This document shows, in pieces, positions 1 to 58,544 of a stretch of DNA of 58,544 nt. Source of the DNA: Jaapia argillacea MUCL 33604 (taxonomy: Eukaryota > Basidiomycota > Agaricomycetes > Jaapiales > Jaapiaceae); NCBI GenBank assembly GCA_000697665.1, contig KL197741.1, forward strand, positions 348,006 through 406,549, read 5' to 3'. Position 1 is the first letter of the stretch; each line of letters starts with the position of its first letter. The translations under genes and the position numbers were made by a program. Below the pieces are notes generated by a model. It was not told the DNA's origin and ran no database searches. It saw nothing but the letters and a program-made list of their open reading frames with translations.

Positions 1-2072
1 GCCCACTCATCATTGGTGAGGACATGATGGCAAGTGTGTCGGGACTTCCTGTGTTGTGAACGTATTCGGACTCGTATATTTCATTCGTATTTGTTTGTAT
101 TTTCACCGGACTTATTCGTTTTCGTATCGTTTCCCTTGTCTACGATACTTAGTACGATTTCTCTTTATCTTATCTCATCTTATCTTATCTCAGATCCTGT
201 ATAACATCTTATCTTATCTTATCTTATCCTGTACAGCCTCATACAGCCTTGTACAGCCCCACCATTGTTCTTAGTTTCATTGTTCTTCTTCATTGTACTT
301 CATCCATTGTCTCAAACCTTAACTCGTTCGCCATTGTATAAGTACATTGTCTCACTCGTTATTGTTCGTCGTACATTGTTCAACTCTTCATTGTTCCTGT
401 AGTATATAAGGACACCTAGCTACTTTGTATTCGGTAGCTTGTCCACTTGAACAATACAGCGCTTTAGTTGTATCCTTCAACCGGTTCGCTCCCTCATCGT
501 CATCCTCTACTCTTCAACATCGTAGCCTGAGTACTAGTTAGCAAGAAGTATCCAAACGACTTACAAGCCTTATTCGCTACCTTACGCTAACGCTAAAGGC
601 GCTCATAACATCCTGAGGACACTGAGAAATTTTTGGATTATGGGATTGAATGGGGCTGAACTGGATATTTGTAAAGCGGGGAGGATATCGGTGAATAGTA
701 GTCGGCGCCATTCGAAGATCCGGTCACGGATGCAAATGCAAACTGGAGTGTCATAATACCTATACCCCCATCTTTCAACCCATATCCATAGGATTACACT
801 GATGGGGGTTTGAAGATCACACTGGGATCCATCCAGGTCACAGATCTCATAGTATGGGGGATCTAGGGTGCACGAAAACGATGAGATGGTGGGCCGCCAC
901 ACTGGGGGAAAACGATTGATAAATATATCGTAATGTGGGTCTGGCTGATGAATCTCTTGATTTTGGATCATCCACTCAAGCATCGGAAGATACTCCGAGA
1001 CAGGGTGATCAAAGTTAAAGACGATTCCGTTGACAAGATTAACCCGGGCTTGATCATCAAGGCTGGACCACATCGCGGTGGAGCGTGATGCAAGAAGCAA
1101 AATGATTTGCCAGACGCGTGGTTGATTTTGGCGAACCTTTGGATCTAAAACCCATGGCAAGGGGCCATATGGAAGCCCTTTACGGCTGATTGCATTGAAT
1201 ACATCAGTTTTTGAATGGGCAGGTCACCTGTCAAATGCACATACACAGACCAGCACACATCACAACGAATCCACCCATCTTTGCCAGATGGAAAGAAAAG
1301 CTTGTCGTTACACAGCGAGATGAGGATGCGGTAGTCATGATAATTGTATAGCCAGGAGAAGAGGGATGCCCAAGATGATGCCGAGCTATCCCAGAACGAA
1401 CATGTGTGACCACTATCCGGAAGCATTTCGACGAATCCAGTGAGTGGTTGGATCGGGAGTCCCAGGGAGGGCAACAAATTGCCTGACGCGCAAATCCACT
1501 TGTTGATGCAGCTGGAAAAGTGGAATTTGAAGTGGAAGAGGTTATCGCACTGGGTAACAAAGGGTGAAATAAGAATCAGCCACGCAATGGCTGACGCTCG
1601 TGTCGGGGTATCGGCCTTCCAAATCCTCTCCTTCACCGAGGCAGGCCATAAATCGGAAACTCCACGGCCTGCCAGGCGATCGACACGACGTCTGTACTCC
1701 TTCTGAGCTTCTTTCCAGTCGTAATCTTCGAGCCGCCATCCATCCCCATCCCTCCGCAGGTTACTCCGAAGCCACTCCTCATCTCCGGGTCGCCAAAGAA
1801 TCCAGGTATCGGCAACCGAGCTGTGTCCTCGGATCATATTGTGCAAATGATGCCCTACTGCCCATATCCTCACGAAATTTTGACGGAGTGTATGGTAGAC
1901 GAATAGAAGTATGAGTGGGGGGTCTGAAGGATCGAAATTTGGGTCGGAAAGACACTTCAGGGGATCGTAGCTCGTATCGGCGGAGGAGTCTATTGCGATT
2001 CAACATCCAACAGTCAACTCGGAAGGAAAGTCGAGAGAAAGATGGATTCTCACCGAGAGTCGTGGATGACAT
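1..2072 (-). pseudogene. Kinase-linked family gene, copy 1, disrupted by an LTR
   Basis: Runs right to left and continues past the left window edge. Exon 1 is 2072-2054 (ATG at 2072), exon 2 is 1989-1245 and exon 3 starts at 1185. The introns are 64 and 59 bp with GT..AG ends and the phases agree. The protein matches the N-terminal region of the intact copies at 10566-13231 and 19333-22609, for example WRPGDEEWLRSNLR and DLWPASVKERIWKADTPTRA, then PWVLDPKVRQN in exon 3. At 610 the exon is interrupted by a solo LTR, and its frame meets a stop at 603-605 inside the LTR. Bases 1-51 resume the homology to copy 3. The kinase half, if still present, lies outside the window. Function of the N-terminal region is unknown; I do not recognise the fold. 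Confidence 0.8.
52..610 (+). mobile_element. Solo LTR of an LTR retrotransposon
   Basis: The 559-bp segment starts TGTTGTGAACG and ends GCTCATAACA, so it has TG..CA ends. It is flanked by a 5-bp target duplication TCCTG at 47-51 and 611-615. The flanks are continuous with each other when compared with kinase-family copy 3 near 21147. A TATA-like box (TATATAAGG) lies near 403-411, which sets the plus orientation. The left half has short direct repeats (CTTATCT, 170-225). No internal retroelement genes are present. The Ty3/gypsy family is a guess from the terminal bases. Confidence 0.88.
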
Positions 2073-2212
2073 GGTTCTCTGCTGGAATGAAGTTCAATCG
2101 TGAGTGTAAGTCAGGGCGAGCGGTGAGGGAAGGGCAGAGGTCGAAGCGTAGGTCGTCGCAGAGGGTGAGAGGGAAGATTGCTGTGTGGGAAGTGCCTGGC
2201 ACCTGCACTGAT

Positions 2213-2269
2213 CCACGAGGTAATTAGACACTGGGCGAAGCGCCCAAGCGCCTATCCATGACCTCGTGG
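2213..2269. promoter_or_regulatory. Nested hairpin upstream of kinase-family copy 1
   Basis: An inner inverted repeat GGGCG-AAG-CGCCC (2233-2245) sits inside an outer one, CCACGAGGT (2213-2221) and ACCTCGTGG (2261-2269). The inner stem starts about 160 bp upstream of the ATG at 2072. The same element recurs about 150-160 bp upstream of copies 3 and 4. A promoter role is inferred from conserved position only. Confidence 0.5.
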
Positions 2270-2279
2270 GTAGCGGCAC

Positions 2280-5200
2280 TTCCAGCGCCTAGCTCAAATT
2301 CTTCGTGATAGTTGGTGATGGTATCCTAACTGCGCATCCTCCGAAAGTATTTACACAATCTAAACTTAGATTACGGAGATCTGAACTGAGATGGGAGAAA
2401 ACTCTGAGACGGTCAGTGACGGGAGCGTGAAGAGATCGACAACAGATAACTTACCTGGATCGATTAAATGCCAGTCTTCCCATCTTCGGTCTATCTTTGG
2501 CGATAGCCTCCAAATTTCCTGGAGCTGACTTCGCTCTATACATTAACTTCTGCCCGGACTGGATATGGTTGGTAACAAGGATTAAATCCGTCCTCGTGAA
2601 GGTTGACATGGTCGGATGAGTGGATGGTACCCACCGTAGAGGTCCGGAGGTTAAAAAGCGAGGCCGGTGGGCATTGTTGACCCATATCGACGAAACGGAA
2701 ACCGAGAATGGGATAAAAAGTTTTAGAACATGGGATATATTTTCGATTGCAAGTAAATTTTGGAGCCCTTGCATATCGGAAGGTCCGGTAACGAGTTTCG
2801 TTTGTGACGCGATGAAGGGGCGAACGACGTTTGTATGCGGTGGGGAACGAGAACGAGAGGTGAATTAGTCAGGGGGTGTCTGTTGTTTTTCATTGCGTCA
2901 ACACCGACGATCTCAATCGGGCGGGCTGAAGTAAGCGGCAAAAGTAAAGTCAATGCGCGGAGAGAAGGAGATACGGGAATATAGACGTACGTACTTGATG
3001 TGTCGAGGGACCTCCGTCGAGACAAGTCCACTGTCATGACATTCTTTCGTCTGTAGGGTGAGCTCGCCGTAGACTTGAAGACCGATGCCGAAATGTGTTT
3101 CCGTTCCATTCCGCAGGGTGGATGGGAGAGGACTTTGAGATGGAGGTGAGAGATGAAGTTACGCTCGGTTAGCATTGGTGGCGAGAGCATGTTTGGATGG
3201 GGCAGATGGCAGAGAGTAGGAGTTCGGATTTCCGTTGATGGAACGTTCGGTTACGTGGGGGAGAAAATCCAGAACGGTTTGTGAGAGAAGAAAAGAAGGG
3301 TTTTGAGACAGAAGGGCTTGAGAGGGTCTAAAAGTATCGTTTCGGTGTCAACCAACCAGACATCATCACCAAACCAGACAAGGCACCTCTCCCAACAGCG
3401 CACCCCATTGTCAGGGCATGAGTTCAGCTCGCTGGCGATCATACGACCCCCGCAAATCGTACCTCTACTTCCCCACTTCGATCTGCCCAAAAACCTAGAA
3501 CTCAATCCGCTATCACCTACACCTCGATACCAGTCCCCGAACCTCGATCTGCTAATCCATGCTCCCATACTGTAACACCAAGCCTCAATGCCCACCTCAC
3601 ACTCGATCCTCGACACAAAACCCACGCCTCGGCCATGAACGCCCAGCACTTCGATCTTCGAACCCTCCACCTCAGGATTTATCATTCAAACGACCAACCC
3701 AATCCTACAACCCGACCTTCTCGTCTCGTTCCTCCACTCATGAAGCTTGAAGGATGGACAAGCGGGAGTTGCGAGATGGTATCGCGTTCGAGGGTTGGGG
3801 GGTTAGGACTGTTGTTTCCGAGCCTCCGCTGAGAGCGAGGTGGAATTTGTGAATGTGGAAAGTGGGAGGGGTCTGACTACGATATGAGGGTAAAATCGGG
3901 CGTTGTAAATGATGAGGTGATGGTGTGAAGGTTTGGTTTTGGATTGAACGGGGTGGTCGGGGTTTGACGCAGGAAGGACCGATGCGAGTTTGGGTGCATA
4001 GTTTGTTTGGATGAGAGGCTGATAGGATTCAGGGTGAGGAGCTGAGAGGCATCTTCGAAGTGTTGAAATGAGACCAGGGGATGAGCGGCTCACTGGAAGT
4101 GGCAGTGTTTGCGAATCGCTGCGTTTGGTTTCAACACAATAATGTCAAAGCCAGAGTACTTGATCGTCGCAATATGACTGACCTTGTCCAATGTTCAACT
4201 TATGACACGTTGCATACCGCAGCGACTTCGCCTCGTATCCGAGGACCTTGACAAGTCGTAGATATCACCTCGCTAGTTTCACCTCCTCCCGGTCCACTTT
4301 GCCTAAGAGGGAAACATTCGTGGCCAGGATAAAATGGGCTTGAATCGTCCCTACGAGAATATGGACGAACAATGGTAGTGAACATTTGGAATTTGGCAGT
4401 TGAGTGACTCCGGGTCGATTTGTATTCAGAAGGAGGGTGCAAAGTGTCGGCGCGTAAAAGAGAAACGCTCCACGACTTCACTGTCGTCTTCACGAGGTCA
4501 GTGAACGACCTTCAAGACTCGGGATGGGAGGAGATCGGGGCATGGACAACACGACATTACATCACGGATGAACGTCGGATTGTCGAGATGTCTTTATCTT
4601 TCCTCCTCTGTCGTCTGTTTTCTCGGTTTAGTTGCAACACTCTGGGGTCGCAGGACAGGCGCCGTTTCCCATCATCCTGGTGCAAATTCTCTGCCTGTGA
4701 TTGGCCATTGCGATTCTCTGCTTCCCAACAAAGCACTCTCCAATCACATGTGACGCTCCAAACCCCACTGCGCCGACCATACGACATCCAGAATCCAGAT
4801 ACTATAGCTGGTTCTGAGATCCACGGATCGGTATGTCATGTGAACCTCAACGTTATATTTTCCCCAAAGTGCCGTGTCTTCCGCAAGCTGCCCGTTCTTG
4901 GGACTCAAGCGAGTTCCATTGGAATCTCGTTCTGAAAGGCTGCCAGGCTAGAGCCGCCTCCTCTTCGAATCATCTCAACAATATATCGTCCCGAGATTCG
5001 CGCAACAGATCGACACAAGTTCTGTGGGGCACAACTCCATTCTTTCGATTCACAACTTCCGCTCTCGTCTGAGCTAATTGGCAGAGATTTCGAGATGGGA
5101 AGAGGATCCCGAGGGAGTTATGGATGGATGGAGTGGGCTAGGTCGCGCTTGGTCTGTTTTCAGTGGGTACGATACTCGTATATCTGGCAAACTGGCATTG

Positions 5201-8200
5201 GGACCACTCGTATGTCCCTTTTCCTCCTCTGTTAATCAGATTCGTACCGATTGAGCTGTCATTTTCAATTGGACCAGTATTTCGAGTATCCATCCATGTT
5301 CTCCATCCAATGTCTCTTTAAATTTCCAATCGCGTAACCATCATTCCCCTTGTCCAAAATCGACTCGTGTCATCCTACTCGATCTCTGATGGCGAAATCA
5401 GCCCCCCGATGTCGAAGTCTTCCTATTCCGGATCCCTCGCGGCCTCGATGTCAGTCAATTTTCGATAGAAGCCCTAACCACCGCTCACTTCACGCAAGGA
5501 ATATCCATCCTTCACTTCATCGCCTGTTTCTCCGTTCATGTTGCCACGTATCCTTCAAGTTCCGTCTGCATCATCGTCCACCTATCAAACAAATCTGACC
5601 CACATACTGCCCTCGGACTGGAGAGGCCAGAGTACTCGTGCTTCAGAGTGAAATAGCGCTGGCCATTGTTGGGGAGTCGAGTCGAGTCGGTAGTAGAGGA
5701 GAAGGGTCTTGAGCAGAAGAAACTATCTGTGATTGGCTCATTCGGGCATTGTTTTAGTTTGCCACGAGATACAGACCTTGAGGAGTGGCTGGATGTACGG
5801 GAAGAACAAGCCGGTTCCCGTCACCCCCCCGCCAGCCAAATTGCAGCATTCCCTCTGGTCAGCTCACAGCATATCCCTCCATTCAACCTTCCTCTCCCGA
5901 GTTCCCAACACTGCGTATTCCTCCCCTCACATTTCCGCACTTCTCACTGGTCGTACCACCGCCTGTCCCTTCAACCGTTCCATCACATGCTCACGTTCCT
6001 CCCTCCACATCCCCGTATATCCTTCCACTCATACTCCAGGATTTCTTTCACACAACTGCTCTCGCTCGGTTTACATCACCGAATACTGTCCCATCGTTCG
6101 CATCGCCATATATCCTTTCGTCAATATCGCCCCATTTCCACCTTTCAAATTGTCGCATATCTTTCATTCAATCCTCATACTCGCCTTGCGCTAGTTCGAG
6201 ATTGGAAACGCTAGTCGAGAGTATGGGTTTGGATAAACCTTGGGGGTTCCAGCCGAGTGTCCCTCTGTTCACATCGGCGCAAGGATGATCTCGCACTGCG
6301 CTGATCATGAGGTCTGGAAGGATAGTGGGCGGGTCGAGAGTTCGGTTCTGTTGAGGGAATGGGAAAGAGTCTTGGGTTGGGAAATGATCTGTTATCGAGA
6401 CTCCTCGGCAGTCGTCGAGAACCCAATGGGAAATTTGGTTGTCTACGAGTGGCAGGAAGGGGCGGGGGAGAGGGGCTGGCTTTTCCGACTCTATCCTACC
6501 GTTCGCACCACTCTGTCGACACCACCGCATATACTTCCGCTCGCACCGGCATACATCCCTTCGCTCACGTTACCGCATATCTATCGATCTTGGAATCGGT
6601 TCACGGTCTCGAGAACGAGAAGGTTGGACGACAGGGTTTGTGTAGTGGATTTGTGCCGGTCCTTACCTCAAGGATTCGAGTTGAGGAGGGAGAAGGGAGA
6701 GGACTTGGGACATGTGTTGGTAGAGTCTCGTCCGCCTCCTAGCTTGGTGAGAGGGATGGAGCTTTAGGGGTAGCAGGGTGGGTGTGGGGGATGGGTGCTG
6801 ACGCTCCCATATGCTTGGGATAGCTCCCTCACATATCCCTCTTTTCACATCACCCATTCCCGGTATTTGATTCACCACATATCCTCCGTTCGCGACGTCG
6901 CACGTCCCTCAGTTGACATCACCACGTATGACTCTGTCGAAGAATTCCCTCCACCCGGTTCCATTTCTTCATTCCATTGGATCTCTTACATTCGGACGCT
7001 GCGTATCCCTGCATTCACCTCGCTGCATATCTCACTGGCAAACGCCACCACATATCCCGGTGTTCTCACCGTCGCAATTTCCTTCAAGTTGGGGTTCTCG
7101 TTGTCGTATATCTCTCCATTCGCAGCCCCGCATCTGAACCCGAGGATGCATGAGAGTTTGGGTAAATGATTTGTGCTTTGGACTTACCAACCTTGGAGTA
7201 CGTCCCTTTCCCTCTCTATCTATCAGATGTCGAACTCACCGAAATCTCGTCTTCAGGCGGATTGTCACATCACATTCTCGACTCCCTAACCCGTTCACCT
7301 CGTACTCGATCCTTGATTCTCGATACAGATCACACATCTTGATCCTGTATGCCCAACACCTCAACATTTCGAACCCCTACTTCGCGCTCAATTCATCAAA
7401 CCCCAGCTCAATCTTCTCGTCTCGTTTCCCTCCACTCGTGAAGGAAGAATGGGAGGGTGTTATGCAATGGTACCGCAGTCCAAGTTTTTGGGCGTTACAC
7501 TGTCATATTCGACAAGAGCGGTTGAGTGTGGTGTCTTGGTGTTGACTTGAGTGCTGTATATGATGGGGCGCAGGCGTGCAGTGTGGCGGAGGTTGGGCTT
7601 TGGGTGGGATGGGTTGATCGGTGTTTGGGTGGGGTGAATTTGAGTTTCTGGATGGCTCTGATAAGGACCTGATATGAATTAGGGTGAGGGGCGTATTCGA
7701 CTGTTTGAACTGTGAAGGGACGGAGTAACCAACTCGAAGTCAACCACTGCATAGGGTTTCACTAAATTTGTCTTGCTCGACGAATATCCGACTACATCCA
7801 AGTCTGGCCTCCGCGAACTCAACGACAAGCCATGGCAAATCACGTTACTTATGTCGTCAAACCAACCCCATTCTCCTCTGTCTGAGGGTCGTGCGGACGG
7901 CCCTTCCTTCTGAAATGCTGGACCGTTCATCTGTCCAATAACCCGCCATACCCTCTCTTAGCTAGGATTTACCTCACACGTGGCCCTAGCCCCTCCGACG
8001 TCGATGAGAAACTAATCCGATCCAATATTTTCTCTTTTGTCTGGTCCTCGTTGAATTCATCTGTTTCGAGAGGAAACATACAGAGAACCGGGACGAGGCA
8101 AACAACTCCGCCGACGTGGAAGTTGTCCTTAGTGGAGAACGTGTGACATGAGGAGTTCCTTGAGATACTGCCATGTCAAAATGGCCTTGGCTACTCCTCG

Positions 8201-8900
8201 GTGGAATGGAGAGGGGGAGATATAAGGCGCAGAAGAGTTCGGTTGGAAATCAACGAGATTTGACGATCTTCAAGAACAGAATCAGCAGACAGAATCATAA
8301 TGAGGAGGACCTGGAGAGATTGACAAATCGACTTGGAAGTTGCCAGCCAGTAGTGACTAGCGTCTCAGTGCTAGCGCATCAAACAGCGCAATTGCAGGTA
8401 TCTTGTCTATGGCGCCTAACGTTGATCCTGCTGTCACTGGCCGACTTTTGACAGGTTCGTAGTTTGGACTTGTATCGGTACGTCTTGATTCGCAGCGACC
8501 TCCGCATATAACTGTCAGACCTTGCTCATAACCACACCAAATCCTTGATTTTCAGCCCTCAACATTCAACGTCAACCACAACCTCGCCGTCCGACTTTAG
8601 CCCTGCGAACCCCGAACGCACGGCGCTGACCATTCCAAAATCACTCGACAAAAGGCCACCGCCTCTGCCAGCGAAATCTTTGCCTCGACCGACATCTCCA
8701 AATCATTCTCTCAGACCTGCTCTCCCCCTCCTCGCTCCTCGCTCCTCGCTCCCTGGCCCTCTCGCTCCGAGACCGTCACGTCCATGATCTATGGGTTGTC
8801 CCGTTACTCGGAAAGAAGAGGGTGAAGTCTCGGGCGTTGGCTTTCCGCCGTCGTGGAATTGGAGATCGGGTGTATGAAATAATTTCTCTCCAAGTTAGTA
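2280..8900. repeat. Degenerate subtelomeric repeat unit, copy 1
   Basis: Non-coding stretch upstream of kinase copy 1. It aligns by eye with 14608-18960 and 22860-31100. Shared landmarks include the track around 4140-4340 (CGCAGCGACTTCGCCTCGTA at 4219) also seen at 16190-16310 and 28377-28500, and a segment at 7975-8110 resembling 30980-31100. It is the most diverged of the copies. Open frames here are short, not conserved between copies, and mostly lack splice logic, so I call no gene. Intron-like GTACGTCCCTT...CAG strings recur in it. Confidence 0.6.
5860..7140. repeat. Degenerate minisatellite, about 27-bp spacing
   Basis: Variants of CGCATATCCCTCCGTTC recur many times, for example near 5868, 6010, 6157, 6526, 6578, 6877, 7000, 7027, 7056 and 7105. 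Where units are adjacent (6526 to 6578, 7000 to 7056) the spacing is about 24-28 bp. A similar cluster lies at 18715-18870. The three forward frames all stay open for long stretches because the motif is poor in stops, which explains the overlapping open frames here. Confidence 0.45.
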
Positions 8901-10565
8901 CGTAACAACCCTTTCTATTACTTGCAGTGCACTTGCTGAACGTTCTGTTTCGTCACTATTTCGCTCATTGCATCCGTCCACTGACGTTCGTGTCTGCACC
9001 CACCGACCTATCACGTCGAATCTCCCAGTGTTGCCTCCTTTTTCTGGGTCACAGAGTGTTTGAATCTATGACATCTCCGCCCTCGCTCATCGCACAGACC
9101 TCGTCATCCGGGTAGCACTATTCATGCCCATCACGGCCCAATGGAAGAATACTCCCAGGATGTAGTGCGTTGGATCTTGGGGGCGATTGCGATGGTGGGG
9201 TGGGAGGCAGGAACGCCAACCTCAGGGCCTGTGCTGCGATGGATAGGGTATTGGACTGGAGGTCGGAGCTCAGGATTCGACCTCGAGAGTTCGGATTTTT
9301 TGTCCAAAGGGTGGGCTGGCATCCTCGGTTTGCAGTACGTCCATAAGTTCCTGCTCGTCTCACATATCTTGATATGAACACACCGTACAGAATTTTCTTC
9401 GCGGATCACTCCATCATCCCGCATATACCCACTTCAGCCTTCCACAACGTCATGTTATTACTCCGGGAGCCATTTCAATCCGATATTCCTCGTCCACCAA
9501 AGACAGATGGTACCCATATTCCAATACCCACGTTTCCCACTTCTTCTCACACCCACCGGCGCCAGAAGCGATCGTCATCCACCGACATGGCGAAATCTCG
9601 TCCGCCATCAGTGTATGCCACGTTGCTTCTGCATGTCAAGGAGATGTTACGCTCCTGTTATGCGGTATGGAGATCACTACCACAGCCCTGTTTCAGCGCC
9701 GCACGGAGAGAATGGGAGGTGGCGATAGGTTAGGAGACGGATATCTCTGAGTTACGAAGGTAGAACGTCGGCAGTGGATGTCTTTCGTATGGAAGGCATT
9801 TGCACGTCTCCGATGATCAAGCTCAATCTCAGCCTGCCCTCTCCGAGCATCCTAGTACCTTCGCTGCCGAAGTGTCAGGCACCGCTTTGCCCCAGTCCTG
9901 GTCAGTCATCCATTCGAACCCTTGGTTTCGTTTCGTGTCTCTAACTCTCTGGATTACACTCAGGGTGTCGGAGCTCGACTTTGGGTCTTCTCCCCTTGAG
10001 CAGCTCCTTCACAAACCAGAAATTCGACCCTGATCGCACTATGCTTACAGGCAACAGTCGGCTCTTCAATTTTCGTCCATTCCAAGCTTCCCATCGCACT
10101 GGATTTGTTGAGACTTGCGCTCTACCCGTCGTTTGGATCCACCCTTACCTCACGTAATCCCCCATGGACATGGGATTGTGTATCCTCTCGGAATCGACAT
10201 TCGACATCCGATGGTGAGCTCTTGCGATTCTCTTGGAAGTACCAATAACTCATCGGGGTGTTTCAAGTCGATGGTCACCGTGAGGATCCAGGAATAGATA
10301 TATACGAGTTGGACTACAGTGGCGGTATGAAAGGACAATGTATCAAAGTACCAAATGATGCAGCTGCGACAATTTGGAGTCCAATATATAGCCGCCGTCG
10401 TCGATGTTACACCCACCAATCAAGTTGAGTGATTGAGACGTCATACCAAAAGAACTACCCTGAGCTTGTTGTAAAATCGAGCACTCTCGCTCCCTCCGCA
10501 ACGCGATGTTCCACCACCATCAGGTATATCCAAACTTCTGATGTCTGAACTCGTTGCAGTATACT
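8901..10565. other. Gene-poor spacer
   Basis: Between repeat copy 1 and the end of kinase copy 2. Only short open frames are present, with no family motifs and no convincing splice chain. I see nothing identifiable. Confidence 0.5.
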
Positions 10566-13231
10566 TCAAAATTCCCGAGGGCGATGTCGAGGTCGAGGAT
10601 CAGCACTGGATGGACTGTCGTCCCGATGGCGCTTCAACCTTCCTGGAGGGTGTGACGGAGAATCCGCCTCGTGTTCAGCCGAGTCGCTGTGCTCGTTATC
10701 GCTTGGGTTGACCTGTTCGTCATCGCTCGAGTCGTCCTGTTGCGTGGACGAATCGCTTTCGAGTACGTTGGCGATAAATGTCGGTCCACTGGACTGCTGA
10801 CTCGGGACTGATTTAATAGTCAGACGAAACTCCTCCAGGATACCCTTCGCTGTGGGACGAGTGTCCGGTGTCGTGCGCCAGCACTTTTCCGCTATGTTCC
10901 GCATCTTGGGTGGCAGCTCTTTCCCAGGAGGTGTTTGTGGATGCTCCCCGGCCAGGATCCTGTGTACAACAGCCCCCTCAGATGTGAAATTATAGAATGG
11001 TAGCAATCCTGTATGGAGCTAAACAGGTGTTATCATGAGCTTCCCAACGGCAAGAGTCTGGGAGAAGGGGTCGACAAACCTCAATACAGACACATCCATA
11101 TGCAAAGATGTCGGTGGCGCACGTTCGGCGTGTCCCAACCATCCCAAAGCTTTCGGGGAGCAACAGCTCAGGTGCCATCCATCTCGTCGATCCAGCCTCA
11201 CCCCTGGTGGCCGTGTACGCTCCCTTAGTCGCCTCGGCAAACACGGCAAGGCCAAAGTCGGCGAGTTGGCAATGGCCTCGATCATTCATAAGAATATTCG
11301 CCTGGAGGTGGTCAGCTAACAAGTATGTCATGATAATAAAGCTGTACTTACTCCTCGAAGATCTCCGTGGACAACATTTTCACCGTGCAAATAGGCAAGA
11401 CCTGATGCCACTTGATTAAGCTGGACATGAGGTTAGTATTCGTCGACGAGAAGTTCGGTACCAACTCAACAATCAGATCAATCTCATTTGCTGTGAGATT
11501 TTTTTCCGAACAATATTCCACGACGGTGCCACAATCCATGTAGGGTGATACCATGCAGATGTAGGGAGGTTCGAAGAGTTTGTCGTCGACACCCAGACAA
11601 GGAAGAACATATCTATGCCATAGCCCTCTCCAGATGAGGGCCTCACGACACAGCATCTATGGAATCCACATGAAATGTAAGTACCAAAAGTGCTCGATGA
11701 CGAAAACTTCTCACCTGCTTTATGTCCTCTCGTTTGCGCAACGGAATAATATGAAGACGTAACCGCTTTATAGCAACTTTTCTCCCTGCCCAGAATCCGG
11801 CAAAAATATCGGCAAACCCACCGCCAGCAACGAGTCCCCCACCCTTCAGCGATACACCTCGAAGAAAGATGGAGGTAGGCAGAAGTTCAGATTCCTTGGA
11901 GAGCTTTACAACTAGACGATGGACGGTAGATTTGTAGGTGGATTGATCTTGTTGAGCAATTGTTTCAGCAGCATCCGCTCCATCTCTTGCCCATGAGCGC
12001 CGGGGGCGATCCAGGAACTGAAAGAACATTGGTATGAGGAAAGCACAGAAGAGGACGAGAGACTCACGCGCTGCAATAGATCCAGAAGCCACTGCTGGTG
12101 GTCATTTCTGTCCTCGCGATGTTGTGTAATCCAATTTGAATCACAGAGCGAATCTACTACATCCTGGAGCATGGACAGCATCTCGGGTTTGCCCTCATCA
12201 ACCAGTCCGTCAGGATCTGCACTTTGGCGCAGCATACTGTATTCGATATCTCGAACTTCATGATGGGTATGATGATTATATCCAGAGTCTTGGCTGAGAT
12301 CTACTGGTCCAGTGAGGGTCGGGGACAGCTGGATCCTTGGTAGCTGGGATAGAGACGGAGAGTTGTAGGTAATCGTCTCTCCAGTTCCGTCGTAGACACG
12401 CCTGCTCTCAGGGGCCAATATCTTCCGAGGGCTGGAAGGCCCATGACGGCTAATCATCCAATTCAGTCTAGGAGCGTTTTAAAGGAACAATTGTACTCAC
12501 ATAGATCGGCACACTTTACAAGGATCATAGACCGAGCCTAATGGAAGGAACTCTTCGTTGTCACACAGCGCGACGAGGACGTGGTAGTCGTGATAATTAT
12601 ATAGCCAGGAGAATAGGGTGGCCCAAGATGAGGCTGAGCGATGCCAGAACGAGCATGTGTGGTCACTATCGGGAAGCGTTTCGACGAATTCAGTGAAGGG
12701 CTGGATCGGAAGTACCAGGGAGTCCAACAAATTGCCTGACGCCTGGATCCACATGTTGATGCAGTAGGAAAAGTCGGATCTGAAGCGTTTCCGGTGGGTA
12801 ACAAAGGGTGAAATAAGAATCAGCCACGCAATGGCTGACGCTCGTGTGGGCGCATCGGCTTTCCAAATCCTCCCCTTCACTGAGGCAGGCCATAAATCAG
12901 GAACTCCACCGCCTGCCAGGCGATCGACACGTCGTCTGTACCCCTTCCGAGCCTCTTCACAGTCGGCATGATCGGGCAGCCAACCATCCCCATCCTTCCG
13001 CAGGTTACTCCGAAGCCACTCCTCATCTCCAGGTCGCCAAAGAGTCCATATATCGGCAACAGAGTCGTGACCTTGGATCATATTGCCCAAGCTCCGTGCA
13101 GCATACTCTCTGTGATCTGCATAGATCGAATGGTAGACGAATAGAAGTGTGACTGGGAGGTCTGAAGCTTCGAAAATCGGTTTGGAAAGGCACTCCAGGG
13201 GATCGTAGCTCGCATCAGCGGAGTGATCCAT
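10566..13231 (-). CDS. Protein kinase (TKL-like) with uncharacterised N-terminal region, copy 2
   Basis: Seven coding exons: 13231-12501, 12449-12068, 12017-11715, 11656-11471, 11420-11352, 11301-11080, 11018-10566, with introns of 50-61 bp. They sum to 2,346 nt (781 residues). Residues 1 to about 240 are the family's N-terminal region, with no fold I recognise. About 184 codons present in copy 3's middle exon are missing here. The kinase domain begins near residue 400: glycine loop GGGFADIF, VAIK lysine, alpha-C glutamate in REALIW, catalytic loop HGDLRGANIL, DFG, then RWMAPELL. All catalytic residues are present, so activity is likely. The C-terminal tail is acidic and Ser/Pro-rich. The start is unusual: the older first exon (ATG at 13310, 13310-13292) survives, but the acceptor has changed from TAG to TGG. 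This creates an ATG at 13231 that is in frame. Substrate and pathway are unknown. Confidence 0.82.
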
Positions 13232-13291
13232 TTCGATTCAACATTCAAAAATCAACTCAAAAGGAAAGTCAAGAGGAAGATGGAGTCTCAC

Positions 13292-13310
13292 CTAGAGTCG
13301 TGGAGGACAT
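13292..13310 (-). other. Relic first exon of kinase copy 2
   Basis: The 19-nt sequence encodes MSSTTL plus one base and keeps its GTGAGA donor, matching exon 1 of copies 1, 3 and 4. The acceptor that should follow, just before 13231, reads TGG instead of TAG, so normal splicing appears lost. Confidence 0.6.
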
Positions 13311-13523
13311 GATTCGAAGTTGGAACGAAGTTCAATCGTGAGTTTAAGCGAGGGCGAGCGTTGATGGAAGAGAAGAGGCTGAAAGCCAGGTCGTTGCAGT
13401 GGATGGCATCCGGCGGGAACACCCGCCCATAAGCGCTCACAACAAGCGCCCAAGCGCCTATACACGGAAATCTTACATCACTGTCTATACAATCGAAGCA
13501 GGGACTATAGAGGTGAAGGCAAA

Positions 13524-14599
13524 GGCTCTGGTGCAGTGTCTGGAATTTGAAATGGAAAATTCGGCGAAATCAAAAACTCTCGTGAGTGTGATAGGAGCAC
13601 CGAGGTGGGTAGGTCTCAGAAGCCTTATGGTGGAGTGGTTAGAGTGTGATGTGACTTGAGTTGTTTTGTCCTGAGACCGGGGTTCAATCCCTGATGTGAG
13701 TGTACTTTTGTTTTTGCCTCTTTTTCGGTGTGGTTCCTCCCGTGGACCAACAGCCCTGTACAATATTTTCGTAAATAGTATGGGGCATGATCTTATTTTC
13801 TCAGTCCCTTTCATTCACATCAATCAAGTAATGCCATGCATTTTGTCGAAATGACCTCAGAGGTGAAAAATGTCAGGCAGTTGACCCTCCACAGCACTAT
13901 GCCTCTCCATATTTCTGCTTTGTAATCCAATTACCATCTATGTGGTCAAAGGGCAGCATCTTGGCCCTGTACTATCACGGGCGAGGCACAAAATACCAAA
14001 ATACCCAAGATTCAAGACACCACTTTTTGATGCCCTGGTGGCCCTTCATCATCAATACAACCGAAAAAACAATTCACCTCCAAGGGTTCAATTGGCTTGA
14101 CACAACCCAGAAACTCCCACCCAGAGCCCGAAGGAAACCCAGGCCTACCACACACAATCTTCAGAATGTCCTGGACACCATGACTGTTATTGGATCTCTT
14201 TGAAAAACCTTTCCCCATCTCAAATTAGAATATTCCTTTGAGATCCATCACTTTTCTCAAGTTTCTAACCGCTGGTAGAAAATCCAAGGTACCATTATCC
14301 CACCCCAAAGGCCAAAAAAGCGATTTTCTGCTGTAGAGAATGTCAACTTCAAAGTGAAACCTATCTCATATTGTTTCCCCAGCCTTCATTATATTTTCAC
14401 GATTTATCTGGATTTTATTGAGCATCGGGGGAGGCCATGCAAGCGTTACAGGAGTGCTTGAGGGTGAGCAGCCACAGCGTGGGAACTTCGTCCATAAAAG
14501 TACTAAAAATCCATAAAAGTACTAAGAGTCCAAATCCGTCTTGCATAGTACTTATTGGGACAATTTCAAATTCCAGACACCACTCCAGAGCCAACTTCC
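13524..14599. mobile_element. Non-autonomous element with imperfect terminal inverted repeats
   Basis: The 1,076-bp segment is present in copy 2 but absent at the matching place in copy 3 (about 22915) and copy 4 (about 57180). It is flanked by the 8-bp duplication AAGGCAAA (13516-13523 and 14600-14607). Left end GGCTCTGG...GTCTGGAATTTGAAAT is repeated inverted near 14560-14592. The right end has about 7 extra bases beyond the shared repeat. An 8-bp duplication suits hAT-type elements, but the termini are not diagnostic. No transposase frame is present. A tRNA-like stretch lies inside. Confidence 0.65.
13624..13700 (+). repeat. tRNA-like (SINE-type) sequence
   Basis: A box A-like string TGGTGGAGTGGTTAGAG (about 13628-13644) and a box B-like GGTTCAATCC (13681-13690) occur about 40 bp apart, as in a tRNA promoter. 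I cannot fold a complete acceptor stem or anticodon arm, so this is probably a tRNA-derived SINE head rather than a tRNA gene. It lies within the 1,076-bp insertion. Confidence 0.5.
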
Positions 14600-14607
14600 A
14601 AGGCAAA

Positions 14608-17600
14608 TGAGAGAAATGCCTGAGAAAGACAATTCGTAACGAGATCGTGAGGAGATCGATGAAGGATGACGTACTTTCAGTCGCCCCCTGGATAGTCTCT
14701 CCAGGCAACTTCACTCTAAACATCAACTCCCCCCCGTAATGCAGAACGCCATCATGGTCGAGTAGTATTATTAAATTGGAAGATCGGCGTGTTAGGATGA
14801 GTGGATGATAACCACCGCCGAAGTCGAGAGAGTTAAGAGCGCGGCTGGTGGGTATCATTGAGGCGAGTCGAATCGATAGAAACCTAGAACTTGATCAAAA
14901 GAGTCGAAGGATATTGGAGTCTCTGCTTATCAGAAGGTCCGGTGATACACATTTTATGTGACGATATGTAGGAAACGGATATATTCTCATGCAGAGGATA
15001 TCAAGAGGTTAACTAGACGACTAGCCGGAGGGGGGTGTCTGCCATTCGAAACAGTGCTGACATCGGCATCCAAACGATCTCGAGCGGACAGGCTGAAGAA
15101 AGAGACGAAGTATTAGGAATGGGTGGAGAGAAAGGGATACGGGAATATAGACGGATGTACGTCATGTATCAAGCGGTATGGACCTCCATCGAGACAAGTC
15201 AACCGTCACGATATCCTTTCGTTTGCAGGTTGCCGCAGCAAGGGAACATCGCAGCGTGTCGTGAATAACGATGCGCAGGTGTGCTCCCGTTCGATTTGGC
15301 GGGGTGGGATGTAAGAGGACTTTGAGAGGGAGGCGAGGGGATGAAGTTAGGCTCGTGCCACCTTTGTAGTGAGAGAGGTTGGGTGAGGGAGTCGGCAGAG
15401 ATTGGGAGTTCGGGTTTCCGTTGATTGAAGGTTCGGTTACGTGGGGGAGAGGCGCCAGAAGGGTATGAGGAGAAGAGATGAGGAGTTTTGTGCGGAGAAG
15501 GGCCTGAGAGACTCAAAGGTATGGTCTCGGGGGCAACCAACCAGACATCGTCACCAAACCAGACACTGCACCTCTACCAACAGCGCAGCCCATTGTTGGG
15601 GCATGAGCTCAGCTCGCTCCCAATCATACGACGCCCCGCAAATCGTACCTCTACTTCCTCACTTTGATTTGCCCAAAAACCGAGAACTCGAACTCCCTCC
15701 ACCTCAGGGTCTATCATTAAAACCACCAACCCTATCCCACAACTCGACCTTCTCGTCTCGCTCCCCCTACTCGTGAAGGATGGACAAATGGGAGTTGCGA
15801 GACGATATGGCGTTCGAGGTTTGGGGTTCTAGGACTATCATGTCCGACCGACCGCTGAGAACAAGTCGGAATGTGGGAATGCGGAAGCTGGGAGGCGTTT
15901 GAGCATGATGCATGATGTATCGATAGGACTTGAGTGTTGTGAATGATGAGGTGCAGGTGTGATGCGGGATGAAGGTTTGGCTTTGGGTTTATCGGTTGTT
16001 TGGATGCGAAGCTGATATGATTTAAGGGAGGTGGATAGTGTTTTCGAGATTTTGACGGGAGAAATAGAGACAAGGAAACGGGCGGCAAAGTCGAAGTGAA
16101 CCGCTGCCCTGGATTTCAATAGAATTACAGTCAAACCAGGAGTACTTGATCGTGGTACTATAACTGACCTTGTCCCATGGTATCATACGCAGCGGTTTCG
16201 CTCGCGTCTGAGTACTGTGCAAGTCGTACATCCTCCGAGTCGCCGGCTTCGTCCCATCCGTCTACGAGCAGAAGATTCGTGGTCAGGATAAAATGTGCTT
16301 GAATACTACCTAAGAGAATGTGGACGAACAGGGTTAATGAGCACTTGATCGTTGAGTGACATTAAGTCGATATTCCGACTCGGAAGACGGCAGTGCAGTG
16401 GATTGACGAGAATTTGAGTCAGTGTTCGAGCACTGCACAAGATAACTCGTATCGCATCCTTCCGACAAGGCGATCTCTTCGCTGGTGGCGTCCGAGTCAG
16501 CCTTCCGAGGTCAGCGAAGGACTTGGCGGACGGCGAGCTAATTGACGGAGATCGGAACATGAACAATGTGACATCGTTGCACAGATCCGCTTCGGGATTG
16601 TTGAGATGTCTCTGTCTTTCCACCTGTCTTCTGTTTTCTTGCTGCGACACCGCGGGGTCGTAGGACAGGCGTTGTCGTCCTACTCACTGTGCTTCAATCA
16701 CATGGCGATACTCCAACGTAGCCTTCAAAATCCTCTGTCGCTCGCATCGTGATCAACTCCATCGATCAAGCTCCCAGCGGCCGGAACGCCTACGTATACA
16801 AGTCCCAGGAAACAGATGGTGGTAGACGGCTATGGGGAGTTCGGAGATTGTCTCGGTATGTCGTGTCTCGCATTGACCTGTGCACCCTAACCGACCCCAA
16901 AGCCCCGTGTCTCAGTCCTAACCTCAACCACCTCATATTCAAAGCTTGTGGCCCAACTCGAACAACTTCCCGTTGCAGTTGACTGAATCTTGCTCATCAA
17001 GCTACCAGACTAGAAGCGTCGGCTCTTCGAACCGTCCAATATACGTTGGTATCAAAATCCACGCGACGGTTCGACACGAACTCCTTACGCCGCGCCCCCC
17101 ATCCTCACATGGTTCACAATCGGCGTTCTTATCTCCGCTCAATCGCGGAGGCCTCGAGGTGGAGAGGATGGGATGCTCTGGCAGAGGGAGGACGACTATG
17201 GCGGATTAGGGTTGTGTTTGATCTCCATTCGCTGGGCGAGAGGTTGTTGGGTTGGAATATAGGTACTGTGCATTTTCGACCAACCCGGCGGTCACAGGTC
17301 ACAGCCGTTTTTCGCTGACCCCGGAAATGATTTTTTCTCGATTTATCGGGATTTTGGGGATTTGTCGGAAAATTAAAAAAGTCACGTGCCCGCCGGGTTG
17401 GTCGAAAATGTACAGTATTAGGAGTATGAAGTGGCTGGGTCAAGAGTGCTGGAACATTTGTCACGCTGGGTATGGGGTCTTTGCTCACGAACCGTAAGTC
17501 CCTTTCTCTCCATCCATTAGATCTTGTACCTATCTAACTGAAGATTTCACGTAGTGCATGTATCACTCCTCGACTCCCAACCCAATGTACACGCCTGATT

Positions 17601-18960
17601 CCCAATCAGATGACGCACACACGCTCTCGATTCCCTGCATCCAACCTTGACGTGCAACCTCTAACTCGAAGACGACTCCGAACCGTCAGTCCATCACGTA
17701 CCACAACCCTCGCCCCTCATTTTCGATCTCGCTCGGTTTGCTATCGAAGCACTCCATTCGCATCAATACATGTTTCCCATCGACCTCTGAACATATCACT
17801 CAGATCGTCCACCACAGATCCACTGCTCAACTACCTTCCATCTTCGTAATCAAGGTTCCCATCTGGACTCGATCGCCGAGATCTCGAATTGGATGGGGGA
17901 TGCCGAGGGAGGTATGGAGTCGAGTCGAGTAATAGCGCGTTTGGCCTTCCTCAGTTAGCTGCTATGCGTCGGGGAGAAGCTGAGACGGATGGACGGATGG
18001 TGTGGGTTTGGTCTGGGCTTGATCGTTGTTCGTTGGGGATTATCCAGTGGGTGTGTGGCGGGCGTTGGGTTTTAGGATGCTGGGTGACTTCGTTGATGAT
18101 TTCATAACTCAACTTTGTATGTCCCCTCCTCGCTCTCTATACATCAAATTTTGTACCTATTGAAATGTCGTTTTCACTCAGATAGATCGTCGTGCCAGGG
18201 TCTCTCCAACGCTCCTCGTTCGCTACACCTGTCCCCGTTCCAATCGCTTCACCCAGAGTCGCTGTATGCCCTTCATCCAAACTCGTCACGAAACAACAAA
18301 TGGTTGACCTCCAAACCCTCGCGCGTCACGAATGGCCTGCCGTCCATTTCGATCTTAGCCGATTTCTCTATCGGAGAAGTATCCATGACTCAGGACAGGT
18401 AGCTCCCCGCCTATCCCATCACTCACACGACCGCGTGTCCCCCCATTTCGATCGCCGCCCATCCTTCATTCCCATCCCAACATATCTATCATCAAGGCTC
18501 TGATCCCAGCACCTCACTCGGACTGGATACGCGGGAGTTTTGGAGCTTTGGTGTGAAGTTGAGCTATGCTTATTGGGGATTCGAGTCGAGGAGGGAATCG
18601 GGGAATTTCCTGTGAATGATATATGCGACGATTTTTGTCGGGCATCCTTCCAAATGGGCGCGAGGTATTCGTCATTTGGGATAGTCAGGGTGGGTGGAGA
18701 AGGACGGGCGTGTTCCAGCATATCCATTTGTTCACTTCATCTCTGGTGAAACCACGACATTCCCCCCCCCGATCATTTCCCTGCTTACCCCTCCGTCCAC
18801 AGCGTCCTCTACCTCGACGTTTTCACTCCTGCATCCCCTCACCGCACATCCCTCCGCTCGCTTCGTCGCAGTTTTATTGTCAAAATCCTGTCCCGAACTG
18901 CGCGGCCTCAAGATCCAGGAGGATCAGTGATGGCTTGGATTTTGGGAGTGAAGTGGGTCG
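14608..18960. repeat. Subtelomeric repeat unit, copy 2
   Basis: Non-coding unit upstream of kinase copy 2. It is closely similar to 22930-26570 on the same strand and to 54720-57150 in inverse. For example, the stretch from 16740 to 16930 (around GATCAAGCTCCCAGCGGCC) recurs almost unchanged at 54880-55065 reversed. No open frame is conserved as a protein with sensible exons. Sub-repeats of the form ACGTCCCTT...CAGATTTCGTACC occur at 17500 and 18118. Confidence 0.65.
17264..17417. mobile_element. Short MITE with TA ends
   Basis: The 154-bp segment has near-perfect terminal inverted repeats of about 28 bp (core CATTTTCGACCAACCCGGCG) and is bounded by TA on both sides. The matching place in copy 3 (about 25795) and copy 4 (about 54565) lacks it. 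TA boundaries suit a Tc1/mariner-type non-autonomous element. It contains no coding sequence. Confidence 0.75.
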
Positions 18961-19332
18961 AGGAGAGGAGGGAATAAGGAGTGCGTGTCAGTTTCAAAGT
19001 AACTCATTGTGCACAGGGACCCCCGGATTTGCCGTTCATTGATGTTCCCGCGATTGGGGAGACAGAGGGTCTACTAAGAGAATATGCAATTGTTGCTCAG
19101 CAGCCCTTGAGAGGGAGACGCAAGCTCATGACACATGTTGTGTGACTGATAGGTTGCCGTGTATGCTATATTCATTCAAACTACCAGCAAATACAGAAAA
19201 TCTGGCGAAATTTAGTCTCTACTCATCCTTTGATCCCACTAAGATATTCCACAATACAAACGGTACAATGAGTCATCGACATGTTATCTCCCCTTTGTTT
19301 GGGTATGTAGCAGCCTGGGCAGTGCAGATACG
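18961..19332. other. Spacer downstream of kinase copy 3
   Basis: 372 bp between repeat copy 2 and the stop codon of kinase copy 3. It probably contains the 3' untranslated region of that gene. I see no feature in it. Confidence 0.4.
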
Positions 19333-22300
19333 TCAAGAGTCGAACCTCGCCCGCTTTGGGGGACCTGACTCGGATTCCGACACCTGGTCCTCTTCCTCCA
19401 ACGGGCGCTTGTTCAGATTGTCCCCGTCATTATCAGGCTCTCCCGCATCAGAGGACGAGGATGATGACTCGGGGTCACTGGCCGTATCTTCGCAAAGATG
19501 ACCAAAACTCTTCACGAGTTCCTGTGCTGTAGGACGGCTATGCAGTTCCAAACTCCAACATTTTTGTGCCAGGGCCAACACCCCACCCGGCATCACCTTC
19601 CTGGGAGGTGAGGATGGATGTTTCCCTGCCAGAACCATCTGGGGTATAGCTGCTTCGAAGCATATTTCATGGAATGGGACAGAACCTGTGTGAAGCTACA
19701 ATCACTGTCAATTGTGCACCCTCTATCATGTAATATTGTGACAAACCTCAAAACACACACATCCATATGCAAAGACATCAGATGGACAGGTCCGCCGGTA
19801 ATCAGTCAGCCCAAACTGTGGTGGGTACAACAGTTCAGGTGCCATCCACCTCATAGTGCCTGATGACGTTGTGGTTGTGAATGCACCCATGGTTGCCTCT
19901 GCAAATACAGCTAGGCCAAAATCAGCAAGCTGGGGATGTCCAACATGGTTTATGAGTATGTTTGCCTATGACAGGAAATTATCAGTACTATACCCAGATC
20001 ATCAAGTTATCCAATGACTCACTCCTCGGAGGTCTCCATGAACAATATTCTCATCATGAAGATACTCAAGTCCCTCAGCAACTTGTAACAGCTGTGTATG
20101 AAGTAAATCAGGAAAATGCCACATATAGTATTCCATGGTGGGGACTTAACAAGATGGGTGATTTCTGGGTGAGATAGTGTGTAGCAGATTGTATACTCCA
20201 ATATTGTTCCATTCTCCATGAATGGAGATACCAGGCATATACGAGGTGGACCAAAGAGCTCAATGTTGACTCCAAAACATGGCAGAATATACTTATGTGA
20301 TATTCCATGCCACACAACCACTTCTCTCTTCAGCCTCTGCTTCCAAAATCAAGTTAGAAAGTTATCACTGATCATGAGACAAATGAGGAAGGCTAACCCT
20401 GAGTGCATCAGACTGCTGAGACAGAGGAACTGCATGAAGGCGCAAACATTTGATAGCAACCTTTTTTTGCCCCCACCATCCACCATAAATATCTGCAAAG
20501 CCACCACCAGAAATCTGGATTTTCAGGTCAAGTTTGAGTGAATTCAAGTATAGGCTAGGAGGAAGGTCGCCTGATTTCTCTGACAATTTCACAATCAGAT
20601 GGTGAATTGATTTCCTGATCATAGACCAATCAGTCACAGGTATCCAATTCAATCCATTTGGCCAGGAGGAAAGCAGAGGATGGTCCATGTACTAGAGCAA
20701 AATTGATGTGAATGTGGTAGTCAGATCAGAGAGAATGTGAGAGAGACACCAGCTATCTGATGGTATAATATGGTAGAATTGAGTGGGATGAAAGACTCAC
20801 AGTCTGCAACAGGTTGAGAAGCCAGAGCACATCCTTCTCCCTTTCATGGTGAGTTGTCCGTGATGGATCAAAGAAAGAGTCCACCACACTCCAAAGTATG
20901 GACAGTGGTCCTGTCTGGGAGTGAGACAGAAACACGCCAAGAGGTTTGTCACTCATGCACAGCTTGCTATATTCGAGGTCTCGACATTCAGGGCAGATAT
21001 GTTGATTGTATGTGGCATCTCGGCTGTGATGTAGGTTCATGACTGGTAGCTCGATATTCTCCATTTCATAGAGAAGTGAGTAGCTGGCAGTCCACAATGC
21101 CCATCCACCACCGCTGAGAACATGGTGGCAAGTATGTCGGGATTTCCTGAGGGCTTCAAGAAAGTTGTGGATTAGGTGATTGTATGGGGTGGAACTGGAT
21201 ATTCGTAGCACAAGAAGGATATCGATGAATAGTAGACGGTGCCATTCGGAGATCTGGTCACAGGTGTTCACTGGAGAATGTGAACCATGCCACTTGCTCC
21301 AACTTTCAACCCACTTCCATATGACTGCACCGATAGCAGTTTGAAGGTCTCCCTGAGGTCCACCCAGGTTGTCCATGGTATGGATTGGGACACGAAGGGT
21401 GGATGACGATGATGAGATTGTGGGCCGCCACTCTGTGGGAAACCCGTTGACATAAGTGTCATATTGTGGATCTGGCTGATGAATCTCTTGGTTTTGGACG
21501 ACATACTCAATCTTGGGAAGATACTCCGAAAAGGTTGAGTCTGGGTTGTTAAACTCAAGGCAGATGCGGGAAACAACACCGTCACAGTCTCTGTCGCTGA
21601 GACTGGACCATCTATTATACTTTGGGGTGATGCGTGATGCAATAAGCAAAATAATTTGCCAGACAGGTGGTCGATTTTGGCGAACCTTTGGATCCAAAAC
21701 CCATGGCAAGGGGCCAGAGGGAAGCCCTTCACGGCTAACCACATTGAATACATCAGTCTTTTGAATGTGTGGGTTGGCTGTCAAATGCACTTACACCGAC
21801 CAGCATGCATCGCAAGGAATCCACCCGTCTTCATCCGATGGAAAAAAATCTTCGTCATCACACAGCGCGACGAGGATACGGTAGTCATGATAATTGTATA
21901 GCCAGGAGAAGAGGGTTGCCCAAGATGACGCTGAGCTAGTCCAGAACGAACATGAGTGACCACTATCTGGAAGGGTTGCGACGAATCCAGTAAGTGGTTG
22001 GATCGGGAGTCCCAGGGAGGCCAACAAATTGCCTGACGCGCGAACCCACTTGTCGATGCAGCTGGAAAAGCTGAACTCGAAGTGGAAGGACCTGTGGGTA
22101 ACAAAGGGCGAGATAAGAATCAACCACGCGATGGCTGACGCACGCGTCGGGGTATCGGCCTTCCAAATCCTCTCCTTCACCGAGGCAGGCCATAAATCGG
22201 GTACTCCACGGCCTGCCATGCGATTGACACGTCGTCTGTACCCCTCCCGAGCTTCCCGCCAGTCATAACCATCGAGCAGCCAACCATCCCCATCCCTCCG

Positions 22301-22609
22301 CAGATTACTACGAAGCCACTCCTCATCTCCGGGTCGCCAAAGACTCCAAATATCGGCAATGGAGTCGTGACCTTTGATCACATTGCTCAAGATCCGTTTA
22401 GCATACGCTCTGTGATCTGTACAGATTGTATGGTAGACGAATAGAATTATGACTGGGAGGTCTGAAGATTCAAAACTCGGTTTGGAAAGGCACTCCAGGG
22501 GATTGTAGCTCGCATCAGCGGAGTGATCTATTTTGATTCAACATTCAACATCAACTCAAAAGGAAAGTCGAGATGAAGACCGAGTCTCACCGAGAGTCGT
22601 GGAGGACAT
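19333..22609 (-). CDS. Protein kinase (TKL-like) with uncharacterised N-terminal region, copy 3
   Basis: Eight exons: 22609-22591, 22527-21795, 21734-20801, 20691-20398, 20336-20151, 20091-20023, 19965-19747, 19695-19333. All junctions are GT..AG, phases agree throughout, and the total is 2,817 nt (938 residues). It is the fullest family member. Residues 1 to about 560 form the uncharacterised region, rich in Trp. The kinase domain follows with GGGFADIYGG, VAIK, alpha-C glutamate in REVVVW, HGDLRGANIL, DFG and RWMAPELL. The tail is a run of Ser and Asp ending in a basic stretch (KRPL, PPKRARF) that could act as a nuclear signal. Exons 5 and 6 have the same lengths as in copy 2 (186 and 69 nt). 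The kinase half is more AT-rich and far more diverged from copy 2 than the N-terminal half. Biological role unknown. Confidence 0.85.
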
Positions 22610-22754
22610 GGTACTCAGTTGGAACGAAGTTCAATCGCGAGTCTAAGCGAGGGCGAGCGTTGAGGGAAGAGAAGAGGTTGAAAGCCAGGTCGTTGCAGTG
22701 GATGGGAGCGAAGATTGCTGTGCAGGCAGTGCAGGCAGTGCTGGCACCCGGCAA

Positions 22755-22801
22755 CACGAGGCAGTGGGCGAAGCGCCCAAGCGCCTACACACGACCTCGT
22801 G
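22755..22801. promoter_or_regulatory. Nested hairpin upstream of kinase copy 3
   Basis: The inner stem GGGCG/CGCCC is at 22766-22778, with outer arms CACGAGG (22755-22761) and CCTCGTG (22795-22801). The inner stem begins 157 bp upstream of the ATG at 22609. This is the same architecture as at 2213-2269. Function inferred from conservation of position. Confidence 0.5.
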
Positions 22802-22859
22802 GGCGACGACACCTAGCGTTTGAGTTTAATTTTGTTTGCGTCCGCCCGACGGGATCGTA

Positions 22860-25800
22860 ACCGGAAGTCTTACATCACTGTCTATACAATCGAAGTGGTG
22901 AGTGGTGACTACAGAGGTGAACGCGAATAAACTAAATCTCTGAGAAAGACGGTTAACAACGATGTCGTGAAGAGATTGACAAAGGATCGCTTACTTTCGG
23001 TCTCTCCCTGGACAGTCTTTCCCATACTTCCCTCCAGCAAACTTCACTTTGAACATCAACTCCCCCCCCCGTAATGCAGAGCGCCATGATGGTCCAGTAG
23101 AATAATTAAATTGGAAGATCGGTGTGATCGGATGAGTGGATGGTAACCACTGCCGAAGTCGAGAGGGTAAAGAACACGGCCGGTGGGTATCATTGAGGCG
23201 AGTCGAATCGATAGAAATTTAGAGCTTGATCAAAAGGGTCGAAGGATATTGGAGTCTCTGCTTGTCAGAAGGTCCGGTGATGCACATTATTGTGACGATA
23301 TGCAGGAAAGGGTTATGTTCCCATGGGGAGGGTATCAAGAGGTTAACTACACGACTAGCCGGAGGGGGGGTGTCTGCCATTCGAAACAGTGCTGACATCA
23401 GCATCCCAACGATCTCGAGCGGGCGGGCTGAAGAAAGAGACGAAGTATTAGTAAATGGGTGGAGAGAAGGAGATACGGGAATATAGACGGACGTACGTGA
23501 TGTATCAAGTGGTATGGACCTCCATCGAGACAAGTCCACCGTCTCGATATCCTTTCGTTGTAGGTAGCCGCAGCAAGGGAACATCGCAGCGTCTCGTGAG
23601 TAATGATGCGCAGACATGCTTCCGTTCGCTTTGGCGGGGTGGGATGGGAGATGACTTTGAGATGGAGGCGAGGGACGAAGTTAGGCTCGTGCCGCAGTTG
23701 TGGCGAGAGAGGCTGGGTGATGCAGAGATTGGGAGCTCGAGTTTCCGTTGATTGAAGGTTCGGTTACATGGGGGAGAGATGCCAGAAGGGTATGAGGAGA
23801 AGAGAAGAGGAGTTTTGTGTGGAGACTCGACCCTCGAAACATACCCCACGCCTCGAACTCTCTCCACCTCAGGGTCTATTGTTTGGGCCACAGAACCTAT
23901 CCCGCGGCTCTTCCTTCTCGTTCCGCTTCCCCGCTCGTGGAAGCTGGCTAAATGGGAGTTGCAAGACGATATGGCCTTCGAGTTTGGGGTTTCTGGGACT
24001 GTCATGTCCGACCGGCGGGTGAGAACAAGTCGGGATGCGAGAATGCGGGAGATGGGAGGGATTGAGCATGGTGCATGGTGTGCCGGTAGGACTTGAGTGT
24101 TGTGAATGATGAGATGTAGGTGTGAGACGGGATGAAAGTTTGGCCTTGGGTGCATCGGTTGCCTGGATGCGAAGTTCATATGATTTAGGTGGGCCCGGGG
24201 AGGTGGATAGTGTTTTCGGGAATTTGAAGGGAGATAGGGAGACAAGGAAACGGGTGGTAAACTCGAAGTGAACCGCTGCCCTGGATTTCAAAAGATTTAC
24301 AGTCAAACCCGGAGTACTTGATCATGGTACTATAAATGACCTTGTCCAATGGTATCATACGCAGCGAGTTCGCTGGTGTCCGAGTACCGTGCAACAGTCG
24401 CACATCCCCGGAATCGCGGGCTTCGTCCCATCCCGATTCACTTCGTCTACGAGCAGAAGATGCATAATCAGGATAAATTGGGCTCAAATACGACCTAAGA
24501 GAATGTGGACGAACCATGTTACTGAGCACCCGATCGTTGAGTCACTCTAAGTCGATATTAACATTCGGAAGCCGACAGTACAGTGGATTGACGAGAGCTT
24601 GAAGTAATTTCGAACCTTGCACAGGATACCTCGTATCGCATCCTTCCGAAAAGGCGATCTCTTCGCTGGTGGCTTCAGCCATACGAGGTCAGCGAACGAC
24701 TTGGAGTTGGCAGACGTCGATAGCGAATTGACGGAGATCGGAACATGAACAATGATCCACCGACCGCCTGACAATGTTGACCAAACCCAACGATCAAGCC
24801 ACGAGCGGCCGGAACGCCTACGTATACGAGTTCCAGGAAGCAGATGGTGGTAGACGGTTATGGGGAGTTCGGAGATTGTCTCGGTATGTCGTGTCTCGCA
24901 TTGACCTGGGATAATGCTATTGAGAAACCCCAGTTTCTGCTGGAAATCCGGGATTGGCCGAGAAGCGCCATCTTTGCGAGCTTGATGGTAACGCCGTGAA
25001 CATCGGTTGGCACGGCGGCGAAATAGTCGCGCTCGTCGTGGTAGACAGCGGCAGTGACTTGCCGAAAATCGAGAAATAAAAAAAATCCCGTAATGCAATA
25101 AATAAAATGGCTCATACAGTATGTCAATTTATCACTCATTGTATGATTTTTCAATCAATTATTTCGATTTTTGACATTATCTACAACGACGAGCGCGACA
25201 AATTTGCCGTCGCGCCAACAGGTGTTCACGCTGTTCCCACCAATCTTCCTCAGCTAGAACCAGGCACCCTCGGGCTTGATGCCGCCCGAAAACCCCTGGA
25301 CTCGGGGATCAACAACCCCACCCTAACTTTCGCCAGCTTTTGTCAACTTGACGTTTCCTCGGATTTTCAGCAGAAAGGGGGGTTTCCCAATAGCATTATC
25401 CGTTGACCTGTGCACCCTAACCGACCCCAAAGCCCTACGTCTCAGTCTGAACCTCAAGCTCCTCGTATTCAAAGATTGTCGCCCAACTCGAACAACTTCC
25501 CGTTGAAGGTGACTGAATCCCGCTCATAAAACTACCAAACTAGAACCGTCGTCTATTCGAACCGTCCAATATACGTTGTCATCAAAATCCACACGACCGT
25601 TCGACACGAACTCCTTACGCCGTGCCTCCCATCCTCCCATGGTTCACAATCGGCGTTCTTATCTCCGCTCAATCGCGGAGGCCTCGAGATGGAGAGGATG
25701 TAATGTGCTGACAGAGGGAGGACGAGTATCGCGGATTAGGGCTGCGTTTGCTCTGCATTCGCCGGGCGAGAGGTTGTTGGGTGGGAATATAGGTGCTGGA

Positions 25801-26700
25801 ACATGAATTGGTTGGGTCAGGAAGGTTGGTAGGTTTGTCGCGTTGGGTGTTAGGTGTTCGCTGACCATCTCAAGAATCAACTCGTACGTCCCTCCCTCTA
25901 TTCGTCAGATTTCGTACCTATCTAAATGAAATCTTCACTCCGATCTTAGTTCAAGTATCCCTCTCTGGCGCCAAGTTCAATCCATGTGTCCCGTTTCCAA
26001 TCGCGGAATGCATATACGCTCTCGATGTCTTGCGTATAACCTTGACGTGCAACTTCCAACTTGAATACAACACGGAGTCCGAACCCTCATACATCACGAC
26101 CCCCACCCCTTTTCGATCTCAGTCGATTCACCATCGACCCACTCGATTCGCACCACAACATATTTCGCATCCGCCTGTGAGCGTAGCCGTCGGATCCTCC
26201 ACCACAGATGCATGCCACTGCCCCATTGCTCCACAACCAGGGTTCCCATTTGGACTCGATCGCCGAGGTTTTGAGACGGATGGAGGATGCCGAGAGAGGT
26301 ATTGAGAGGTAGAGTCGGTTCGGGGCGTTGCATATCAACATTCCCGGAGAGGAGAGGCTATGACATCTGAGAAAGTGGTATTGGGATTACGAAGTGGGTG
26401 GGCGAGGAATGTTGGAGTATTCACGGCACTGGGTGTTGGGTGTTAGTTGGCGATCTCGCAAATCAACTCGTATGTCCCTTCTTCTCTATCTTCAGGTTTC
26501 GTACTGATTGAAATCATATTTTCCCGCGAAATCAGTTCAAGTATGGCTCCATAGCTCCCAAGCCTACGCATGTTGTGAATCGTTTCGGCGTAACCAATAC
26601 ACCCCCGTATACAAATACGATTCGCGACGCTCGAAGTGACTCTTCGGGTCCAAACTCAGAACTTCGACCTCCCTCCTCCCTCGAATCCTCACACATCAGT
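22860..26700. repeat. Subtelomeric repeat unit, copy 3
   Basis: Non-coding unit upstream of kinase copy 3. The section 25560-26695 is nearly identical in inverse to 53640-54770. The section 22930-24900 resembles 14610-16880 on the same strand. Identical open frames in the two inverse copies reflect DNA identity, not protein conservation. It carries the 494-bp fold-back insertion. Confidence 0.65.
24909..25402. mobile_element. Fold-back MITE with 8-bp target duplication
   Basis: The 494-bp insertion is flanked by TTGACCTG at 24901-24908 and 25403-25410. The unoccupied site is seen at about 16873 and 54930. Ends are inverted (GGATAATGCTATTG at the left, its complement at 25387-25400). The inverted similarity extends inward well over 40 bp and resumes in the interior (GTCGCGCTCGTCGT near 25027 against its complement near 25190). 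The whole could therefore fold into a long imperfect hairpin. The 8-bp duplication suits hAT or Mutator-like families. No transposase is encoded. Confidence 0.78.
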
Positions 26701-26789
26701 GTTATGTTATCTTGGGGGTGCTCGGATCGACCGCGTGTCAGTTCGGTTTGCTGGGAGGACGTTGATCCTACACGACCACAGAAACACCC

Positions 26790-27472
26790 TCCGATGGGAT
26801 ACGCACTAACCTCGCCGTGATCATCTGCCTGCTTCGGCTATCGATAGCCAAATCCAAGCGACGACTTCGCGCAGCCCTTCTGCTAAAGACTCTCCCTCTT
26901 CGCTCAACTCATCCTGCCGCCCGATATCTCCGTTCGCTCCGAGGTTCTCCCATCTCGTCTCGAAGCCTCCTCGGAGCTATGAGCTGGACAACGATGTCGA
27001 GCTGTTTGGCCGTCAAGTACGATTGCGAGACACAGTGAGATTCGCTCTGGTAACCCCTTATCTGCCTCCTCACAACGACGATACCGGCTCCCTTCGAGGA
27101 ATTCTCAGTCCGTATTACTCTCATTTCTCCTCTACATGTGACTCCGTATTACTTCCCGCTCAATCATACCCGCTATTTTCTCAACCTCACGAACGGTACC
27201 CTGCCCCGCCTCCTGCCGTCCCCAAGCTCACTAACCTTTCCCAACCCCCACGCGGATAAACCGTTCCTCACTTCTGCCGCGGAGCACGGGAAGTTCTTAC
27301 CCTGCCTTATTGGCACCTCGAGGCTAGATGATACCTCACGTCTCGCGGCTCTCTATCTCCCGACATGTCCACCATTTGATCTCGCACTGGGAACTATTCC
27401 GATAGGACCCTCGGCGCGCCAAGGCACATCCCCGAAACTCCGGGCGCCCCGCTCTTAATATGATATTTTTAT
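26790..27472 (+). pseudogene. Decayed coding remnant shared with the right repeat arm
   Basis: Matches 51690-52390 in inverse. One translated frame keeps similarity between the two: YELDNDVELFGRQVRLRD here and YEIDNDLELFGRRVRLRD in the other arm, followed by PYLPP and, after a frame change, NLTNGTLPRL against NLTNDTLPRL. Preservation of peptide but not of frame suggests a gene that was coding before duplication. I do not recognise the family. Confidence 0.4.
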
Positions 27473-27479
27473 TTGGCTC

Positions 27480-28225
27480 CATTCGAAACGACACAGCGAA
27501 ATATTAACTGTTGAAGAACATATCGAACAGAGGAACGAGAGTATTGGGATATTCCCCAGTATCAGTTTATTAGAGTGAGCCTTTCACCTTCTCTGAGTTT
27601 TGGGGCGTGCTTATTGGGTAGGGCAGGTATATATGTGGGTTAGACCTCCCTCCGTCGGTTATCAACCATGAACTTGTGCAAGTTATCATCAACAAGACTT
27701 GCTTAATCATTCACTTGTACGTCTCACCCCTTTGTAACCTCACTTCGCCAACTCACGAATAATGGCTAGACTGAATGATATCGTTTCCTTCCCAGAAGAA
27801 CTCGTAAGTACCCTATCAACCCTCCACAAGACCTTTTGTCCTTCATTTCGGATCATCGATTACAGCGTAACAACCAATTAGATAATTTAATCCCTCTACT
27901 TGTCCACCACGAAAACCTCTCGACGCAGGAAGCGATCCTACACACATACCAACTTCTAGTCCGACAAGCTCACTCAGAATTCATCGACGCCGAACACCGA
28001 CTCGACCACAATCAACGTAAACCTCGCCGAGAAGATTCAATCTTTTGTACAAGGATGTAAGGACTTGGCAATTGGTGCCGTTTATTGGAGGTGAGTCCCG
28101 CTCTGCAGTGCTTTGTATCAACTAGGCTTGAGAGAATGACGGAGATCGGATTTAGTTATTTGAGTGCGAGGTATTATGGAAAGACCCCGGATAGGCAGGG
28201 GTATAAGACTTTTGTGCGGTTGTGA
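27480..28225 (+). pseudogene. Sesquiterpene synthase relic (C-terminal half)
   Basis: Fragments of a class I terpene cyclase: an exon ending at about 27575 (TVEEHIEQRNESIGIFPS), a middle exon at about 27655-27718, then LNDIVSFPEEL at about 27770-27805. This last fits the metal-binding NDxxSxxxE motif. The next exon begins at about 27865 (RNNQLDNLIPLLVHHENLS), and the final exon ends SARYYGKTPD...FVRL at 28225, including the conserved RY pair. The aspartate-rich DDxxD half is missing: upstream DNA is unrelated repeat and has an in-frame stop. A one-base frameshift near 28015 separates LDHN from the continuation NLAEKIQSFVQGCKDLAIG. The gene is therefore truncated and frameshifted. It has no counterpart in the right repeat arm, where similarity stops at about 27472. 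Confidence 0.72.
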
Positions 28226-28329
28226 TGGTCTGTCGCTAGATGTGTTGTGGTTCATCCTCCTTCCCTTGCCTTCGTTTTGCAATGGCTAAGTCGTTTTGGC
28301 TGGATTCGAAACAAAAGATGTCACACCAG

Positions 28330-31100
28330 AGGATGATGGTTGTATTATCACTGACCTGATCCAATATTAATGTTATCGCAGCGATTTCGCCTCGTATCTG
28401 AGTACCGTGACTGGCCCGCCCTTCCTTGCTGGCTTCAGCTCGCCTTCATCAGTTCTGCCTAAGGGGGGGATATTCGTAAAGAGGTGTTGGAAAGATCGGA
28501 ATGTGGTCAGAGTTGAATAGGCTTGAATCCTATCCACCTAATCGAAAATGTGGGGCGGGCATGGACAAGCGACTGAGCCCATGTCAAGTCGCAGAAGAGA
28601 AGTCATATCACATCGTTCCGACATCCTTCGCTGGTACCTTCTGAGGCGAGTGAACTGCTCAGCAGAGGCCGACAGGAAATCGAAGGAGACCGGAACACGG
28701 GCAACGCGACATTTGTTGGTTCACGGATTGCCCGAGACATCGAGTCTTTGTTTCTCGCTAACTCTGACTTCTGTTTTGAATTTATTGAGACACTGGAGGA
28801 CACCTCGGCGCTGGTTGTGGTCCAATCATCCTTCCACCAAGTCTAAGCTGTGATAAGCTCGTTCATCGTTCTCCACTCCTACTAGTATGTCCGAGAGACT
28901 CCAACCACACCCTCGACGCCCCGTCTGTCACCACGTCAACGTTCAACACTTGGCCGAACCCACCTGCATCATCATGCACGGACTAGCACACAACGTCGAC
29001 CAATCCTTTCGCCATCGAATGGTGCAGTAATAAACGTTGGAATGTTGACTAGTTCCCAGAAGCACGTCGGGAAGCACACTGTTCGTGATCAGTCGTTGGG
29101 AGCTGGACGACAGTTGGCTTGTTGGTGGGGGTTAGATGGGCTGGGAGCTTGCATCGGTATGTTGTATCTCGCCTTAATTTGTGAGCATATCCCTCAGACC
29201 ATCCCCAAAGCGTTGAGTCTCTTACCCCAAGCTCATCGGCGGCTTCTTCGCAGGCGACTCGGTTTGTGCTGTCGTTTCCGAGGTTGCTTCGTCGACCTTG
29301 GACACGAGCTCTCCACTCAATCTTGCTTGAGTGCCGAAATCGTGGCGCATCTGGCGAGTGTGCAAGGCAGGACAGCCCCGGTTGCGAGAGCCGCTGTGTT
29401 GGGGAAACCGATTCGAGCTATCCAAGTGAACCTGCCATCACCACTTCCCGTACGTCTCTTCATTCCCGCGACTCTCCAACTCTGATTGAGAGGACGATAA
29501 GGCCTCGCCTAGCTCGTATCCGCAACCTGTATTCAAGTACCCAACTCAACACCTCGATTATCAGTTGCGCCCGCAGTTTCTGCCAACTCTGATATTTCAA
29601 CACTCGACGTCTATCTCTCGACCATGAAGAACAAGTATCCTCCACCCCTTGACCTCTCCGGATCCGGAACAACTTTATCTCATCATTTTCTTTACTGTTT
29701 GGATAGGGCTGAAGAGGCGAATAAGAGTGGGATTAGTTGGGAGATCGAGCTGGGGCATATGAGTGTCTATGAGAGAGGCTGGTCGCGGAATTTGAGAGTG
29801 GACGGGTGGCAGAATTGAGAGGGATGTTGGATGCTGAAGCTGACAGACGTTAAGAGCTCAAGATTCGGATTTGGGTTTGGGTACCTGGCGGAGGAGAAGC
29901 CTTGGGTCTCGGCTTGGCGGGGGAGGAACTCGTGGATACCGTCACGCCCGTCAACATCCTTGTATTCCAAATACCTCACCCGCTTTGGATACAATCATAC
30001 CACTCTTCGATCATGTGCTCTACAACTCGGACCTCGCAGCTCAAACCTCGACTCCAACACCTCAATCTCGTAATACCCAGAGTTCGATACAATCATATTC
30101 ACTCCTCCATCCTCGAATACCTCGACGGGTAGGTTTCGTCACCTCCCTCATCCTCCATCCCCATCCCGTCCACCCAACCCCTCGATCTTCGTCCCTCCAC
30201 CTCGTACTCCATCCGCGAACCCCCATACCCTAAAACACAAACTTGACCTCCTCGTCATTTCCCTCAAGGACGAGTAGGAGGAAGCGGGATGGCTCTCAAA
30301 GTTTGATGTCTTCGACTCTCGTGTTCGACTGGCCGTCAGTTGAGTTAGGCAGTGTGGACGGTAGGTGAGGGGTGTGAGAGTGATGTAGATGTGGGCGGGA
30401 TTTGAGTGTTGTCAATGATGTGGCGCGAGTTAGAGGTCACACTTTGGATGGACTGGATGGCGTTGGCTCGTGCGAGTTCGGGTGAGTCAGTTGGTTGTAT
30501 GAGAAGTCCATATGCCTTAGCGAGATGGGGAAAGAGAGGCGGGGATGAATAACTCGAACTCGACGGCCGCTAGGATCTCGACAGCCTTATCGAACACAAA
30601 CTTCGTGGACGCGATCTTATCGCCGAACCTATCCAACTACCTCACTTTCGCCCTATACCTCCGCGATTTTCGCCTCGCATCTTCAATGCGATGGCAAGCC
30701 CTGTACGCCCCCGGCGCAGTCTCATGATCACATCCATCCTCTCCAACTAAGAATTAGCCACCACATTCTTACACCTTTTCGCGGCCATGACTAGCCTCGT
30801 CGCATTCCTGGACTCTGTTCGATGAGGACGTCATTACATCCAAACCCGATGTTTGATTCTTCGCCACATGTCACGGCAACCCTTATTGCTCACCTCAAGA
30901 TCGTGTAGATGAGACTCACATTTGGAACGCTGGACAGATCGTCTCTCTATCAACTAAGGTTGACCTTGACTTTGACCTGGCCCTCCGACATCGACGAGAA
31001 ACTCATTCAATCGACTGCTTTTTCTTCCGACTGGCCCTTACCTGATTGGTAAATTAGTTGTGAGCGAAGCCGACATAGAGAACTGCGCGACGACCTAGGT
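28330..31100. repeat. Further degenerate repeat-unit sequence
   Basis: Resembles copy 1: 28355-28560 against 4160-4380, and 30950-31100 against 7960-8110. It also pairs in inverse with the right arm, 29980-30540 against 50820-51440. No supported gene. One frame at 30545-30727 resembles part of a diverged protein but has no partner exons. Confidence 0.5.
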
Positions 31101-32033
31101 TCGTACTGCTTCTTTCCTTTCCGTGATCTCCGAAAAGGCTTTCGCTGAACTCATATCTCCCACAAAGGTCCGTCTCGGCTCTATCTACGCTTCTCCTGCA
31201 GATCTGAACCGGCTCATGAGCTGGATCGTTACGTCGCTCCGCCGATGCGAAAGCTAGGTAGCGGACATGGGCATTGAGATGTACATGGTACGTCCCTTGT
31301 TAAATCCCAATTTTGTTGCCCTACAGGGCCTAAACCCTATGGTAGACATTGCACACGTGTACCGTACTCGTCCAACGAAGGGGGCTCCATTTCCAAATAC
31401 CCTCCATCTTCCGCGTTACGAATCACCCACTGCCGACTCGCTATGTGGCCCGACAGCCCAAGGCCTCCACATTGTCGCAATCCGCCCCCGCTGAACCTGC
31501 TGGACGATGATACTTCTTCCTTCTTCTCGGTATGGTCTCATTCGAGGTCGGTCTTAACAAGCACGTACGTCCCTTCTCTTCCTCCTTTCTGCTTCCGTAT
31601 TCTAATTCTTTCCTCAGAACAGAAATCTCCAATCCCACCCTGAGCTCCACGGGCTCTAAGTTATGGCTCGAGCGGCGAGCCTGCGAATTGTCCCCTTCAC
31701 AAATCCCTGGTTCGAGCTGGAATTGGCGGGAAGGGCTGTCCACCAATGGTTCACGGAGCCATGTTCCGTGTTGCTAGGAGATCACAGATGCTTCCTGTAG
31801 TACCTGCCTGAACCGTTCGTCGAAACAAATCTCGCAACAAGATTAAGTTGCCGTTCTGTCCCCATGATCACTATCCCCTGGACAGGGTACAGGCATCTCA
31901 TCTCCGCTGTCTAGATTAGATCCCGCAACTTCCCGGCGTCTAATCAGACACGAGGTGGCTTCCTCATCTCTCCCATTTATCGTTAGCCGCGAGAGCAAGA
32001 TATGACCTCTCCCTCAAGTCAGAGCTCATTGTT
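31101..32033. other. Spacer before the CHAT gene
   Basis: Contains intron-like GTACGTCCCTT strings at about 31289 and 31565 and short open frames without recognisable motifs. It may include 5' exons of the CHAT gene, which I could not resolve. Confidence 0.4.
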
Positions 32034-35000
32034 TTGCAGCCTTCAGATCGTGCTCTATACCAGGACCTTGGCTCCTACCGCGTCCGCCGCTATGAGGGGA
32101 CAAACCTCCTGTATGATATAGAGCAGGCCGTTGCGGCGTTCGACAATGCCATCGACAGATCACATCCTGATTCCAGCAGTATCAGCCAACTTGCTGGCGC
32201 TCTTTACAAGTTATCTCTTCATACGAATGAAATGCCCCCTCTGACCCGAGCCACTCTTCTCTTCTACGGTTCACTTTCTCTACCCTTACGACAATCCGAG
32301 TTATCACCCCTCATCACCAACCTCGTCCGTTGCTTCCAATGCAGATTTGAACGAGTTCGTGACCCCTATGATTCCGAGGTGGTCGCGACGATGTCTCGCG
32401 CTGGCCTTCGCATCCCACAATCACCTTCAAATAGGTCTTCGTTGATTGAGTTTTTCGCCAGTGCGCTGCTATCGCATCATTCGCATTCTGGTCGGCTTAC
32501 AAAGCTGAATGAAGCAATTTTGTTGCTTCTCGAAGGTTTTCGGTCGGACCACATCATTCATCTCCATCGATTTTCCGCGCTCTTGATGCTTTCGTCTGCT
32601 CTCTACACTCGATACTCAATGTCTGTCAAAAATGAGTCTCAGGACCTCGATGACGCCATCTCGTTATTGAGGGAGGCCCTGCGGATGACCTCTTCTCATA
32701 CTGAGCAACTCATGGCCGCGTCCAATAATCTGGCGGGGTTACTCTCTGAGCGATTCCATTATTCAGACGACATCTCATTCTTGGATGAAGCCATTCAAGT
32801 ACAGCGGGACGTGATTTCCTGGTTACCTCCAGATCATCCGAATCAATCAACTGCCCTCAGCGTGCTCGCTACCGCGACCCACGAGAGATATCATCATGCT
32901 CTCCATGCCCACCACCGTCCCAAGGTTCCACCGATCGAAGAAACAACGACAAATTTCACCGATAGCCAACTGCACGACGCCATGAACCATCTTCACGAGT
33001 GCATCGCACTACAGCAGCAAGCTGTTGCCCTATTGCCACCAAAGGATGGGCGTCAAGTGGTATATCAAAACAACCTCTCGAGATATCTCTACGCTCGATT
33101 CCTACATTATGTTCAATTTCTAAATTCGCATAACTGGGAATCGCTTAGTGATGCAATTGTAGCCTGCCGTATGTCCTTGCAAGGCATTGACCCGTCAAAT
33201 CCCAATTTTGCGGGCATTTCAAACTTCTTGGCTCAACTGCTTGGCCACCGGTACTTCCATACAAAAGGCTCCGATGACCTTCACGGCACCATCGACGCTT
33301 TCCGTGCTGCCGTCCAATGTGAATCTGCACCTGTCTCACAACGGTTCTATGCATCACAGCTATGGGCCAAATTCGCTGACGATAACGACCACGAGTCAGC
33401 GTTGGGAGCATATGTCGATGCCATCAGGTTTCTCCCTCGTTTAGCCATGCTTGGGCTGAATATACAGTCCCGTCAAAATGTCATGACAGCAGGTACAGAT
33501 GGGTTGGCTCGCCACGCCGCAGCCTGCGCCATTCGAAAAGACAAGTATGCACTGGCTATTGAACTCCTTGAAGAGGGTCGAGCGGTTTTCTGGTCCCAGG
33601 CTCTCCATCTACGAGCGCCATTCGACGAGCTAAGATTGAAGGCACCCGATATCGCGCTGGACCTGGAGATCATCTCCAAAGAGCTTGAGCGAAGGTCACT
33701 CCATGGCTTTGCCCATGGTCACGCAGACGCCCTTGAGATAGAGAGGCAATCGGAGGACCTCCGTCGTTTGAATGACAGTTGGTTAAAGGGACTCAACTTG
33801 GCTCGATCGATCGGAGGATTCGAGGACTTCCTACTCCCAAAGTCCTTCACCTCACTTCGGGTCGCCGCTGCTAATGGTCCGGTGGTGGTACTGAATGCCA
33901 GTAGATCGAGGTGCGATGCGTTGATCCTCAAATCAGCTGCGGGCGATATCTTGCATGTCCCATTGCCCTTGTTCACTCCCGAGACGGAGCGGAATACGAT
34001 GAAGATGCGAAATCTTGCTGTTGGCTCATCTGTTCCCCAGTCGCGTGGTGACCGGCGTTTCCGTCCAGGGCGAAGCAGGTCCGTAGATCCTGAAGCGCAA
34101 CTCCGTAGTCTTCTTGCAACCTTGTGGACAACTGTCGTTGAGCCTGTGATACGAGCTTTGGGCATGGCGGTAAAGTCCTCCACATTTTGGACGGAAGCGC
34201 ATTCCTCACTTTCCTTGGCAGAAATCGTCAACACCATCACGCCTTTGGTGGTGTGCGACCGGTCCATTTAGCTATCTGCCGCTCCATGCAGCGGGTTTAT
34301 ATGGCGTGGATGGGACGGTGGGAGAATGTGTCTGGGATTATGTCGTCTCCTCTTATATCCCTACCCTTACCAGCTTGGTCTCACAGCCATCTCAGAATAT
34401 TGACTCGTTCAAAGTGATCGCTGTCATTCAACCATTTCGGCCAGGTTACGAGCCACTTCCCTATACCGGCGATGAACTCCACAGCATCGAGGTCCACGTC
34501 ACCGAGAGCTGTCTTGTGCCCTATGGTCTAGCTGATTCCCCTGCAATCGTTGCAGACATTCTCTCAGCGCTTCCCAATGCAAATATTGTCCATTTTGCCT
34601 GTCATGGAGTCCAAAACTCCGAGAACCCTCTCGAAAGCGCGCTTATCCTTGAAGACGGTCCACTTAAAATCACTCAATTGATGGAATTATCGTTGAAATC
34701 AGAGTCTTTGGCGTTCCTAAGTGCCTGTCAGACTGCATCAGGAGATGAAACCCTTCCAGATGAAGCCATTCATCTCTCGGCGACGTTGTTGTTTACTGGC
34801 TTCCGTGGCGTTGTCGGGACTATGTGGTACGTTCACGGACTTGGACTTGTTCAGAACAAGATTACATCCCGACTCTTGCAGGTCTATTCATGACAGTGAC
34901 GGGCCAAAGGTTACAGACACTTTCTACGGCCACCTTTTCCCTAAGCATCAGTCCACTCAAGAGGTTGCCGTGCGTCTCCAACCAGATTTATCTCAGGCAG

Positions 35001-35089
35001 CATACGCTGTTCACCTTGCCACTGGGAAACTTCGATCTGAGGGTTGCCCATTGGTTCGCTGGGTTCCGTTCATCCACCTTGGATACTGA
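32034..35089 (+). CDS. TPR-CHAT domain protein (caspase-like peptidase fold)
   Basis: Exons 32034-34169, 34222-34826 and 34882-35089, with introns of 52 and 55 bp. They give about 982 residues. The first 500 or so residues are helical repeats of TPR type (LLEEGRAVFWSQALHLRAPF follows them). The C-terminal part is a CHAT domain: WWCATGPFSYLPLHAAGLYG directly after the first intron, catalytic-site histidine in VHFACHG, cysteine in LAFLSACQTASGDE, then GFRGVVGTMW. CHAT proteins are predicted cysteine proteases related to caspases and separase, and TPR-CHAT proteins are numerous in Agaricomycetes. The true start is unresolved: the frame is open upstream without ATG, and a good acceptor (TTTTGCAG) ends at 32039, so an upstream exon probably exists. 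It ends 167 bp from the convergent amidase gene. Substrate and role unknown. Confidence 0.85.
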
Positions 35090-35255
35090 CTGGTGAGAGC
35101 GGTGATAGCTTCCAATCCATGAGGAAGGGCGGCCATTGTGGGCAACGGAGTACTGACCCTTTACATATGGCAGTTCGCATGTTATGCATGTTTTTAAAAC
35201 GACACTCGGTAGCGATATCCTACATCTCCGAATCCCATCTCAACACCCCATCGAC

Positions 35256-37458
35256 TCAAGCCTTGATTATCCTCTCAACGACTTCCTGGGCAGCCAACAA
35301 CATCTCATCACCGAACCGTCTTGCAATGAGTTGCAAGTTAATCGGGGCGCCGATCATTGCATCTGCGTCATCTAACAGATGTCAACCAAGCAATCAGTCA
35401 TTCTTCGTCGGAGAAGCATTGCAGAGTGTAGAGGGAAACATACAAATAGACCGGTTGTAAGCGTCCGCAGGGCTCATAACTTCATCTTGAGGGTGGAGAA
35501 CATCAATCGAGGGGTCAACCTTGATACCAGTCGGGAACACTACGCCGGGGTAATCGAGGAGGTTCCAAATCGCAGTGTAGCTGCGAGTTAGCCAGGTCAA
35601 TAAGTTGTCGCGATAGTTTCGAATCCAAAAACGATCAGAGTGACGTACGCCCAGTAACGTGCGGTATCGTGCATGTTCGCACAACCGGGGAACGGAGCAA
35701 GTAAGAGGACATCGCAACCTGATGCGAGCCAGTGGTCAGAGTATGCTTTACGGAAGACCTCTTTCCGGTAGCGAAGCTGGTAAGGATGCGTTGAGCTGAG
35801 ATACACAATACGCGGCGATGGCGAAGTGGGAGGAGTGACATACAGCCCACATTCCCGCTGCGTCGTGATCCTTGGTATGGGAGGGCAAGATGACCCAATC
35901 GGTGAGAGGTAGTGAGTTTTCACCGCCTTCTTTGAGCATCATACGGATTGCATTGCCGCCGTCTTCGAAGTAGAGTTCTCGCTACGGAGAACCGAGTTAC
36001 TACGTGTTGCACAGATTGAAGTAGAGAATGATACTCACTATGATGTCGTACCCGATATCGTGCTGATATGGCTTGAAATCGATCACCTCTACTTCATCTG
36101 ACGCGGCCAACTTCGACTTGGCAAGCTCAAGGGCACGGAGCATGGGTGGATGAGGCATAACCACTCCATCGTGAACCATTACGCCCACTCTTAACTTCCT
36201 ACCAGTACTCGCACCCCATAAGGATGAGGGAGAGGGAACGGACCAAGGCATCGGAATCATGGACGGGTCAAGCAGGAAGGGTTGGGCGCTACGGACCACC
36301 GAGATAAACAAGTTCATGTCCCGAGCAGATTGACACATTGGACCTGTCGAAGTCAATACCGCGTCGCATCCTGGTTGGCTGCAAGAATCTTAGATAAAGA
36401 AGAGTGATGACAGGGTATTGATTGACTTACTAGAATAAGTAGCCTCGTGTTGGCATTGTCGATGTAGTGGGTCGGATACCATACAGTCCACAATTGGAGC
36501 AGGGGTTGCGGATGGATCCACCTCCATCGCTGGACGAGATTAAACGATCAAAAGGGCGTGAACGAGAAAGCAGGAGGCCACACTCACGTTCCTACGCCCA
36601 AAGGTGATCCCTTCAGAGCAAGCAACGCGGATTCGCCGCCGGACGAGCCTCCCGGAGTGAGATTGGTGTTGTGAGGATTGAGCTAGGTGGGAATACAAAT
36701 CAGTCGAAACGAATAGGACCTATTCTGAGTTAATGGATCACCGTGCGACCATAAACTGAGTGGGACTCGAGATGCATGATAGTCTGGGGCTGGTTGGTTT
36801 TGACGTAGAATACTATGTATCGAATGTCAAGAGAGTGGTGAGAGCTATGATAATACAGGTTGAAATGACTTACCTGCGCCGAGCCTGCGAAGGATGCTCG
36901 TCATATCGCAGTCTTCCTTCGAGACTTCTACATTCGCGAGGAATCCACCGCTTGCCCATCTCCCTTTGATCGGGATGTGATCCTGGAGGATATCAAATAC
37001 GATCCTGAAAGGAGGCGCAACGAATATACCTTAATAGAGATCGGAAGGCCATGTAAAGGCCCAATCACCTTTCCTTCGCGCCTGAAGTACTCGTCCAACT
37101 CCTTCGCTTGAGCAATACCTTCGTCCAAAAAGAAATCGACCAAGCAACAGCTCAGCTGTTGAGCGATAGCCGCTCGTTTGCCAAAAGCTGTGACAGTTTC
37201 GACAGCCGTCAACTTCCCAGCTGCAATCTTCTCGCAAATGGCAGTCGCGTCGAGTTCAGTTATCGCCAGTTCCTCGGGAGACAGGAAACCACAAGAGGCG
37301 GGGATTCCAGTCACATCAAGAGGGAGATTGGACAAGATGGAAGCAGGTAAACGAAGTGAGGTGGGTATCTGCTCAGCCAGTCGAGACTTCAACTGTGCAG
37401 CCTTCGTGTCATAAGAAGCATTCCCGGTTGCGATGGTTAGCAGCATCTTAGTGGCCAT
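35256..37458 (-). CDS. Amidase (amidase-signature family, acetamidase-like)
   Basis: Ten exons: 37458-37030, 36982-36874, 36812-36742, 36682-36588, 36529-36431, 36378-36039, 35981-35844, 35776-35649, 35580-35444, 35371-35256. They sum to 1,662 nt (553 residues), the usual length for fungal amidases. The Ser-cisSer-Lys triad is visible: Lys in GPLHGLPISIK at residue 143, Ser in LTPGGSSGGESALL, and the nucleophile in DGGGSIRNPCSNCGLYGIRP. The C-terminal part has DEVMSPADAYNRS and GAPINLQLIARR. The family hydrolyses carboxylic amides to acid plus ammonia, and homologues include AmdS. The exact substrate cannot be told. No signal peptide is evident, so it is probably cytosolic. It appears intact. 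The acceptor before LRYRKEVF was chosen (over an earlier CAG) because it keeps the frame. Confidence 0.9.
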
Positions 37459-37976
37459 GACTTGTGAGTCGACGGAGGACTATCAGCAGGCGAAGTTCTT
37501 GCTCAACGAGTTGATCGTGATATTTTGAAGATAATGGCACGCATATAGTACAGATAAGCAGAGGAAAGAATATCTTGGCCAGGAATATAGAACGGGAGGC
37601 CGATGGGAATTCGCGAGGAAGAGTTGGCGCAAAAAAGGTGGAAAGCTTGAAAGCCATTGATGAGGTCCAAAGATAAACCATTGGCTACGGATGGGACGGG
37701 ATGGAGATGGAGAGAGGGACTAAGGACGGTGCTGGCGCCGCTGGCACTGACTCGGAGTTTGGGAGCGACGCCAATGTACATTTTACGGCATCGCCTCAAT
37801 GCTGCCAGCTCCGTCGTTTCGCCAGTCGGATTTGTACGCTGAGCTACTCGTCCGACTCGTTATATATTCTGCTCATAAAGCTCACGGTTGCAAGGCGGGG
37901 CCCTATTTACCAGCAACTCCTCCTCGACACGATCCATGTCGTACACCATGACGTTCTCTCGACTCCCAATTAAATT
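37459..37976. other. Divergent intergenic region
   Basis: Lies between the start of the amidase gene and the F-box-like gene, so it should hold both promoters. No specific motif stood out. Confidence 0.4.
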
Positions 37977-39370
37977 GAACTACTGAACGAAATCTTCAGA
38001 TTGACCTCCAAAGGAGACCACCTGGCTCTGTGCACCGTCTCCAAGACATTCAGTTCCATCTCGAGGCGCATTCTCCACCAAGACCTTGTTCTCGAATCCC
38101 CAAGACAGACAGCATTGTGTTGTCGAACTCTTTCTGCGACTCCCTCGATCGCCAGATATGTCAATCGATTTAGGTGCAGACTATTAGAGTGTGTTCAGCC
38201 CCATTTGTTTTCTATTCCCCTCGCTAATAGCCCTCTAGCCGCGAAGACCAATCCCACTGCCTTTTCAGCTGTTATCAACTTCTTCTTTCAGCACTCAAAG
38301 CTACGATTGAGCTACGACATCTCGATCTTCACCAACAACCCATTTTCTATTTCTCTCCCGGCGCAGGATGACCCTCGAATCCCTTCGTATCCTCCCTTAC
38401 GATGATTCATATCTTCGGCCATACCCAGTTGAAGATTTATCCCCTCTTCTCTTACCTCACCTGCGGTCATACGCAGGTCGGGGCGAATTGGTCCCTTCAT
38501 TAGTCCCAGGTTCCATAGTGTCGACTGTGACCATGCGATTGTATGGGCCCGAAGGCCGTGGGGAGGAAATAGCAGCAGCTCTGGCGAGGAGTTGTGGCCC
38601 TATTGAGACAGTCATCATCTCAGGTTTCGAAAGTGGCCTCGCCGTCGTTGAGTCGATTTCAACCGAGTTGAAGGGGCTTAGGAGTTTGCATATAGTCGAT
38701 GGCATAATGGCAGAGGTTGAAGACGATGATGCGAGGAAGGTACGCTAATCCGTTGCTCCCATTTGCAAGTGATCGAACCCTTCTCGCAGGAATATTTTGA
38801 TACTTGGGAGGTAATACTGCCTCGCTTCAAGGACCTCACGACCCTTGCCGTACGTTCCTGTTACCTGGGCACAACCGACGCGGGTAGTTTGGCAACGCCA
38901 ACAAGCGAATTCGAGAGAGTATGTATCTGGGCGGACCTCTGCCCAACGCTTACTTGCATCTCCTTATCCAGTACGTGCATGAGTACCAACTTCTCACATC
39001 ATAACCCTTCCTTATATCCCACTGCTGCCTAGCCACCGCCAAGTGGCATCGCTTCCCAACTCCCATATGGATGCCGATAAAAACACAAGAATTTATCCAA
39101 ATTTCAGTTTCCTTCTCGCTTCAAATCCTCAATGGGGTGTCTCCTCAATTCGAGAGTTTGTCTCCAATACCTCTGGTCAACATTCATCCCCGGATTGACG
39201 AATATGTGTGGTCACATAAAGCTACCGTGACAGACGCTTTGCGACTCGCCATGGATGCAGCGGACAAAGAGGAGAGTGAGGAGGGTGGGGAAGATGGGCA
39301 AGGTCAGGCGGTGAGGAACTTGAAGAGAACGATGAGATTTTTGGAAAACATTATGGAGGGGATACGGTAA
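37977..39370 (+). pseudogene. F-box-like gene with frameshifts
   Basis: The translation begins like an F-box helix (IELLNEIFRLTSKGDHLALCTVSKTF), but the frame has a TAA at 37971-37973 and no ATG. An ATG upstream in another frame (MTFSRLPI) would join if about 5 bases at 37970 were removed. A second frame change lies near 38360. Downstream, splice signals hold: exon to 38739, exon 38790-38970, exon 39033-39370, and the frame stays open to the end. Agaricomycetes carry hundreds of such F-box/LRR-like genes acting in ubiquitin ligase complexes. An unusual intron chain could rescue the first part, so pseudogene status is probable rather than certain. Confidence 0.5.
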
Positions 39371-41130
39371 TGGCTTCAAACTCCCTTCAAGCCATGTTCT
39401 GCACGAAGGACATCAAGGGCGATAGGATGGTAGTCATTGCAGGTCGTGTGGTGCGATTTATTTCCTTTGGCTCTCTTCACGGTCGGGTATTGTCAAATCT
39501 TGGGTTATGCACTGTGGCGGTTGGCGACGTGATTCATTCTTGCTCAATCATGACTTCGCCTTGGGTTCTCCTGCCAACTTGACCTTCACACCGGTTCAGG
39601 GCTTCTGTCCTCGAATATAGCTCTTGGTTACGATCCGTGTACAGCAATCATTCGGCGAAGGGACGCAGCGCTTTTCTTGTCGCCTTGGTCTTGGCATCTT
39701 CTGACAGAGAAACACCTTGTGGCTCTGATCATAGCTGCGCAGCCTCGAACTCACACAGCTCCCTATTCTCGCTTGATGGAGTCCGCTTCACTCTAATAAT
39801 ATCTCCTTCTCGATCACTTCAGCGTCTTCGAAGGTCATTCCAAGTTTGCACATACATCTAGTCCACCCCGACTCGCCTCCGTCCGAGCATCTCGACTCCG
39901 GAGTTTCTCACCATCTGCTTGCCCTAAGCCCAATCCCCAATGCGACTATATACAAGCCCCCCATCGACTCTCATACGCAGAATCTGATGAATGCCGACCA
40001 ATCGCATAATGCGGCTATATCCCGGCTTGGGATGTGCCTCGTGTTGGGCTCTCACCGACCTGCGGGAAAACATCCCGATATTCCACCGCCCGCCAGAGCG
40101 TGGTATGTACGGGCAGAAGAGAGATGTGGGTCGGGTGGTTGGATTTCGTTTTTGGGGTTGTTTCTTGCGCACACTGAGTCGTTGATGCCCGACTCGCTCC
40201 ATAAACTTCCCAGGCATCTGTCTTGCAACTGCCTTTTTGACTCTTGAGCCCCACATCAGATTGTCTGGTATGAACGTATATGAATGCCAGTAGTCATGAA
40301 CCTCGACGTTGAGGCGAATATCATCTCTGTCGGAGTGAGTTTTGCCCGGAAGTACCTCGCTTATAGGGCGCCCTTTAACGCCGGATGAGTCAACGCCACG
40401 CGTTCCGAAGATAAAGAATTGTTATCTCATCAATCGGGATGTTTTCGTTCGATATTCGAAGTCTTCTGTATCACCCTATTCTCACACTTCAACGATCTTT
40501 TCTCACTACTTTCTCACTGCATCTCAGCATTTGGGCGCTGTGGTGGCGCGATAGCAGCGATTCGGGGGGGGGGAAGAATGCGTGTCGTGGATTTCAGGCT
40601 GACGATGACTGTCGATCATTGGCGTCATTTTCGATGACCTCGGGTATCGCTGCTGGTCTAGCCATTTACGTCCGCAACTCGCGGTTTCATTGTGCCTGTT
40701 GCTCGGCGAAGGAATGTCAGTTGTGTCAGTCGGTGATGGGGGACCGATTTTCTCCGCTCGTTGCGCCTTGTACTCGTTGTTTTGAGCGTAAAATGAAGAC
40801 AGAAACACGCAATAAAGACAGGAAACTCGTTGAAGGATCGTTGGGTTAAGTGGCGTGCGTGAGGATGTTGAATAACCTTGTCGATAAGGACGATGAGGAT
40901 TACTAGAAATGGAAGCGATGAAAGCCGGAGGCTGAGGGTTGAAGGCCGTGAAAAGACAAGGCCGGTTTTTTTAGATTAGCAACGGAGGTTGACACGGCCC
41001 CTTGCTCCGTGTTTTGTGAGCCCAGAGTTTTGGCAGACCGAGTTGCCACCACAGCGACCGTGCTCATCGTCGTTCCCTCGCCATTCCTGTCTCGTTCCTC
41101 CTAGTCCCTCGTTTCTTCTCCTCCCCTATC
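39371..41130. other. Intergenic region
   Basis: Only short overlapping open frames. No domain motif or splice chain seen. The last 150 bp before 41131 are C/T-rich, as is common in fungal promoters. Confidence 0.5.
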
Positions 41131-43940
41131 ATGTCCTCCCCTTGGCCCCAACAGGGTGCTGACGGCGAAACTCAACGTTCAATGACCCCTCCATCAGACG
41201 AGTCTCAGAATTCTTCATCAAACTCATATCACAATCCCCCCCTCTCTCCTAACTCCCCACCTTCTGAGGCTCCTCTCTTATCCGATGCGTCAAGGGCTCC
41301 CACACGCTCGACAATAGCGTCGGGTTTCGTTTCCTCGCCATTAAATCCACACAATGGCCTGTCGCCGTCAGGTTCACCGCCGTTTGCGCGCTCGCGTCCA
41401 GTCTCGCGGGCAGGCAGTATGCGTTTCAGCCGCATAGCCTCAGAAGATTCGCAAGTCTTGGGCGCATCGCTACACTCTGGTAATCGAGCCTCCATGTTAC
41501 TCTATCGTCTCGCAGGCGACGATCATGGGGAGCTCGTACCGCCAAGGTTCTCGGCTCAGCAACGAGACTCACTCGTCTCGAGCTCGGGAGATTCAATCTT
41601 CTCCCTCTCCGCCGACTCCAAATATCCATCGGGAACCGTTACATATCCTCGCGGGTTGGTCCCATACGCTTACGATCCGGCGTTAGATGAGAAGGATGGT
41701 CCAGAGGATGATGATCCTTTGCACGATAATGATGTGGAGATGCAGAACGAGAAGATGGGTATGGTGTGTTGGAGTTGGAGAGGGTTTATGAATGTGGGGT
41801 TACTGGTGATCCTTGTTGCCGCGTTGCTTTGTCTCTTCGTATTTTATCCTGTCCTCGAGTTTTTTCGGACCAATTCTCGAAATCTGGCGATCAGCGAGAA
41901 CCTCCAAGTGAACACTACCGGTCAAGCTCTTTACGCACGCGGCCAAGAAGTTCTGTACGTTCCCCTGGCTCTTTCCATCGTCTCCTATGTTCTAACCTCA
42001 TACCTCCTGTGTTCTGATCGCTCCTGTAGTGTCCAAATACCCGATCTGGTCGATAGGGATACACCAGCATCAGTTCAATCCCGTACCGGCTTTGACGGTT
42101 TCGAATACGAGCTCGTATTTTCCGACGAGTTCAATGTCGACGGACGACAGTTCTACCCTGGCGACGACCCATTCTGGGAGGCGGTCAACTTACGGGATGG
42201 TTCGACTAGTGATGAGGCGTGGTACGACCCGGGCCAGATAACGACCGCAAACGGATCGTTGCGAATTACGATGGACAATATCCCGACCAACGGACTGCCC
42301 TTCAAGAGTGGGATGTTACAAAGCTGGAACAAGTTTTGTTTCACTGGAGGCTACATCGAAGTCAGTTTATCGCTCCCTGGTTCGAATTCAAACACGGCCG
42401 GTTATGTAAGTTTGGCTTGCTTCCGCTCAACCCCTCGCCATCGGTCTCGAATTGATCATCTTGTGCAGCGGCCTCGCGCTTCGACTTTGGGTAACCTTGC
42501 CCGAGCAGGTTATGGAGCAACTACTGATGGAACATGGCCATATTCGTACGCGATCATCTTTCATGCTTAAGCTATTCCTCACCCCCTAACCCAGTTACGA
42601 CACTTGCGACCTCGGTACCTTGCCTAAACAAACCCTCAAAGACGGCTCCGGCCCGGCAGCCGCGCTACACTCCGATGCATCAGGAGCAACCACCGGCAAT
42701 TCGCTATCGTCGCAACCCGGCCAAAAGCTCTCGTACGTTCATCCCTTGCATTTTCCGCTGTTATCAGCCCTGACTAGTATCTGCATAGTGCGTGTACTTG
42801 CAGCGGTGAGGATCACCCCGGGCCCACAACATCGAAAGGTCGTGGCGCTCCCCAAATCGACATCTTAGAAGTGGAGACAGTCGGAAACCGTCCAGTAGTT
42901 TCGCAATCTACTCACCTCGCACCCTATACGCACGATTATCTATACAATAATGCTACGACCGATCAGTTCCAAATCATCGACCCTTCCATCACCACCCCAA
43001 ATACCTATCAGTGAGTCGTGTCTCACGGAGCTTATGACTCCCGAATACTGCTGAACCGAACGTCTCCTTTCCGTAGTGGATCCGTTGCGTGAGTTTAGGA
43101 GTTTCGGACGTCGTTCGCATCTGTTTACTGTTTCCTTTTCATAGCGAACAAGCCATCTCGGCGTTGACGGTGCTCCCAGACGATATGTTCCAGGGTTCAG
43201 GCGACAGCTTCAAGACTCTTGGTTCGTTTCTGTCATCCCATCCTTGACATGACCTCATATTCTCGTAGGCGTCGAATACTTTGCTGACCCCAGCAAACGT
43301 GACGAAGGCTTCATTACCTGGCAATCAAATGGCAAAGCTACCGTTCGCGTCGGTGCTGGCGCTGTCGGTCCAGATCAAGGGCCCGAGGGATCCATGGTAG
43401 GGCAACGGCTCATTCCTGAAGAACCTATGGTCTGTTTTATCTTCTCATCGGCCACCCGTCTACTCACTTGTTCTCCAGTCAATTATCCTTAACCTCGGAA
43501 TTTCCTGTACGTTTCAGTATCGTATATGGTTTCTAATTTGCTGATGCTTCGTTGTCTCCAGCAAACATCGATTTGAATACCATCCTCTCCCCCGCTGTGA
43601 TGCTCGTCGACTACGTCCGCGTTTATCAACGGAAGGGCGCAATGAACGTTGGATGCAGTCCCTCAAATTACCCGACTGCAGACTACATCAACCGACATAT
43701 GGATGCTTATACCAGTTAGTATCTTCTTATCGGTGTGGTGATTGAGGATCGTCGCTGACTATCATTGCCGTCATAGATCCTAATCTTACATCCTGGAGAA
43801 GCAACGCAGCGGGCACTGGTGCTGGATACACGTGGCCAAAGAACTCATTAGTGCGTTCTTCCTCCCCATTCACCCCAACGTTATTCTGATCTCGTTCCTT
43901 CCTCCTATCTGCTTATCTTCCCCAGTGCGATGGCTGCTAG
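41131..43940 (+). CDS. KRE6/SKN1-family beta-glucan synthesis protein with altered active site
   Basis: Twelve exons: 41131-41954, 42030-42405, 42469-42545, 42595-42732, 42789-43010, 43077-43088, 43145-43221, 43269-43429, 43479-43506, 43562-43714, 43777-43850, 43926-43940. Phases agree and the total is 2,157 nt (718 residues). A Ser/Pro-rich cytosolic tail is followed by a membrane segment (VGLLVILVAALLCLFVFYP, about residues 225-243). A GH16-like lumenal domain follows: FSDEFNVDGRQFYPGDDPFW, SGMLQSWNKFCFTGGY, CSGEDHPGP and VDYVRVYQRKG. The family acts in beta-1,6-glucan assembly in the secretory pathway. Oddities: the GH16 ExDxxE motif reads QIDILE, so the first Glu is Gln. The normally conserved WPGAWTMG reads RPRASTLG, and two further conserved aromatic positions are changed. 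One exon is only 12 nt. No stops or frameshifts occur, so this may be a pseudoenzyme. Confidence 0.88.
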
Positions 43941-44798
43941 TTACGTTGGTGGACTTGAGCTTGCGCACTTTGTATGCGTTCGTATGGGACTTTTATCTGC
44001 TATCGTTTCTTTCCACACATGGACGCATGCACACTTTTTGTTAATTACCACGACCACCCTTGCTGACGGCTCATGTTACATTCACGGACTTTGTTCTTCA
44101 ATTTCTTCATCTTTAGGAGAGTGGTTTGGTTTCACCAAAAGCATCTTGTATCGAGTATGATATTTTTCGACGCCCCTGATATTAGAACCATCCCTTCTCT
44201 TTACCCCTTCCCTTCCTTTTGCACCACCCTTCTACTTACTTTTTGCATCTGGACGGTTTTTTTCAGAGTATTATCCGTTGAAAACATTAGGGTAGACGCA
44301 GGAGGCAGTACGTCAGTAATAATTGAAGAGCAGAAGCGTGTCCTTATCGCTATCGTCCAATGGCCTTGTTCCGACAAGGATGCGGGTTGTAGGTATGTAA
44401 GGCGGTGAGGACCTGTGTCGACAAATGGCGTTGGTAATGGATAGCCTATCGCAAAACAAGAGATGGCGGATATTTCGGAGGGATGGTGTTTCAGTTCAAC
44501 AGGGGCGCTGTTTAGGGCGTGCCAAGACCTTCGGATCTGCCAGAGGGCAACGTTTTCTTGCCTTTTGAGTTGAAGGGTGCCTGAGGCAGGGGAGTGATAA
44601 AGCCAGCGGCGTTGAGCTACAACATCCGTGCACGTGTTGCACGACAAGCGGATGGTCGTTTGGTTTTGTCAAGATCCGAAGTTCAAGCCAGGAAGGTGTG
44701 GTAGGTCTTGTGAACGGCTTGGATTGACCGAGAAGTGAATAAAAGATTGAAATTGCGTGGCGATTATAGTACAACCATGCAACGCCAAGGTTACGACT
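43941..44798. other. Downstream region of the KRE6-like gene
   Basis: AT-richer stretch, probably including the 3' untranslated region, with several T-rich runs around 44220-44270. No supported gene. Confidence 0.4.
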
Positions 44799-46032
44799 TC
44801 AGTAGGATACAGGCATATGTTGTCGGGGAGACTCCGGCAATCCTGGGGGTAAAGATGGTGAGGTTTGCCACACGAACGATCGTAAGACGTTTGGGTACCA
44901 ACCAATGGAAATCGACTTGGTCGATACCCCTGCGGATACAAGTTGAAGCGCTACGCTCGTAACGGTAGTAGTACTCGGTATGGAGGAAGGTCGTTCTATC
45001 AATGGATAGAACGTCGGAAAAGCTGAATGTATGGTTGAGAGGAACGCGTACCGTCCCGAGGAGACATCAATGAGCGGTTGGCATTGGATTAGTGGAGGCT
45101 GGTGCGTCGGTGAGATGCATACCTCTGAAGTCTCGGATAGACGGGGGAACTTTCGATAAGGATTGAGCGAGAAGCCCTCGGTGAAGATATCAAGGTTGAG
45201 GTGCGCACGAAGCCACTGGTTCGGAGGGCAAGAACACTCTCTGCGAAAGGGAGTCACTCCTTTCCCCAGGATCTCGTCCAATGGATCGCTATGTGCGAGC
45301 GAAGCGAATGGGGGAGACAAGAGAGTCCTAGGATGGTAAGTCAATCAGATAAAAGAGAATCAGAAATCATGTCGGCGAACTGCAAGGGAAGCGGTCTGGT
45401 TGGCAATCCTGACGACAGGTTCTCCCCGGATTCAGTCACAAGGATGCCAGCAATGATACTGCCATGGCACCACGAGAGAGAATTACGGAAATAAAAGCGT
45501 ACAGCTGCCGTCTATTCGTGCCGAACTTGGCATAATTTTCAAAACCTTCTCCACATTGACACGCTGTCGGTGGGGAATGTTGATGAATATCCACTGGAGG
45601 ATTATGTAGATGGGTAAGTACGGTACTGCGATGGCTGAATCGTGAGGCAAGTCAGACGAGGCGAGAATATGACGATCGAGGAGTAGCAGGCAGCGAGTCA
45701 ATCGGTCGAGTAACGATTGACAGCAGTCGCAAGAGGGCCAATGCAGAAATGCAAGCAAAATGCGATGAGGAAGGAAACTCGTGACTTCATGACAGAATTC
45801 ACAACGCCATTGCTGATTCGAAGACGTGAGGGAGCCCCAATTTCCGTGACTGAGCGCCAAGAAGCGGGTATGAGAGTACTAGTCTTGGCGAAGGATAACT
45901 AGGGAATGCGTCACGGCTCTTCCAAAGGAATTCGCGGGGAGCAATCACAGGAACGCAGGAGGGAGTAGGCCTTGTGACTCTGAGGGAGGTAGCGAGCTCC
46001 AGGACTCCACCTAGAAGTGATTTGTACGACAT
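44799..46032 (-). other. Possible decayed minus-strand gene
   Basis: Several consecutive minus-strand frames are open: from ATG at 46032 (MSYKSLLGGVLELATSLR), 45860-45483 with hydrophobic stretches (PYLPIYIILQWIFINIPH), and 45344-44799 (LDEILGKGVTPFRREC). They lie in different frames, and I could not join them with convincing splice sites. It could be a membrane-protein gene, intact or decayed. I do not recognise the family. Confidence 0.25.
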
Positions 46033-46459
46033 GACCTGGGTCTGGTAACCCTATAGGCTTTCATGAACAAGGTAACTTGGACAGATTTGTGATGCTGTAT
46101 TCAACGAGGCAAAATAGACAGGGCGAGTGCGTCCATCTAAGCGAGACAACAGGAGAACAAGTAAAGGGTTCTTCGAGGATTAATATGCGAGAATCGGGAT
46201 GGTGATGGAAGAGGGAGGAGCAGGGACTGCAGCCGGATCAACCAGGTCGAAGAACACACAAAAAAACGAGAAAGAGCTGGAACATAAAGACGAACGTCAT
46301 TGGCTTTTGTGGTGCAACGCAAGCCACGCGACAGTGCCACAACGGAATCCGGTGACTAAAAAGGCAGGACCTTTGAACAACAACCAATATCCACCAACAC
46401 AACCTTCGCATCCTCCTCTCAACCATCACCGTATTCTCAACCTGAAACCCTCCAATATC
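46033..46459. other. Upstream region of the Ser/Pro-rich gene
   Basis: Holds the promoter of the gene at 46460 and a CA-rich leader (CCAACACAACC and similar, 46385-46440). No other feature seen. Confidence 0.4.
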
Positions 46460-48497
46460 ATGCCTACTCAGACACAAGACGCGAATCAACGTATGTTCCT
46501 CCTCATCTTCATGAAGACTGTGCGCTGATTTGATCGATCACTTTCGCCAGTCGCTTCTGTTGGTACAAGCAATGCCACCACGTCAACGGCATACCCGTCA
46601 CCGCCCACTTCACGACAAAACTCCCCTCCTCTCGAAGTGCGCAAGATAACTTCCAACACCAACATGACCACTCCCCAGCGGGACGCCAGCAAAGACAACA
46701 GAGCCTCGGTTCGAAACTCACAACTCCTGCAAACGGGCCCGAGACTCGGATCTCGCTCCCCTTCGTCAATACCTTCGTCTCCTACATCTGTGTAAGTCTC
46801 TTTCTCTCTATTGAACTTGCTTTTGGGTATATCGGTGCTTGGGATGGATCCAGCGCATTCGAACTTCGAGCGTTGTTGCTCTGCATTTCAAATTTTTTGC
46901 GCCTTCTGGGCGGCTCATACTCGGCTGGCTGGTCGCATCACTGTTTTTTCCATTCTCTTGTCTGTCTGTACGAGCGCTCGCAGAGTTACGTTTCGCCGAA
47001 CGCAGTGGCCCCTCCTGTATCGTCTCTCCGTTCGTCAGCTCCGTTTCACGGATCTTATTTGGGATACATTCCCGATCGCGGTTTTCGATATCACGTGTGC
47101 TTTGTCGCGCACTGTTGGATACGCTTCCGCAAGGGCTGCGCCGATGGCCGATTCCCGAGATCGCGATGCGCAGTGTATGGTTTGGACAGTTCACCATTAC
47201 TGTTCCGCGCAGAACGCCCCGAGCTTTCGAGGGTTATATGTGATACTTGGACCTACGAATTCTTTACGTTGACTGTCGACAGTGGACTGACATGTTTTCT
47301 CCTTTCTATAGTCACTCCTCATCGTCCGCAATCTTTGAGCGAGACATCGAGCCTCTCGCACCTTCACCCTCCTCTACTCTCCACCACCATCACCCACACC
47401 CTCCAAACCCACATCGTATGCCTCGCTCGGGCAATACCCAACAAATCGAGCAATCCGTACCGTCCGTCCTCGATAGCGCTGCCGCCGTCTTGACAGGCCT
47501 CGGAGCCGAAGAGGACGAATACGTCGCCGTACTCGCACCCTCACCCGGAGCTACTGGAATCGCTGCCGAGTTGGGACTAGGAGGTTCGAGTAATGGAGGG
47601 TTGTTTGGTGGGAGTGGATGGGCTAGTCCGCACAGTTCGAGGAGCAGGAGTCCAAGCCCCGGTGCTCCCATGAATCGACACAGTCTGTTGTTGAGCTTAC
47701 CTAGCCCTCCACCTTCGTCTACCCTCCCTGTAGCGGGTACGAGTCAAACTTCGACCTCGCAGCCTACATCCGCAACGGCGTCGCCCTCCCGGCCTATCAT
47801 TCAGACTCAGCCCATGCCATTGTCGCCTTCCATGAGCCAGTCATCTTCGGATCAGCAGCAACCTTCGTCCACGCCTACGTCGGCTTATTACTCTCTCGCG
47901 TCGTTGAGTTCGGCTGGGTCGTCGCCGAGGACAACCATTCTCGAACATCCCGCGGACGGCTTTGAGGATCATGCCACACCCACATCAACTGCGGCATCCC
48001 CTTTCGCCGCTCACCTGTCTCTTGCTCCTTCCATCGCCAATGGTGGGCCTATCAGCCCGACCGGGACAACTTCCACCTACACAGCTCCTACCATCTCTCA
48101 CCCGCCTTCGCCTCAACATAACGCCACAAAACGGCTTTCCTTCCTCTCGTATTCCGACCTCCTTTCGTCAACACCCACATCCACACTCACATTATCCTCT
48201 CTGACCTCGTCTGCCCTTGCATCCGATCCTCCACCTCACATCCCAAGCGTAACGGGCTTCACTCAAGCTGCCATTGACAAGGTCCATTCGGCTGCGAGTA
48301 GCGTGCATCGAGGATTGGGTGTATGTGGGGTTGTGAATGTAAAGGAGCGAGCGATTGACCCGGTGCTCATGGAAGAGGACGGAGGAGAGTGGGAACGGGA
48401 AGGCTTTGGTCAAGGGTTGGAGGAGAGGTTAGAAGCATTGAATATCGGGGGTGTTAACGGGTTGGGTGCGGCGAATAATGTCGCTGTCAACAGCTGA
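46460..48497 (+). CDS. Ser/Pro/Thr-rich hypothetical protein
   Basis: Three exons: 46460-46490, 46551-46791 and 47312-48497, giving 485 residues. ATG at 46460 follows a CA-rich leader. Phases agree at both junctions, and the first intron is 60 bp. The second intron is 520 bp, far longer than any other here. The protein is low-complexity (SPPTSRQNSPP, SRSRSPSPGAP, long Ser/Thr/Pro runs). More structured patches are SSSAIFERDIEPLAPSP, QIEQSVPSVLDSAAAVLTG and, near the end, GFTQAAIDKVHSAASSVHRG and LEERLEALNIG. It resembles conserved but unnamed basidiomycete proteins. No enzymatic motif, signal peptide or membrane segment is seen. Function unknown. Confidence 0.72.
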
Positions 48498-49195
48498 GGT
48501 GTCGTTCGGTGGTGTGGTATGTTTCGTTTTTGTTGTTTGATGAACCACCCCCTTGTTATGATGCGTCTTTGACTCTTTCTTTCTGATGGCTTCGGCGTTG
48601 AACGATAATGTACTACTTCAAGTTTTCACCTTAATCTGGGTTATTCTGCTTTCCCATGTTCCGAGTACCATTATTTATTCTATGCTTTATCGAACATGCT
48701 CATACCTCTCATTCTCATCGCCGAAAACCCTCTCCGTCCCCCCACCGCAATGTCCCATGCACCGCCGAACCGCTATTCCCTCTTCCACAGTATTTATCGT
48801 GTTCTTTTTGTTCAAGATTTTATACGAGTATGGTACAAATACAGATATAGGCTATATTACAGTAACGACCTGTCTAGGACTGCAGAGTGTTGAAATGGTG
48901 ATCAAGTGCTACCCTGCCCCTCCCATCCGTAAGATACTCGTAAGAAGCGAAGAGTCGAGCAGTCTCGCCTTGACAAGATCTCCAACCTTCCTGCTCCTCG
49001 TCTCTACCCTGTTCACTTCTATTCCTACCTTTCTCGTTCGAAGCAGAGTTCTTGCATCCAATGCATCCATGTCACTTAACTTACCTGAACCCATATATTC
49101 TCGAGTTTTCAGTTTACTCGTGATCCATTTCGGACCTGCAGGATCAAACGAGAGTGGGAACCAGTAGGGATAAATTAGAGACGGGCACCACATAA
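48498..49195. other. Region downstream of the Ser/Pro-rich gene
   Basis: Begins with T-rich sequence consistent with a 3' untranslated region. A plus-strand frame at 48586-49167 is open, but its composition and lack of motifs suggest chance. Confidence 0.35.
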
Positions 49196-49223
49196 TTACC
49201 GGGTAACTAGTGACAATAGAACG

Positions 49224-49492
49224 CAATGGGGTCGATTGGATTGGTTCATCGAAGGAGCTGTGAAGAACATACTTAGGGAGGCGGATGCTGTGGGGACAGC
49301 CAGGTGGGGATCCCCTCCTTTCCGAAAAGCCTCATAGTCTTCGTCCAGAACCGCATCGTCGTTCGGGGTGACTGGACGAAAGTGGAGTGGGACATCTGAG
49401 GTAGCCATTTTCCACGAACAGTCGACGAAAGGTAGACGGCTGGCGAATTCTTTGAGCGAAGGTGAGGGCCTGAGGTTAATTGGGGCATTCAA
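49224..49492 (-). CDS. Possible small gene or gene fragment
   Basis: A minus-strand frame reads KEFASRLPFVDCSWKMATSD then VTPNDDAVLDEDYEAFRKGG and reaches a plausible donor (GTATGTTC) near 49275. A following exon could start near 49210 (YPVIMWCP...). The composition looks coding, but no ATG opens the frame except the internal one in KMATSD, and no family is recognised. Confidence 0.3.
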
Positions 49493-49499
49493 GATGGCG

Positions 49500-50819
49500 A
49501 AGCGGAGGCAAAGGGTGGAACTGACGAGCGGATCGGTTCAGAATAATAAATAGTCATCGTGACCACCTGAATAAGCACGAATCAGCTTCCAAACGAAATG
49601 TGATCCTTGGAGTACGACCGAACAGAACGAGTTGAAAGCGAAACTCACATCTTTATTTGCATATAAGATATTTCCTCTCGAATAGTAGACATTCCCGCCC
49701 ACCAATTTACCCTTCCATGTTCATGTTACCAGGTCATTCTCGTGTAGCACGTATGCATCCACAGCTTCCCCTTCCAATTCAATCCTGTTACTCTCACATC
49801 TCTCTCCGTCTCCAACGTTCACGCTTCCTCAGACGCTTCCCCCTCGTTCGCCATCCCCCTCGAACCACCTCTAACCTCCTGCCCGTGCCAAGCCTATCCA
49901 ATGCACTAAAAAGCTGGATCATCATCCTCCCTTCCTATGCAGATCGGAAGGACGGATCGAGTTCGCTTGAACCAAGGTATATGCGCAAATTTTTGGCACG
50001 AGGTGGTGGGGAGTATCTTCGATTCGGTGGATCGAGGGGTATCTTGGAGGTTGAAGTCTGATGAGTATTGTACGACCGCGATTAAGTGAGGTGTTTGTAC
50101 CTTCGCACCATCTGCAATATCGAGGAGGAAGGTTGACAGCTCTGGTATAGACTGAGATACTGCGACATGGATATAAGGGAAGTACTTGGCCGGATCTAAC
50201 AGTCACAATATTACTCACCGAATGGCGACACGGATCGAGACATGTATCTGACTACACAAAACAAGAGATGAGATAAATCTCGACAACGAAGATTCGACGT
50301 ACAGATACCCGTCGAAGAGAGGTCATATCTAGCTCTCGTAGCTATCGATAAGCAGGAAGATGAGAAAGGTGCCTCTTTCTCGTAGATAGTGGGAACGTCC
50401 GCCCAGTGCTCCAGAGATGAGTACCAAGCGCACGATCTGCGCCCGAGGGTGATGGAGTGGGGATGATGATATCGTGAAGATCGCGAATGTCGGAATTGGA
50501 GTACTCGTTGAGCAAGAGTCAAGCAATGGGATGTGTTTGACCTCAAGGCTAAACATGACCACGAAAGGGAGTTGGGACGTAGAGGTTGCACCTTAGTCGG
50601 AGTAGACGTGGGTGAAATGAAGCTGACAGGAACGCAAGACTCATCATGGTAGTGAAGATGCGAGGCGAAACCGCCGCGGTATCGAGAAGAGGGTTGGATA
50701 GTTGGATCGGGTTGGTGGTAAACGCGCGCCCACGAAGTTTGTGTTCGGCGCGTGTTGAAATCATACGCAGCCGTCGAGTTTGAGTTACTCACTCCCGCCC
50801 TTCTTTCCCTATTCTGCTT
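49500..50819. other. Gene-poor spacer before the right repeat arm
   Basis: Short overlapping open frames only. Nothing identifiable. Confidence 0.45.
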
Positions 50820-52390
50820 CAAAACTCCAACGCATCATCCACCTTCCCACGCTAAATCCGATCAGCTTCAAATCCAAACCACCGACTGACCCAAACTCAC
50901 CAAGCCTGTTCAAGCCAACGAAGTCCACCCAAAGTCAAACCTCACACTCGCGCTCCATCATCCACAGATCTCAAGTCCACGCCCGTAACGACATCACAGT
51001 CAAATCCCTCTCCCATCATCCATACTGCCTATCTCAAATTACGGCCGGTTGAACACGAGAGTTTAAAACTTCCAACTTTGAGCGCCATCTCACTCGCTCC
51101 TATTCATGCTTGAGGAGAATGAGACGAGGAGGTCGAGTTTGTGTTGTAGGATTTTGGGGTTCGCGGGGTCGAGCGCGAGGTAAGAGGTATTTATCGAGGA
51201 TGGAATATGAAGGAGGTGATGAGGTCTACTGTCGGGGCATCCGTGGGTGGAAGCGCGGGTACGAGTGTATCGAACGCTGGGTATTAAGAGATCGAGGTGT
51301 TGGATGCGGGGACTGAGCTGCGAGGTCCGAGTTGTAGGGTATCGCGTGATCGAAGAGTGGCATGATTGTGCTCCAACAGTGGGTGAAGTGTTTGGTAACA
51401 CAAAGATGTTGATGGACGTCGGGATCGTTGAGAGTTAAGGGTTACATGGTTCGGCCGATGGGGGTGAGGGAGGCGATTGTGTTGGCAGTTGAGATAGAGT
51501 GCGGGGTGTTATAAAAGTCCTGTAGAAGATGCCTTTCGAATGCTTCGGAACACCCGCTGAGTAAAGTCGGTACACTCAGAGTGGCATACGTCCAAAAGAC
51601 TTGCGGGGATTCATGATTATCGGAACGAAAGGAGGTAGAGGGATAGGTCATCCCCACTATGACCGGAATCTATGATTAAAAAAAATATCATGTTAAGGGC
51701 GGGGGGGCCGGCTTTTCGATGTGCCTTGACGCCGAGGGTCCTATCGGAATAGTTCCCAGTGCGAGAGCAAATGGTGGACATGTCGGATGAGACAGAGAGC
51801 GGCGAGGTGTGAGGCGCCATCTAGCCTCGAGGTGTCAATAAGTAAGGGTGGGAAGTTCTCTATGCTCTGGCTCCGCGTCGAGGTTGGGAGGGTTAGCTTG
51901 AACTTTTTGGGTAAGCTCGGAGACGGGGTAGGGTATCGTTCGTGAGGTTCACGAACAGCGGGAATAATCGAGTGGAAGGTGATACAGAGTCGGGTGTAGA
52001 GGAAAAAGGAGATTCATATGACTGAGAATTCGTTGAATGGAGCCCATATCGTGGTTTTGAGGAGGAAGATAGGGATTTAACAGAGCGGATCCCGCTACGT
52101 CTCGCAAGCGTACTCGACGGCCAAACAGCTCGAGATCGTTGTCTATCTCATAACTCTGAGGAGGCTCGAGAAGAGATGGGAGAACCTTGGAGCAAACGGA
52201 GATACCAGGCAGCAGGATCCTTGATGCGAAGAGGGAGAGTCACTTTAGCTGAAGTGCTACGTGAAGTCGTCCCTTGGGTGTGGTGATAGGTAGCGGAAAC
52301 AGGCAGGCGATCACAGCGAGGATCGTGCGTATCCCATCGGAGGGTGTATCCGCTCAGTTCGATAATCAGTGGCAGAGCTGAAGGGTGTGT
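50820..52390. repeat. Right inverted-repeat arm, inner part
   Basis: 50820-51440 pairs in inverse with 29980-30540 (for example the stretch around 51300-51350 against 30020-30060). 51650-52390 pairs in inverse with 26790-27472, including GAGCTGTTTGGCCGTC at 27000 against its complement near 52120. The terpene synthase relic of the left arm is missing here. Confidence 0.6.
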
Positions 52391-52459
52391 TCCGAGTGGT
52401 CGTATGCGAGATCAACGTGCAGCCAGCCGGGAAGTGAATTGCATGCTTCGACTGGACCG

Positions 52460-53290
52460 CTCGCCAACAGTTACATTCCGAGGTCGAGTACTGGAGAACT
52501 AACCCTGATGGTCAGAGGGTGTCTGCGGGTGTAAATTTACTGTGTGTACCAGGCGGCATTGCATGCTCCGAGATTTTGTGCGAAGGACCGAGGAGGGAGG
52601 AGCGGAGAGGCCACGTGGCGAGGTTGGAGAACATCAGCAGCGCAGCATCCCTATAACTCGACAACTCAACCATCTCCGATCATCCTACTCCAGCTTCAAT
52701 CTTAGCAACACATGGCCGAGAAGAAATCCTCGACCATAGCCACAAAATCATCTGACAGAACCGAAGTGGCTCAGAAAGTCGAACAAAAGGCGAACAAAAA
52801 GGTTGGCAAGTCCAAGAGAGCCGAGGACGAGGATGGTCTGGAGAGTGTCTTCGACAAGGTTCGTCTCATCTTCCATTGCTGTTCCCGAGGGTCGAGTACT
52901 AGAGACCTAAGCCAGATGGCCAGAGGTTGTCTGAGGGTGCTACCTTGGTACGCATTACCAAGCGACATCGCATGCGCCGAGATTTTGTGTGAGGGGCCAA
53001 GGAGGGAGGGAGCGGAGAGGGCTACGTAGCGAGGTTGGAGAACATCAACAGCATAGCATCCCTATAACTCAACAACTCCATGATCTCCGATCATTCTGCT
53101 CCAGCTTCACTTTTAATAACACCCGGCGAAGAAGAAATCCTCGACCGCAACCACCAAAGCACCCAAAAAAGCCAAAGTTGCTCAGGAAGTCGAACGAGAA
53201 GCCGAGAAAAGGTGGGCAAGTTCAAGAGAGCCGAGGAAGAGTATGGTCTGGAGAGTGTCTTCGACAAGGTACGTCTCATCTCCCATTGCT
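52460..53290 (+). repeat. Tandem duplication of about 400 bp containing an exon
   Basis: 52470-52880 is followed by a diverged direct copy at 52890-53290 (shared landmarks GGTTGGAGAACATCA and GGTCTGGAGAGTGTCTTCG). It forms part of about 1.1 kb absent from the corresponding place in the left arm (about 26700-26790). Confidence 0.7.
52712..52858 (+). CDS. Lysine-rich first exon, gene fragment
   Basis: ATG at 52712 opens MAEKKSSTIATKSS..., ending KSKRAEDEDGLESVFDK before a GTTCGT donor-like site. The 49 residues are Lys/Glu-rich, nuclear-protein-like. No second exon is found before the duplicated copy. In that copy the ATG position reads CCGG and the frame shifts, so it is decayed. Family not recognised. 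Confidence 0.35.
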
Positions 53291-53589
53291 GTCTCGAGCC
53301 GCGTGGAGAAGTGGTGACTCGATCGTGCCGCTCAGTAGCGCCGCCGCGAACGGGGAGCAACACATGAAGTCACGGAGGGACTCGTCAAAGGTCCTCCTTC
53401 TCGTTCAGCAAACGCGACGCTAACACCATGTCCGAGTGGGAACCACCCATGGAGTAGCATACAACACGTCATTTCCTCCAGTCGAAAAAAATTATCCCTG
53501 TTCCTGCCAACGAAGCTAACTCTCACATTGCATAACACAGGCCGGATATGATATATGAGCGGTAAGACGAATGGAAGGATAGGCGGTGG

Positions 53590-56500
53590 CGTGAACTAAG
53601 TCATTGGGACTGTTTCGACGGAGAATCGACTGGTATAGCAAGGAGGGAGGTTCGTGATGTGTGAGGATTCGAGGGAGGAGGGAGGTCGAAGTTCTGAGTT
53701 TGGACCCGAAGAGTCACTTCGAGCGTCGCGAATCGTATTTGTATACGGGGGTGTATTGGTTACGCCGAAACGATTCACAAAATGCGTAGGCTTGGGAGCT
53801 ATGGAGCCATACTTGAACTGATTTCGCGGGAAAATACGATTTCAATCAGTACGAAACCTGAAGATAGAGAAGAAGGGACATACGAGTTGATTTGCGAGAT
53901 CGCCAACTAACACCCAACACCCAGTGCCGTGAATACTCCAACATTCCTCGCCCACCCACTTTGTAATCCCAATACCACTTTCTCAGATGTCATAGCCTCT
54001 CTCTCTCTCCGGGAATGTTGATATGCAACGCCCCGAACCGACTCTACCTCTCAATACCTCTCTCGGCATCCTCCATCCGTCTCAAAACCTCGGCGATCGA
54101 GTCCAAATGGGAACCCTGGTTGTGGAGCAATGGGGCAGTGGCATGCATCTGTGGTGGAGGATCCGACGGCTACGCTCACAGGCGGATGCGAAATATGTTG
54201 TGGTGCGAATCGAGTGGGTCGATGGTGAATCGACTGAGATCGAAAAGGGGTGGGGGTCGTGATGTATGAGGGTTCGGACTCCGTGTTGTATTCAAGTTGG
54301 AAGTTGCACGTCAAGGTTATACGCAAGACATCGAGAGCGTATATGCATTCCGCGATTGGAAACGAGACACGTGGATTGAACTTGGCGCCAGAGAGGGATA
54401 CTTGAACTACGATCGGAGTGAAGATTTCATTTAGATAGGTACGAAATCTGACGGATAGAGGGAGGGACGTACGAGTTGATTCTTGAGATGGTCAGCGAAC
54501 ACCTAACACCCAACGCGACAAACCTACCAACCTTCCTGACCCAACCAATTCATGTTCCAGCACCTATATTCCCACCCAACAACCTCTCGCCCGGCGAATG
54601 CAGAGCAAACGCAGCCCTAATCCGCGATACTCGTCCTCCCTCTGTCAGCACATTACATCCTCTCCATCTCGAGGCCCCTGCGATTTCGATTGAGCGGAGA
54701 TACGAACGCCGATTGTGAACCATGGGAGGATGGGAGGCACGGCGTAAGGAGTTCGTGTCGAACGGTCGTGTGGATTTTGATGACAACGCATATTGGACGG
54801 TTCGAATAGACGACGGTTCTAGTTTGGTCACCTCCAACGGGAAGTTGTTCGAGTTGGGCGACAATCTTTGAATACGAGGAGCTTGAGGTTCGGACTGAGA
54901 CACGGGGCTTTGGGGTCGGTTAGGGTGCACAGGTCAATGCGAGACACGACATACCGAGACAATCTCCGAACTCCCCATAGCCGTCTACCACCATCTGTTT
55001 CCTGGGACTTATATACGTAGGCGTTCCGGCCGCTGGGAGCTTGATCGATGGAGTTGATCACGATGCTAGCGACAGAGGATTTTGAAGGCTACGTTGGAGT
55101 GTCGCCATGCGATTGAAGCGCAGTGAGTAGGACGACAACGCCTGTCCTACGACCCCGCGGTGTCGCAGCAAGAAAACAGAAGACAGAGGTGGAAAGACAG
55201 AGACATCTCAACAATCCCGAAGCGGATCTGTGCAACGATGTCACATTGTTTATGTTCCGATCTCCGTCAATTAGCTCGCCGTCCGCCAAGTCCTTCGCTG
55301 ACCTCGGAAGGATGCGATACGAGTTATCTTGTGCAGTGTTCGAATACTGACTCAAACTCTCGTCAATCCACTGCACTGCCGTCTTCTGAGTCGGAATATC
55401 GACTTAATGTCACTCGACGATCAAGTGTTCATTAACCCTGTTCGTCCACATTCTCTTAGGTACTATTCAAGCACATTTTATCCTGGCCACGAATCTTCTG
55501 CTCGTAGACGGAGTGGATCGGATGGGACGAAGCCGGCGACTCGGAGGATGTACGACTTGCATAGTACTCAGACGCGAGCGAAACCGCTGCGTATGATACC
55601 ATGGGACAAGGTCAGTTATAGTACCACGATCAGGTACTCCTGGTTTGACTGTAATTCTGTTGAAATCCAGGGCAACGGTTCACTTCGACTTTGCCGCCCG
55701 TTTCCTTGTCTCCATTTCTCCCGTCAAAATCTCGAAACACTATCCACCTCCCTTAAATCATATCAGCTTCGCATCCAAACAACCGATACACCCAAAGCCA
55801 AACCTTCATGGCATCACACCTGCACCTCATCATTCACAACACTCAAGTCCTATCGATACATCATGCATCATGCTCAAACGCCTCCCAGCTTCCGCATTCC
55901 CACATTCCGACTTGTTCTCAGCGGTCGGTCGGACATGATAGTCCTAGAACCCCAAACCTCGAACGCCATATCGTCTCGCAACTCCCACTTATCCATCCTT
56001 CACGAGTAGGAGGAGCGAGACGAGAAGGTCGAGTTGTGGGATAGGGTTGGTGGTTTTAATGGTAGACCCTGAGGTGGAGGGAGTTCGAGTTCTCGGTTTT
56101 TGGGCAAATCAAGGTGAGGAATAGAGGTACGATTTGCGGGGCGTCGTATGATCGGGAGCGAGCTGAGCTCATGCCCCAACAATGGGCTGCGCTGTTGGTA
56201 GAGGTGCAGTGTCTGGTTTGGTGACGATGTCTGGTTGGTTGCCCTCGAGACGATACCTTCGAGTCTCTCAGGCCCTTCTCCGCACAAAACTCCTCATCTC
56301 TTCTCCTCATACCCTTCTGGCGCCTCTCCCCCACGTAACCGAACCTTCAGTCAACGGAAACCCGAACTCCCAATCTCTGCCGACTCCCTCACCCAACCTC
56401 TCTCACTACAAAGGTCGCACGAGCCTAACTTCATCCCCTTGCCTCCCTCTCAAAGTTCTCTCACATCCCACCCCGTCAAATCGAACGGGAGCACGTCTGC

Positions 56501-57290
56501 GCATCGTTATTCACAACACCCTGCGATGTTCCCTTGCTGCGGCAACCTACAAACAAAAGGATATCGTGACGGCGGACTTGTCTTGATGGAGGTCCATACC
56601 GCTTGATACAAGACGTACGTCCGTCTATATTCCCGTATCCCTTTCTCTCCACCTATTCCTAATACTTCGTCTCTTTCTTCAGCCTGTCCGCTCGAGATCG
56701 TTTGGATGCCGATGTCAGCACTGTTTCGAATGGCAGACACCCCCCTCCGGCTAGTCGTCTAGTTAACCTCTTGATATCCTCCGCATGGGAATATATCCGT
56801 TTCGTACATATCGTCACATAAAATGTGCATCACCGGACCTTCTGATAAGCAGAGACTCCAATATCCTTCGGCCCTTTTGATCAAGTTCTAGGTTTCTATC
56901 GATTCGACTCGCCTCAATAATACCCACCGGCCGCGCTCTTTACCCTCTCGACTTCGGTGGAGGTTACCATCCACTCATCCTATTCCAATTTAATAATTCT
57001 ACTCGACCATCATAGCGCTCTGCATTACTGGGGGGAGTTGATGTTCGGAGTGAAGTTTGCTGGAGGGAAGTATGGGAGAGACTGTTCAGGGAGAGACCGA
57101 AAGTAAGCGATCCTTTATTGATCTCTTCACGACATCGTTATTAATCGTCTTTCTCAGAGATTTAGTTTATTCGCGTTCACCTCTGTAGTCACGACTTCGA
57201 TTATATAGACAGTGATGTAAGATTTCCGGTTACGATCCCGTCGGGCGGACGCAAACAAGATTAAACTCAAACGCTGGGGGTGTCGTCGCC
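53590..57290. repeat. Right inverted-repeat arm, outer part (copy 4)
   Basis: 53640-54770 is nearly identical in inverse to 25560-26695 (copy 3). 54770-57150 pairs in inverse with 14608-16990 (copy 2) and includes the 55120-55330 segment that copy 3 lacks. None of the three mobile insertions of copies 2 and 3 is present. No supported gene. Confidence 0.7.
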
Positions 57291-57313
57291 CGCGACGTCG
57301 TGTATAGGCGATT

Positions 57314-57326
57314 GGGCGCTTCGCCC
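57314..57326. promoter_or_regulatory. Hairpin upstream of kinase-family copy 4
   Basis: GGGCG-CTT-CGCCC lies about 152 bp upstream of the ATG at 57478, as in copies 1 and 3. The outer arm on one side has mutated (CGACGTCG instead of CGAGGTCG). Confidence 0.45.
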
Positions 57327-57477
57327 ACTGCCTCGTGTTCCCCGGCAGGTGCCAGCACTGCCCACACAGCAATCTTTGCTCCCATCCACTGCAACGACCT
57401 GGCTTTCAACCTCTTCTCTTCCCTCAACGCTCACACTCGCTTAGAGTCACGATTGAACTTCGTTCCAACTGAGAATC

Positions 57478-58407
57478 ATGTCGTCCACTACTTTCGGTGA
57501 GACTCCATCTTCCTCTCGACTTTCCTTTTGAGTTGATTGTTGAACGTTGAATCGAAATAGATTACTCCGCTGATGCAAACTACAATCCCCTGGAGTGCCT
57601 TTCCAAACCGATTTTCGATGCTTCAGACCTCCCAGTCATGCTTCTATTCGTCTACCATACAATCTATGCATATCAGAAAAGGTCATCTGCATTTTACTTG
57701 AAGAATATGATTGGAGGTCGCAACTCCGTTGCCAATATATGAACTCTTTGGCGACCTGGAGATGAGGAGTGGCTTTGGAGTAACCTGCAGAAGGATGGGG
57801 ATGGTTGGCTGCCCGATGATGCCGACTGTGAAGAAGCTCGGAAGGGGTACAGACGACGTGTCGATCGCCTGGCAGGCGGTGGAGTTCCCGATTTATGGCC
57901 CGCCTCAGTGAAGGGGAGGATTTGGAAAGCCGATACTCCCACACGAGCGTCAGCCATCGCGTGGCTAATTCTTATTTCGCCTTTCTTTTCCCATCTCTGG
58001 GGTACCAGAGTATTCAATTTTTTTGCCTGCACTGACATGTGGATTGAGATTTGTACATCATGCAATTTTTTGGTCTCCCTGGGACTCCCGATCCAACTGC
58101 TCACTGTATTCGTCGAAACCCTTTCCGATAACGGCCACACATGCTCCTTCTGGGACAGCTCAGTGTCATCTTGAGCGATCCTGTTCTCCTAGCTATACAA
58201 TTATCACGACTACCGTATCCTCATTGCACTCTGCGACAACAAAGGTTTCTTTCTATCAGGCAAAGACGGGTGAATTCCTTGTGATGCTTGCCAGACCGTG
58301 TAAGTGCATTTGGCAGCTGACCGTTGCATTCAAAAGGTTGATGTATTCATCGCAATTAGCCGTGAAGGGCTTCCCTCTGGCCTCTTGCCGTGGGTTTTAG
58401 ATCCAAA
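57478..58407 (+). pseudogene. Kinase-linked family gene, copy 4, with stops and truncation
   Basis: Exon 1 is 57478-57496 (ATG at 57478), exon 2 is 57561-58299, and exon 3 starts at 58360. Splice sites match copy 3. Four in-frame stops occur: TGA at 57740, TGA at 58172, TAG at 58190 and TGA at 58271. Each replaces a Trp conserved in the other copies (WTLWRPG, SSWATLFSW, DGWIPCD). Exon 3 reads REGLPSG then LPWVLDPK and stops matching at 58411, where telomere-like repeats begin. The rest of the N-terminal region and the whole kinase domain are absent. Confidence 0.88.
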
Positions 58408-58470
58408 GGTTAGGGTTGGGTTAGGGGGGAGCGAGCGTTAGGGTTTAGTTAGGTTAGGGGGGAAGCGAGC
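58408..58470 (+). repeat. Degenerate telomere-like tract
   Basis: GGTTAGGGTTGGGTTAGGG starts at 58408 and continues as two similar blocks, each ending TTAGGGGGG followed by AGCGAGCG or AAGCGAGCG. TTAGGG is the usual fungal telomere repeat. About 75 bp of ordinary sequence follow to the window end, so the tract is interstitial or subtelomeric rather than the physical end. Confidence 0.7.
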
Positions 58471-58544
58471 GCGAAGCGCAAGCGAATCAAGATAAGTCGA
58501 AAGGAGTAAAGAATAACAGGCTATCCGAAGAGTAGGCACTGTTT

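Follow-up and report, generated by a model that had tools for sequence, protein, structure and literature searches.

A tandem Cys/His module with exchanged outputs, a candidate intracellular sensor or adaptor of TKL-type kinases in Jaapia argillacea

The window analysed here, a stretch of 58,544 nucleotides of Jaapia argillacea (contig KL197741.1, positions 348,006 to 406,549), contains four copies of an N-terminal region that is fused to a protein kinase domain in some of them. What is this region, and what does its association with kinases mean? Three of the copies (c1, c2 and c4) lie within positions 1-22609 and the fourth, c5, outside (Table 1). Each of the four has the 19-nt first exon. 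In c1, c2 and c4 it matches ATGTC[C/A]TCCACGACT, and in c5 it aligns as 19 nt and encodes MSSTTF. The original prediction of a shared first exon and shared intron phases holds for this exon and for a phase-2 intron after N1, found in four of four copies; the phase-1 intron following the first exon is seen in c1, c4 and c5, but its acceptor has been lost in c2.

Two copies had been called intact. This is true of c4, the only window copy fully intact as annotated, but c2 lacks the acceptor of intron 1 and most of the N2 module. At the next exon of c2, AG has become GG, and the open frame starts on the ATG created by this change. A second short-form paralogue of this kind, L041, was found on contig C33. 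The other two copies are clearly broken. In c5, N1 contains four in-frame stop codons; in c1, a solo LTR has inserted, and its sequence recurs at at least 40 genomic sites. Since L044 carries the same LTR insertion, it and c1 are probably one gene on either side of an N gap.

Table 1. Positions of the features within the window
Feature	Position	Strand	Description	Basis
c4	22609-19333	minus	eight exons, 938 aa, N1-N2-linker-TKL kinase-acidic/basic tail	introns all GT-AG, stop-free
c4 exons	22609-22591, 22527-21795, 21734-20801, 20691-20398, 20336-20151, 20091-20023, 19965-19747, 19695-19333	minus
N1 of c4	21797..22525	minus	243 residues from residue 8; conserved H190, C192, C222, C238/C241 (numbered within N1)	alignments, 15-row alignment
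N2 of c4	20972..21733	minus	residues 252-505; HxC...CxxC end = H451, C453, C498, C501 (protein numbering)	alignments, homology to N1
CPEC motif of c4	20984..20995	minus	residues 498-501; N-module/output exchange point	breakpoint at residue 500
c4 kinase domain	19507..20526	minus	TKL group, type A-II; residues 618-881, introns included	PF00069 E 5e-40, PF07714 E 2e-36
c4 tail	19333..19494	minus	acidic, with basic cluster KRPLEEE...PPKRARFDS	sequence
c2	13310-10566	minus	N1, shortened N2, linker, type A-I kinase; open frame 10566..13231	spliced alignment
c2 first-exon sequence	13292..13310	minus	19 nt
c1	2072-1	minus	611..2072: exon 1, N1, 5' part of N2, then interruption
c1 N2 continuation beyond LTR	1..51	minus	ends in N gap
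Solo LTR inside c1	52..610		559 bp, TG...CA, 5-bp target duplication CAGGA
c5	57478-58414	plus	exon 1, N1, N2 start; cut near contig end

The N-terminal half of c4 had been taken as one region. Its roughly 500 residues are instead two tandem copies, N1 and N2, of one module, and on this repeat homology the single-domain reading is rejected. A comparison of N1 and N2 with hhalign (10+10 rows) gave a probability of 92.4 (E 5e-7), against 0.3 for the reversed control and 2.2 (E 0.022) for the best of 40 column shuffles; the alignment covers about 90-100 of some 250 columns. With 15+17 rows, the probability rose to 95.3 (E 2e-8), the controls being those of the 10+10 rows. The signal is strong only once distant rows are added, since close relatives alone gave 3.2 (E 0.014).

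The most prominent feature of the module is a Cys/His motif that is conserved even though the window copies' clan (clan I) and the remaining members share only 12-26% identity. H-x-C is kept in 15/15 N1 rows and in 16 of the 17 N2 rows (L066 lacks the His). It is accompanied by two further Cys in all 15 N1 rows, with a spacing of the last two that differs between the two clans, and by C-x-x-C in 17/17 N2 rows. It is a putative binding site for a metal, for instance zinc. The region is also Trp-rich as predicted: residues 1-501 of c4 include 25 W, against 5 in 270 of the kinase.

The prediction that it belongs to no known family was borne out: no Pfam-A match reached a family cut-off for c4 or the N-module rows, and searches of N1 and N2 against PDB sequences gave chance-level matches only. 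Comparison of predicted structures, which had been proposed as a check, was less informative. Because the AlphaFold models are poor (mean pLDDT 52.5 and pTM 0.54 for N1, 41.9 and 0.28 for N2), they only weakly suggest a helical fold, and the metal site is invisible in them; Foldseek, run on the weak N1 model, returned no match at E <= 0.001 and 51 when E was relaxed to 10. N1-N2 may represent a new domain family, built from two copies of a perhaps mostly helical module, each some 250 residues long. None of 59 pattern stretches on bacterial and archaeal genome contigs (N1 query alignment) and none of 39 on viral contigs (N2 query alignment) was confirmed as the module, and a limited literature search, for a module that has no established name, found no title or abstract describing it.

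The family is not small, as had been thought: about 30 loci in the genome carry module sequence. Clan I comprises 12-14 copies, a range that arises because c1 and L044 are probably one gene and L042 has pieces on both strands; a further 17 loci are distant. Subtelomeric duplication had been proposed as the route of spread. Tandem and segmental duplication is evident, but proximity to telomeres is not: clan I lies at 183-406 kb of a 406.5-kb scaffold, with one further member on the 1365-kb contig C9 (at 294 kb), and a search of the assembly for exact (TTAGGG)4, by a DNA method that skips simple repeats, gave no match. Many copies are broken, so some of the family may be in decay. One could regard the genes as mobile-element cargo that hitch-hikes with transposons on repeat-rich contigs and does little for the host, given the LTR inside c1 and the many distant members on small contigs (C67, C71, C72 and C83). 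However, other members reside in long contigs (C8, C9 and C27), neither a transposase nor a reverse transcriptase domain was detected by Pfam in c4 and the scanned pieces, and the intact copies are under purifying selection (see below), which makes this explanation highly improbable.

The kinase half conformed to the prediction of a TKL-type kinase with its catalytic residues. Both c4 and c2 keep the K of VAIK, the E of helix C, HGD, DFG and APE, with HGD in place of HRD and DLR in place of DLK (in c4, VAIK is at 640, the E in REVVVW at 664, HGDLRG at 740, ADFGLA at 759 and MAPEL at 786). The kinase of L039 has HGDLQG and VPE instead. Among the best 60 of 77 PDB rows at E <= 1e-20, the c4 kinase matched, from rank 2 on, MAP3K9/MLK1, B-Raf, A-Raf, MLK4 and TNNI3K, interspersed with erbB-4; the first-ranked row, 9p9u (labelled EGFR), had no stretch that passes by itself. 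Judged by these nearest relatives and by the catalytic K/E/D, DFG and APE, it is a TKL-group protein kinase. A tail like that of c4, whose basic cluster we take to be nuclear-signal-like from its motif, recurs in L043, L062 and L064. L062 and L064, considered as possible kinase-only donors of the c4 kinase, look like kinase fragments. A kinase of the c4 kind was also found at L063 on contig C13, without the module within the 3.2 kb examined.

The repeated fusion to a kinase is real, but it is not the only arrangement. Two TKL-type subfamilies follow the module: kinase A in c4, c2, L038, L039, L041 and L045 (with Pfam run on c4 only), and kinase B in L036, L056, L059, L060 and L067 (where the Pfam scan covered pieces of L056 and L059). 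An unlisted domain, NWP, occurs at 10 genome loci, at nine of them about 1 kb 3' of N1-N2 and at one directly 3' of an N1 piece. In L043, the module stands in an open frame without a kinase, and for two of the 17 distant loci no output was found. It is unlikely that the N-terminal half and the kinase are two separate transcripts, because the N2 end and the kinase N-lobe share one open frame in the distant members L036 and L056.

Comparison of c4 with L039 indicates that outputs have been exchanged between module-bearing genes. The dS values of this pair were 0.37 in N1 and 0.38 in N2, as against 2.47 in the kinase, and a single breakpoint fitted best at residue 500, where N2 ends, with an lnL gain of 92. 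There were 98 synonymous differences at 333 sites before residue 501 and 189 at 264 sites after it (p 6e-25); in L039/L045, a pair without exchange, the corresponding fractions were 0.44 and 0.37. A tree of 18 modules implied four changes of output and rejected a single clade both for the NWP rows (p-AU 2.7e-4) and for the kinase-B rows (2.4e-5). Exchange of outputs strengthens the case made originally for a candidate sensor or adaptor, although by itself it is no proof of sensing.

It is possible, if somewhat doubtful, that N1-N2 is a constitutive scaffold, a dimerisation part or an autoinhibitory part of fungus-specific TKL kinases, and that outputs changed by accident, through duplication and unequal crossing-over within clusters rich in repeats, with no sensing involved. 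The tandem and segmental duplication and the many broken copies fit such a history. Moreover, the exchanged A-I and A-II kinases are related (46-50% identity over about 325 residues), so that homologous recombination between paralogues suffices to explain c4. Against this reading, the module also occurs joined to NWP and to a distant kinase subfamily and persists kinase-free in an open frame in L043, and on the tree of modules the output types are polyphyletic.

Substitution patterns show that the intact copies are under purifying selection. In N1 and N2 of c4, compared with L039 and with L045, non-synonymous changes were rarer than synonymous ones (p between 8e-4 and 2e-7 in four Fisher tests), and dN/dS of N1 was below 1 in intact pairs. 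Of 10 type A-I pairs, 8 were usable, and in all of these dN/dS was higher in the N-module than in the kinase (for example 0.45 vs 0.19 in c2/L045). The two pairs left out, c2/L038 and L041/L038, in which only the shortened N2 can be compared with the N2 of L038, likewise showed an N2 value above that of the kinase; in c4/L042, of which L042 is broken, the kinase value was higher (0.35 vs 0.32 in N1). A higher dN/dS in the module is as expected for a varying input side.

Such variation, together with the clusters, the many partial copies and the exchange of outputs, would also be in line with intracellular nonself or allorecognition receptors that signal cell death or defence like fungal NLRs, for which domain reassortment is described (PMC4986451). 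Yet the Pfam scan found no NACHT, NB-ARC or repeat domain in c4 or the scanned N-module rows, so that we do not count the family among the fungal NLRs, and N1 does not exceed a dN/dS of 1 in intact pairs. We regard this role as unlikely.

The reading that we prefer, with a probability of about one half, is that N1-N2 is an intracellular sensor or adaptor module with interchangeable outputs, in a family that combines it with two TKL-type kinases, with NWP or with a tail only. It builds on the repeat homology, the diversity of outputs, their exchange and the constraint. N1-N2 would be the input unit that binds, within the cell, a ligand or partner; binding would release or cluster the kinase, which could then phosphorylate its targets, possibly in the nucleus in the copies with a basic tail. 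New pairings of input and output would arise by duplication and recombination at the N2/output boundary. More tentatively, and with more doubt than trust, N1-N2 might be the founder of an undescribed class of fungal intracellular receptors, in which a tandem HxC/Cys-pair module replaces the nucleotide-binding domain and outputs (two kinase subfamilies, NWP or none) are swapped through recombination at a fixed boundary in an NLR-like manner.

Among the PDB matches listed, the nearest ordinary kinase-domain relatives of c4 with solved structure are MLK1, B-Raf and TNNI3K of the TKL group (E about 1e-22 to 2e-24), and the likeness is confined to the kinase domain. Pkinase_fungal (PF17667), presumably the FunK1-type kinases, is likewise a fungal kinase family, but c4 scores 17.0 bits against it, below the cut-off of 24.1 (138 bits with PF00069), and was not assigned to it. 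The present family resembles the TKL expansion in Laccaria (PMC3937382, PMC2838846) and the fungi-specific lineage FslK, placed near tyrosine kinases as their sister and apart from TKLs (PMC3937382), in being a large fungal expansion of TKL/TK-like kinases with the catalytic core present. The motif rule given for FslK is the absence of AARN and a P as fourth residue of the TK motif GXR(L/M) (PMC3937382). c4 has DLRGAN instead of AARN, and GKHP with P at the fourth place, but both features fail to separate FslK from TKLs. The difference lies in the Pfam-unlisted module of about 500 conserved residues ahead of the kinase, since additional domains are reported there in only 16 of 241 FslK members (PMC3937382). 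Mushrooms have strongly expanded sets of TKL-like kinases, few of which were found to carry extra domains that might tell what they respond to (PMC3937382). A conserved, duplicated and recombining input module with defined borders, N1 plus N2 up to the CxxC at residue 501, is a candidate sensor for such kinases.

Fungal NLRs are likewise multi-copy and exchange domains between input and output halves (PMC4986451, PMC9815663). By Pfam, the present family differs in having no nucleotide-binding or WD/ANK/TPR domain. NLRs usually carry the output N-terminally and the input C-terminally; here, the order is reversed. Should the module prove to be a receptor, its architecture would be independent of that of NLRs.

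The N-terminal half of the c4 product, which precedes a TKL-group kinase, is made up of two tandem copies, N1 and N2, of a module of about 250 residues. As originally predicted, this region is uncharacterised: N1 and N2 gave only chance-level hits against Pfam-A and PDB sequences. With close relatives alone, hhalign aligned N1 to N2 with a probability of 3.2; once distant members were added, to give ten rows on each side, it rose to 92.4 (E 5e-7, in register across 91 columns). The controls, which belong to the ten-row set only, gave 0.3 when one side was reversed and at best 2.2 (E 0.022) in 40 column shuffles, and the enlarged set of 15 and 17 rows reached 95.3 (E 2e-8). Towards their ends, N1 and N2 share a stretch of the pattern F......L..SGHTCH......W/LY......C..C. 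Its H-x-C is found in 15/15 N1 and 16/17 N2 rows, and C-x-x-C in all 17 N2 rows. Clan I, the close relatives of c4, is only 12-26% identical to the remaining rows, and the motif residues are kept nonetheless. The conserved H-x-C/Cys pattern is that of a metal site, and metal binding by N1-N2 seems somewhat probable. AlphaFold models had a mean pLDDT of 52.5 for N1 (7 rows) and 41.9 for N2 (6 rows), and neither model shows the putative metal site; Foldseek with the low-confidence N1 model returned nothing at E <= 0.001.

The family had been described as small, which does not hold. A protein search of the genome matched 26 N1/N2 pieces, including a weak one on contig C72, and placed the module at about a dozen sites on C33, the scaffold of the window (183-406 kb), and one on C9. 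L043, a distant copy (N1 47% identical to that of c4), gave as query weak matches on C72, C83 and C67 (21-30% identity). N1-like and N2-like stretches were adjacent in all five loci fetched from these matches; N1 has a stop in L036 and L052, and its start is absent from the frame in L053. Two further searches brought the distant loci to 17, on C83 (4), C71 (4), C72 (3), C67 (2), C8 (2), C27 and C60; 15 of them matched in both modules, the other two in N1 alone. The 19-nt first exon is a true family trait, since L043 (by inspection) and L045 on C9 have one too.

The c4 model was built by hand, followed by a scripted spliced alignment of c4 to the other copies. It has eight exons and short introns, all GT-AG, and encodes 938 residues. 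Of the window copies, c4 alone is intact throughout. The copy c2 has a type A-I kinase, a shortened N2 and an intron-1 acceptor that has changed from AG to GG, so that exon 1 is unusable in the way of the sister copies. In c1, a solo LTR of 559 bp, with a target duplication of 5 bp, divides the gene; this LTR is present at 40 or more sites in the genome. The same LTR interrupts the gene on either side of the N gap, in L044 and in window 1-610, and L044 and c1 are probably one gene divided by the assembly gap. Outside the originally predicted interval, c5 near the contig end carries four stops.

Positions and state of the main features
Feature	Position	Strand	Remarks
c1	2072-1	-
c2	13310-10566	-
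c4	22609-19333	-
c5	57478-58414	+
L044	C33:336001-340000
L039, L045			long forms; N1, N2 and kinase all open
L038			open from N2 onward; N1 in assembly gap
L041			short form like c2; open with intron 2 read by eye, where script put a stop
L043			open, without kinase; scrap of kinase C-lobe and basic tail retained
L067	C60:118001-121000	-
Upstream duplicated unit	3209-3869, 14729-17172, 23064-25702
ORFs in this unit	23505-24284, 24547-25125		no match in Pfam scan
ORF resembling these by eye	55302-56009
TPR_10 and CHAT frames	31944-34893	+
Amidase piece	36928-37479	-	ordinary gene between kinase copies
SKN1/KRE6 beta-glucan synthesis gene	41020-42570	+	PF03935; ordinary gene between kinase copies
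TTAGGG-like stretches	58400-58544		GGTTAGGGTTGGGTTAGGG...

Several C-terminal partners, here called outputs, follow N1-N2. Kinase A is the one found in clan I (C33 and C9). A different TKL-type kinase, B, is found in L036 and L056/L065 (C72), L059 (C27), L060 (C8) and L067 (C60); it is 23-40% identical to kinase A where exon pieces of L056 align over at least 40 residues, and three of four exon pieces from L056 and L059 had Pfam kinase matches. In L036 and L056, a single open frame runs from the final part of N2 through the linker into the kinase N-lobe, so the fusion there is independent of splice choices. In L067, an extra stretch between N2 and kinase B looks ubiquitin-like to the eye. The third output, which we named NWP, is a conserved stretch (PW-LP...GY..VNWP..V..P...KGI......LY.A) seen in L057, L058 and L061; the two pieces scanned are unlisted in Pfam. 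A genome search with the NWP stretch found 11 pieces, which fall into 10 loci: at nine, NWP lies about 1 kb beyond the 3' side of an N1-N2 unit, and at the tenth, on C71, it follows an N1 piece directly on the 3' side. In this genome, NWP was not found anywhere except after N1-N2 or a piece of N1. NWP is the output at ten of the 17 distant loci and kinase B at five; the other two, at 61 kb on C83 and at 296 kb on C8, yielded none.

Within clan I, the kinase of c4, L040 and L042, as far as it is preserved, is of type A-II; the others have type A-I. Between c4 and L039, dS was 0.37 in N1 and 0.38 in N2, rose to 0.95 immediately past N2 and reached 2.47 in the kinase. As the start of a sliding window moves from residue 481 to residue 496, identity drops from about 0.79 to 0.55. 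A single breakpoint fits best at residue 500, inside C498-P-E-C501 (lnL gain 92), with synonymous differences at 98/333 sites before and 189/264 after residue 501 (Fisher p 6e-25). The same-type pair L039/L045 showed 0.44 and 0.37 synonymous differences per site before and after residue 501. Thus, c4 combines a recent N1-N2 with a kinase of an old lineage, either through recombination or because one half underwent gene conversion. Across all clans, a tree built from 18 N1+N2 rows (4/18 with less than half of the columns filled) required the output to change four times among three types; L043, which has no output, was left out of the count. Single clades of NWP (p-AU 2.7e-4) and kinase B (p-AU 2.4e-5) were rejected; output labels and clade tests shared one script and had been fixed in advance of inspecting the tree.

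In N1 and N2, non-synonymous changes are fewer than synonymous ones (c4/L045, p 1e-5 and 2e-7). In type A-I pairs (8 usable of 10), dN/dS was 0.39-0.65 for N1/N2 versus 0.18-0.39 for the kinase, the N value being higher in all eight, so evolution tends to be faster in the input half than in the output half. The pair c4/L042, in which L042 is broken, showed the reverse trend (N1 0.32, kinase 0.35). Catalytic residues are present in the kinase, as claimed, and its nearest PDB relatives among the matches listed are MLK and Raf kinases; the core therefore looks active. L039, one of the copies, is altered in the catalytic loop and APE motif.

At the level of sequence, the comparisons establish a duplicated module with conserved putative ligand residues, its fusion to several outputs and their exchange at the module border. 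This exchange favors the proposed sensor or adaptor, and we give an input or sensing role a probability of about 0.5. N1-N2 may also control kinase activity, for which the odds appear even. Copies with the KRARFD tail, which is absent from L038, L039 and L045 and differs in c2 and L041, may conceivably act in the nucleus, which we regard as doubtful.

The window forms the last 58.5 kb of C33 (348006-406549 of 406549) in a genome of 43.7 Mb and 95 contigs with 163 PF07714 kinase pieces, and an N run adjoins it on the left. The short GT-AG introns, the SKN1/KRE6 gene and the abundance of kinase pieces indicate a fungal genome, presumably that of an agaricomycete. The duplicated unit extends beyond the kinase genes by several kb on their upstream side, and its blocks at 14.7-17.2 and 23.1-25.7 kb are 78-93% identical to each other. 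Beside the kinase cluster, a TPR protein is followed in an overlapping frame by a CHAT (caspase-like) domain, possibly a single gene with an intron. TTAGGG-like stretches start within the N2 part of c5, shortly before the contig stops; an assembly search found no exact (TTAGGG)4.

Two earlier reports already describe the expansion of TKL/FslK kinases in Agaricomycetes (PMC2838846, PMC3937382); in the latter, no more than 16 of the 241 members had extra domains. Our literature searches listed no account of a tandem module at the N-terminus whose outputs can be exchanged. The N1-N2 kinases are lineage-specific signalling kinases, a known class, carrying a new input domain. They resemble the domain reassortment of fungal NLRs, as described in PMC4986451, in a possible way of working, not by membership.
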